Positions 1-64,000 of a stretch of DNA of 64,000 nucleotides are shown here, piece after piece. How positions within the stretch are numbered: position 1 is the stretch's first letter; each line of letters opens with the position of its first letter. The notes under the pieces are model-generated. The model did no database searches and had not been told where the DNA came from. It worked only from the letters and a program-made list of their open reading frames with translations. Origin of the DNA: Cinnamomum chago (Eukaryota > Streptophyta > Magnoliopsida > Laurales > Lauraceae). Both the position numbers and the translations under genes were made by a program. Location of the stretch: NCBI GenBank assembly GCA_038049695.1, contig CP142453.1, positions 126,145,001 through 126,209,000 on the forward strand. Reading direction: 5' to 3'.

Positions 1-9
1 CTAACGGGC

Positions 10-3000
10 TCACACAGAGCCAGAATCAGTCAGATCTCCTTTAGACTTCATGGTTTCCACTTTTAGGGCATAGAAATTAAGCATCTCCTCTTCCACGGGA
101 TGGGTCTCACCTACAATTACAAGGCAATGCAGAGGTGCACCAAAATCGACTGCTTGTAATTCTTTCATTGAGCCAGCAACCACCTTCTGATCGTCACTAC
201 CAAGACGGGCAATACCAACACAGCTCGTTTCCGCACTGTATGCTGCAGAGTTATGAAATGGCAACAGAACCCGCAGTTATACCTCTCTCCCTAAAGGTCA
301 AGTAAGTAGAAGAAACAAACAGAACCCAAACAACAAATCATGTTGTGACATATTTAACAGTTTGCATATCTAAATGCACATCTATTATGAAAACACTACT
401 GATTCTGGTTCAGCTTAAAACTGATCAGTTCTCTCCTCAAGTCATCGAGTGCTCTGATGCAATGATGGAATTGGCAATTATCACGAGGAAAGTTCAGAGA
501 GAAAGCAATTGTGGTTGACTCAAGAGATGCAGAACTTTCTCATACAAGTGTGCTATCTGAGAAATATATATTGTACATAGCCAGATGAGATGATTCATTC
601 CCTGCTCCCAACACTTGATCTGCCAAGTGCTCAGCCTTGTTTTGTCACACTTCATCCCCACACATTCACGTGGAAGATGCCATGGACTGTGCATCAAGAG
701 GAGAAAGAATTACAGATTGTAATTGTGTTTAAGCATTCCAACATGAGTATGGCTTATAAGATGTGCATATTATGTGTGGTTCACAGAAAATGGCATACAC
801 CAATTTCTATTTCAGTAATGAAGGTTAGATTTCACGTACAAGGCAAAGCATTGAACATAAGAAATTAGTCATGTATGATGTTAAAAGTTACTTGTCCACG
901 AGCATGTTGACGAGAATTGAGAAAGTTAAAGACCTATTTAATGATAGCCAGTATACAATAGTTGACGAAATTAAAGTAGTTTAGTCAGGATCATTGCTTT
1001 GGTGCAATGGTAAAAGTCTTGGGTGCCATGTGTGATAACGCAAGTTTGAAACCTGCAAGTAACCACTTTGTGCAAAATTCCTAAAGGTTAGGTCTGTCTC
1101 CAGTATGGAACCCCCATAGGACCCTGCTTCGGCGGGATCATTGGGTAATGACATTTTTTTAGTCATTCATCTAATTTTATTAAAATAGAAAGATAAACTT
1201 CCAAAGAAGGAAAGGATTGGATTAAGATTTCTTTGGCTTCGTAATACTCTGTAACACGTTTTCTTTATAATGGTTGAACAAAGAATAGACTTCTGTTTTT
1301 CATAGGAATTCTCTCTCGTGACACTGTAGTCTCTTTTGGAGCGTACTACTTATTTTCTCCCACCTGAGCACCAACTAAAAATATTTAACACGACCTTTCA
1401 TGTTTCTCATCTCCATGCATCCGACCAGTACCAAACATTGAGACATTTAAGACACTAGATTCCATTGGTAAGTTCTAAGGGCTTGTTTGGCATCTCTACT
1501 CTTTTATTTATAGATCCATCTAAAATAGAGCCATTAAAAAAAGAGCCATAAAAAAAAGAGGTTAGGATAAAAAAAAACGCATTTGGTAACGCATGAATCT
1601 ATTTTAAATACCTTGCCTCTATATTTTAAGACTCAAAAGCTCTATTTCTCATCTGCCCACTTTTGGAGCATTTGGATTTTAGAGGATTTGCCTCTAAACG
1701 TCTAAAGCGGACAGAGCCTAAAATCTTGTGCCAAACGCTCTAATTGTTCAAACCTATGTCCGATTTAGACATTTAGAGAAATAGAGGCATGAAATAGAGA
1801 TGTCAAACATGGGCTAAGTATTGCTTGACAAAGTGCATTTATTAAGGTAAAAGTGACTAGTTGCTTCACCTTAATGGTGGATAGCAGAAAGCTTATACTG
1901 CACTACTATATCCCAGTATTAAACATGCAACACAAGGTTTTACAGAGGGGTCTTAGTATTACCCCCTTATTTTTCTGCCAAAAAAATGTCATGTCATTGA
2001 CTCATTGTGGAACTGGTAACTCATTGTGGAACTGGTAAGCACTGAGGATCATATTCATTTCATTTGGGGAAAAGGGAGGTACTTCCAAAGCATTCAAAAA
2101 TTAATGGGCAGTAGTAGGCTCAATCAATCAAAAGTCAGCAACAACTGAACTGAGTAGAAAATTCATGTCTACTTTAAAATGTCACTCAGTTTCAGTCAGG
2201 TTCTACTGGAACAACTATAAACCTTAAATCCTGTTGGTTTGGATATTGCCTAACCACACACGCACGCATGCACAAAAAAACAAGTTGCCCGTCTGACTTA
2301 CCTGATCAACGAGCTTAGTAATAATGATAAATAATAACAGTCAGAAAAGCAGAAAAAAGGGGTGCATCTAATGTGGTTTCCAGTATCCATGTTGCCCCAA
2401 ACATATGGCAGAACCAAAGTACCATACCCACCATTCTGCCAAAAGTATTCATACAGCTTATAACACAAAGTAATCCATATCCCAAGCTCATCTTTAGAAA
2501 TTGGTTGTCATCTCTATATTCAGCATTAAGTTACATGTAACTTTATTTTTACTGTTTATTTCCCCATCCATATTGCCAAACTTAAATGTCAATACAAATA
2601 TAAAAAGTTAATCCATAATGCAAAACCTGAAACCCAACAAAAAGACAGCAAGCAGATGATAATTACCAGATTCTCCACGTGTTTGTTCAACCTCCAAGAG
2701 CTGTTCAATGGCAATGTTGATTGTCATATACTTCGGTGGTTCATAACATTTTCTTCCTCTGGGAATATTCATTAGGTAGGGACCAGGCAGTGAATAAGTC
2801 TAATCAGTTGCAGAACTATTAAAAATTAACAAAAGAAAGTGATGATTTACAATATGAGCCAGCAAGTAGCTCCATATACATGTGTTTTCAATGCAAACCA
2901 TTCGACCAAATCCAAGCGTCATGATATTACCTGGGATATTAGGGGTAGGGTACTTTTATAGACTGGAGTATCTATATCTGGGCGATATGATACACACATG

Positions 3001-3295
3001 GGTAAAAAACGGCAATATACAGCATGGATACAGCTGTGACCATTTTTTAAAATCCTAGTTTCTGGGAAAGTCAAATCCATATTTATACAACTTAGTAGTC
3101 ACCGGATCATAATATTTATTTATTAGTTATATGAATAAAACATTATAAAAATATATTGATGCAGAGTTTTATTGCATTAATATGAAATTAGCACATGAAC
3201 TATCAATCATATATAAAAATAAAAATATTAAATAAAAAAGACTATACAGTATATAAGCATATTCTAAGAACTAATCATTGCTACACTCTGCCCCA

Positions 3296-3363
<68 letters not shown>

Positions 3364-6300
3364 ATTTACACAAAGGTGCACACACCCAGGCCTCATTTGC
3401 ACTCTAGATAGTAGGCAGGAGCCTCTGTCATTTGTAGCCCAATACTAGAACTTGTCATACCAGGCCAATTTGATCAGACAAGGCTAAAATGAGGAGGATA
3501 ATATATAATGGACCAGATATTCCTCCCTTTATCATATCACCATGAGACATTGTCTTCCACCGGCTCTACCTTCAAATTCCAATCTTCTAACATGACTAAA
3601 AACTAAAACTAAAACAAATCAAGCAATTGTGATTTAAGTCAATTCTATTGGTATAAAACCATGTCCCCAACCTTTTTAAGGAATCGCAAGCTTTGAGTAT
3701 TAGAAGATTCAAACAATAGATGGTAAGATTCAATGAAAAAATAGATTCCGGTGATAAGAATGGTTCCAACTTCCAACTAACTTGAGTTATTAGCATTTTT
3801 TTACTGTGAGTTTTTACAATGGTATAAGCGGATGCAAATATCGGCCATGGCGGCCAAGTCCGCCACGCAACGGTGAAAATAGCGGCCGCTACAAAAAAAG
3901 CGCACCGCTATGTTGCATGGGCTATAAAAGCCGCCCTCCCCCCCCAAAATCCCAGCCGGCCCTAGCACATTTAGAAGACCTCTTCACTGCTGTGTTTGCC
4001 TACAAACTCCAAAGTTTCAACTTTCAACTCATTTTCAACTACAAGACTATACAAGTACGTGAGTAACATCAAATTCGAAGGAATCAAACAAAAACAAGTG
4101 AAACAACTACAAGAGCCCAAGCTTCCATTCCACCTAGGTATGTTTTTCTTTTGGATTTTTTTCTAGTCTTTTAATTTTTGACTTTTGACTTTTGAGATCA
4201 TCTATAATCTATTCATCTCTTTCTAAGAGTCTAAGTACTATAAAAAGCTTCCTTGTCTTGTAATATGATGAGATCCATGCTTCCCTTTCATCATGCACAC
4301 ATATTTTTATTTTTATTTTATTTTTCTCTACTTTTTATTTTCGGATTATTTATTTTAAAAAAAAATTGAATACTCATGGACATTCCTTTTGGTGGTGATT
4401 AAGGTATTCTTATTTTCTTCACTAACTCTCTACTCTCTGTCATTTCTAAATTGGTGTTGAATGTTGATTGTTGATCACTTCATACTTCATTCACTTGATT
4501 GAATTTGAACCTTGAATGTTGAAGTATTGATATTTGATTGTTCAATGTTCACTAATGAGTAATGAGTGACTAATGAGTAATGACCTAACTCTTAAGTCTT
4601 CTTAATTCTTATGCCTTTATTTCATGTTCTAGTTTTTTTTTTTTTTTTTTATGAGCTTTCCATTACTTTTTAAGTTAGCATGACTAAAAAACATGAATAC
4701 ATGTGAAAAAACTAATCATTACTATTATTTTCTAGTTATACAGCGATACAAGACCTCATATATTGAGGGCACCGCTACGCCCCCTTTTCTTAGTTACTTT
4801 TGCAAAAGAACTACATTTTCTTTCATTTTACAATTTTCTGGATTTTTTTCAGATTTTTTTGGCGATTTTTTAAAATCGCACTGCTACGCCACTACGTATC
4901 CCCGCTACGCTATGTATCGCCCGCTTCGTAGTGGTTTGGCGGCGGGCCGCTACGCCCGCCGCTACCGCTATTTTCATCCATGGTATAAACAGCACCTGAG
5001 GTCATGTTTGAGGGACAGCCATATCTGTTCTCATAAACAGTTGTCACTCAGGGACCTCCATATGCAAATTCACATAATGGTATCAAGATGGGTTATGGCA
5101 CATAACTAAAAGCAACATTCGTATGTTATTCACACCATTTTACAATGGTACAAACAGCACCAGAGGTCATGTTTGAGGGACACCCATATCTGTAACCATA
5201 ACCCATTTTCATAAACAGTTGAGTAACTTTGGGACCTCCATATGCAAATTCACATATTGGTACCAAGATAGATTATGGCACATAACTAAAAGCATCATTC
5301 ATATGTTATTCACACCATATGAAACAGCAAGAGAAACAGAGACCAAATCATTGCTTATGGAAATACCTGCACAAAGATTCTAAAGATGGCTCCTTGACAC
5401 GTATATCTGTAGTTACAAATATTTTTCAGTGAGATCCAGAGCAACAAAAAGAAAAAGAAAAATGAGAACCAGGAAAAGCAACCAAAAGAAAAAGAAAAAA
5501 TGAAAACCAAGGAAAAGCACCTGGTTCTCACAAAGTAACCAAAAAAATAAATAAATGGAGAAAGCAAAATTTAAAAGAAAAAAGAAAAAGAATGAGAGAG
5601 AGAACAGTTTAGAGTGTTGCAATGAGGTGAATAAGAAGGCTCGTTAAGGTGCAGCTCTGTGTCTGTGGACATTTCTGCAGAACACATTGATGAGATTTGC
5701 AATGACCCACGTGATTACGTGAATCGCACAAAGTCACATGAGGATATGGAACAAGAGATAGATCCTAGCAAGTGTTGGTTAGCAGGTGGGCCAGGACTAC
5801 ACATTCACTCAGCCGGTCAGCTACACGTGTACACTGAATGTCCATGCCATCCAGATCTGCCCGCCTGGTCAACAGAGTAGCCTAATGTGCTGCCAGGAAC
5901 ATAAATAACGGCAGGAACCTGATGGTTATGTTAGATATCACACACCTCTGCCACCACAGCATGTGTGAATTGTGATCACGCATGGGCTGAACCTACCATC
6001 TACACATACATGGGCTTAGTGAAAGTCGACTATGAATATATGGATGGTGCCTCAAATATTAAAATACTCTTTCATCATTTACAGAATCAATCATTATTGA
6101 ACACTAGTAAATGAAATAAATATGAAGCAAATGAAAACAAGATATAAAACAGTAAAAGAGATTCAGATTGTCCAAACCAACACATAGTGCAATGGTCAGG
6201 CATATTCCCATCATGGGAGAGGTCTAGGGATCGAGTCCACGAGGGACAATACTTCAATGGTATCCCCAACAAAACAAAAAAGAAAAAGGAAGAAGAAGAA

Positions 6301-9300
6301 GAAGAAGAACTGGAGTCCTAACAAAGAGTGAGAAAGTTACCTAACAAGCACCAAAGTTGTCATTTCTAATTTCTAAGAGATGAAGTTTTGAATAACTGAA
6401 GTCCTAACAAAGAGTGAGAAATTTACCCAACAAGCAGAGTGTATGCAACCCAAGCTGGCGATTTCTTTGAATCTTTTCATAGAAACTGTCAGGCCGCCAT
6501 GTTTCTGTAAAGAATGGTATAGAAACTGTCTCACCATAGCGGTAAAGCTGCAGACCACAAACTCCAACTGCATTCATCACTGATGCATTGTGTATGACCT
6601 TAACTTCCAAGCCCAAACTTTTCGCACGAACAACCAAGTCACTGTGTGTTGTCGCTCTACATTCATGAATTTAAGACGAGAATAAAAACAAACATGGAAG
6701 TGAAAACTGACCACACAAAAACTTGCGCCGATCAATAAGAGTACTTTGAAAAACAAATTACCAACTAGGAATTTATAATGTTACACCAAATTCTTTCCAA
6801 CAAGATAGTAGACATGAACAAGTGGACATCCTTTCCTAAAAACAATAATCATCATCAAAGCCTTGTGCCAACTATGTTGGGCTCAGCTACACGAATTATG
6901 TTTCTCCATTTCGATCTATCTTGAGCCAAATTCTCTGATAAGTTACACTTCTTCATATCCATTTTTACCGCCTCCATCCACATCCACATCCTCTTTGGCC
7001 TACCCCTTCCCCTTGGTGGGCCATCAACCTTCATTGCCAAACTTTTCCTTGCCGGCATCATTGTCGGCCTACGTTGGACATGCCTAAACCATCTCAAACG
7101 GGTTTCTCTAATTTTATCCCCTATTGTCGCTACCCCTAAATGCTGTCGAAAACGCTCATTTCTAATTTTATCCTTCCTCGTTTTACCATGCATCGACCTC
7201 AACATTCTCATCTTTGCTACATCCGTTTCGTGCATATGTTGCTTCTTGATTGGCCAATAATCTGCTCCATAAGTCATAGTTGGTCTAATCGCTGTCCTAT
7301 AAAATTTTCCCTTCAATCTTGTTGGCATTCGTTGGTCACAAAGCACTCCAGAAGCAAGTATCCACCACAAGTATAATTTGACTAGAAGTATAATTACTTG
7401 ATACCCTCACCCTCACCACAAGTTAACAAAAATGAGTATGCAACTCTTCTTACACGTAACCAAAGACTTGTGTTGGTCAGTAATAGGTAAGGCATGGTAG
7501 GCACCTCTTTTAGTTTTGAAAAAAAAAACTTGTTGTGGATGAGTATCTCAGATAAACTGGATTTACCTAATGCAAGCTATGGAAGTCCACTCTTCCTCTT
7601 ACAGTCTTACCCAAACAGTACCTATTGGCTACAAGCAATTAATGTCTGTTCCTTTTGTTGTATCTAGCATGTTAAATGCTACACGAAATGTCAATGAATT
7701 GATTTGGACTTGCAAATGAAGCATAATTCCCAGCTATGGATTTGGATATGGAAAAGATAGATAGCAGTGACACAGTTTCAGTTTCCTAAAACCATTGGCA
7801 AACATATGGATGAGTATATTGCAGCCATGCATCTAATGATCATATTTATTGTTGAAGACCCACCTTAATCACCAAACAGAGTTGAAATGTCACAAATTTG
7901 ATACCATAATGTAGCCAAGTGAGTTAACATCCAACGAGGCCAAGACCGACAATTTGAACCAGAATTCAGCAAATTGTATCTAAATGCTAACATGGTACAG
8001 GTTAGCAACCAAAAGTAAGAGGCAACCAAAGTTACAAAGCTCAATTTACATGTCAACTTGAAACAATTCTATTTGACTTGACTCAGCTAAGTTTAGTGTC
8101 AAGTCACCGATGAGTAAAGTAAACAATAGTACTCCTAGGAATGACTTTTCATTATTTCCCACTCTTACTTACACATTTGAATTGCTAAAATATGCATAAA
8201 GAAGAAACTTAGAAACTGAAGACAAAAAGTAGTTCACATACAAAAAGGCCACATATCATACCCAAATGGGTCTCCAACAACCAGGAAAGCTACATCAGAT
8301 CTGTGAGCTTCTGACAGTACAACATCAGCCCTTTCCTCTACCATCTCTCTATCCGCAAGGGTAACTGGCCTCCCATAGAGTTCCTCCTACAATATCAAAT
8401 AATAGCATCATCAAGTTTGATATCTTTTTAGTCTCTTAAACGTTCTACCAATAAAAGAGACCACGATCCATACAGGTTATCATCATGACTTCCCATCTAT
8501 CTGAGTCAGCACCATAATCTATACATGTATGACTTTTTTTCCGCTTCTTTTCCTTTTTGAGCATATGCCATTCAGCAATGTGGCAAGAAACAACGACAAT
8601 CATGTTACGATATTATAAAATATGAAAATGCAGATATAACCCATCCCGATGCATGGACACAAAACCTTAAAGAATGAGGTAACATTTAATGGTCTCAGGC
8701 CAACTTAAGATGTGGGCTGATGTCCAGCCTTAATCATTGAATGCCTTATTCTTTGTTTCTTATGCTCTGAACCAGAAAAAAATAAAGACGTGTTGACCTG
8801 TAGCTTACCTTTAGATATGGGTTTTTCCTCTACCTTTCCAAATTTTAAATATTTCCCCACAGCTACAATTACACCAATTTTGGACTAAAATGCCCATATT
8901 CAGGGAAATCATCTCCGGCTTCTTTTCAAAACCATTTCAAGGCCTCTTTTTACCTTTCTTTATGTTATCCTCAACAGTAAGCATGGATGGGCACATGAGC
9001 CTACCCACCAACTCCCTGCTTTCAGGACTCATCTAGTAGTTCCGGTCCTTTCCCTGTTCCTAGGACAGGTCCATTCTTATAACTCTTTATCTTGTTATAA
9101 TTCTAAAGAGGAAAAGAACATCTCAAGTGGCATTGCCAATGACAACATCAAACCAAACCCCATCCATAAGCACCGTTATAGAGCTTTTCAGGAAATGGTA
9201 TTGGCACTATACTTATAAAATATCATGTCTAGACCATTCATGAGGATGCAACACACAAACCACATAATCTTAGTTCATAAAAACATATTATCCAAGCTCA

Positions 9301-11230
9301 TATATTCTCTATCAACCATCTTGTGTTATTTTCACTTTTAATAATTTCATGTCACCAAGTGGTCTTAATAGTAGGAGAACTTCAAGGAAAATAAAACAAA
9401 ACGAAAAGTTACACATTTGCATTCACCCCCAACTACTTCAAGTGCATATATTTACAATAGCAAAAGGAAAAGATACAACCACACTTTTTGGGAATGGGTC
9501 TGGAATTTTGGTCAATGAATTTGGGCAATTTTGTCATTTCCTCTTAGCTGGAGAAGGTGTAGGGAAAATTAGAACTTTTTGGAAGGGAGAGAGAAAAGCC
9601 ATATCTAGAGGTAAGCTACAGGTCAAAACCTCTAAAATCAATAATAAGTTCTAGCACGTTGAAGCACAAAAACTCATCAGGATAAAAACATCCAATATTT
9701 TTTTGTAAATTAATAATTCTTTCTACATTTTTAAGTCCAATGAATTAACATTCTTTTCGAAATGGTAGGATCAATTCAGTACAGGTTGAGGTATAAAGAC
9801 TCTTTGGCTATAGGAAGACATAAATACTTATATACAGTTATATTTAAGAATTCTGCACATCTCACTTCATTGAATTAAATCAATTGTGTGTGCATTTGGA
9901 AGTATGTAAGAAAATCTAGTTGGAGAACATATTCTATTCCCGAATTTTGTATTTGAATCAATAGAAGTAGCAATGCTCTTTCCAGATATCAATGAAAGGA
10001 CTAAAGAGACACCAGCAGAATACAATGTACAGAAACTACAAAGAGGGATATCCCTGGGCCTTCTGCTGCATCAGGTAGAATGACGCCATGTTGGGGTCTT
10101 TAATTACATATTAGTATATTATCACCATCAAAGCCTTGTCCCAACTCCCAACCATGTTGGGATCAGTTTCATGAATTCTGTTTCACCAAAAAGTATATGT
10201 ATAGCTACATCTATAAAAACAAAATCCACTTTAATTTAACCACGCAGTGATTTTTGGTAAGGTTGTCAATGGGCTGGATTCCAGCTGGACTCAACTATGT
10301 CCAACCCTAATAAGTCCCATCTACAATTAAGGAGTCTAAGCCCGGGTCCAGGTCTGACATGAGCCCTGGTTCTCAAATCCAAGTCCAGCCATTTAAAAAT
10401 TTTGGAAACCCAAGTTCACCCATTTAAAGTCCATTTGTACATCCAAACATGGATCTTGGATTAGGTCGAGCTTGAATTCATTATAAAACAAAAATGTGAT
10501 ATATTTCTAAAACACCCTTTTTATATGTTGTTTGGCGTGTGTGCAAGATAAAATATAAACAGGCCTAATACAAGTCTAACAGGCTTTAGACTCCGTGTCT
10601 GAATCAGGCATGTTAAGAGTTTCAGACCTGAATCATATATCCGGGTCTGGCCCATTCATACCTAAAAGATTGCCGAGGCCCACAACAGACCCAAGCCTGA
10701 TTCAGGCTTCTTGAGCAGAAGTTTCAACTGTAGATGTGATCTACTGGAGTTCCAAAGTTTAGAGACTCATTGCAGATAACTGAATTAAAGATAATTCGTG
10801 GTGCATCCAGACAGTATTTAAGCTTCCAGCCAAAGAAAAAAAATAAAAAAAACCAAGAACCAAATCTAGTTTATAAGCTAATCAATGCCGCAAACACTGT
10901 ACATATCAACACATAAATTATCAAACCCGTTTAAATGATGAAGCAGACACAAGGCTCAAAGTCATCTTAACTTTAAACATTTAAATGATGAAGCAGACAC
11001 AAGGCTCAAAGTCATCTTAACAGTAAACAAAAAACTGAAAAAAAAAAAAAATCCAAGACAGAGGATTGATAGAAGCTTACCAATTTCGAAAGACCATTCG
11101 AAGATATACCAAAAGAAAGAAGAGAAGTATAGGCCTCAATGTACACTTTGTCACATCTCCTTACAGCTTCAAGACCTTTCAATGTTATATCTTTCTCATC
11201 TCCCAACCCAAGTCCAATAATATACAGCAT
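10..11230 (-). CDS. DPH5: Diphthine methyl ester synthase (DPH5), 6 exons, complete CDS
   Basis: Known family role: SAM-dependent methylation of the modified histidine of eEF2 in diphthamide synthesis (cytosol). Coding exons on the minus strand, joined by GT-AG introns: 11081-11230, 8262-8386, 6427-6656, 5367-5406, 2667-2758, 10-242. They sum to 870 nt, giving 289 aa plus TGA, close to the usual ~285 aa. Seen: N-terminal [20 protein letters not shown], the SAM-binding start of the family; [18 protein letters not shown] across exons 2-3; [20 protein letters not shown] in exon 5; and [17 protein letters not shown] near the C-terminus. All exon phases agree. The ATG at 11230 is chosen because family homology starts at MLYIIGLG. 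Introns of 1.0-2.7 kb carry several transposons. The 3' UTR lies beyond the window start. The next gene, head-to-head, is DPH6 of the same pathway. Confidence 0.95.
988..1161 (+). mobile_element. Au-like SINE (tRNA-derived) in DPH5 intron 5
   Basis: A polymerase III A-box-like segment (TTTGGTGCAATGGTAAAAG, from about 999) and a B-box-like segment (AAGTTTGAAACC, about 1041-1053) are followed by an Au-SINE-like body with TTGTGCAAAA, GGTTAGGTCTG and CCCTGCTTCGGCGGGATC. It ends at a T run (about 1154-1160), as Au SINEs do. The orientation is opposite to DPH5. The family assignment is from memory of the Au consensus. Confidence 0.7.
1477..1814. mobile_element. hAT-like MITE in DPH5 intron 5
   Basis: Imperfect terminal inverted repeats: GGGCTTGTTTGGCATCTCT at the left, and the reverse complement of the right end reads GCCCATGTTTGACATCTCT. 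The ~340 bp body is AT-rich and non-coding. The flanks TAAGTTCT and TAAGTATT resemble a decayed 8-bp target duplication. The class is inferred from repeat shape and size. Confidence 0.6.
3299..3361. repeat. (CT)n microsatellite in DPH5 intron 4
   Basis: About 60 bp of uninterrupted CT dinucleotides. The plus-strand open frame across it is repeat-derived (poly Ser-Leu) and is not a gene. Confidence 0.97.
3828..4979. mobile_element. Non-autonomous DNA transposon, ~1.15 kb, in DPH5 intron 4
   Basis: The outer ends are inverted: the left has GGATGCAAATATCGGC and the right, reversed, has GGATGAAAATAGCGGTAGCGG. GC-rich subterminal blocks made of CCGCTAC/GTAGCGG words sit inside each end (about 3838-3910 and 4878-4970), with an AT-rich centre. 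The flanks share ATGGTATAA (3819-3827 and 4980-4988), a target duplication of 8 or 9 bp. A paralogous copy of the flank at about 5140-5160 lacks the insertion, which supports a real insertion. No transposase frame is seen. hAT or Mutator-like; not resolved. Confidence 0.7.
4980..5320. repeat. Tandem duplication, two ~165-170 bp copies, in DPH5 intron 4
   Basis: Copies at about 4980-5146 and 5147-5320 share GAGGTCATGTTTGAGGGACA, GGGACCTCCATATGCAAATT and ATGGCACATAACTAAAAGCA in the same order. Differences are point changes and one ~18 bp indel. The first copy carries the right-hand target duplication of the neighbouring transposon. Confidence 0.85.
6160..6262 (+). mobile_element. tRNA-like SINE fragment in DPH5 intron 3
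   Basis: An A-box-like CATAGTGCAATGGTCAGGC is followed about 35 bp later by a B-box-like GGGATCGAGTCC, spaced as in tRNA-derived SINEs. No acceptor stem or anticodon arm of a functional tRNA can be drawn. The family is not identified. Confidence 0.45.
6315..6435. repeat. Duplicated exon 3 donor region of DPH5 (decoy splice donor)
   Basis: GTCCTAACAAAGAGTGAGAA occurs at 6315 and again at 6401, 86 bp apart, each followed by a near-identical TTAC-C-AACAAGC segment. The copy at 6401-6435 holds the real exon 3 donor (GT at 6425-6426, minus strand). The other copy holds a good-looking donor TTAG/GTAACT ending at 6341. Confidence 0.8.
6841..7376 (-). mobile_element. 5'-truncated RTE-like LINE, 3' end with open C-terminal ORF, in DPH5 intron 2
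   Basis: A continuous minus-strand frame of 171 codons (6855-7370) matches the C-terminal part of plant non-LTR reverse transcriptases. Seen: [38 protein letters not shown], the [12 protein letters not shown] motif, [10 protein letters not shown], then a family-typical tail VAEPNIVGT. The copy ends in a short GATGATGATT repeat tail (minus strand, about 6841-6862), as RTE-clade elements do. The missing upstream part shows 5' truncation. It lies in the same orientation as DPH5. Absence of stops suggests a fairly young insertion. Confidence 0.85.
10118..10190 (-). mobile_element. RTE-like LINE 3' tail fragment in DPH5 intron 1
   Basis: ATCACCATCAAAGCCTTGTC followed by CCATGTTGGGATCAGTTTCA corresponds to the extreme 3' end of the LINE at 6841. 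Only about 70 bp remains. Confidence 0.65.
10256..10740. repeat. Diverged repeat rich in GGGTC/GGCCC words, DPH5 intron 1
   Basis: Many short variants of AAGTCCAG, GGGTCCAGG, GGGTCTGG and CAGGCTT fill this stretch. It has no open frame and resembles the name-list MITE-like repeats elsewhere in the window (13.1-13.5, 16.3-16.7 and 34.3-34.5 kb). The boundaries are approximate. Confidence 0.4.
10930..11021. repeat. 50-bp tandem duplication beside DPH5 exon 1
   Basis: A 42-bp block starting TTTAAATGATGAAGCAGACA occurs at 10930 and 10980 with exactly 50 bp period and no mismatch across the block. It lies about 60 bp downstream (minus-strand sense) of the exon 1 donor. Confidence 0.95.
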
Positions 11231-11896
11231 CCTACTCAGTTTACTAAGAAGACCCACCAAAAAAGAAAAGCAATGTACACTCAGTAAATACAATATTCAT
11301 CTCTATTCAAATGGAAGGAAACAAACTGAATGAAATACTGGGATTTTTCAGGCTTTTCCATTGAAATACCCTCAAAATATTTCCAGGAAAAAAAAAGGGT
11401 ATTTCATTGGAACTCATGGAATTTAGAAACAAAGTACTTCTCAGACAAACACCCAAATCAACAGAAGAGAAAAAAAAAAAAAAAGCTTCAAGTTCTTGTA
11501 TTTCAATCTATTTGGTCGGTCCCAAACAGACCCAAGATTCCGCCTTTTCGGTTATTTGAAGTAAAACCCAGATTTTAAATGGCTCCAAACACTTGAGAAT
11601 GCGGATTTAAGAAGGTGTTTCGATTGCAGTAACAGCAGAAGCTCTTAAAAGGGATGGGAAGAAAAAGAGATGGTATGCTTTAAAGGGATCTTGTAGATGA
11701 CTAAAGAGAGGGTATTTCGATTGATTGGATAAGGGTGAAAAGGAAGGGAAGATGTATTCGTACCTAAGAGGATCAAACACTGCAATTTCTTACTTCGAGC
11801 GAAGGAAGCAGCAGGCAGAGAGAGAGAGAGAGAGAGCAGGGAAAACGGAGAGATTTGGCGGAAGAGAAAATATAGAGTACAGGGAAGAGGACTTAT

Positions 11897-11904
11897 ATTT
11901 TATA
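11897..11904 (-). promoter_or_regulatory. Candidate TATA box of DPH5
   Basis: Read on the minus strand this is TATAAAAT, about 670 bp upstream of the DPH5 ATG. It is followed downstream by a pyrimidine-rich stretch (the GA repeat near 11818-11838 read on the minus strand), typical of a plant 5' leader. The start site would be near 11865 and the leader would be long, possibly with an intron. Placement is inference from motif and distance only. Confidence 0.4.
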
Positions 11905-12185
11905 CTCGGCCGAGGACATTCCGAGACGGACCTTTCACAACCCTAGAGTGCAACTTGGGTCGGGTTTGATTCCGGTTAGTGTTATCCGAGCCCACCCCAA
12001 TTCATGACTGCCTGCCCCAGCGCTCCGTAACCAATTATTGCATTTTTTTTTGGTCTTTTCTCTTTTTTGTTAAGTTATTTTTTTATTTATTTATAACGGA
12101 TGGTGTCCCAACCCTTTGGGCTATAATAATCCCCTATTAGGATTATTTATTTATAACGGAGGGAAGTCGGATAAATCCCCTATTA

Positions 12186-12568
12186 GGATTGTAAACGGAT
12201 CGGCTCCGATCCGAGTCCATGGTGAACCCGGAACCGAAATAGTTAAGGAGAATATCGAATCGGAATCAGACCCGAAACCGTTTTAGAACCGGTTTTTTTG
12301 CTCTTAAACCAAAACCATATATGGAACGGGTCTAGATTCGGGTTCGAGTTTAGTTGGAGAATGATATTAAAAAAAAAATGATTTTTATGAGTGAGTGTTT
12401 TTTTAAAATTGAAGTAATATGTCAGGTCTCGGATCCACAGGTCCAAACCAATGTAGAATCGTACCCGGACTTATTTACTTATCTGGACGAAAATAAGGAC
12501 CCAGACCCAATTTTAACTGGTCGAAACCTTCGGGTAATCAGAGAATCGGGGACCCATTTACATCCCTA
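12186..12568. mobile_element. Dispersed MITE-like family, copy 1 (GGATTGTAAACGG...ACCCATTTACATCC)
   Basis: The ends are inverted: GATTGTAAACGGATCGG at the left and GACCCATTTACATCC at the right. The interior is made of GAACCG/GGACCC variants with an AT-rich core. Similar copies occur at 36835-37162 (full), 37797-38333, 47465-47685 and 63418-63612 (partial). No coding potential is seen. Confidence 0.65.
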
Positions 12569-12569
12569 C

Positions 12570-14170
12570 CCTTATGGCCCTAGTGTGTAGGACAATTTCG
12601 AACCCTCAAACATCTTAGTGCAAATTGTAGTTCTAAACTAACAAGCTACCTGTCTTTCTATGCTAAATTGGACTATTCAATCCAAAGTGATACTATAAAT
12701 CTGAAGACCTAGAAATAAAGCCATTGGCACATGTGATATTAATGTACCTACAGTACTCATCGATGAAAGCGTTGCCCAATTCACCAGTGATTGATTTATA
12801 GTATCCGGTAACCAAAACAACCTGTAGTTGCACAGGGTTGTCACTTGTCAGGTTTGAAACCATACCTCTCTCAATTAAAAATAGTGGTGGGAAGGAGCTT
12901 CCTCAACCCTCCTCCTCTTCTTCTTGCCTTCTGCTATTTTCCTATCTCGACTCTCAATGAACAAATGGACGTCGTTTCAGGGTCCCAACCCCTTTGCTGG
13001 GTTACCAAAAAACAATCTTCCGATTTTATCTTATAAACTTTAGCACTTTGCCTCACGCGAGTTTATGGTTTTGGAGGTGGTGATAAAAAATAAAAATAAA
13101 AATAAACTTGGACTAGTTAGAGTAAATGCCCCATCGTGTACATGCCTTGACCAAATTTCACTACTAATATTAGGGATGCTCAAAGGACTTCCATCCCAAG
13201 CTCTCGCCATTGGCACAGCCTGATTTGGGCTGGCCCTATGTCTAAATTTTTGGCTCGTTTAAGATATAGGATGGGCTTGGACTAATTGATGGAAAACCCT
13301 AAACCCAAGTCCGGTATGAATAATTATTACATGTAATTTAGTGACTATTTACCTAAATGAGTAATTAGATAGCCCAAACAAGTGATAGGAAAAGCCTGGC
13401 TTAGCTCGATTGACTAAATAGGCGGGCTTGGCCTATGCCAAATATGGGCCTGCATTCTTAAAGATAGGCTGGTTGTAGATAAGTCTCGGCTTGGCCCGGC
13501 CTGACCCATGAATTTCCCTAATTGAGGACCTACAAATATGATAAATATCAGTTCTATATGTAAGGATTTTTTTGGCGCTTTTCACAAATTTCTCATAACC
13601 TATGAAGATTTAAGATCTAAAGTTAGATGTTTTAGGAATTTATTAGACCAATAAAGAAGATGAACGGCTCAAACTACAAATTTGAGGTTCAGGTAAGTGT
13701 CACATTTTCATGGTCCTCTAAGGAGTTCATTCTTTATCTCGTTGAGGAACAGTTGTAGAAAAAAGAGTGGAAATCACCATTTCCTTTCCATTTTATATCT
13801 CTCTCACATCTTGGCCTTGGCTTCAAATGTCTCCCTCTTCTATCAATAGGTATGGATTTTCTTTATTTATTTCAGGGGGCTTTTTTTTAAGAACTGATAC
13901 AGACTGCTAAACACAACCAGTACTGTTTCTTTCTTGGTTTATGCTGAACTACTGGAGCATTATTTGTACTTCATGGGAACACAACCTTCATACAAAGAAC
14001 GAAAGGAATTGTTTAAGCTGATTCACTATTTCTTTTCGCACAAACTTGTGATGCTCTCGTGACTTGAACATTTGATCTGAAAGTCAGATACCTTTACTTC
14101 ATATAATCCATATACATTAAGCCTTCAAGGGACTGAGTTACATAGTAATCTGTTGTTGAGTTACATACTC
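12570..14170. other. Intergenic stretch between DPH5 and DPH6, no gene seen
   Basis: AT-rich DNA with short unrelated open frames. A repeat-like block at about 13150-13530 is dense in GGGCTTGGCC-type words and bounded by AGGGATGCTC and TTTCCCTAAT. No splice-consistent conserved protein segment was recognised on either strand. Confidence 0.6.
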
Positions 14171-14408
14171 TGCGTTTGGTCACAGCAACTACTGATAGCA
14201 ATAGAGGTTGCGTAGAAGTTGTTGTTGTTGCTGATGCTTAGAAGCTGAAGCTGTTGCTGAAGCTGGGGGGACCAAGATTATGGAAAATCAGCGATTTGAG
14301 GCTCTAGAAGTTGTCGCTTGTTGTTGTCTTATATTTGCATTTGGCCAATCGCTGTACCAATCGCTAATCGCTGTGCCAATCGTTAAGAATAAGCTGTGGC
14401 TAAACGCA
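14171..14408. mobile_element. MITE with TGCGTTTGGTCACAGC ends
   Basis: The left end TGCGTTTGGTCACAGC and the reversed right end TGCGTTTAGCCACAGC form inverted repeats around ~240 bp of repeated TTGTTG and AATCGCTG words. The plus-strand frame at 14280 lies inside it and is not a gene. Confidence 0.6.
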
Positions 14409-14791
14409 CCAGTGTTATCTGAGTCGGAGAAATCTATATCAGTGCAATTTATACATAAACCTGTATTCTGTATTGATCATGCTCACAAGATTTTTCACAA
14501 AAAAAGTTCCTAGAATTATCTATTCATGTAAACCTATCGTTGGGGTGTATGCAGAATTTGGTAATTTGCAAGATTCAGTTCATTTGTTTGTGAATATGAA
14601 CGACAAAAACTCAATCTTGTAGATTACCATGATTAGCACTTGTGCAATAAGTGAGATCCAAGGATAAGCCCTCGATTTGTATTACATAATGATCGAAGAA
14701 AAATTCAAGGAAACCCACTTGACGTTTGCCAAAGTTATGAGATCATGTGGGGATTTACTGGATCTAGAGCATGAGAGAAGATGTCATGTAC

Positions 14792-14822
14792 GTTGTTGTT
14801 GTTGTTGTTGTTGTTGTTGTTG
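14792..14822. repeat. (GTT)n microsatellite
   Basis: About ten GTT units in a row. Confidence 0.95.
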
Positions 14823-15357
14823 AGATTGTTTTAATGGAAACATGTATGTGGAGAATGATTTGGCCGATATGTATGAAGACTGTGAGATTATAGAGGGGCA
14901 GTGCGGATTTTGATGGAATGATTGTATTATTGCTAGTATCAAGATAATCTAAGCAAAAGTTTTACTAGAATGTTTATCTTGTAAATTTTGTCATTGATTT
15001 TTTCCTTGCTTGGATGGTTTGAGGGATTCAGTCACTGAATTAAAATTGAAATATAGAATCAGAACCTTGGTGACACTATTCATTGTCATTTTATGTATTT
15101 TAAATAACTAATACTTTATTTGAATCTCAATTCTAATTTATTACCAAAGGGGGGATCAAATAAAAAAAATTAGCAGTTTTTTAGCTAATAATCAATTATT
15201 ATTTTTTTCTTTCTCTGGTTTGTGTTTTGTTTTTCCCTTTTTGTGTAAATATCTTGGATGCAGATCTTTCTCTTCTTATGCTTCTCTCTCTTCTAGCAGC
15301 AAGAACCTCTCTCAGCCACCCTCTCCAAGAACACGTCCTTCCAAGGCACCACCACCA

Positions 15358-15965
15358 CCACCAAATACCCATCTATATTATGCATACTTTTAAGCCTTAC
15401 TATAAACCTGACAAGGTCTTAGATTTTTTTTTTCTTTTAAAATTGTTCAACACTATAATGTTATGAAATTAGAGGGGTCACTTAAGAATCGATCTAAATC
15501 ATTAAACAATACGTGGGCTCTAATTAATATATATATATATATTTTAAGTCTAGATTTTTCAAAAAGTAAGCTATGCTGAGTACTTTATCTAGACAATTGA
15601 AAATTCAAGAGTAATTAATTATTATGTTTTTTTTATTTCTATACCTTTTTGAACTGACCTTCATTTAACTTACTTGGAAAAATATTTATCTTATTTCTTA
15701 TTATACTGTTTATTTGAAACTAAATTTAATAGTTATTATTTTACATTGGCTTAATCTAATTTAGTGATGCTATTTCATTCCATCAATGTCTTTGACTCTC
15801 ACTAGATGTATTAAATAATGAGGAAAAATCTTAAAGATTCTTTTTTTTTTCTTTATAAGTTTGCTTTTCTTTGAGATTTCTCTTTTTCTTTTTATAATAC
15901 CCATCATCCGAATTTTAATATATTTGTATTTTTAGGCATGGTTTAGCATAGGCCTTTGTTGCTAA
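15358..15965. repeat. Direct repeat, copy A (~600 bp)
   Basis: It starts CACCAAATACCCATCTATAT and stays colinear with copy B at 17999-18596 through GACAAGGTCTTAGATTTTTT, AATTAGAGGGG, AAAGATTC and the TTTGTTGCTAA end, with scattered substitutions and small indels. No TG...CA ends and no primer-binding site are seen, so it is not called an LTR pair. Confidence 0.85.
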
Positions 15966-16075
15966 ATTTGCAACTTTTCCTCCTCTCTTAGAGGAGGAAA
16001 ACTTACACTTTCAGCATTTGCAACTTTTCCTCCTCTATGAAAGGAGAAAAACTTGCATTTTCAGCCATGCCCTTA
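15935..16075. mobile_element. Small palindromic MITE-like unit with internal duplication
   Basis: The ends TAGGCATGGTTTAGCA and, reversed, TAAGGGCATGGCTGAAAA are inverted. Inside, TTTGCAACTTTTCCTCCTCT is repeated about 50 bp apart (near 15968 and 16018). The first copy runs into AGAGGAGGAAAA, making a short hairpin. Confidence 0.5.
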
Positions 16076-16319
16076 ATCTGATTTTTCCTTCTTTACATGT
16101 GGGTCAGGTCACGGGTTAGAGTTTAGGGATGGGCATTAATGAATGATGTTTAAATGCAATTACACCAAATCACAACAAGTATACAAAAAATTGCTTATTT
16201 AGTAAATTTACTTTATCGATGAAGTGAAGTGAATGGTTAATACAATAGACAACAAAAGTAAAGGTTTGGTGGAATCAAAAGGTGAAATAATAGCTTTTTG
16301 AATTTTTCTTTTAAAAAGA

Positions 16320-17300
16320 AAAGTGTTTTTTTGTAAAGGTGTTCATGGATTTGGCCCGGTCCGCTTTGGGTCGGACATGCGGTTTAGGTTATAATATATG
16401 GGCCGTGCTCAGATTTTATTTATTTAGACTCGGTGGTTGAGAGCCGGAATCCCCCTCGATCCAAATAAATAAATAATTAGAAGAGAGGGAGTAGTAATGT
16501 GGGGACTCAAACCCATGCCCTCTCACATGAGGTGATATAACAAGACCAATTGAGTTGGCCTACGAATGGGTAAGAAACTCTTCTCTTTTTTTCTTTTCTT
16601 TTTTTTTTTTTTTCTATCAGTCTATCATGGGTTGGTCCTGGGCTCAATCGTTAACATGCGGATTAGGCTCAAGCCAGCAACTTCAGGCCTAACTCATGTT
16701 TGGGCCAACCATAGGTTTCGGTACTTGTAATTTGTTTGAGTGAATGCTCATACTATAACTCATGCTGCTATGTGTTCTTATTTACCCATGTAACTATTAA
16801 TCACCTCCTCAAATTGGTGGGAGGCGGAAAACAAGCATAAACAACATGTGGGGGCAACATAAATGACTCCAATGTGCTATGATACTGTACAAACTAGCAA
16901 CACATAAAATAAAGCTTTTTTGAATTTAAGACTATCATTTGGAGATAGCTTTTTTGAATTTAAGACTATCTTTTGAGATACAAAATGAGAAAAAAAACAA
17001 AAAAAAAAACAAATATATCACTTTTTTCATTTTTAAAATTATATAAATAAAAAACTCACTGTTTATTTTTATACAATATTTAAGAACTTATATGAATATT
17101 ATAGTGTATGTTTAATTATAGAATCTTTTTAAAATAAAATATATTAAAATATATATAGAATATATTAAAATTCAATTTAGAAAATTCAAATGAAAATATA
17201 TTAAAATACACAAGAAAAAAACATATATCTCAATATAAAAGCAATATCTATACATATAAAAAATATTAAAATATAAAATATTAAAATATAAAAAAAATGA
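16320..17300. other. Repeat-rich intergenic DNA with a SINE-like piece
   Basis: At 16320-16740 GGCCCGG and GGGTCGG words recur. About 16420-16570 contains an antisense tRNA-like B box (GGACTCAAACCC) upstream of CAATTGAGTTGGCC, suggesting a minus-strand SINE remnant. 16915-16980 has a local duplication of TTTTTTGAATTTAAGACTAT. 17000-17300 is almost pure A/T. No gene was recognised. Confidence 0.45.
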
Positions 17301-17380
17301 TTTGTAGCAAGATGAGGGAAGTAGTAAGGGAAGGATAAAGATTTGGGTTGATTAGGTGGGCCCCTTTAACCAAAGCTATC

Positions 17381-17382
<2 letters not shown>

Positions 17383-17414
<32 letters not shown>

Positions 17415-17415
17415 C
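17383..17415. repeat. (ATA)n microsatellite
   Basis: About eleven AAT/ATA units in a row. Confidence 0.95.
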
Positions 17416-17998
17416 AATGTAGTGCAAGTGTTCATCATGCCTACCCATTGTTCAATGGTCTCGATCATTGAAGTTTGGACAATAGACAAGCAAAGTAACA
17501 TTTTCTATCTAACCATTTATTGCCTGAAAAAGGTGGCCAAATGGGTCTCATAAAATTGGTTGGACCATTATTGTAATCTACTTGTTTTTACTTGCCTATC
17601 CATTAGCAACTCCGACTTGATTAAAACAGATTGAATTCAATTAGATTTCTTTAAGAGATAGATATTTCAATTAAAATCTAAAAAAGTAAATTTGCAAATA
17701 TATAAATATGATATGGACAAATTTGCCATATAGTAAAAATTTATCAAGAAAAAATGAAAAAGAAAACCCCACGCTTGTTCATAGAGTGTTTCGAAAAGCC
17801 TCCATGGATGTTGCCTCAACAACTCATATACGGCCCTCCAAGCCTCGCAGATACATTCCTCAAGCAAGTTTTCCACCGTATTTTTCTTATGAAGTGGACC
17901 CAACATGCGGCTCGCTTATTTAATGAATTTGTAAAGTTTGAGTTGATAATTTTTTTTTGAGGTTCAGATGTTTCCTGCATGGGCCACGCTGTGTAGTC

Positions 17999-18596
17999 TC
18001 ACCAAATACCCATCTATATTATGCATACTTTTAAGCCATACTATAAACTCGACAAGGTCTTAGATTTTTTTTTTTGCAATTGTCCAAACACTCTAATGTT
18101 ATGAAATTAGAGGGGCCACTTAACAATCAATCTAAACCATTAAAACAACATGTGGGCTTTAATTAATATATTTTAGGTCTAGATTTTCCAAAAGGTCAGC
18201 TGTACTGAGTACTTCATTTAGACAATTGGAAAATCAAGAGAATAATCAATTATTATGTTTTTTTTATTTATTTCCATACCCTTTTGAGCCGATCTTCATT
18301 TAAATGACTTGTATAAATATTGATCTAATTTCTTATTATACTTTATATTCGGAACTAAAGTTAATAGTTATTAATTTTACATTAGCTTAATCTAATTTAG
18401 TGATTCTATTTCATTGCATTAATGTCTTTGACGCTCATTAGATGTATTAAACAATAAGGCAAAATCTTAAAGATTCTTTTTGCTCTCTATAAGTTTGCTT
18501 TTCTTTGAGATTTATTTTATTTATAATACTACTCATCATCCGAATTTTAATATATTTTTATTTTTAGGGCTGAGCTTAGCATAGGGCTTTGTTGCT
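17999..18596. repeat. Direct repeat, copy B (~600 bp)
   Basis: Second copy of the block at 15358-15965, same orientation, about 2.64 kb downstream. Similarity begins at CACCAAATACCCATC and fades after TTTGTTGCTAA. Beyond that both copies continue into related GAGGAGGA-containing sequence. Confidence 0.85.
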
Positions 18597-19279
18597 AATT
18601 TTATGCTAAATGAAAACGTAAGTTCCTCTTGCAAAAGAGATGTCTGCTTGCTTGTATAAGGTAGAAATGTCGAATTTACAATTTGTTCTCTTATCTAAGA
18701 GGAGGATAGCCAGCAAACAGCATTATCACCTCATACACAGGGACATATGTAGTATTAATAGCATTTACAACTTTCCCTCAGCTCCAAAAGGAGGAAAACT
18801 TGCATGTACCCCTACTGTAGAAACCTACTAAAAGCATAACTTCAAAAATTAGCCTACATCCGGATTAGCTATTTTATTTTATTTTCTCTTTGTTGGCCCA
18901 GTGGCTATGGTTAGAGGAGTCTACTAGGGATCGATTACGAGTTAGCTATTCAGATGCATTTTATTATAATAAAATTTGGAATCCGAATCACCTGTTTAGT
19001 CCAAACGAGGCAATCAAAGGGTGATACTTTTGTACTTAAAAACGGAGCTGACTTTTAAAGATAATATTGCTTTTTAAACTACATTAATCTTTTATTTTTT
19101 ATACTTAAAATGACGGAGCAGGCATTTAAGAAAAACGCAATTTTTTTAACTCAACAAGTTTTGTTCGGTGAAAACGGGGGATCCGGATTCTAAAATTGGA
19201 GATATCATTCGTCCATGTATGTATATATATACGTCCTCGGAACCTCCGGGGAATCAAAAGCAGAGCGGCAATTCTTAAA

Positions 19280-19420
19280 GAGTAATGCTACTTGGACAAA
19301 CTTTTTGGCCAGAATTTTGGCCAACCCATATGGTTTCCATTGAATATTAGTGATATTCAATGGAAACCATATGGGTTGGCCAAAATTCTGGCCAAAAAGT
19401 TTGTCCAAGTAGACTTTTTG
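19280..19420. mobile_element. Near-perfect hairpin MITE with 9-bp target duplication, upstream of DPH6
   Basis: The element is 141 bp and symmetrical about position 19350. Arms 19288-19349 and 19351-19412 are inverted copies with a single mismatch near the 1-nt centre; the outer 8 bp pair poorly. ATTCTTAAA flanks it exactly on both sides (19271-19279 and 19421-19429). A 9-bp duplication points to the Mutator superfamily. It sits about 150-290 bp upstream of the DPH6 ATG, in promoter or 5' leader. Confidence 0.9.
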
Positions 19421-19513
19421 ATTCTTAAAATCTAAACACTTCACATAAACAAACACGGTTTCCAATTTCTTCTCTTTTGCTTCTTTTCTTCTCTTTCTCT
19501 TTCGAGCTTTTCT

Positions 19514-19522
19514 AAACCCTAA
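19514..19522 (+). promoter_or_regulatory. Telo-box near the DPH6 start
   Basis: AAACCCTAA, 45 bp upstream of the ATG in a CT-rich leader and followed by a GA repeat. The motif is common near the start of plant translation-related genes; a function here is inference. Confidence 0.55.
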
Positions 19523-19566
19523 AAACCGAGCTCGAAAGACACGGAGCGACAGAGAGAGAGAGAGAG

Positions 19567-22500
19567 ATGAAGGTAGTGGGGTTGGTGAGCGGAGGCAAAG
19601 ACAGTTGCTATGCCATGATGAAATGCATCGAATACGGTCACGAGGTCCATTTCATTTCCTTCCCCCCCAACAATCCTTCTCATCTAAATGCCATCGATAG
19701 GCTAGGGTTTTGTTTTTGTTTATTCATCTCCCTTCTTTTCTTTTCTCCTGTGCTTGTGCAGATCGTTGCATTGGCGAACTTGATGCCCATGGACGATTCC
19801 ATCGATGAATTGGATAGTTACATGTATCAGACGGTGATCAAATCAAATCCTTCCTTTTTACTCTTCTCCCCAAAATAACTTGACTCACTTCACTTACATG
19901 TATGTATTAGTTGAAGTTTGAATTCATGGTTGTGGTGTATTCGCACCGCGCCAGTATGAGACACAGGTGTGAATTGGGGTTTCTAATTCTACATTGGTTT
20001 CTTGAAGAAAGCCAATGCGCAGCAGCTGATTTTAAAAACCATGAGTTTCATTGACACTTTGTTTAATCTTGGACTGAAAAACCATTGATAGAAAGAAGAA
20101 GGATTTGTTATTTTTTGTGATGCTCTAACTTCATTATTATTGCTGTTACAAGATAGTTGATGCACCTGTTTGATTAAGGTTTTAATTAAATTGTTCCATT
20201 CCTGGAAATTTTGCTGGGGCATGTTCCTTTTAACAGATATAGCCGTATAAGGCAATGCATTTTGACGTTTTGAGGCGTGACAGTGTTGATTTTATCTTGT
20301 AGGTTGGCCACCAAATTGTGGTTAGCTATGCTGAGTGCATGGGATTACCACTGTTTCGAAGACGGATACGGGGTTCCGCTAGGCAAGTGATCTAATTGCT
20401 CTTATTATAGAAGAAGATTACATTCTCATTTTTGCATTACGTACTGCATATGCATATATTTTATATGATGTTAAATTATATGGATGAAAGTGGAAAGTTA
20501 GACCTGGTCATGGATTCACTTTTGGTTTTCAGCAGATCAGCGCAGACTTGTATGAGTAGTACCAGGCCTTCGACTCATGAGAGGCAAGTCTTCTCAAGTT
20601 AGGGAAAGATGATCTAGAGTATGGGTCAAAATAACCCTTAAGGTTTCTCATGTTAGGTCAAAATGTTTCAAGATGTGTGTGTAGACCCCATGTTGGTCCA
20701 CCCTCAGTCACTTTAAAAAACCCAGATGTTTGTGTATCAAGGTCATGGCTCCACTCGTTAGGTGTCGATTTTTGAAAATCATCCATGAAAGGGATGTCCA
20801 AGGATTAATTCTGAAGAATCCAACTTTATTACAGTGTGCAGTAAAATGTTATCATTGTGACACAGCGTGACTTTTTCACCTTAAAGGAAGGATACTATTG
20901 CTCCATGTTTGTGAAGAAAGCTGACGCTGAGAAAATTGGAAATGAGATGAACAATTCACAACACTTTAACTTTTCATAATATCACTATCATCAGCTGAGA
21001 CTGGCAGCATGTAATTTATTCCTTTACATACATGAATTTGTTATAAGGAGCTGTATGTGATTTGATATAATAGTGAAGTCCTATATTATCTGAAATGATG
21101 CTCAATTGATTTTTTTGGGGCCTTAGAGCTTTGCATAAATTACTCTAGTTGGGAACAAAGAAAACCATAAAATCTCCGTGCAGAAGCCTTCATCTCTTTT
21201 TTTTTTTTGTTATCGGTAGCCTTCATCTCCTTTTGACCATCTGCTTCATACACATGGTCAGTTTACCACTAAGCTCCATATTTTATGATTCTCTGATTTA
21301 ATTGTTTTTACCTGCTTATATCTGCTTGACTTTGCTGTTGCTCAGGCATCACCATCTTAGCTACACAATGACTGCAGGCGATGAAGTTGAAGATATGTTT
21401 ATTTTACTCAATGAAGTAAAACAAAAGATTCCTTCTATCACTGCAGTGTCAACTGGTGCTATTGCTTCTGACTATCAAAGACTCCGGGTGGAGAGCATTT
21501 GCTCAAGGCTAGGGCTTGTTTCTTTGGCATATTTATGGAAACAAGATCAATCATCGCTCCTTCACGAAATGGTACTTTCTTTTACTGTTTGTTTGTGTGA
21601 CCACCGTTGCTGCTTTAGGTCTCTCTCTCTCCCTCCCTCCCCCCCCCCCCCCCCCCCCCCCCCCCCATTTGTTGGCATTGCATTTATTTTGATGTCATAT
21701 AACTTTGTACTTGTGGGTCTTAACAGATAACAAATGGAATTGTAGCTATCACTGTAAAGGTAAAACTTATTATTTTATGAGATCTTACAACTACTGTTTC
21801 TGTAATTTTTAATTGACCGTACTAGTATTCTCTTGATGTGCTGTGTATGTACTTTGCATTTTGTTAATTTTTTTTAATTGTACAAATTTTATTTCGCGAA
21901 AAATAAGAATGAAAACAAATGAGCCGAAACACACAACGAAACCAAGAAAGAAGAAACAGTAGAAAAAAAAAAAACTATACATCAAAAGAAAGAAAAGAGC
22001 GAAAAACTCCTTCACTGGCAAGACCATCTGCCAAAACATTAGCCTCTCTTAGAGTATGATGGAAAGAAGCATTCAACTCTCTCGAAAGGGCCTGCGCCAA
22101 AACATTAGCCTCTCTTAACATTAGCTTTTTGTTAAGGTTTCTCTAACAATACTACATCTGCACATGAATAGTTGTTAAATAATAACCAACAATTTCGAGC
22201 AAAAGACACTTACAAAGAAAGCATCCTAAACAAATTTGCAAAATTTCACTTAGCCAAAATCGCCAGTTACACATTAAAAAAGGAAAAAAAAAATTCAATC
22301 TTAGGTATTTTCCTTTCTGAAGTTAATTCCCACAAAAAATTTTAGGGTAATTACCTCTAGAGTATATTATATCTTAAACTTCTATTAATTGTGATGACAT
22401 TTAAGAAGCAAAAGAAGTAAGGTGTGTACCATTAATCTAGGTTGAGTGTGCATCTGCAGAACTTGGTCAATTCTGTGCTTCAGGACGGAACATGGGTAGG

Positions 22501-25500
22501 ATCCGTCACACGTGTTAACTGGTAGAATAATATATTGACCATTTCAGTTAACTTTGGAGTTTTTGTTTAATGTAAAAAATTGAAGCACTATATGCATGCA
22601 CCAACATGCTATGGAGTATATACTGTGATTTGCTGTTTCAAATAGATGCAAGGCGAAAAAGCAGAAAAAGATAACTTGGTTTTTCTTGATTGTGACATCG
22701 ACATATCTAATATAACATGTTTTATTTTCTGACAAGTAGGTTTATTGAATTTTTTTTTCTACATCCACATTATTCTGGGTGGCCAGAAATGCATTGTTTA
22801 CTTGTGTCATATACACGGAAGACACCTTGCCCTGATTTGGCACGATTGTGGACTTTGGTTATATAATGCTGAAAATTGTGTTACATGTGGCTTGTGGAGT
22901 GTGGACACAAGCTCCCTCACATGAGTTAGGAAATATTGTGGACTTTTTATATGTAAAATTGGATGTTTTTTGCATATCTTGTTGTGTAAAAGACTGATGA
23001 TGTTGTTGAGACATGTTCAGGGTCTTACTTTTAATTTAGTAAAAATCCAGGGACTGTTTTGTAATTTTAGAAATGTCTGGGACTTTTGTAATTTGTGAGA
23101 AGAATTAAGATTTTGAAAGCATAGGTTTGGTTGCCTTACCCTAAGGCTGAAAAGCAGCAACTTTTCTTTCTCCATAATTCTCTTCTTTCTTCTACCTTTA
23201 CCTTTCTTCACTTTCAATACTTTTCAGTTTTCACATACGCGCACACATATTTCACATCTGAATGACTCTAACTGAGAGCAAATGCCTTTTGCATGTCAGG
23301 TTGCAGCAATGGGGTTGAATCCTGGAAAACACTTGGGCAAAGAGCTTGCAGTCTTGCAACCTCAACTGCTTCAATTAAATGAGTATGTCGGACATACTGT
23401 CTATGTTGTCTAGTCGCGCATCTTTTTCAGTTCTTATTTATTTCAGTTTCCTATTTGTTCCACCAAATTCCATTGAAGTCCATGAAACAATTAACTCTGC
23501 TTTTGAACAATCAGAATCTTAAGTTTGTTTATCTTGATTGATTGACCAGGTTCTGTATTCTATAGACACACATATGCATATAGGATGAAAAAAGTAGCAA
23601 CTGTACTTATATTTGCTTGTAAAGGATTCTGTATTCCACGTTATGAATATGCCTCTCTCTCTCTCTCACTCTCTCATTTATGGGCATTTTCCCCCTATTT
23701 CTTTTGGCAGGCTGTATGGAATTAATGTTTGTGGTGAGGGAGGAGAATATGAAACATTAACCCTTGATTGTCCTCTCTTTATTGTAAGTTTACAATTTCT
23801 TGAGTCTTATAGATATCTTTCAATGTTCTCTCTCTTTACATTCCCAAAAGATATTTTCCTCTCCCTTTTTTTTTCCCCCTTTTTCAAAATAAGCTTGTAG
23901 TGTGCTTTCCTAATTACTAGAAGTTGGATGTATTTCATTTTCAGTGTTTTTGTTATTATTTAATAGATTGCATTACTTTGCTTCATGGGCCTACTACTCT
24001 TCAATCTCAGTCAAGGGATTGTTAGGTTGTGGTTAGATGTCTCCCCTAATGTCAATGTTCACCCTCACTTTTTTTTTTTGTGTGTGTGCATGCACATGTG
24101 TGCGCGTGTGGCTACATTGGGGATTCGAACTCACACACACTACTCACACACCCATGTCCCTAACCAGCTGATCTACATCTGAGGGACAATTTCCACCCTC
24201 ACTTCAATAAATGAAAAACTGCATTATGCAGTTTCAAACTTTGCCAAAAACTGATTGGTTAGTTTTGGTAGCGGATCTGGGAAATTTTCCTTAAGGACAC
24301 CCGACCCCCTCCTCCCTCCCTCCCTTTGGTTCTTTTGTTTTACATCTTAACTGATGGGTATTGGTTCTCAGTTATTTGTGGGAAAGAACACGGTGCACAT
24401 GTATCACTATAGATACCTAATCTAGCCTTGTGTTTTAACTCATAGTTGTCAATTCCACTTTGGTTGCCTTTCTGATTTGGCCCTGTAACAGAACATTCTT
24501 GCATTCCAGCTATTCTTGGATTTCATTCCGAACACTTGGGATGGAAAAAAGAAAAAAAAGGAAATATACGAAAGATAAAATAGTAGATTGAAATGGGGGA
24601 ACAAAATTCATGTAGCCGACCCCAACATAGTTGGTTAGGACAAGGCTTTGATGATGATGATGAAAGATTAAATAGAAGAGAAATAGAACAACTCTTAAAG
24701 AAGCATATTTATATCATGTAACATAAACTGAACTTCAAACAGCTACTTGCCTACTTCTAAATACCAAATATGTCAATGAAATGCATCTAAAGTCACAAAT
24801 CAAATATAAAGATTAATCAACAACAAGTAATTAAGCACGCGTATATGAATATAAAGTACATCTGTATATATATATATATGTTTATGTATATATTATCTCT
24901 TTTAAGCCCTCTTATTTGATTAGGAGGTGAATATGTGTTTTCTTGCCCTCAAAGGAGGGTAGAAAGGTGAAAAAGAAATGCAATAACTTTTTTGGCTGAA
25001 AGGGAAGAAAAGCTGACAGGAATAGTCCAGAATTCTGGCTTGAATTTTCTGGGTGGGCGTTCCATTCCAGGTATTCATTCCGCATGGAACATTCCAGCTG
25101 TTCCAGGCGGAATAGAAGAGAATTGACAACTACGATGGAACAATGACTTGGCTTTCACAAAACTGTTTTGTATATGAATTATAGAGAACATTTTCTAGTC
25201 ATAAATGTTGCATCAGGCACTTTAACATCTAGAGTTTCCAGAATGCACGCATTGTTCTTGATGATTATCAAGTTGTTCTTCACTCGACGGATTCCATAGT
25301 AGCCCCAGTTGGAATCCTCCATCCCTCTGCTTTTCATCTGGAATACAAAATGAGCAGCTGTAATATCATGACTGGTTCCGATTCAGTAAAAATGGCCAAT
25401 GTATATGAAGTTGAAGGAGATTCTATACCAACATATGGAGTCAAGTCCCGTTCCTTGGATTTGGTCTCAGATCTATATGCTGCTGCAGACCAGAAGATTC

Positions 25501-28500
25501 ACATGTCAAGTACCACAAAGGATACATTTTCCATAGGTTGTTGGATCCAAGATTCTTCAGGAACATCTGAAGGTATGCAGTTTTAATCTTGTTGGTGCTA
25601 TTTGTGTTGTATTTTTTTTATCCCTGATTGAGAAGAGCAGCATTTTTTGTTGGCCTGCAATCGCAGAAATATACACGTTCTACCCAGCCTTTGCTAATCT
25701 AAGCCATTCATTTGTGGTTTGATTTTTGCAATGTATGATGCCATAATTTCTCTTTTGATTAATCCAATTGGTGATGCAAAAGGACAATCACAGCCAGTGG
25801 TCCACATTTAACTCTGAAGAATCAGATGGTTGCAACCATCTGCAATGATTTTGGGTGCATCACATGTCCACAGTGAGACCCCTAGTACGAACAGTTTAAA
25901 TCCCTAGGAGGGCCCTGCATCTACATAAAATATGGAGAGCAGAAGTTAAATCGAACAGCGTATTTCTTCAAGTCTCTTGGCCATTCTGCAGTAATGTGAT
26001 TTTGAATCTGCATTGGCAGGTCTGCAAAAAGATTTGACTGCTGTTCTCAAGAAAGTAGAGTTGCAACTTCACAAAGGTGGTTTTGATTGGGTGAATGTCT
26101 TGTACATTCATCTCTACATTGCCAACATGAATGATTTTGCTTTAGCAAATGAAACATATGTGAGCTTTATAACAGAAAGAAAGTGCAACTTGGGTGTTCC
26201 TTCTCGCAGTACAATTGAACTGCCTCTGATGCAAGTGGGTCTAGGAAAAGCATATGTTGAAATCTTAGTGGCGAATGACCAAACTAAAAAAGTCTTGCAT
26301 GTACAAAGTATTTCATGTTGGGCACCCAGTTGCATTGGACCATACAGTCAGGTAAATACCATCGCATCTTTCTCCATTCTTTTTTTCCCCTTCCAGTCTC
26401 TATTATCTGCCTATTATGCAGTTTTGGATCTTGAGATTTCCCAAATTCCTTTACATGTGTGTATAACTTGTATTCCTTTCTTATGAGGAGAAAGAATCCA
26501 CAACCAAGAACTTGAAATTGGTTCCATATGTTAACATGTATTCTGTGTGTGCATATGATGCCTATGTGGCATGTATGTTCACACTGCACATGTATGGCGT
26601 ACATGTGTGGAATGACTTCTACTTTTTGCTGAATGGGGATTTTATTCTTTGCCAGAAGTGATTTGTAAGATAAATTCTAGCATCACATAACACACACAGA
26701 CACACATGTGCGTGTGCGTGCTAACAAGGATGGTCCATTCTGGGGCACCTTGGGCCATGCCAATTAGGAAAATGCAGGGTTGGGGATGGAAAGATTTCAA
26801 TGAAACCTAGGGATGTACAAAATATCAAATCCATCAAATCATCTTGACCCCTCGATCTATGGTTGGTTTTGAAAGGCATCTTTTTTGGATTTTTATCCTA
26901 TGGTGACTAATTGCTGGATGAGCGCCAAATTTGGCTTGTGGGAGTTCATGGGGGGATTTTTTGTTTGTGTGTGTGGGTGTTTTTGGGGTGGGGGTGGGGG
27001 AGGATATTTGATCAGCAGGTGGGTTAAGGAGCACCAAAAATAAGGCAGACAATGCATTGTCTGGATGCGATTTCAATCTGATGGCGAGTAATTGCTGGAT
27101 GAGTGCCAAATTTGGCCTGTTAAGTAGGCCCAAAAATAAGGCAGACCATGCAGTGTCCGGATGCAGTTCTCACTTGAATGTGAATATGCGTTGTGCATGC
27201 GTGCAGTGGCTTTGTTTACATAAGAATGCTTCTCACATTTCTATGTGAAAACCGTTACCCACATGGACGCATGTTAATTATAGGGGTAAGGCATTTCTAT
27301 ATGAGAAGTTGAGAACCATTGCTCACCTGGATGCATGTCAATTATAGGGGACAAGGGAGATGGAAAGGTCTATTCTTGGATTATGATGCCCGAAAAAACA
27401 ACATGATTAAATCATTAAAGATATGGAATTTGAGGCTCTAAATATCAATGGTGAAAACTTATGTGAAAAAAGGTGTTTCAACTCAAAGTTGAGTAGCAGT
27501 CGGATGAGTGTCAAAAATTGTGAATGTCAAGTCATGGGGGCCTAGTGAATGTGAGGTGCTCTGTTGATCTAAGGTTGGTCTGGTGGGCTCGAGATACTTA
27601 ATTTGGACAGAATTTATTCAAGGACAGTTCTCATTGTTAAATTTCCCTCTTTGTTTATACAATACACACACACTCACCAAACTTCCTACTGTAAAATTAA
27701 AAATGGTTATATATTAGATAGTTGTATTACTATTATTAGCTATAAGTTTAGAATGCATTAGTTATGGAATTTGTCTATGAAAAAATAGAAATGTACAAAA
27801 ATCTTATAAATAGTGAGTAAGAATAAATGTTATGCTGATGTGTCCCACATGACTGATGTGGAATTTTTTTAGCAAAACATGATTTCCTTTTTTGTAGCTA
27901 GGAAGTAATAAATTTTTACATTTAATTCTTGTCACTGCAGAAAAGGATCCAACCATATAAAATTTGAAGTAATATCTCAGCATACATCTTTCTAACACAG
28001 GCTTGTAGTTATTACCTAAACCTATGTTTGTTGGACTAAGACTACATTTTCATCATAACATAAGCATTCATTCACACTTATGTTTCGTGTGTTTCTCTCA
28101 GGCGACTTTGCATAAAGAAATACTTCATATGGCTGGGCAGTTGGGGCTTGATCCACCTACAATGATGCTTTGTCCAGGAGGTCCCATTGCAGAACTGAAA
28201 CAGGCATTAGAAAACTGTCAAGCAGTGGCCAGTTCCTTCAACTGTTCTTTATACTCATCTGCGATTAGTTTTGTCATTTATTGTTCAGCATCTGTCACAT
28301 CCTCCCAAAGAAATGAAATTTGGTGCAAGATGGAGAGCTTCATTGGGCAAAAAACATCTTCTAACTTACAGAATGGGAGTGTGACTGATGTTTTGCATCC
28401 GCTTTCCCTTTTTGTTCTTGCGCCTGATCTACCAAAGAGGTAACACTATCAAATTAACTTAGGGTCTCAGTTATGTGCCATACAAGGGTCTTGACTCTTG

Positions 28501-31471
28501 AGGCATCTAAACAAAAGGAATTGTAGTGTCCTGTCCTGATGCCATTTCTGTTACTCTGTACATTCCGTGCTTTGAGGACAGAAAGTTAATTCTTTTATAA
28601 TATTGCTGTATACTTATCTACTTGAATACTTCTTAGATAATTAATAATGAGTTTTCTGTGCAACCTGAGACTGAGTTTGACCGAGTCGAATCAACCTGGT
28701 GAATTTTCAAGTGGAGTTTTTGAATTATGGTGTTGGTGATTTCATACACTCAAGCGAATAAATTGAAACTTGTTCATTATGTTCTATGCTTTTTGTGCAA
28801 CATGCCATCATTGTCAAACCATTAACATCTGCTAGGGTTTTGGGGTTTTGGTTTGTTTTTCTTCTTCTCAGCTTGTCCCTTAGGGTTATATGCAACAGTG
28901 AGTTCAAAGAGAATTTTTAAAAATGACTCAAATAAACTCAGGCATGAACATTTTGGTAACTGATGTCTTGCAGGGCACTCGTGGAAGTAAAGCCTGTCCT
29001 TTATGTTCCAGCAGACAAGGAAACCATGACAGAAGTTGAAGTGAAGAGCCCTATTCGTGCAAAGATACCAAATTATTGGGGCTTTGAATACTCAAAATGG
29101 CATTATTCATGCTGCCAGAAATATATTCTTCATGGAAAGATTTGTTCGACCATCCTATCTGTCACAAATGAAATTGCTGCAAGGATCTGTTCAGAAACTG
29201 ATCAGAACCATGTAGACTGTCAATATTTTGGTGCAGAAAAACACATGAAAAGAATAGCGAGATTCTGCATTTATCTTCTCAATGAAGTTCTTTTGGAGGG
29301 AAATTTCTGTTGGGGAGATCTCACGGTCAGTTTTGTTCCTGAACTACCTCTTTTTTTAGCATTGGTTTTTTTGTCAGATTTTACCATACCATGAGGAAGA
29401 TTTATAAGAACAATCCAGTGTAGTTTATGTATTGATTGGCATCTGACTTCTAAACATGGTGCATAGCTCTTCTTAGTGCGATTTTGCAGATTTTTTATCC
29501 CAGCCCAAACATGTCATGACCAGCAAAACAGGGGAAATGTTCTCCTACGAGCAATTGCAAGTGCAGTCCATCACTGCGGGCCCACTGTTAGTCAGTGCAG
29601 CCCCTTTGATAGTCTTTTTGAGGGTTTTTTCCCTGCCCTTTGGTAGTCTTTTCATCCCATGATTTGGCATAAGGCCTTATTCTTCCTCAAGAACCAAATC
29701 AATATCTTCAAAAAAAAAAAAAAAAAAAACTCAATCACTTGTCTCACAAAGATATGGATGCAGACAAGGAAATAAGGAGAAAATCTCGCTCATAAACTCG
29801 CTCGCTTGACTTCAAAATAAATGTAAACTCATGAACAGCACTCGCACCGTTCGCTTTCTAGCTGACTTCCTTACTGCTTGCTTGGGTTGTACCTATTTTA
29901 CACTCACTGGACCTCCACTCACTGTTGGATTGAATATCAAGAAAATCTACAGTCATGAGGCATTAAATTTTAAGTTTATTAACTCAAGGGCTGGGACAGT
30001 CTGGTGGGGCTGATTTTTTGAATCCCCTTTGTCCATGAGAAGGCCTTTCGTTCCCATTAAAAAAATCTTGGATCTAAACGGGCTCCATAAGCTGGACTCT
30101 GCATATAAGCTATATATGCAGTCTGCTATATATGCATTCGGCTCGTAGGAGAACATTCTCTAGCAGAACAGAGCTTTGCTATTGTAGTCGTCTTTACTTT
30201 TGGTGGCATCAGATACATACTTTTCACTTTCTGCTTCCCTTTTTTTGGGAACTACTATTCAACTGATTATTCTATTCCCGATTTAAAAAAAAATAAAATT
30301 TTATAACAAAAATTTTATTTTTCAAGAAAATAAAACAACAAAAGACAGACCCAGCAGAAACACAGCCAAGCCTGACCAGGAAAGAACAGATACAAACAAA
30401 CCAAAAAAAAAAAAACATTAAAAGAAATTGAGCTTCGAGAAACTTCTTTGCCAAACCGTCCGCCATCTCGTTAGCCTCTCTAAAAATATGATGAAATGAA
30501 ACACCCAATTGACGACAAATATCCTACACCTCCACCCAATCTGCTAACCTCCAAGGAAAAGAAGACTTCCCCGAACACCATTGAACAGCCGAGAAAGAAT
30601 CCCCTTCCAGAATAAAATTATAACCACCTAATTTGAGCAATTCACGACACCCTATCAAAAGGGCAAAAACTTCAGCTCCATTTGCATCTAAAGAATCCAC
30701 AGGTCCAGAAAAACTCCTAATAACAATACCATCGTTCTTTGGAATTAAAGCAATGAAAGAGGCACCTTACTCTCCTGCTATAACACCATTTTCGTGGAAT
30801 TCATTTAGGAACACTGACATATCATCCTCTATAAGATCCCATAACTGTAGGAAAAAAAACTATAGGAAACCCATCTGTGGACCCGAAGCATGATCTCCCC
30901 CTACGCCAAAAACAGCTTGCATAATCTATTCATGAAATCTCTCTTCCAAGGAAGAAGCACAAGAAACTGAAAGCTTCTTAAAAGAAATCCCATCCGAGGC
31001 TTGGATTTATTATCACCTTTATATAAATGCTTAAAAAACGAACAATTTATCTTTCATTGATCATCCTGGCTAACCCGAGTTGATGAGATGAGATCTTGAT
31101 TGTAATCATGATGATGATTTTGTATACATAAAACTCTTATTATTAGTACCCACCCGCCTGCCCTGTGGATAGTTGTTGTATTCATGAATGTGGAAGATAA
31201 TGTTATCATGTTTGCAATTCCATTAATATCCAAGTTATTCTTCATATTGCTTTTGCAGAACTTGAGATTTTATTTCACAACAAAACTCTGTTTAGCCGCG
31301 GATGTATTGTCACTTATATTGTTGGAGGCATTTAATGAATTCTCAATGATCGATGATAGAGTCACGATTGGCGAGGAGCCTATCTTCAACCTCATCCCTG
31401 TCTTAGGCTCTGGTGGGTGTGCACTTGCTAATGATTTAATTACGTGTGAATTATTTGCTTCAAAACTTTGA
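19567..31471 (+). CDS. DPH6: Diphthine-ammonia ligase (DPH6), 12 exons, complete CDS
   Basis: Known role: ATP-dependent amidation of diphthine on eEF2, the last diphthamide step. Exons: 19567-19644, 19762-19833, 20303-20382, 21346-21571, 21727-21759, 23300-23382, 23711-23783, 25242-25572, 26020-26351, 28102-28439, 28974-29325, 31259-31471. They sum to 2211 nt, 736 aa, near the ~720 aa of plant homologues. Seen: PP-loop SGGKDS at residues 8-13; LDSYMYQTVGHQ across exons 2-3; GAIASDYQRLRVESICSRLG in exon 4; GEGGEYETLTLDCPLF (residues 199-214). Two RidA/YjgF-like domains follow, one from LQKDLTAVLKKVELQLHKGG (about 327), the other from CIGPYSQATLHKEILHMAGQ (exons 9-10). The C-terminus has EEPIFNLIPVLG. 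Every phase agrees; intron 3 is GC-AG. The ATG starts family homology. Introns 5 and 11 hold antisense LINE fragments. Confidence 0.96.
21639..21666. repeat. Poly-C run in short DPH6 intron 4
   Basis: 28 consecutive C, preceded by CT and CCCT repeats, inside a 155-bp intron. It forms part of the pyrimidine tract, about 60 bp before the acceptor. The exact length may be a sequencing or assembly estimate. Confidence 0.9.
21860..22130 (-). mobile_element. L1-like LINE 3' fragment, antisense in DPH6 intron 5
   Basis: The minus-strand translation gives ELNASFHHTLREANVLADGL then ASEGVF, the C-terminal motif of the RNase H-like domain of plant L1 LINEs. It is followed by AAATAAAATTTGTAC and an A-rich tail (about 21870-21895). 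The REANVLA motif occurs twice (about 22027-22048 and 22092-22120), a small internal duplication. The 5' part is missing. Confidence 0.75.
24602..24665 (+). mobile_element. RTE-like LINE 3' tail fragment in DPH6 intron 7
   Basis: AAATTCATGTAGCCGACCCC, then AACATAGTTGG, then AAGGCTTTGATGATGATGAT, the same 3' end as the LINE at 6841 but on the plus strand. About 60 bp only. Confidence 0.7.
26860..27350. repeat. Local duplications in DPH6 intron 9
   Basis: TAATTGCTGGATGAG followed by GCCAAATTTGGC occurs at about 26908 and 27088. AAAATAAGGCAGAC occurs at 27038 and 27133. A further ~75 bp pair, CACATGGACGCATG/CACCTGGATGCATG each followed by AATTATAGGGG, lies at about 27260 and 27325. This looks like repeated slippage or unequal exchange. 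Confidence 0.7.
30275..30990 (-). mobile_element. L1-like LINE 3' fragment, antisense in DPH6 intron 11
   Basis: The minus strand reads, through interrupted frames, FSAVQWCSGKSSFPWRLADW and then GVSFHHIFREANEMADGLAK, the end of the LINE RNase H-like domain. Downstream (lower coordinates) are AATAAAATTTTTG and an A-rich tail. Stops and frameshifts show it is dead. The upper boundary is approximate. Confidence 0.75.
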
Positions 31472-31593
31472 AAGATGTGCTTCTATGTTATGTTATCAGT
31501 TTTGTTTGCATTGTGTAATCCATGAACTGCATTGTTTTATCAGGGCTTTGCGGGCATTGGTTTTTGTTGTATTATAATAGCTTAAATATATAC

Positions 31594-31599
31594 AATAAA
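31594..31599 (+). terminator. Candidate polyadenylation signal of DPH6
   Basis: AATAAA about 120 bp after the DPH6 stop codon, in A/T-rich sequence. Confidence 0.45.
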
Positions 31600-31934
31600 A
31601 AAAAGAAACTATGAAATATGTTGTTTTGTTAGAATGTTATGAGCATTCTTCTTCAATTTAGTGGTCTCTCATTTGGAACTTTGGAAGAATTTTTTTTTTC
31701 TTGATGCAATCTCCAATATTTCTGCAGAAATGTCTCTCGTTTTTTCCTTCTAAATCAATGTAACTTCATCGGGATGAACCGATGAAGTAATGGTCCCCCA
31801 CACTTTCTTGTCCGGAGTTGTGAAACCATAATTCCCCTCAAATTCTAGCAGCCTGATTTTTGGCTTTTGCAGGGTGGTTGAAATTAAAAGGGATCAGTGA
31901 CCATTAAAAGAAATTTTCAGTAAGATAACTAGAA

Positions 31935-32117
31935 TCTAACCCAGTTGGAATTTAATCACTGACGCAACCATGAGGTGTGGGTTCAAGTCCGGCACACATA
32001 GTTGGCATTTCAATGAGTCTTTGGTCCATCAACTGTACAGCCATCAGTACAATAGAAGTCAGGCATGTGCCTAAACCAACATATGCTTGTTGGGACAGGC
32101 CCAGAGCTTCTTTTTTT
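31935..32117 (+). mobile_element. tRNA-like SINE, 3' of DPH6
   Basis: An A-box-like segment (CCCAGTTGGAATTTAATCAC) and a B-box-like GGGTTCAAGTCC are followed by ~120 bp of body and a T run at about 32111. Length and layout fit a T-tailed plant SINE. The family is not identified. Confidence 0.5.
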
Positions 32118-32119
32118 GA

Positions 32120-33400
32120 TAATGAATGCATTCTCTCTCTTGAACAAGCTTCAATGACGAGGACATTGGAATCATTTATAAGTGGAGTTCTCCTTCCTTT
32201 TGTGTACCATTTACAAGCGGAGTTCTCCTTTTGTCTATCATATGTTTCTTCTACTGTTTTTGGCCCTTCTACAGGATTGTTACGATAAGGGCTCTTAAGT
32301 GGTTCCAAACTTTAACTTTTGGCTAATTTGAGACGGAAATTAGAGAGGAAGAATGAACGGTCAAGACTCCACAGGACCAAGTCTATGGGAGTTAAAAAGG
32401 ATAATGGAAGGGAATACGAAGAAAATAGAGAGAGAAAATTGAATCAAACAATCAGAGAAGATTAGTAGAATAACCCAGATCTCAATTGAACAAATTCTTA
32501 CAGAAAAAGATCTTAATGATTTTCGTAGGATGAGCACAAGTAATTGAGAATTATCTTAATATTCTGCATGATTTTAGCTTCATAGTTTGGTTGGTCATGG
32601 GTGGGTCTTAGGTTGTGGAGGAGTCAATGATATGCATGGAATCATTCTAGCCTAATGGAAGGGTTGAATTTGTGTGGGTTTAGCAGGCGTCACCCGGGGG
32701 ATTATTCATCAAAAAGACCTCAGAGATAAGAAGAAAAAGATGAAGAACACCAAACACATGGAATCGTTCTAGCTGGATAAAAGAGTTGAATTTGTTGATT
32801 TTCAAAATAAAAGGTGCGATTATTTTTTTCAATTTTCTTCAAAGGAGATTGATTTGAGATCAAGGCTTGGAAATGGGTGGCCCCTCATGTAGCTAATTAT
32901 CTTTAGAACATTTTTACTATACATGCTTTTAAATTTTTGGGCCACAGTGGCAATTGCACTAAAAAATAATTACCATAAAAAAAACCTGCCAATCCATTAG
33001 TAGTTCAATTGGTGAGGCACCTCCCTTCCACATAAACATCCCTGGCATTAGCATTGAGTGAGTAAGTACTTACTTTTCAAAAACAAGAAGCATGCCTCTA
33101 ATATTACTGTCTATCATTCAAAAAAGTATATTTTATATTACTCTGCAATCCTTACATTTTTCAAGGAAACATTTCAATAACTAACGTGATCTCATAAAAT
33201 AGCCTGAGGCATAGTTCTAAGGAATCCTATCTCGCTTGGCATGCTAAATGTAGTGGAAGGGTCTCTCTTCTTTTCTAACGACAGATTGTATGACATCATT
33301 TAGATTTTAGTCTAGATCATTGGCTTTGCTTTTTAATTTGTACCAATCGTAGGCTTCTAAATTCTAATTGGATGAGTTGATAATTCCATCCTTTTGGCAA
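32120..33400. other. Intergenic DNA, no gene seen
   Basis: It contains a ~55 bp local duplication of AAGTGGAGTTCTCCTT/AAGCGGAGTTCTCCTT (about 32180 and 32215). A tRNA-like piece at about 32995-33060 has a GTTCAATTGGTGAGGCA A-box. The rest is AT-rich without a recognisable coding segment. Confidence 0.5.
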
Positions 33401-33415
33401 TCATTATGTCTAAAT

Positions 33416-33526
33416 GGCCCGACTGGGAAGACCGACTCATGGCCCGGTCCCCCAGTCAGGCCGTTGGATCCCAGCACAACGGCCTGATTGGGGGACCGGG
33501 CCATGAGTCAGTCCCCCAGTCGGGCC
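33416..33526. repeat. GC-rich inverted repeat (hairpin), ~51-bp arms
   Basis: Arms 33416-33466 and 33477-33526 are inverted copies with few mismatches and one 1-nt indel, separated by 10 nt. They share GGCCCGACTGGG, GACTCATGGCCCGGTCCCCC and CAGGCCGTTG. The base composition is far from the AT-rich surroundings. It could be a foldback element; no clear target duplication is seen. Confidence 0.85.
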
Positions 33527-33671
33527 TACTAGCAGGACTGTTGGGCAATAGCCGATGGTATCCTTTGTGTATTAAATTGAAATATCAAAATCCTTGGGGG
33601 AAGGAATATTAAAGAGAATACCAAAAGCAATATCACTTGTGGGGGAAGGAATTCAACTCAATCTCAAAATA

Positions 33672-34027
33672 CAGTTTGGCAGGCACTTGCCTGATTGTGC
33701 CAGCCCTTCGTGGGGAACTGAAATTCTTGGTTGAATTTACATTCCAATCTCAAAGGAAGCCAAGTATTGGGTCAATTTTTTAACATTCAAATGACATATC
33801 AGACTTTCAAAACATTTAATTGTGTGAATAACAAATGACTTTTGGAAAAAAAAAAAAAAAAACCCTAATCCATGCAAGGTAATTGACTAGATGGCCTGTA
33901 CAACTTTTAAGTGAGCATCATTTCTTCTCCATGCACACGCTGGAATTGTTTTCATTTGCTTCATTTTATTGATGAAAAGAAATAAAGATACATAAAAACG
34001 GATAGATGAAGCCCCTTCATGTCATTT
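33672..34027 (-). pseudogene. Decayed duplicate of RPL14 last exon and adjoining intron
   Basis: The plus-strand segment from CAGTTTGGCAGGCACTTGCC through GATTGTGCCAGCCCTTC is the RPL14 exon 5 region with substitutions. On the minus strand it reads RAGTIRQVPAKL where the gene has [12 protein letters not shown]. It continues into sequence matching RPL14 intron 4 (GGGGAACT, AGACTTTCAAAA, GATGAAAAGA, GGATAGATGAAGCCC), colinear with 38730-39055. The splice acceptor AG is altered. It lies about 5 kb beyond the RPL14 stop in the same orientation, so it is a partial segmental duplicate, not a processed pseudogene. Confidence 0.85.
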
Positions 34028-34059
34028 TTACCTAAAAAGTGTAAAAAGTGCAGGAAAAC

Positions 34060-36830
34060 TGAAGAGAGTGGGTGAGCCGTGGTCACATGGAATAAGGGTT
34101 GGCATCAGCTCAGGTCACAGGTCGGGTCAGAGGGTATGGATTCATCGAGACATGTGAAAAACAGGCAAATGATACTGTGTCAATTTGGAAAGATAAGAAA
34201 AACCTTACATCCTTTTAAACTATTTCCTGGAAAGTTCCGGCCTGTAATGGCTTGGACTCCAAAATGGTTCTGCTTTATTGACAATTTTGAAGTTACTTGG
34301 TTAAGGCCTGGCTGGGGCCACCCCACCTAAATTGGTCTATGAGCTATGGTTTAGGCCTGTGATCTATGATCAGGCTGTGTTCCTGGGTCAATAGTGCATG
34401 GCCCACTGGCTTCAGTCTGGGCTTCACTTTATGTACCTATGGGCTTGAGTCAGGCCTGAAAATATGTCCCTCCTTAGAGTAAAATGGGTTGTGCTTGGAG
34501 AAGGTTGGGCCGGTCTCCACAGTTAAATTAAATTGGGCTTTGCCTCCGTAAATTTTGGCGGGCCTGACACAGCGCAGCACATGAATGCCCCGAGCTGTGC
34601 CCGTGGGCCGTGCATGACCCTCGTTAACCCTGTTCAGGTTTCCTCTTCAACATCGATAACACCTGTTAGAGAGCCTCCAAAGGTTTCTGCTTATGTTAGT
34701 TACCTTTGGTTTTTTTTTTTTTTTTTTTTAATTCCCCTTGCTCTTTTTGTAATTTTTTCTTTTATTTTCGAGGCCTATCTATGGACCTGGGGGGCTCACC
34801 CATGGTTTGACCAAGTGACCAACAATGACATTATTCATTTAGACTATGTCTGAGAGAATCTAAACACTGTTACTATAGTAGGGATTCTGAAGGGCTAGTC
34901 CAACCGCTCTACGAAAGCACATAAGTTAGGGCTCTTTTAAGGTTGCTTTTGTTTTGTTTTGTTTTTTTTTCCTCTCCCACGATATTTTTGGCTGATTATC
35001 ATTTCCTCGTTTGTTATTTGTAACTCGTCTCTTTTTTCCAAAAGAAAGAGACGACAATGAATTTCTTAATAAGGAGCCTAAAGATATTATCCGGGAAGGA
35101 AGATAATAATTTTTAAAAACATATATTTTAGTATATTTCCTACTAAATATTCTAGTAATCAGGATTTAGGACTATTTTTTTTTCGTAAAAATCCCTAATT
35201 TAAATAAACAACTAATTAGAAATAGCATAACAATGGTGAAAAATGTTGTTTATAATAATATTAAGAATCTATTTTATTAAATTGTAATTTTATTTTTTAA
35301 CACTTGAAAAAGCATTCATAGATAAAAGTCTAAGTCCAATTAATCCTCCAAATTTGCCCAGTAGAATTGCATCTCATCTTTTGAAGACATTTTCCACATC
35401 AATGGAATACAAGAAATTCTAGTTTATCAAATGATAGATTTCTTGTTTATCAAATGGTAGATTTCTTGTTTCTCATATAGTAGACATACAACAACTTTCC
35501 TTTTTACATCCCCGAAATAACAACTTTCCTTTTTCCTTTTTGCATCCCAGATTCAAGCCATGCAGCACTTAATTTCACGTGCATAGTAGGGTCGGCTTCT
35601 TAAATTGCTTCTTGAATTTTTTTAGTTGTTGAAAATGAGTTCAAAGACCCTATTTATGCTTCTACACTTATACAATGAATGACCAAGATTAAACCAAATG
35701 GCACTCATAACATAAGAGACACTTTCTAGAAATTTCTAAACAAACCTAGTTTAGTTATACACTCATCTACAATATTCTAAAATTATAATCTTGCAATTTA
35801 AAATAAATACTGATATCCCCTTTTCTTTTCTATAAGTTTCATTTTAACCAAAATAACCTTAGGGGTTATGCACATTTATTCTTTATTTATTTTAGTTTGT
35901 AAATGGGGTCCACACAAATCAACCTCTTGCTTGCATTTCAAGATCAACACCAATTCACTTTCTACAATAATATAACTCTTACTTTGAACAAAAATAAAAT
36001 TATATAACCACAGGGAGAATTTAAATTGGATGTTATAATAGTTCATAAGCTGATGGTTGGTGATGGGGTTTTTTTTTCTCATATTTTCTGTCCATATCAG
36101 TATCATGATCTCTAGTTTGAAAGAGTAGGGCCCCACTTGGGCTGAACCCAACATATCAGCATCATGATCTCGAGTTTGCAAACATGGGAAGATCCATCCC
36201 ATAAGATGGGCGATTTGGATCGAGCAAATCAGTGCTTCCAAAAGGCGAGTCTATGAAAAAGTATACTTCCACAGTACCAAGTCATTGCGGCCCCCTCTAT
36301 AACTAGATTCCTATGGTTTTTGGTATGAAATTTGAAGCGATCTGCCTTTTTACTTAGGATGAGATGTATGAATAGGGAAACGTAGAATGAGAGTGTCAAA
36401 CGCGGTTTAATCTTTTTTTAGAAATTCAAACACAAAAGACAGTTCCAATTCCAATTTTAAAATCTATACTCAGTCCCTCAAACATGGATGCTAGAAACTG
36501 AACTCATAATTTCTATCTTCAGCCCTTACCTCTCCCATGCTGATTTAATTTTCAAAAGATTCTCCATGAATCTAGACTCTTCAGAATTTCATCCGATTTA
36601 TAACATATTCATTGCAATTTTTCTACAAACCACAATAAACTCCATATATCCAATTGCATTAAAAATAATCTTAAAGTTCACTCGTCTTAGGCCTAGACTG
36701 TTTATAAAAGGATGATGAAAAAGTAATTATACAACATATATGAATATCATGACGTATATTTCATTATAAAACATATCAAAAGTGATTTTTCTATTAGATT
36801 TCATATTAGAAAAATTAAGGAGGGGCCGTG
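34060..36830. other. Intergenic DNA, no gene seen
   Basis: 34300-34520 is rich in GGGCTT/GGCCTG words like other name-list repeats here. 36098-36180 holds a 55-bp spaced duplication of TATCAGTATCATGATCTCTA/TATCAGCATCATGATCTCGA. The rest is AT-rich with short, unconserved frames. Confidence 0.5.
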
Positions 36831-36834
36831 TGTT

Positions 36835-37162
36835 GGGATGTAAACGGGTCGGTTCAGAGAAAGTGGAACTGGACCCAGAACTAGAACCATCTATGAGGCG
36901 GGTCCGGGTCCAGGTAGAGAATGGTATGGGAAAAAGTAATTTAATTTTAAGGAGAGAATCTCGAAAATCGAGATAATGTGTTGGTTCCTGGGTCTATGGG
37001 TCGGAACCAATGTGGAACCCGAATTAGACCCATTTGGATCACAGGTCCAAAAAAGACCAGGACCCATTTACTTAGCGGGGAGGCATAAACAAGGACCCAA
37101 ACCCAATTTTTAACAAGTCGGAACCTCAAGGCAATCGGAAAATCCAGAACCCATTTACATCT
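36835..37162. mobile_element. Dispersed MITE-like family, copy 2 (full length)
   Basis: It begins GGGATGTAAACGGGTCGG and ends AACCCATTTACATCTC, inverted ends matching the copy at 12186-12568. Shared interior motifs are AGAATGGTAT, GGTCGGAACCAATGTGGAAC and GGCAATCGGAAAATC. Confidence 0.7.
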
Positions 37163-37796
37163 CAAATCGTGTCTTCTTGTACTCTCTGCTATTATTCCTT
37201 CAGTGCTGTGTGGACTTATTGTTTTCAATTAGAATAAAACACCCCTTAAATCCAGTTGTTTATATTTTCATAATCCTAACATGCCCACTTTGCTAAGCTA
37301 CTGGCTATTCACAGCCCCACCACATTCCACGAGAATTGGAAGGACGAAAACAACTTCATCTCAAACGAGTGTGAAAACTACCGATGTAAGTTACTACATG
37401 CCAACATCAGTACATCAATAGCGCTACTTACCTCATTGGAGCTTGCCTATGGCCATTCCTAGGAAGAGAGGCACCACCAGACCATGAGCCCCGTTGGCAT
37501 GTTTAAAAATCACAAACATGCCCCGGGAGCTATCCTGGGTCTACAGTTTAAAAAGTATCACTCCCCATCAATGGTCCCAACTTTGTGAATTTAATTAGAA
37601 ATAAAAAGCAACCACATTGGCAACAACCCATCTAATGCGGATTTCAAATTCAGTGCCTTTTCTATTCTACCAATCCCAATCCCAATCCCAAGGTAAAAGA
37701 CGGGAGTACCATTTATAGCACAACATATCAAAACCAAGATTAAACTAAGGATGTGCACTAGGAATGTGTAGTTAACAACAAGACCACACCTGACAA

Positions 37797-38333
37797 TTAG
37801 GGTGGAAAATGAGATGGTTCTAGATCCAGGAACCATAGTGGAAACTGACCTAGACTCATTTCTAAATATTTCTAAATAACAGTCAGTTCCGATTTTGACT
37901 CAAAACCTCTTTTGTTGGCTCCAAACCTGATTCCGATAGGAAAACCTAGATTTAGTTCCGAAACTTGATCTACCTAATAGACTAAAATCTAGTCCCAAAA
38001 TCGATACTAAATTCTCTTTATTATAGAAAAATAACCATATCAATTAACTTATAACAATGCGTCAAGTCTATTACGTCCGGTATTATGCATAAAAATATTA
38101 AAAAAGAAGTTGATTTTGAGTTACAATTTGCAATATCAAAGGCTCATACGCCGAGTCCAATATCCACAAGTCAGAACCTATATGGACTCGGAATCAAACC
38201 CATTTATCAATCAGAACCTAAATTCTGGACCCGGATCCGTTAATCAATTGGAACCTAAAATAGGTTCCAAACCCCTTTATTTTTTCGGATCAGACCTTCT
38301 AGGTAATGGAAGAATCTGATACCCATTTGCATA
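37797..38333. mobile_element. Dispersed MITE-like family, copy 3 (diverged)
   Basis: The right half (38145-38333) is colinear with the family: AAGTCAGAACCTATATGGAC, TAATCAATTGGAACC, then TAATGGAAGAATCTGATACC and CATTTGCAT. The left half (from 37797, GGGTGGAAAATGAG, GGTTCTAGATCC) is more diverged. Confidence 0.5.
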
Positions 38334-38715
38334 GAGAATGTGACAATTTTGATGCAGAACACTTCAGTAATTTGGCCTCAAACCACAAGGGCAAAAATCC
38401 CAACCACACCTTACTACTAGCAAGCACATTCCAAATACATCTATTTTCAGTTATAACGTATTTTTCCCGGAGGTGGTGGCAACATAGAAATTAAAGGGAA
38501 GAATCATAATGCAAAAATTATGCATGATGAATCGGAATGCCATTTCTGCATATTTGTACTGAACTGGTGACCTCAACAAGACTAACCTCTCAACTACTCA
38601 ACCAAAATTTAGTTTATAAAAAGCACAAAGATATATAAGTACTCAAATCACAAGATTGGAGACAACAGAAAACAGTTTTGATTTCAAGATGGGAAAAAAA
38701 AAAAGATAGAATCTA

Positions 38716-41700
38716 TCAAGATGTGGCAGCCTGCTTTTTCAGTTTGGCAAGCTCTTGCCTGATCGTGCCAGCCCTCTGCATACAAAAACAATGAAATTAT
38801 TATAGGATGGGGAACTAATTTTTGTAGTTGAATTTATACATTCAAATCAAAATTTAAGCCAAATATTAGGTCGAGTTATAACATTTAAATAACATAATCA
38901 GACTTTCAAAATCTATAAATGCAACAAAAGACAGCAAGTGGAAAAAAATTATAATACATACAAGGTGAGGGAATAGATGCCCAAACAAAAGTTTAACAAC
39001 GAAATTTAGTGATGAAAAGATATATAAAAGACATAAAAAATGGATAAATGAAGCCCTAAGCACATTCAGTTCATCTGTGTCATCAGACTAAACCAGCCTA
39101 CACAAAAATACTCATCTTGCATACTATATCCAGAGCGAAGCCGTTGTCTACAGTTCATTTCTCAAAAATGTTTGTGACAAACTGACTACATTAGCCAGTT
39201 TAATCTTAATCCGAAACCAATTTAATTTCCCATCTGCATCGCCCCTCCTACTGAACCAAAGAAAAACCTCCATTTTTCAGTGTTATTGCCACTACACATT
39301 CATTTCTCAGTTCTCACCCAATGCACACATCCCACTTTGGAGGAATATCTACAACTCTGCTCAACTAGTCACAGTATGGTTTGGCCCTGCACATCCCTAA
39401 GCATTCAACGCCAATTTGAACAATAAGCCCTCGGGCAATTCCTCCACAAAGACCAAAAGTATAGTGCAAATGAAAGAGAGTTTCTAACAATATGTGGGGC
39501 ATGCAGTGAAGGAACGGCCAGGCTTGTAGAGCCATCACAAATTTCACTCATCCAAACTCCATGGAAGCATTTGACCAACTTCAAGGCCCTCAAAACTTTC
39601 TTCGTTTATTTTTGTTTCTTTTTGAATGGTGCTATTCTTCATTCTTTATGGTCAAGAGTGAACTTTCTCCTATGCAGACCATACTTTCATATGCAATCCA
39701 ACTCCCGAGGCCTGCCTATATGCTGCATATGCCTATCGATGGGGCGAAGGGCCAAGAAAAAAAGGGCCCATATTCCAACATCAACTTTCCACCACATACC
39801 TTGAAGCCATTACCTCTCCATAAAGCCTCTCTTGCTACTCCATTTGGTAATAATTATGATTTTTCCCTCCAATTTGAAGTAGAAAATTAATTCTCCAAAG
39901 TTATCAATCAAGACATTTATTCTCATCTCACATGCCATTCCAGAGGAAATCCCCATTTGACTTTATGATTTCTAAAGTTTTTTTAGCACAACAGTAGGAA
40001 TTTAAAAAGGGAATGATGATTAATGAGAAGCTTGAAAAAGAAAAACACATGAGCAATATGATGACCAAATCAGATATGTGATAAAGCAACAAAAGTAAAT
40101 GCAAGGGACCCATACATGCAATCTGCAAAGAATCAATGCAGACACTAAAAGATGACAGGTAAAGAAACCAAAACCTCATTTTTCCTCTTTGAAGTGCAAA
40201 ACATAGAGAATGGCATAAGAAATGTTGAAAGTTTGGTAAGCGGTTTGTCAACAAAACAGTAGCAGCAACAACCGACCAGTTTCCTTCCACCTTAATATAG
40301 CTACAGCCGCATTGGCAATGCAAGATATGGATAACCAAAAACTACCCAGTTCTTGGTACATGTAGCACTTGTGTGGGTGTGGGTGTGGGTGTGGGTGTGG
40401 GTGGGATACAATGAATTTTTATTCCAATGAAGTTTTAACTTTACATGCTTCACTATTTTGCTATCCTTTATATTATCCATCCCAACAGCTCCATTTCAAA
40501 GTAGAAACACCATAGCCATCTGTTTTAGCAAATGAAATTTCTCATCATCCCTCCCTCTCCATTCCAAAGGAAACCACATTAGATTTTCACTTTTTTTTTT
40601 GCCACAACCGTAGAAATTTGCAACGAGGAAAGAAAATAATAATAAGTTCCCCTTTTTTTTTCAAAACAGAAACTAAAACATTTCCATCAAATAGAATAAA
40701 TATATAAACAAACAATGCAAACAAAAGTGGAAATAAAATAAAGAAAAATTATAACATGGGTCTTACAAGCATTTCAAATATATCCATTCCTACTTTAGCA
40801 AAAAAAAAAAAAAAAAATCTGCACAGCTCTGCTCAAGTTGTTCAAAAGAAAATGAAATCACATCGGACTACAAGATTCCTTTGAAACCCAACTAAATAGG
40901 GATTCGCATTTAACTACTAAACTCCCTAAGAAAGAGTAACTAAAGATTTTTTTTTTTGGATAATGGAGGGTGTCCCAGCAGTGTAACTAAATATTCTTAC
41001 TGCCTCCCAAATCGATAATACTTGAGCAACATTGGAATCTCTCCTTCCAGCAAGGCTGGAATAAGCAATGTATTGATCTGAAATCATCCCGAGGCACTCC
41101 AATACTTGCACCACACATGGCTTTTCCTTTTGAAGCACCGACAGGCAACAACATCTAACATGAGAAGTCCATCCACCTTATGACCTTGTCTATGACTAGT
41201 CCCCCTAAAAGAATTTCCTATTCCTAGTAAATCATTCTACACAACTGCTGACGGTCTTTAAGACCACAGGCGCTGAGTGAGCATTGCTCTTTTCTCTATT
41301 ATGATTCTAACATTTCTCTCCATCCACAATGACACCAAAATTGGGAGATGTAACTTCAAAAGTAATTGGACCCTTTTCTGGAAAGGATATCACTAACACC
41401 TTAAGACATCGCACAATGACAAATAAAAAGACTGGACAATGTTGATGCAGTAATAACGCCACCAAATAAGATAAGATTAAAAAGACAAGTACATGTAGAC
41501 ACCCATAGACGCAATCTCCAAAGGATCAGTAGAGATTGCCTGGAAGATGACTGGAAAAGTGATAACCTCAGGTCCCATTTTTCCTCCATGTGCGAGAAGG
41601 TTTTCCTGAAAGGGCAAAACCAAAGCCATTCCTCTTTCTCCCCTTCTCATGTGTTTTGTGCATCTCATAGAAAATGATACAAGAAATGTCAGAAGCTTGG

Positions 41701-44700
41701 TAAGCAGGTTGTCTAGAAAACAATAGCAACAACCGACCAGTTTTCTTCTGTGATGATCCAATGATATAGCTATAGCCACATTGGCAATGCAAGACATGGG
41801 TAACCAAAAAATGCCCATTTCTTGGTACATGTAGCCTTCAAAAGAGGGAAAAGGAGGGGAAAGCGTGTGCATGCGTGTGAGTGTGTGTGTGGGTGGTGGT
41901 GGTGGAGGGGTGGGGGGGTGGAATCATCCAAAACGCTGAGGAGAATCGCCAACATGCACATGCAAGAATATGCAGCACTCAAGGATGCTTGGCCCAGAAT
42001 ATTTAAATGCAGCAGATTTATTAGCAACCAACTTTTTTAAGTACTTGGACCAAATTTTTTTAAATTAACTTTCTATTGGCCAACTGTTCTAGCACTTTTG
42101 ACTTTACCCATGTATAAATACGCATGTGTTTTGTGCATCTCATAGAAAATATGCAAGAAATGTCAGAAGCTTGGTAAGCAGGTTGTCTAGAAAACAATAG
42201 CAACAACCGACCAGTTTTCTTCTGTGATGATCCAATGATATGGCTACAGCCACATTGGCAATGCAAGATATGGGCAACCAAAAAATGCCCATTTCCTGGT
42301 ACATGTAGCCTTCAAAAGAGGGAAAAGGAGGGGAAAGCGTGTGCATGCGTGTGAGTGTGTGTGTGGGTGGTGGTGGTGGAGGGGTGGGGGGGTGGAATCA
42401 TCCAAAACGCCGAGGAGAATCGCCAACATGCACATGCAAGAATATGCAGCACTCAAGGATGCTTGGCCCAGAATATTTAAATGCAGCAGATTTATTAGCA
42501 ACCAACTTTTTTAAGTACTTGGACCAAATTTTTTTAAATTAACTTTCTATTGGCCAACTGTTCTAGCACTTTTGACTTTACCCATGTATAAATACGCATG
42601 TGTTTTGTGCATCTCATAGAAAATGATGCAAGAAATGTCAGAAGCTTGGTAAGCAGGTTGTCTAGAAAACAATAGCAACAACCGACCAGTTTTCTTCTGT
42701 GATGATCCAATGATATGGCTACAGCCACATTGGCAATGCAAGATATGGGCAACCAAAAAATGCCCATTTCCTGGTACATGTAGCCTTCAAAAGAGGGAAA
42801 AGTGCGTGTGTTTTTTTTTTTTTTTGGGTTGGGGGGTGGGGGTATCATCATCCAAAATGCTGAGGAGAATCGCCAACATACACATGCAAGAATATGCAGC
42901 ACTCAAAGGATGCTTGATCAAAAATATTTAAATACAGCAGATTTATTAGCAACCAACTTTTTTAAGTACTTGGACCAGATTTTTTTAAATTAACTTTTTA
43001 TTGGCCAAGTATTCTAGCCATGTATAACTACGCAATCCCTTTAAGAGCATGCTTTTTATTGAGTTAAGATAGGAGGAGTTAACATGGTTAGTTTCGACTT
43101 CTGAGTCTGTGCTCTATCTTCCAAGTGGTCATCCAGGCAAAGGCTTTAATTCTAAATGGAGCAAAAGAGCCTCCAAACTACTTTAAAAGGTACATGCAGA
43201 CATAGAGAAGAAAAAGAAACACCATTCAAAAACAAAAACATAAAAAGAACAAACAGAAAGAGAAAAACCCACCCATTTCCTTACCAACACGTGCAAGATT
43301 ATAAACACAACATACTTGATCAAGAATTTTTTTTGCTAAGTACAACAAAAATTTTAGTACTCAACTTTCTTTTAGTCAGACCAACATTTCCAATACTTTT
43401 TTACTGGCCATGTTTTCTACTACTAAAAAAAGGTACTTTCCTTGTTAATATAACAATATTATTATCCTTGATTGAGATAAGATGAGAGCAAATGAAATGG
43501 TGAATTCTGGTTATAGATCCAGGTACTTCCTTTTTAAGGTTATCAAAAGTGAGGACTTAAATTCAAAGTGGCTACCCACACAAAGGCTTTAACACCAATG
43601 GAGTAAAATACCTCCAAATTGTTCTAGAAGGAACATGGATCAAAAAAATAATTAAGAAGGTTAAAGGGACTTTTAAGCGAAAAAAACCTAAGGGGAAAAC
43701 AGGATCCAAACTCAGACCACGACCAGCAATCAGAGATGCCACCAATGTCAATGATTCAATGTCACACAAGTCCCTTCTTGAAGAGACTTTCCAAAGGCAT
43801 TAGGGTGTATACATAAATGAGAAAAATTTAGCAATATGCATGAAAAGATTAGAGAGAGGAAAGAGTGGTTAAATGGAACAATGGGGTTTGGATACTGGGG
43901 GGAACCTAATGGAGACTAACTGATCTTACGGTCAGGGATGAAAATAGGGTAACTGTTGGGGAGTTGTGTTAGCACCCCTGCTTCTTATCTCCCCTGACAT
44001 TCCCAAAAAAGAATCATGTTGTACTTTCCCAAGCTTTTTTGCCACAATGAAATATAATAAATGAGAAGATAGAAGAAAGTAGGTTTAATGAGTGATGCGG
44101 ATACCAAATAAGATAAGAGAATGAAGAAATAAGGTAGTGTAGGCACCCATAGATGCAATCTGCAACGATGAAGCACATTGCCTTGTAAGATGACTGGAAA
44201 AAAATATGAAGCCAAAATCCCCACTTTTCCTCCATGTGTGAGAAGGTTCTCTTAAAAGGGCAAAAACTAAAGCCACTTCTCTTTCTCCCCTTCTCAATTA
44301 TTTTGTGCATATAACATAAAGAACGATGTAAGAAATGTCAGAAGTTTGGTAAGCGGTTTGTCGACAGAAAAAAGGCAGCAACAACCGACCAGTTTCCTTC
44401 TGAGATGATACAATGATATTGCTACAGCCACATTGGCAATGCAAGGTATGGGAAACAAGAAAAACACCCATACCTTGGTACATATAGCCTCCTAGGAAAA
44501 ATTTTAAAAAGAAAAGGAAAGAAACATTAAAACATATGAGAATAAATATCTCATGTCGATGCCAAAAAGCACATGAAAGATTAACTGCACTTTGCATGCT
44601 TGATCAACAATCTTAAATACAAACACAATTTTGAGCATTCAACTTTTCTGTACTTGAACCGAAATTTTGACAATTTTCTACTAGTCTAAGTGTTCTAGAC

Positions 44701-45742
44701 GCGTGAAGGACATCCTTCCTAAGTGTTATAGAATTTTTCTATGAACAGATTGGTTGTGATGAGCTAAGTTGACTTGGTACATTTTTTTTTAGTACAAGGG
44801 GACCAAAATGTAAACTACATATAACATGGGAAAATGCATAGGGTTGTAACACACCTTGATCTTTGCCAGCATGACCTTGAACCTGTCAAAATCATTGAGA
44901 GAAGCTCTTCTTCTCTGCACAATCAGCTTTCTGCCCCAAGAACTGTTCTCCCACTTGTTCTTCACATCTGCCATCCCACTGCTTCTTATTAGTAAATACA
45001 CAAGAAAGGAAAAGCCAAAGTACAAAACTGAAATAATTTCTTATAGTGACAAGAACAACTTTTGCACACACTTGTGGGTTGGTACAAGAGCTATTAGTGT
45101 TACCTGCAGCTTCCATTGCAGCAACCAGAGACTTCTTTTTTGGCACTCTGGGAATGTCAATCTTGATGTCTGTCAATGAAAGCCTCTTGAAGTTCATCTG
45201 GCCTCTCACCATGTCAGGGGCATCAACTAGAGCCTAGCAAGTTAAGATGAGAATTATATCCAATTTGTATTGGCCATAAAGATTTCTCATTCTCTTCTAT
45301 CCAAACTTCTTCCATTTCCAAAATTCTACATTTGAACTTTGAACTTTAAAGATCTAGTATACTTTAGAAATGAAAGAAGATCTCATCTATCCATACACTG
45401 ATTTCTCAATATATCTAACAACCCATACTAAAAAAAAAAAGGAAAACCAGAGAGAAAACAAGAAGCAAAAGAAGCAGATAATGCTTACTCGGTTCTGATC
45501 GATCACATCGACGATGACGACGAGCTTCCCATATTCTTTTCCATAGTTTACGAGAGCCACTCTCCCAATCTCCACATATCGCTTGAAGGGCTTCAAATAA
45601 AAAAGAAGAAGGGAAACAATCAAAACCCTAGGGTTAGAAATGGCCGATTCAAATCCATTGAGAAAACGAGATCTGAATCAAAAGGAAGAAGAAGAGCTGA
45701 GAATGCGATGAAAGAGAGAAATGAGGAGATTTCTCTTACCAT
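38716..45742 (-). CDS. RPL14: 60S ribosomal protein L14 (eL14), 5 exons, complete CDS
   Basis: Structural protein of the cytosolic large ribosomal subunit. Minus-strand coding exons: 45740-45742 (ATG only), 45489-45590, 45104-45233, 44855-44967, 38716-38775. They total 408 nt, 135 aa plus TGA, the usual plant length. Seen: [20 protein letters not shown] at the start of exon 2, VDVIDQNR at its end, [20 protein letters not shown] and [15 protein letters not shown] in exon 3, [20 protein letters not shown] and [13 protein letters not shown] in exon 4, [19 protein letters not shown] in exon 5. All junctions are GT-AG and in phase. Introns 1-3 are 136-255 bp; intron 4 is 6,079 bp and full of duplicated sequence. 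A partial copy of exon 5 lies at 33.7 kb. Confidence 0.97.
40080..40405. repeat. Diverged intron-4 repeat unit, copy A, with (GTGGGT)n
   Basis: It shares CAACAACCGACCAGTTT, CATTGGCAATGCAAGATATG and TTGGTACATGTAGC with the tandem array at 41651-43033, and TAAGCGGTTTGTC with the copy at 44090-44480. It ends in about five GTGGGT units (about 40370-40403). Confidence 0.8.
41430..41650. repeat. Leader part of intron-4 repeat unit, copy B
   Basis: ACCAAATAAGATAAGA, ACACCCATAGACGCAATCT, GATGACTGGAAAA and TTTTTCCTCCATGTG match the copy at about 44098-44240, showing that the ancestral unit was longer than the 474-bp tandem part. Confidence 0.75.
41651..43033. repeat. Tandem array, three ~474-475 bp units, in RPL14 intron 4
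   Basis: GTGTTTTGTGCATCTCATAG starts at 41651, 42126 and 42600, so the periods are 475 and 474 bp. Units 1 and 2 are almost identical over their whole length, including a GTGTGTGGGTGGTGG microsatellite. Unit 3 has a T-run replacing part of that microsatellite and ends near TCTAGCCATGTATAACTACG. The minus-strand open frames in this stretch repeat with the array and are not genes. Confidence 0.95.
43034..43640. repeat. Further diverged duplicated blocks in RPL14 intron 4
   Basis: Two blocks about 440 bp apart share AGGCTTTAA followed by AATGGAG.AAAA and CCTCCAAA (about 43141 and 43583). Each is preceded by a TTGGCC/CTGGCCA...TTCTA segment like the end of the tandem unit (about 42990-43035 and 43385-43425). 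Confidence 0.6.
44090..44720. repeat. Diverged intron-4 repeat unit, copy E
   Basis: Colinear with 41430-42060: ACCAAATAAGATAAGAGAAT, CACCCATAGATGCAATCTGC, AAGAAATGTCAGAAGTTTGG, CAACAACCGACCAGTTTCCT, CATTGGCAATGCAAGGTATG, then CTTGAACCGAAATTTTGAC. It lies only 135 bp from exon 4. Confidence 0.85.
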
Positions 45743-45785
45743 AGTTGGAGATTGGAGGCGGACGAGATGACAAATGAATAGGGGT

Positions 45786-45794
45786 TTAGGGTTT
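45786..45794 (-). promoter_or_regulatory. Telo-box of RPL14
   Basis: AAACCCTAA on the minus strand, about 45 bp upstream of the ATG and within an extended AAACCCTAAACCCC. Telo-boxes are standard in plant ribosomal protein gene promoters and leaders. Confidence 0.7.
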
Positions 45795-45884
45795 TTCTTC
45801 TTCCCGTCCAAGGTTGGGTTACGTTTGGTTAGTTCCTTTTAAAGGGCCTGCTCTGTGATGGATGGTTGGTTTTGACCGTCCGAT

Positions 45885-45893
45885 CTAGGGTTT
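45885..45893 (-). promoter_or_regulatory. Second telo-box-like motif of RPL14
   Basis: AAACCCTAG on the minus strand, about 145 bp upstream of the ATG. A GGCCC core (site II-like) lies between the two motifs near 45844-45848. Confidence 0.5.
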
Positions 45894-46026
45894 AGAGGTT
45901 TACCGCTATACCAACAAATGAATTTGAGCCTTCAAAGTAAACGCACACTTGTGCTTCTGCTACTCACAACACCAATGGCACTATTGTGTAACATTTTTCC
46001 ACGCAAAACCTATTTTTACCTATTTT

Positions 46027-46488
46027 TAGGGTGTTTGGTGCGGGAAAATTATGCGGAAAAGTTTTCCTACTACATTAGCGTTTTTCTTGATAATAGTAAA
46101 AATGGATTTTCCATGGGGTATGAGAAATGGAGTTCTTCGAAAAACTTTTCCCTCTTTTCCCTACTCTTGTCCATTTCAACACGAAAATCCTATAACTCTT
46201 TCATTTTTTTATATAAATTATTATTTAATGTTAAATAAAAATATACATGTTATATTATTTTTCTTCAAAAAACTTATATCACCAAATAAGAAATTTTGAT
46301 TTTCTATAAAGAATCCATGTCTGCACCAAACATCATCTGCACTCATTCAATGAGGAAACTCTTTTTACACCAAATATGAATTTCTAAATTCTACGAAAAT
46401 CATTTTCCAAGGTTTTCATTTTTATGGAATTTGCTGACGTAGCAAATTCCTCTTTTGTGGAAATGGTGGGGTACACAAACGTGCCCTA
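46027..46488. mobile_element. hAT-like MITE upstream of RPL14
   Basis: The left end TAGGGTGTTTGGTGCGGG and the reversed right end TAGGGCACGTTTGTGTACCC form typical hAT-type TAGGG inverted repeats. The ~460 bp interior contains GGAAAATTATGC-type words and no transposase frame. Flanking A/T runs hide the target duplication. Confidence 0.7.
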
Positions 46489-46794
46489 AAAAAATTACAG
46501 TCTAGCTATTGGTGTACACTTGGGCCCACTTTTGATTAGTGTAGATTCTTTTACACCTTTGTCCCCTTATGATCTAATAGGGGCCAATTTCATTCTCATC
46601 AAACCTTTATCAACCGTATAATTGAATGTCAAAAAAATTTATAGATCAAAGCTCACTAGACTTTATCATTATTAAATCAAAGACATACATACGAGATCCA
46701 TAATTTAAGGATACCTGATCATTCAAGTTATCCCACAATAGATTTCCACTATTGGCCAAAAAAGCGACATCAACCTTTTGAGAATAGAATGACT

Positions 46795-46890
46795 CCTCAT
46801 CTGAGTGGTGAGATGTGGTCATTCTCACCTGGCGCCCAGGGTTCAAACTCTGAATACGTCATCTCTTCTTGCGCGTGTGGAAAAAAAATA
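46795..46890 (+). mobile_element. tRNA-like SINE remnant
   Basis: CATCTGAGTGGTGAGATGTG resembles an A box and CCCAGGGTTCAAACTC a B box, about 40 bp apart, followed by an A run. No intact tRNA fold. Confidence 0.4.
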
Positions 46891-47194
46891 TTGTGAAAGC
46901 ACTAATTAATAATAACTCATTAATAAAATTATTATTTTCATGCAAAGCGTAAAACATTTTGGGGATGCCCTATGACTGTGAAATCTCATTAATTTTAGTG
47001 TTTTTAATCCTTGATTTACTTTTATTTGCTGACCCATGCAATGGATGGAGTTTCTTATAAGTTTTTAAGCAATCAATCCGATAAACTGTTAATCTCACAA
47101 AGAGCATGGCTGAAATTCAACCAAATTAGACGATCCTATAATGTCATGTCCATTAACCTGTTCAGAGCAAAACTACTATAGATATTACTAATTA

Positions 47195-47475
47195 AGGGTT
47201 AGTTTGTTTGTATAGAATTGAACTCTTGGAAATTCTTGATAAAATGGGTTATATGGGATAAATATGATAAACGGTGAAGCAGGTATATGAGACTTGATTT
47301 TCAAATGATTTTTTTATTAAGGTGATGAGTGAGTATTCAATTTCCATCTCTCATCGACTCATTTTCCATTAAAGAGGAGACTATTTGATGGCTCTCAATC
47401 TTCTTCTTTTTTTCTTTCTTTTAATACATATTTTTAAATGTGGAAGAATTCAATTTGACGCAAACAAATGGGCCA
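47195..47475. mobile_element. MITE, ~280 bp
   Basis: The left end GGGTTAGTTTGTTTGTATAG and the reversed right end GGCCCATTTGTTTGCGTCAA are inverted repeats; the interior is AT-rich and non-coding. Confidence 0.6.
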
Positions 47476-47685
47476 TAAACAGGTGGACCCGGAACTAAAA
47501 CCGTTAAGGAAAATGTGGAACTGGATCTGGACCCGGAACCGTTTCAGAGCCGGTTTCTTGGCTTTGGAACCAGAACCATAATGGGGGGTGGGTCTGGATC
47601 CGAGTTCAAGTCTAGGTAGAGAATGATATTGAAAAAACATGATTTTTATGATAGATTTTTCAAAATTGAGGTAATATGCCTCGCA
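47476..47685. mobile_element. Dispersed MITE-like family, copy 4 (partial)
   Basis: CGGAACTAAAACCGTTAAGG, ACCGTTTCAGAGCCGGTTTC, GAGAATGATATTGAAAAAAC and TTGAGGTAATATG match the left two-thirds of the copy at 12186-12568. The right end is missing. Confidence 0.7.
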
Positions 47686-48460
47686 ATCCTATAATTCTAT
47701 AATAGATATGTTCTTGTGGGCTATAGGCACTGATAAACTCAACAATTGCAAAATGTGACAGTGATGGACTAGATGATCCCTAGTGGAGAATGAAGGGCAT
47801 TTCGGCAGGCCAGTAGTTTGATATGACCACATCTTCTTTGTATAATTTGAGAAGTTTCTCTTAATAAGATGCAGAGGTGATTTCTATGAAAATATGCAGC
47901 ATTTTAGAATTTTTATAGCTTCATTCCATACTCATACTCTGATGTGAGATTTAACCAATTCAGCCACTGGAATTATAGTTTGGGCAAGATGAAATCCAAA
48001 TGCATCCAATGAATAGCTTCAGCCGAAAATAAATACAGGGATTGACTTGGCTGAATTATAGAATGGACTTCAAAATTGATTGTTCAATATGCACCTTGTG
48101 AACATCTCCAACCATATAAAAGGAAAAATAAAACACCTCAAAGAGTGTTGCATTTGTGCTGTTGTTTAGGGCGTACTGGCCTTTCTTTTGACCAACTGGG
48201 CTAAGAAAAGGTTTGTGAGTCCAGGTATGGCCAGGGAGGAATCTACAGACGAGACCCCTTTTGTTTTACAAATCAAGCCACTTCCTTCCGCAACTCAATT
48301 CATAACCACTTCAGCCCAAAATCTAACTCAAGAACCAGCCCCATATAGCCCACTAAAGAGAAAATTCGTTATGCTGAAGAAAACCCAATATACTGTAGAA
48401 GTGGTAAAGCCCACAAGGCCTGTCAGGCCCAATAAGCCATTCTAACATGTGATCATACAT

Positions 48461-48640
48461 TGTTAAGAGACAGTGTGAAAATACCATACTAGGGGATTTT
48501 TTATTCTTTGTAATCCATGATTATAGCCAGGTAAGTTTGTATTATTAATACACAACCAATTCCTCAACAGAAAGCACAACAATTCTCTCCAAACTCTCTA
48601 TTCCTTTGCTCTTGTTATATCGTATCATGGTATCTGAGAC
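48461..48640 (+). mobile_element. Copia-like LTR with primer-binding site
   Basis: A 167-bp segment runs from TGTTAAGAGACAG to CGTATCA (48461-48627). It is followed at once by TGGTATCTGAGAC, a near match to the initiator-Met tRNA primer-binding site (TGGTATC...) of plant copia and TRIM elements. About 155 bp downstream a G-rich tract (about 48785-48793) precedes TGTTAAG at 48794, which could start a second terminal repeat, although similarity stops after seven bases. Probably a TRIM or deletion derivative. Confidence 0.5.
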
Positions 48641-49608
48641 AGAGGTCTTGAGTTTAAAGTAGGCCAAGAATGCTCGATGTCATGTTGTGTGTTTGTGCGG
48701 GTATAAGTGCGCATGACAAAAAGGCCCCATGCCGCGTTGTAGTCTTGTACGGGCGTGTGCTTGGGATCGAGACGGAATCCTCCCAAGGGGGGGTGTTAAG
48801 TAGTTGTTTGTGTAGTTTTTATCACCAATTAATTTTAAGATTACTGGCCAGCAACTCTGTCATATACGTCCTCATTAACATATTCTACCAAATAGCACAT
48901 CATGGACTTGCATTGCGCCGCAAACAGAGAATGATAAAGGGCTGCATCTGAGGCCTAACCTGGGACATTTTTTTTTTGGGTTGTCAGGCCTGTTATCGTT
49001 TTGACTTATGGCTTCTGTTTAGGAGTGAGAAGTTGCTACTTCTGCTTTTCATTTGGGATTAAAGTGAGTTTGTAATTGGATTACATATGATTGGTGTCTC
49101 CACTGCTCATAATTTTGTTACTGCTGTAAATTTAGTGGATAGAACATAAGGTTAGTTCTTAGCATTTGACTCACATTTTTGTGACACTTGATAGTTGATA
49201 TGTTATTTTTATGTGGCGTCTGAGAGGCTGTTTATTTTTATGTGGCATCTGAGAGGCTGTTTGGAGTTCAAACTTCGGAGATACAACTACAAAGAGATCT
49301 AGGACATCTTCTTCAAAAAAGAGAATCCTAGAAAAACAAGCAGAGTCTCTCGGTAGCTTAATGGTAATGCACATCCTTAAAAAAAAAAAATTAAGAATCA
49401 ATCTCTGGTTGTAAACCTAATGGTGAAGGGCTTACATTAGTATGTATAAAAACAAAAGGCAAAAACCAATGCACATCAGAACGGATTTGTTCTTCTATGG
49501 TTAAAAGAACCAACATTCTTTTGTTCATTGGGTTTTGGGAAGAAGGAACGTTGGATTTGGTTTCTGTGAAACCCACGCTGTAAAACCCAATCAGTTTGGA
49601 TCCGGATC

Positions 49609-49742
49609 CCCTGTTTGGACCAAGTCCAATCTGGGGGTGCCACATGGAAAAGGAAATTCTTTAGGAGATAGGATTTTTTTTTTTAAGATGATGGGATGTG
49701 ACCTCTCTCTCATGTGGCACCCCCTGATTGATCCAAACAGGG
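49609..49742. mobile_element. Foldback MITE, ~134 bp
   Basis: The left arm CCTGTTTGGACCAAGTCC then GGGGGTGCCACATGG is inverted at the right, where the reversed sequence reads CCTGTTTGGATCAATCAGGG then GGTGCCACATG. A T-run sits in the middle. The open frames across it are artefacts. Confidence 0.75.
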
Positions 49743-49866
49743 CTTCCCTATTTGAACAACAAACAAGAGATCCATTTCCAATCAGTATTGTTTCTCTATG
49801 GTTTGTTGTTGAAGGGCTCACAAATCCACATGTAATTTGGAATGCATTCAAATATACATGGGCACC

Positions 49867-50201
49867 CCTCCACTGAGCACGATACTCACAATAAGGTGAG
49901 CAATATTTGTTGTGGGGCCCACTTGGCAATCTCCTCCACCCCCTCAAACTATGTATGGTGATGGAGGCTAAAATCATTATTCTAACTACTTGATCAATGG
50001 TCGATAAGTTTTAACCGTTCAAAACGAGTATGTAGTGTATCCAACGACTCTGTTCATTTGGATGAGTGTCAAACCCCTTGTCAGTGACTATCACAGGGGT
50101 CTCTATTTTATGGTCAACTTGAATGGATAGTGAGGTGGGCCCCATCAGATACTTAGGCTCGCAATGCTCACCTTATGGTGGGCACTAGTGCTTGGCGGAG
50201 G
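49867..50201. mobile_element. MITE, ~335 bp
   Basis: The left CCTCCACTGAGCACGATACT then AATAAGGTGAGCAAT and the reversed right CCTCCGCCAAGCACTAGTGC then CATAAGGTGAGCATTG form ~40-bp inverted repeats. The interior has no coding potential. Confidence 0.7.
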
Positions 50202-50245
50202 TTTCTCATATATAACCCCCTACAGTCGAATCGGGATCCTCTAAT

Positions 50246-50408
50246 GGGGGTTTGCCCACGGTGACCATGGGCGGACCAACCATGGTTTGCCATATCATTG
50301 TGGGGGCAGTGCTGCCTTGTACGCACACGGGCAACTTACCTCTATAGTGATGCGGTGGACCGTGGTTGGTCCACTCATGACCACAATAGGTAAAACCGCA
50401 ACCCCCCC
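50246..50408. mobile_element. Foldback MITE, ~163 bp
   Basis: The left GGGGGTTTGCCCACGGTGAC then GGGCGGACCAACCATGGT and the reversed right GGGGGTTGCGGTTTTACC then GTGGTCATGAGTGGACCAAC then CACGGTCCACC form imperfect arms. Confidence 0.65.
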
Positions 50409-50424
50409 ACTCATGACTGAGTCG

Positions 50425-50905
50425 AAATATTTCGGTCGAAGCAATTCTTAACCGAACTGACCGAATTATGAGTTGTAACCGAATTCGACTGAACCAAAAA
50501 TATTTTGGTCAATTCGATCGAAAGGTCATATGTTGGGCTTTGTTATGGGGCCCAAATTTGTTGGGAACATTTTTTATAATAAAAAAACTCAAAGTATAGA
50601 CAACTAGCAAATTCTAAATATTCAAAATAAAAAAGATATTAAAGCCAAGTATTCAACAGTTTATCAGCCTTAAGAGTTTATATATTTTTATATATCTAAA
50701 ATACAAACTTTTATATGTATATTAATAAATCCGGTTAATTCAGTTAATTTGGTGAAAAAAATCAAAAACCGAACCGAACTATATTATCCAAATTTGCTGT
50801 AAATCTTAACTGAACCTAACCAATTTAACCGTACAACCAAACCAAATAAAAAATTTCGGTTCGGTTCGGTTCGAAACTTCGGTTCGTTAGACAGACGCTT
50901 ACCCC
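50425..50905. repeat. GGTTCGGTT-type repeat block
   Basis: Both ends are dense in variants of AACCGAACCGAA/TTCGGTTCGGTT (about 50425-50520 and 50740-50890) around an A/T-rich middle, a common plant MITE-like repeat. Not coding. Confidence 0.55.
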
Positions 50906-51309
50906 TAATTTCTTGTTGGAATCTCACCCTACTCGTGTCCAGTTTAGTTTTACATCATGGACTAACTTGTTTACCCCAGCAGACATATTTGCAGTTTCTT
51001 AGAAAACATACTTTTGAAGATTTAACTTCTAATCATGGGCAATGGATACATACAAGTGAAGGCCCTTTTCATAATATCCTTTTCCCCTTCCATCGGATAC
51101 ATTCAAGTTCTTTCATTTGTCTCATGTTGGAAAGCTGCAAACTGCATATACATTTGGCTATAGTCTCATTTTGCTCATGGTCAAAGATAATTCTTGGTGT
51201 TCTTAGAGATTGGGATTGAAGAGATTCATATTATTGTTATGATTTGGGCTAAATTTCTCCAATGGGCAGATGGGGACTTCCTGTAGGAGAAAATTACCTC
51301 ATAATTTAA

Positions 51310-51945
51310 TTTTAGGCAGAACATAAGATTTTATTAAAACACCAAAAAAAAAAAACCAAAAACCTAAAAAGGACAAACCAAGTTAAACAATAATTGGAAA
51401 GTTTCTAACAAATTCACAATTAACATCAGTATAAAAATAAAAAAAAATTGAACTTAGCAAAACTATGAGCGAACTCATTACCTTCCCAAAAGAGTTAAAT
51501 GTCATAAGAACCCAAAGTTGCTACAACAATGTCCAAAAGAACAGAATTGATATTCTAGTCCTCTCCTCTTTAATAGCTCTCAGTAACTTCAGAAGTATCC
51601 AATAAGATGAGAGTTTTGGAAAAGACTTTATCCTTGGCTGTTATCAATGCAATCAAGATTGCTCTCACTCTTGCCTCTTCAAGAGAGAAAGGATTCAGGC
51701 CTTTGAAAGCTCCCATACCAAGCTTTGCTCCATTAAATAATATATTAAATCCAAAGGCACCCAAAAAAATGATCACCACATCTTTAAAATTCATTCCACC
51801 AAAGCAAGGATAATCCTTACCGGTACTAGCACTTTCTTTTAAAAAAGGATTAGAGGTAATCATCAATATTCTATTAGCACATAAAATAATATTATCAATA
51901 CTCACATGTTCCCCTGAGACATAAGCATTCTTAGCCATCCAAATG
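51310..51945 (-). mobile_element. L1-like LINE 3' fragment (RNase H-like domain)
   Basis: The minus-strand frame at 51570-51938 contains MGAFKGLNPFSLEEARVRAI, LIALITAKDKVFSKTLILLD and TSEVTES, which follow the acidic EA...AL...A and D-SEV pattern of the RNase H-like domain of plant LINEs. Below it, the minus strand reads AATAAAATCTTATGTT at a 3' end near 51315. Frameshifts after TES separate the rest of the domain. Confidence 0.6.
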
Positions 51946-51957
51946 ACCCATTATGGG

Positions 51958-52135
51958 TGTGACGTCCCGGAGTCCTACATCGACTATAGAGAGGAAAGTG
52001 AATGGGGTTATATGTAAAGTTTACACCATTACCTTGCATGAGGCCTTTTAAAACCGTGCGGCCCCGAAAAATCGTAAAAACTCCGAGGTTAAGCGTGCTC
52101 GGACGGGAGCAGTACTAAAGCGGATAATATCATGC
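51958..52135 (+). mobile_element. Cassandra-like TRIM LTR with 5S rRNA-like promoter
   Basis: It begins TGTGACGTCCCGGAGTCCTA then CATCG, like Cassandra LTRs. At 52080-52118 it reads ACTCCGAGGTTAAGCGTGCT then CGGACGGGAGCAGTACTA. This matches the internal control region of plant 5S rRNA (CTCCGAAGTTAAGCGTGCTT, GAGTAGTACTA) with few changes. The rest of the 5S gene is absent, so it is not a 5S rRNA gene. No primer-binding site or second LTR follows: a solo or truncated LTR. Confidence 0.7.
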
Positions 52136-52759
52136 ATGTCTATTGATTTGATTCATGACATTACTTCCACCAATCCAGAATATCATTTTCTAAGATGCTA
52201 TGAGATTATAATCTAAATTGTGGTTTAAACCAAACCACTTTGATAAAATTAAACTGAAGGAGATCATGATCACTTGACTCCACCTCATACTCACAACTAG
52301 TGTATTAATCATGGATGCCACTAGAATTGAAGTTGGATCTTACCGGCACTGTCTTCTAAAAGGCGTTTCCATAAATTAAAAAATGAAAAATCCTTTTGAG
52401 AGAGGAAAGGCTTCCAAAGAGATTTCCAACTCCCATGATTTGAAACTTGCCATTTGTTTTCCAGGACTTTGCTTTGATCACTTGGGGTTACTTGGGTGGA
52501 AATTTATTGTTTCTACGAGAGTTTCGAGTTCCTCTACTTGGTTTGTACTTGTCAGCTCGTAAGCTTACTTTATTGCTCCACATATCGCAGATGTTATGGT
52601 TAATGTTATAAAGTTGTGGTTTCCATACACCAAGGGGTGGCACCTTCAGGGGCCATACATAATCTCAAACCAATAAATTGAAATGCATCCCAATGCAAAA
52701 ATAATCTGAATTATACTCGTTATTGAATTTAGTGGATTTTATCAAAAAAATAATTTTAA

Positions 52760-53683
52760 GTGGCCACTGCACTAAATATGAAACTTTAGCCCAGTAGTAC
52801 ACCAAACAGAAAATTCGTACAAAAAAAGTAACTTTTTTTTTAAAATCATTTTTTGTGTGTGTGTGTGTTCACATTCGACCTTCATTTTCTGTATTGATGG
52901 TTAACTGCGACCCTCGCTATAATAAGTGAGGGTCGCATTCGACCCTGAGCAGGCATAACCTTTTTATATTCGTCATTCTTCCTCGAGTGTTCGAGTTTTC
53001 GATTAAAGGAAGAAAAGACGAAAAGATCTGCTACTTAAAGTTATTTTTTTGGTAAATTTCTCATAGAGGATCATTATGGAAAAAAGCCCTTGCAATTTCA
53101 AACCCAAATTTCTAACATGCTATGGTTTTGTGTAACATCACGTGAAATGGATTTTGCTAAAATGAAAGAAGGGATCAGATGAGCAATTCAAAAGCTAAGA
53201 TAAACACTCATTTGTGCTTTGGTTTAGAAAAATCATGCCCATATAAGAAGATACCAATGGCCTAAAATAAAAGATGCTACCAACAAGAAAACCAAAGATG
53301 AGGAAGTGAATAGGGCACAAGCAGTTCACATAATGCACAACCAATCAACAACATTTATTAAGGACCGAACCTTTCTTAAATTGACCAACCCACCAACTAC
53401 ATTTTAGGGTCGATTGGCAATTTAATAGGTTAGATTTTCCAGTCATCTCTTCCTTTAATCGAAAACTAGAATACTCGAAGGAAAAAAAAAATGAATAAGT
53501 TATGCTTGCTCGGGGTCGAATGTGACCCTCTCACTTGCTATAGTAAGGGTCACAGTGGACCTTCAATACGGATAATAAAGATTGAATGCGACAAAAATAA
53601 AAAAAATTAAATATGGATTCCCTGTGTAATGCACTACAGGATAAAGTTTCATATTTGATGAAAAAAAGGTTAGCAGAGCCCTC
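52760..53683. mobile_element. ~0.92 kb inverted-repeat element, ~240-bp arms
   Basis: The left arm (52760 to ~53015) and right arm (~53430-53683) are inverted copies. AAATATGAAACTTT occurs at 52774 and inverted at 53643. GAGGGTCGCATTCGACCC and, reversed, GAGGGTCACATTCGACCC are paired, as are TTTTCGATTAAAGGAAGA segments (about 53000 and 53450). The ~415 bp between the arms has no recognised coding sequence. Foldback-type transposon; class unknown. Confidence 0.8.
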
Positions 53684-53689
53684 ATCAAA

Positions 53690-54955
53690 CTTTAAAGTCC
53701 TTAAATCAATTATTACAATGATTTGACAGAATTCATCGTTTACACAAAATCATATCCATAATGATGAGATCTTTTATTCATGCTATCCTTCATTATTGGA
53801 ATTCATTCAAGTAGGTCCCCATGACTTAATTGAGAGGAGAGGAACAACATCCTAAGTTAAAAGGGATTATACAAACAAGCTAGGTTGTTGATCCACTTGT
53901 AGGTGGTAGGCCGGTGGCTCACTTTGTGAGGCATAAAAAGGGTTATGGTCTGATCTAGTTCATAAGTTTTGTCAAGTTGTGGCATGAGGCATGAGGCATG
54001 ACCACCTAGCAGATAAAATGCCCATCCAATCCACGTGCCATTAACCCAAAACCACACACCTATCCATAACATCAATCAGTACCTATAGATGAAGGGGCAT
54101 CACTAGGTGGAACCTGAATGGTGTCACAAGTCACAGCAGCACAACCCTGACATGCTTTTCATCATCATCTCGTGCTTAGTGACCCAGACAATGCTTTGCG
54201 TCCAGTGCTCGCTGACAAAACCATTACCAAGCCTGCCGCTCCCTAGTCCCTACCAGTACCAACATCTCTGCCATCGCCCGATTCAGCTGTCCCTGATCTC
54301 TAGCACAGTGGGCTCTACTCTTATATGTCTTTTTAAGTGTGTGAGTTTCAATTGCAAATCTCAATCTCTCAAGTGAATGGTTTTTTTAAGAGATTATAAT
54401 AAAGAGAAAGTTTATAAAAAGTATAAAATTTTAAAATTTACCTTATTTTATAATAAAAAAATTAAATGGTTAATCTCTCATTTCATTACACAACAAAAGG
54501 CCTCCTTTTTATTCAAAAAACTTAAGAAAGTTACTTCAAATGTTACAAAATGACAAAAAGTCAAGAACGTGGATTTTGGGATTTTGTATTTTTTTATAAG
54601 ATCCCTCGAAAGTAATTACAAGTAAATTAGCTTAACGTGTCAAAGCTTATTTCTTTATTAGAATTTCAATAATTTATGGCCGAAAATATCAAATTCTCCA
54701 AAAGTTGTTCCTTTGAGGTGGGATTTCAAATATCTCTTCTTGGTGAAACACTTTAAATCTAAAAAAAAAAGAGTAAAGAAATTAGAATTTTAGAGATTTC
54801 AAAAGATCATGAGAGACCTTTTAGGTGTATGGAATTTGAAATTCTTGTAAAAAAAATATTTCAAATGTCATAAGAAAAGCCATAAATCATATATAAAAAA
54901 TCTCAACATGTCAAATTCTTATAAAAAACTCTAATTTTAGAGCATTGCATTAGCT

Positions 54956-54986
<31 letters not shown>

Positions 54987-55640
54987 ATTCTAAAAAACTC
55001 CCATATCTCAAAATGGGAGTTTCTACCCTTATTTAATAGCCAATGATTTGTTAGTATTTTAAGATATCCACTTTTGTAGGAGAATATTTAGGAGAGAGAA
55101 TCAGGTATGTGTATATAACACGTGTCACACTTTTATTGGCTAAAAGAAGTGCTTTTTTTTTAGAAAAATGCAGAAGGATTATTTTAGCGTAACTCATATA
55201 TATATATATATCCCCGAATGAACAGGTTGTACATAGGAAAAAAAAATATGTTGTAAAAACCTTGGATGTTTTTTTTAGGGGGTTGATATTTATCCTCCCT
55301 CATCTCTTAATAGGACAGTCATGTTCTAAAGGCCAAACCCAAAAAATATTTAGAAAACTTCCAAAGTTTTAGAAAAATTATTATTTTTATATACGGCTCC
55401 CCTAAGATTTTTCTTACATGATGCAACTCCTCTCCCCTTTAAAAAGTTTCCTTGTACCATCATTAAATGTAGGAAAAATCACTCTTGTTGAAGTGAAATT
55501 TAGGCTAAGTTCTTCTAGATATTGTAATTACCTTAATTTGAGGTGGGTTCCACATATCCACATAGATAAAATAGGTGGTAATTTATCATTGATGCCATTA
55601 TTAAGATCCTTTCTGGTAAGAGACGTTCTGAGTTTGACTA
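53690..55640. other. Intergenic DNA, no gene seen
   Basis: It holds AT-rich sequence, an (AT)n run at about 54955-54982 and another short one near 55196. Short frames around 53857, 54107 and 55418 show no recognisable family and no splice-linked neighbours. Confidence 0.5.
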
Positions 55641-55647
55641 AAAGCAT

Positions 55648-55984
55648 TAGGGCCATTTGTTTACATTGCATAGGAATTGAATATATGATAAATTATGTTT
55701 AAATGATCTCCATGGAGGATTATCACAGAGGAGAGGGTTGAAGGATATGAGTTGAGGGGTAAAAGATATAAGCTCATGATGTAAATGCAACACTCACTTT
55801 TCAAGGATCTAAATTACCAGGGTGCTATCTAAAAATTCATTTATCATCTTTCCTTAATTCAGTTTTCATTAAAGGGAGGTTATTTGATTGACATTTTTGT
55901 ATGTACACTTTTGGTCTTCATTTGTAACTACCAATGATATGAATTCCTATATATTTAGTTCCTATGTATTCAAACACACCCTTA
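55648..55984. mobile_element. hAT-like MITE, ~337 bp
   Basis: The left TAGGGCCATTTGTTTACATT then GCATAGGAATTGAAT and the reversed right TAAGGGTGTGTTTGAATACA then TAGGAACTAAAT form ~35-bp imperfect inverted repeats. Non-coding interior. Confidence 0.65.
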
Positions 55985-55989
55985 GCATA

Positions 55990-58040
55990 TCAACCATTCT
56001 ACATTTGAACTTGTAATTGGCATTTATAGTTTGGTAATGTAGACAATTAACCTGAAGTTCTTTGCATGTTTATCAAGAAATTGGAAGTCTTGAAGGGACG
56101 ATGTTTATCATTAAAAAGACAGCTCAATTATATGTGCAATTCAGTCCACAATTATTAGGGAAGTAATCATGTGGCATCCTCGCTCATCTCACCACATAAA
56201 AGAGGAGTTGGCCAATTGTTTTGAAAGGTGTAATTTGAATGTTGTTTTTATCGTGGCACTCGCATAAATATTGCTCGTATAATTTCTAAACGTGCGACTT
56301 TGATGGAGCCCAAACCTACTTTGCTCAATTCAAGCTTCGATTATAGTTACATCGGGATGAATTGGGCTACATTGTCCTAATAGTTTGGATTAAACAGGTG
56401 ATCCATCTCAGCGTAGCCCTGATAGTGGTAGGTTTTGGTAGTGGTTTTGATGAGTTAGGAGGGATATTATATTTAGACATTTGACTCAAGTCAAGTTTGA
56501 AGTATGTTCAAATAGACCAATTATATATTAATTAACATAAATTAAAATACATTTCCCTTTAAATGTTTAATCACCATTCTTATCATGAGAGCTTTATTCC
56601 ATCACTCTGAAGATGACCAAATATCAAAACCAACCCAACTCACTACCATCATCACATGGCAGGTTTAGTGTCTCACATCCTAAACCTGTCACAAGTGGGT
56701 TCAAGGTGAGGCAGTTGTGGATTTGTGCATGATAAGTACCGGATTCCACCAAACCAGTATGGTGCCATTCCTACTTGCTGCCAAAATAAACTGGCATCAT
56801 TATGGCATTGGAAATGAGTACAGGCGCTAATGTAAACATGGGTGTTCATATCCTATGAGGCTTTGACTCAGTGAACTCCTACTTCAAAAGAGTTGATCTC
56901 TACTTTGCAGCGACCTATTAAAAATTCAAGCCGCTCAAAATAAACATCCCTCCAATATATTTGAGATATCCTTAAATTTTACTCTAATAGATATTGATCC
57001 CACTCTTAGTTTGACTTGTTGAGAAAATAAAATGTCATTACCACAACCTCATGTATATTCATTAATTACTATTTTATAAAATGCTAAATCTTACGGAGAT
57101 ACTAACTCTTTTTGAGGTAAAATTTGATGACACTGTGTGCACTAGAAGAGCATTTATTTTGACCATCTCAAGTTTTAAATAGAGAGGCCCCATTGAGGGA
57201 TTTTACTACTTTAAACCCAGACTTCTTTTAAGTTAAAACATGGGGCATAAATATCTTTATACCTAATGCTAGTGCTGCTTCTTCAACATCGCAATCATCA
57301 ACTTTTGGCCAGAAGCTTGCAACTCTTGTTGGCGTGGCATGTGAGCAGAAACATTCCTCCTTGGAAGCTTCTTTCACCCACAATAATACAATAACTAGAT
57401 TCCAAAACAGCAGCAGAGGCCAAAGCAAAACTTAAAACAGTGCATAATGCCAATGGGATTTTGGTTTTCTTATTTTTCAACTGTGAGTGTTTGCTCAAGA
57501 AAGAGGGCCAGACACAAAAAGAAGAAGATATGAATTAAGGCAAGTTTAAATAAGTGCAATCTATTTGAACATTTGGCTAGGAAAAGTAAAGTGGCAAAAC
57601 ATAATTCATGTAGCTGATTGGGAGACAATGACTTTACAATTGGGTGCTTGCTTTGCCGTAAATGAGTGCCCAAGAGATCAATGAATTTTTTATAGTCACT
57701 ATCAGTTTGTTTTTACCATCCTTCATGCCTTTTATACACCTAATTTTTCTATTTCACTGAAACATAAGTAATTCAACGTAATGATGACAAATTTTGACAA
57801 AAGAGTTTCCCATAAGTTTCTAATCTTATATTGATTCTCATAAATCCATGATTAAGTTTTTAGTACTTTTTATTATTTTTATGGTTTTCCCTTTTTTCTT
57901 ATTTTTGATTCCCTTTCATTAAATTTTTTGAAGAATATACAATTTTTGTGATCCTCACTAATCCTTCCTCCATTAGAAGATAAACATGCTTGTCTAAAGG
58001 AACATTCCTTTCTTATATTTAGAGGGTGAAGTTGGCCATC
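55990..58040. other. Intergenic DNA, no supported gene
   Basis: Overlapping minus-strand frames at 57228-57498 have a hydrophobic start (SQLKNKKTKIPLALCTVLSF) but no clear family match and a needed frameshift. They are left as unresolved. The remainder is AT-rich without recognised features. Confidence 0.45.
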
Positions 58041-58251
58041 TTGCATGGTGGGTGGTGGAATTTCATGCAGCAAACAGAGAATCTTAGCCATATCCACCTT
58101 ATCTTGTGTTTATTTGCTATATCCTCGAAATGCATATATTCCCTCAAAATCTCAAACACCCCCTTTAAAAGCTAGATGTGCCTCCTCTCTTCTTTCCATA
58201 GCCTGTCTATACTCTCCAGAGGGGAAAAAAAAGAGAGAGAAGGAAACCAAC

Positions 58252-59082
58252 ATGGGAGGACAACAAGGAGATGAGAGAGATGAAAGCGGAATGGATATAA
58301 GTCTTAAAGACCTCTCAAGGAAGCTTGAGGAGTTTGCCAAGGCAAGAGACTGGGAAAAATACCACAGCCCAAGGAATCTTCTTCTTGCTATGGTACTTCC
58401 CACACTACCCAATCATAAAACTAGCCTAGTTTTCACTAATACGCACGATTATCAGTTATTTATTTAGTTAATCAAGATGATACATATGTTATTCCCAAGC
58501 TCTATATTCTCCATCATTGTCAAGAATGCCACCAATGTGAAAATAAAAGGTTATGAACAGATAATAAAGAATTAAACCCATGGCCTACTTGGATGATCGA
58601 TGCTTTATATGACAAATTCACAATCCTCTCTTGTTATGGGCTCTGTCCTAGCTTAGCTACTAAAAGAAATTCACACTGTATTTTTCTGCAAATGATAAAA
58701 AATATTAAAGTAGTGAAATGGGTCATCGGTATATTATTTTAGTTGGTACTGATGAACATTTCTATTCATACCAAACCTTTGATCATTCAACACTAGATGC
58801 CACAAACTATGCTTCTTTTTTATTTCCTCACTATTTTTCCTCCTCTTTGATGAATAGGTGGGTGAAGTTGGTGAGCTCTCAGAGATATTCCAGTGGAAGG
58901 GAGAGGTGGCAAGAGGCTTGCCAAACTGGGAGGAATCTGATAAAGAGCATTTGGGAGAGGAGCTATCTGATGTGTTGCTGTACCTCATAAGATTGGCTGA
59001 TATATGTGGGATTGATCTTGGGGATGCTGCCGCTAAAAAGATTGTCAAAAATGCCAGCAAATATCCAGCGAAGCTGTTTTAG
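58252..59082 (+). CDS. DCTPP1: dCTP pyrophosphatase / MazG-like NTP pyrophosphohydrolase, 2 exons
   Basis: Known family role: hydrolysis of dCTP and modified dCTP to the monophosphate, cleaning the nucleotide pool. Exons 58252-58392 and 58858-59082, GT-AG intron of 465 bp in phase 0, give 121 aa. Seen: LEEFAKARDWEKYHSPRNLL (residues 25-44), then across the junction LAMVGEVGELSEIFQWKGEV (residues 45-64), and HLGEELSDVLLYLIRLADIC in exon 2. The paired E-x-x-E (GEVGELSE) and E-x-x-D (GEELSD) motifs bind Mg2+ in the all-alpha MazG fold. Plant homologues are about 120-140 aa. The ATG at 58252 lies after a purine-rich leader; the frame is open further upstream but without conserved sequence. No neighbouring gene of the same pathway. 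Confidence 0.93.
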
Positions 59083-59136
59083 ATCACAATGACTGTCATA
59101 TTAGCTTTAGGGTGGATCTCAGTTTTGTATGGTTTG

Positions 59137-59140
<4 letters not shown>

Positions 59141-59171
<31 letters not shown>
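59141..59171. repeat. (GA)n microsatellite in 3' UTR of the dCTP pyrophosphatase gene
   Basis: About fifteen AG units, 60 bp after the stop codon. Confidence 0.95.
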
Positions 59172-59172
<1 letters not shown>

Positions 59173-59191
59173 GCTGTTGGAAGACCATAAT

Positions 59192-59197
59192 AATAAA
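59192..59197 (+). terminator. Candidate polyadenylation signal
   Basis: AATAAA about 110 bp after the stop codon at 59082. Confidence 0.5.
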
Positions 59198-59199
59198 TT

Positions 59200-62100
59200 T
59201 TTAGTTGGGCTAACTGATGTAGGTTATCTTAATGGTGTGAGAATTAGTGTAATATTTCAGAGTGAGATCCACTTTTATCTATTTCCTTGAACTTGGTTAA
59301 ATTCAAGATATCATCTTTCTTAATTCTCCGTTGCTCTCTGCATCTATATGCATTTGGATTCTACCGAATCATAGCTGACATTACACTATTGGAGTCAATA
59401 AAGACTATATAACCAAGCAAGTCTTTGTTAGTGGGGTCGTCGTTGTGGCCGGTCCGCTGTGTTTTAAAGAGAGGTACGTGGATTAGGCATATGCTGAAAA
59501 TCAGCCCCATTAATTTTTCTACCTGGCCCATCCATAACTCCAATTAAAGGTGGTGACTGTGATAATTTTCTCTTGATAATCATGATAGCATAGAAGAATA
59601 ACACTGCTTTCTTCAAATGCTAGGAGTTTTGTCCATCTTCTATTAAATGCCTTGTTGGGCATAGGCCTGCCACAATGTTGCTTTCTACGGCCGCTCTAAG
59701 AGCAGGTAGAGAGGGTGGTTGTTGGGCAGAGGCATGCTACAATGCCGCTCCTTATGACCACAGCTTGCCATCTTTTCTTCAGGCCTTGCCAGGCAGTTCG
59801 TTGGGGCCACTTGAGAGGGTGGACCTGGGTCTGGTTGGGCTCAGTTGGGTGAAGGTTGTTCAACCCCAGCACGTTTAGTAAGCCCAGACCCACGACCACG
59901 GCCCTGAAAATCAGGCACATGTCACATGACCTGGCCATTCACAAAGTCAAGTATCCATTTGTGCTAAAAATATCAGGTTCAATGGGGTCTACAATTGTGG
60001 ATCCAAAAGCTCAGAAAATGTGCACATGCCCAATTCTTGACCATAAAAGCATAGATGGTGCCGATATAGAGCTCACACCTAATCCAAATTAAGACCTTCG
60101 AGCCTCCCCTAGATGGGACCTGCATAATCTCGGGCAGGCCCTTAGATTGGGCCAACTTTGAAGTTGGGGCCAGATCACACTCCGCAGCTGAACAATTCTC
60201 TTTCCTGTTGGCTGCTATAACTGTTAAGAGGGACACAGAAATGGGTCCGTGGGTGTCGTTCTATTTTTGGAATTGACATTGTCATTCTGGCAAACTGAAG
60301 CATACTGCAAGCTTGGTAATAGGTAAATAGAACGGTCAAATTCACCTCAGCCCAAATCCAATGAAAATAAATCTGAAGTGTTTATTGGGCCCAACAGGTC
60401 TGTTTCAGATCCAAGTTTAGAGGGTCTGCACCTCTTATCAGGATAGACCCAGGTGCAAGGGTCTGGGCTTATTGAACCTGAGAATTGATTGCATTTAGAT
60501 TTTAATCCATTATCAGGGGGATTGAGCCTGCCAATAACTCTGATATGTGGGCTCTGGTGCAAATTATAAGTAAAGCTTATATGTGGTAGTAATTGCGAGC
60601 ATGCTGTGAGGTTGGTGATCCCGAACATTACCTACTGACTGCATCATTCACATAAATGCACTCCAATTTCCCTCTTCGGAGGACCTGATCTAATTGATAA
60701 ATTGGGGATGGAAATGGGTTAGTCTAGTACGGTTTTGGCTGAATCTGAATTTGCCCAACCCACGCCTGTCAAGCCTATAGCTAACCTGCTTCATTCACGC
60801 TAGCAAGAAATGCTCGTGCTAAGCCTGGGCCCAAAAATAGAAATTTATTAAAACTTACAAGTTGTATGTAAAATATTATTGAAAAGAAAATAATCAATAG
60901 TAAACAAATACACTTTTTATCATTCTCAAATCTTATTAAGAAAAAAGTGAGTTGGTTCAAGAAATGAATGGAGATTATTTAAAATCTATTATAAATTCTT
61001 ATGGCAAAAGCAAATTTTTTGGTAAATTTTTATCAATCACAAAATACATTTAATTGAAGTTTATAGTTCATGCATAAAAAAGACTCTAATTTGTTTAAAG
61101 TAAACATCTATTAGTCCATTAAACTTTATTTCACGTAAGGAATTAAACTTTAAGAAATAAAAGAACTTTCTTCACGAATAAATAATTTTTTTTAAAGCCA
61201 AAATAAAGAAAGACAACTACAAAGTAAAAGAAAGATAAGTTCACCTAAATGGTGAAAAATAATTGTAGAAAAGAACTTGAGCTTAAAAATTCACAAATAA
61301 AATAATTTCTCTAAATAAATTTTAAAACCTACTATAAAATAAAAATGATTAAGCATGAAAAGCAGTTAAATGAATAGATTAATCTATTCAAACAGTTAAA
61401 ACAATAGTACTTTAATCTACACATATCAAAGCAAATTCTAAAATGATGAGATTGGTGAGAATCCACCAAAATCATGGATAGGACAATGATTAACTTCTTT
61501 TAATTAGTATTAGGTGTGATACCCTTTGGAGATTGGTATGAGGCCAATACGTGGAGAAAAAATATTCATACCAGTAAATGACTTATTTTACACATTTTTG
61601 TCCTATCACGCCTATATGTTTGAGCAATATAGAGACTTGAGAAGTTTCAACTATTAAATGCCAAGAATCTTGGTGATAAAAAAAAAACCCCAATTCAATT
61701 AACTACATCTATTGGTAATTTCTCTTTAAAAAAAGAAAAAGAAAAACACTTCATCACCAAATATAAAAACACAATAAGATTTATCCAAAAATTGAACTAA
61801 ATAATAAAAAAAATCAGAAACTACTCAACCTAAAGAACAAATTACTCAATATCAAATCCAACATCTCAAGAGAACCAAAACTTGATAAAAAAACATATGC
61901 ATTGACAAAATGGATGAAATACAAATCTAATTAGGAACGATAGTTTTGCATATTTTCTTCTTTGCTGAGATCAAAGGTAAGGGAATTGAGCATCATATAT
62001 ACCTTCAACAGTTAGATCTGCAGAGTGCTCAACCGAGTTATCTTCTCATTTTCTTTTTCAACCTTTTAAGTCTTCCATGTGATCGTGATTTGAGAATTTC

Positions 62101-62529
62101 ATCTATTGGAAACAGTAGGTAAGAAAGATTTTAGGGGATTTTGGCATGTATTGATGGAGTGTGCTTAAATGCAACAATTAGTTAGGGAAAGAAACTGCGT
62201 GATGTTTTGATTTTAGTGGAAATCGTACACGAAGTTTTAATGAAAGAAACTTGGAACATTTTGATAGACTTTTAGGAAGAGATGTGAACCGTATGACCTT
62301 CAAGTGGATGATTATTAAGGAAGAGGTTTTAGGAAGAGATTATGAATGAAAAGGAAAATGAAAGGGCTGATACAAACTCTACACGAAATTGTTGTGGATT
62401 TAAATAGGATTTAATTGGACATTAATTTAGAGAGAAATGCATAAGTTACAAAATACATTAGAAAGTCAAAATCAATTTGGCCGGTCAAAATTAGTTAAGG
62501 CTGATTTCTCAATTGAAATCAGTCTCTTT

Positions 62530-62567
<38 letters not shown>

Positions 62568-63410
62568 GACACATTCTCTCTCTTTCTCTGTCTCTCTGAC
62601 TAGTGGTCGGAGAGTGATACTTCCACTTGAAGACTCAGGGATCAATTATTAGGCATGTACGTGAGACTAAGTTGTCAACATCACCGAACCATGAGTGTGT
62701 AAGCAGTTTAGCAACTCCCTATAAGGAACTGATTGTGCAAAACTAGAGATTCTTGAAAGCGTGAAAAACCTCCTTGGTTTGGACATAAATCTCATGTAAC
62801 CGATCTCAATATTTAATTGACTTGGGTCTAGATTGAATAAAAAGAAGTGGATCCGATGTGAATAGGATTGGATCGATGCGCCCTAAAAAGATTTGAGGAA
62901 TGCAAGTCCTAGCTAATGCTAGCAGCCCTTATCGTATCACATTTGGTTGAGGACCTTCAAGAAATTGTACTAGTGCCAAATTAGTATCACACACATACCC
63001 TGGGATGGACTCCCCAGTCTTCAAGTTTAAATTTAAGAATCACTCTTGGGTCCTGCCCAGTAGTCCAACTTAGGGGGAAAATACTACTTAACAATGCAGA
63101 TAATCACATTAGAGCTTTTTATCAGTAAAAGGTGAAAACTGGTCACTAAGGACACGTTGTGTGGTCATTTCTACATAGAAAATATGTGGAATGTAGAAAT
63201 GTTTTTCTCCGCGGAAAGTTTCACGTTCCAAATGAGGCTTGGGCTTGATTTTTCACATAATACTAAAAAGCTTATATGCAAAACTGATTTTCTGCAACGC
63301 CGCATAAAAATACCCTAGTAGCTTGTTTCTTCATTAGAATTTTTGACGAGAATTCATCAGGTCAGGAATTTTTGACATAGTATTATATGTATGCTATTTA
63401 TTCAACCTAA
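59200..63410. other. Intergenic DNA, no gene seen
   Basis: 59640-60700 is moderately GC-rich and has GGGCC/CAGGCC-type repeats and short frames without family resemblance. 60840-62100 is strongly A-rich. An (AT)n run occupies about 62535-62565, followed by a TC-rich stretch. Confidence 0.5.
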
Positions 63411-63417
63411 CAATTAT

Positions 63418-63612
63418 GATTGCAAATGGGCATTAGATTCTTCGATTATCCGAAAGTTCCGACCACTCAAAAAAATGGATCCAGAACCTATTTTTGGTTT
63501 CGATTCATAAATGGGCTTGGGTTCGGAACCCAATTTAGGTTTCGATTGATAAACGAGTCTGTTTCCGGATTCATATAGGTTCTGATCCGTAGACCTCAGA
63601 CAAGGCATATGG
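63418..63612. mobile_element. Dispersed MITE-like family, copy 5 (partial, inverted)
   Basis: Read on the minus strand: CAGAACCTATATGAATCCGG, CGAAACCTAAATTGGGTTCC, AGGTTCTGGATCC, then GATAATCGAAGAATCTAATG and CCCATTTGCAATC. This parallels the right half of the copy ending at 38333. Confidence 0.65.
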
Positions 63613-64000
63613 GTCTTTAATATTACAAATTTATATATTAAAATAATTTATTTTTATATTCTTATGTATAATACTAGTAATAATAGACTTGATGCACTAA
63701 TATGAGTTGAATGATATGCTTATTTTAAAAAAAAAAAAAAAAAAAAATTCTAATTGATTTTGAAACTACATTCTAGACATCTATGTGGGCTGGATCCAGA
63801 ATTTCCTATCAAAATTAGCTCTGGAAATCAAACCTACTAACCATATGAGTGGAATGACAGCTCTCAAATGGCCCTCCTAACATCTAACACCCAGAATTAA
63901 CAACGTCCAAAAAGGCCCTTTTAGAAATAAGGTGGGCCCCTCATCCAAATGAACAGCCATCACAAATTTACAATGATCCCACCTTCCCGGTCCATGTGGG
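63613..64000. other. Right end of window, no gene seen
   Basis: An A/T-rich stretch with a poly-A run at about 63727-63747, then mixed-composition DNA. No coding segment or RNA gene was recognised. Confidence 0.5.

Follow-up and report, generated by a model that had tools for sequence, protein, structure and literature searches.

In the genome of Cinnamomum chago, the genes of two enzymes of diphthamide synthesis, DPH5 and DPH6, are adjacent and divergent (head to head), with a gap of 8336 bp from one ATG to the other. The gene models rebuilt here within the window, that is, the whole stretch of 64,000 nucleotides analysed, occupy 11230..10 and 19567..31471 and confirm this arrangement, which had been proposed in the preliminary description. 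Both genes are complete as claimed there, the splice models giving exactly 289 aa for DPH5 on the minus strand and exactly 736 aa for DPH6 on the plus strand. With a probability of about 0.7, we consider them to be two independently driven housekeeping genes that came to lie side by side through an inherited or a fortuitous gene order; the grounds for this are the 8336-bp gap, the repeats that it contains, the unlinked position of the DPH1 and DPH2 candidates and the mixed nature of the flanking genes. On this reading both genes are complete and of an ordinary housekeeping kind, and each would most likely have a promoter of its own beside its start codon. Judging from family membership and published enzymology, DPH5 would methylate and DPH6 would amidate the same eEF2 histidine. 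The two promoters would probably act independently, and the adjacency would reflect how the genes came to be ordered, by descent or by chance, rather than selection for co-regulation.

The coding sequence of DPH5 (diphthine synthase), spliced from the raw window sequence, comprises six exons on the minus strand (11230-11081, 8386-8262, 6656-6427, 5406-5367, 2758-2667 and 242-10), and all five introns between them are of the GT-AG type. Its 870 nt encode 289 aa followed by a stop codon at 10-12, and the whole spliced CDS is free of internal stops and frameshifts. The protein is recognised by the NCBIfam model TIGR00522 (dph5) with E=1.3e-98 and 329.5 bits at a cut-off of 114.3, the match spanning residues 1-270 of the protein and positions 1-254 of the 258 in the profile, as is proper to a full-length member of the family. 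The Pfam domain PF00590 is found as well (E=5.5e-25), and solved diphthine synthase structures match the protein, the best of them being PDB 3i4t (E=1.3e-93). In a protein search of the plant's own genome (1.06 Gb, 14 contigs) DPH5 was found in one place, with five exon matches that all lie in the window; the exon of 40 nt is below the length that such an exon-level search can match, and the candidate lists of these searches for both genes are lower bounds. PF00590 also scored above its cut-off at two places on contig C4. Since the search with the DPH5 protein did not find these loci, we rejected them as extra DPH5 copies and assign them to a different methylase of this family.

The DPH6 gene (diphthine-ammonia ligase) is built of twelve coding exons on the plus strand (19567-19644, 19762-19833, 20303-20382, 21346-21571, 21727-21759, 23300-23382, 23711-23783, 25242-25572, 26020-26351, 28102-28439, 28974-29325 and 31259-31471). 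Spliced from the raw window sequence they yield 2211 nt, or 736 aa and a stop, again with no internal stop or frameshift in the whole CDS. Ten of the eleven introns are GT-AG and one, at 20383..21345, is GC-AG with the donor AG|GCAAGT at 20383. The domain composition of the product is a PP-loop ATPase followed by two C-terminal RidA-type stretches: PF01902 (Diphthami_syn_2, the DUF71 PP-loop domain) covers the N-terminal residues 1-230 with E=3.5e-38 and 131.8 bits (cut-off 23.2), and PF01042 matches in two stretches, the better one at 427-555. Two C-terminal RidA (YjgF/UK114) domains are the architecture reported for the DPH6 proteins of yeast and Arabidopsis in the accessible parts of two papers (PMC3541065, PMC3585130), the latter of which gives the Arabidopsis protein as an accession. 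The structure PDB 2d13 matches the C. chago protein with E=1.2e-25. The archaeal DPH6 equivalog model TIGR03679 gave 171.5 bits, below its cut-off of 197.3, which is not unexpected for a eukaryotic member scored with a model named for archaea. At the exon level DPH6 likewise occupies one place in the 1.06 Gb and 14 contigs of the genome, with 11 protein matches, all in the window, and the PF01902 profile also found one place. The last intron of the gene (29326-31258) holds on the minus strand, at 30524-30766, a reverse-transcriptase fragment of the RNase H-like type (PF13456, E=2e-5), which by its sequence is a putative retroelement remnant.

The preliminary description had seen no recognisable gene in the approximately 8.3 kb between the two start codons (11231..19566, 8336 bp), and this has held up. 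None of the ORFs of at least 60 aa situated wholly inside the gap (25 of 25), nor the one that overlaps its end, exceeded the Pfam curated cut-off; five sub-threshold matches were recorded in four of the ORFs, with E values of 0.087-0.18. No Rfam family scored above its gathering score in the gap, and a tRNA scan of the 64-kb window found no tRNA. A hidden gene was rejected on the basis of these three scans, in which the ORFs were taken from stop to stop at a length of at least 60 aa, so that a gene with shorter exons, a gene without a Pfam family, a short lineage-specific gene or a non-coding RNA belonging to no family would escape them.

A considerable part of the gap is repetitive. Searching the plant's own genome with the DNA of positions 11300-19500 gave 113 listed matches, 110 of which fall within 15370-18816, thereby defining a dispersed repeat of 3447 bp that makes up about 41% of the gap; among the matches listed, those to this repeat are distributed over 11 of the 14 contigs and are mostly 74-86% identical. 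Of the other three, one is the query, one is the palindrome within it and one is a match of 76 bp at 12058-12133. As the search scored 40 of 7390 candidates, the part of the gap outside 15370-18816 may also be repetitive. A pair of direct repeats on the plus strand, 15359..15969 and 18000..18602, is 84.9% identical over an alignment of 621 columns. From their sequence, these could possibly be old long terminal repeats, in which case the insertion would be about 6.5 to 17 million years old if between 1.3e-8 and 5e-9 substitutions per site per year are assumed. Closer to DPH6, 154 bp upstream of its ATG, there is a palindrome (19288..19412) with two fully complementary 60-nt arms around a 5-nt centre; this hairpin-type element may have an influence on the promoter or the 5' leader of DPH6. 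The recognised repeats (15370-18816, 12183-12544 and 19288-19412) total 3934 bp and leave 4402 bp of the gap. The earlier suggestion that the gap might have been stretched by repeats is therefore right in part, for the approximately 3.4 kb of dispersed repeat, with 4402 bp lying beyond the repeats recognised: the gap is probably filled in part by old transposable-element DNA, and repeat insertion has stretched it to that extent.

These distances bear directly on the question of a shared promoter. One study counts head-to-head genes of Arabidopsis and rice as bidirectional pairs if at most 1000 bp separates their transcription starts (PMC2648788). The genes considered here resemble such pairs in being adjacent, on opposite strands and with their starts facing away from each other; the difference is that the pairs of Arabidopsis and rice have transcription start sites within 1000 bp, whereas the start codons, by which we judge the present pair, are 8336 bp apart. 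A simple shared bidirectional promoter, for which the preliminary description had already thought the gap too long, was set aside as the main explanation on account of this length, which still amounts to 4402 bp after the 3934 bp of recognised repeats have been subtracted. The distribution of promoter-type motifs was also inspected. A copy of AAACCCTA, which we take to be the telomere box, has its start 53 bp upstream of the ATG of DPH6; on the DPH5 side the nearest exact copy lies at a distance of about 2 kb from the ATG, none being present within 2 kb of that codon. In the window as a whole the motif was counted 8 times at an expectation of 3.2. The motif TGGGCY (83 observed, 48.6 expected) is uninformative on the gap, since it is enriched across the whole window.

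The genes surrounding the pair are of ordinary mixed content. To the left, a gene for a PP2A B'' regulatory subunit, whose exons were assigned by eye, is transcribed in the direction of DPH5, with its end about 7.6 kb outside the window, so that it and DPH5 are tail to tail; one of its exons matches B'' subunit structures with E=6.2e-20. To the right of DPH6, an eL14 ribosomal protein gene lies on the minus strand at about 44.8-45.7 kb (one exon, best E=3.4e-19 to plant eL14), which brings three translation-related genes (DPH5, DPH6 and eL14) within 46 kb. The first exon of a dCTP pyrophosphatase 1 gene is found at 58 kb through a PDB match with E=2.4e-7 and has no Pfam match. Two copies of phytochelatin synthase follow in tandem, one at about 97-101 kb and the other at about 117-121 kb, some 66 kb beyond DPH6, this being the sole such locus found in the plant's own genome. 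Arabidopsis presumably has homologues of both PP2A B'' and phytochelatin synthase close together in two places of its genome (At5g44090/At5g44070 and At1g03960/At1g03980), and for this reason the 264-kb region with these two genes suggests an old block. As for the other genes of the pathway, an own-genome search with PF01866 found one gene at C3:111.58 Mb, 14.6 Mb from DPH5 and DPH6 on the same contig, and one on contig C12. The intronless one is probably DPH1 and the split one DPH2. Neither of these two candidates, the further pathway genes that the search covered, is thus near the DPH5-DPH6 pair.

Proximity of the same two genes has been described in archaea. According to the part of the publication consulted, dph5 and dph6 (DUF71) are close to each other in three Methanosarcina genomes (PMC3541065). 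In our scan of bacteria and archaea, with one genome per species, the plant protein alone found nothing, and patterns derived from an alignment of three DPH5 proteins gave 89 encoding stretches, of which the best 80 loci were kept. A DUF71 profile match accompanied dph5 in 3 of these 80 loci (L078, L079 and L081), all of them from Methanocellales, with the DUF71 gene 2741-2772 bp downstream of dph5 on the same strand. The other 77 had no DUF71 match, and 30 of them offered at least 4 kb on both sides; counting the three DUF71 loci, 33 of the 80 had flanks of this size, which makes the proportion 3/33. Many close relatives (Thermococcales, Pacearchaeota) are included in the 80 loci, and 3/80 is accordingly no rate over independent lineages. 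The likeness to the plant pair consists in a diphthine synthase gene and a DUF71/PP-loop diphthamide synthetase gene lying close together. The archaeal genes differ in sharing one strand at 2741-2772 bp, whereas the plant genes are divergent at 8.3 kb, and the archaeal DUF71 frames of 224-229 codons are too short to hold the RidA-type domains of the plant enzyme. Continuous descent of the plant arrangement from an archaeal pair is not suggested, because 77 of the 80 loci are without a DUF71 match; the proximity of dph5 and dph6 recurs now and then, as an exception. Among plants, the gene clusters of specialised metabolism are the familiar case of non-homologous genes of one pathway found as neighbours. 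DPH5 and DPH6 share this feature, but here there are only two genes, they encode conserved housekeeping enzymes that act on a protein, and the DPH1 and DPH2 candidates are elsewhere.

Concerning linkage of DPH5 and DPH6 in a plant, we found no report in the open PMC literature, the longer result lists of which were covered in part. The relevant passages on wheat map DPH6 (TraesCS6A01G378100) to the distal part of the long arm of 6A, at 599 Mb; as its surroundings they name an adjoining protein kinase gene together with EF1A (one gene) and NAC (two genes), with no mention of DPH5 (PMC11054703). A DPH6-like gene of pepper is assigned to chromosome 5 in a table whose available portion does not contain DPH5 (PMC10413807). 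In sorghum, a diphthamide gene, which one not being stated, is located on chromosome 4 at 67.1 Mb, and the excerpt concerned does not mention DPH5 as its neighbour (PMC8892184). The importance of the pathway itself is documented in Arabidopsis, where diphthamide synthesis is, in the part of the work at hand, described as needed for translational fidelity and growth (PMC9273596).

One objection to the two genes being independent neighbours is that they belong to the same short pathway. The chance of adjacency is about 2/N for one given pair and about 0.0014 for any pair among the seven DPH genes, which is improbable; this figure assumes 30,000 genes, covers the diphthamide pathway alone and applies to a pair picked after looking. 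Over the many small pathways open to notice, one same-pathway pair is not surprising, and adjacency by itself does not show selection. It also speaks against independence that exactly this pair is linked in some archaea (Methanocellales, Methanosarcina), and that the distance may be compatible with shared enhancers or a common chromatin domain. The nearness of eL14, a third translation-related gene within 46 kb, may count on the same side. Inheritance of the arrangement, which can hold together with independent promoters, is a possibility that we rate somewhat below an even chance. DPH5 and DPH6 would then have been neighbours in an early angiosperm, within a block to which phytochelatin synthase and PP2A B'' also belonged, and their linkage would be historical and neutral. 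In Arabidopsis, whose homologues we take to be At4g31790 and At3g04480 on different chromosomes, it would have been split when a duplication was followed by the loss of alternate copies. The positions of PP2A B'' 7.6 kb beyond DPH5 and of phytochelatin synthase about 66 kb beyond DPH6, with homologues that are presumably close to each other in Arabidopsis, argue for such a block, and we further assume that the wheat DPH6 region and that of rice Os06g0102300 are related by a grass genome duplication. The wheat gene is on 6A (PMC11054703) and the rice one is given as phytochelatin synthase in the section seen (PMC6508543); this comparison is only a lead. The neighbours named for wheat DPH6 and the accessible portion of the pepper table, both without DPH5 (PMC11054703, PMC10413807), point the other way, and a lineage-specific move of one gene fits equally.

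A functional divergent pair, held together because a promoter, enhancer or chromatin domain common to both genes keeps the methylation and the amidation of eEF2 in balance, appears unlikely to us. The common pathway, the divergent orientation, the absence of anything recognised between the genes and the archaeal dph5-dph6 proximity (Methanocellales in our scan and Methanosarcina in the published excerpt, PMC3541065) are in its favour; it is opposed by the 8336-bp gap, of which 4402 bp are left once the identified repeats are removed, by the placement of AAACCCTA 53 bp from the DPH6 ATG but about 2 kb from that of DPH5, and by the unlinked DPH1 and DPH2 candidates. Nothing found here supports a function of the neighbourhood. 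The bolder combination, an adjacency ancestral to many angiosperms and selected as a co-regulated module that balances trimethylation and amidation of eEF2, independently echoing the situation in Methanocellales and Methanosarcina, is quite improbable. An assembly misjoin, by which DPH5 and DPH6 from different places would have been wrongly joined, has nothing specific to recommend it and is very improbable indeed, given that the window is inside a 134.3-Mb contig with no N in it or in 100 kb of flanking sequence to each side and that both genes are intact. If the linkage is old and conserved, it would represent a plant case of two non-homologous protein-modification enzymes held together and would offer a handle on how plants coordinate the steps of diphthamide synthesis. 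If it is not, the pair illustrates that same-pathway neighbours can arise from gene-order history, and that a gap of 8336 bp, about 41% of it dispersed repeat, is no ground for inferring a shared promoter.

The wider neighbourhood has several further features. In the left flank there is a protein kinase fragment about 69 kb before the window (PF00069, E=1.3e-6, below the cut-off), and inspection by eye distinguished an open frame resembling a hAT-type transposase about 51.4-49.2 kb before the window and a Copia-type polyprotein-like frame at about 25.7-21.6 kb before it, between the assigned PP2A B'' exons. Downstream of eL14 and on the same, minus, strand, five matches to the H/ACA snoRNA snoR109 exceed the Rfam gathering score at window positions 40220-44430, and three of the copies form a 474-bp tandem array at 41648-43018, which is possibly hosted by, or trails, the ribosomal protein gene. 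In the right flank, an LRR protein is encoded at 84-86 kb, and the phytochelatin synthase copies belong to a segment duplicated in tandem at an interval of about 20 kb (about 95-105 and 115-125 kb), the two units of which are very alike by eye. Still further, at about 133.7-134.8 and 148.4-149.6 kb, two diverged polyubiquitin-like frames of 386 and 384 codons, composed of non-identical repeats, were noted by eye.
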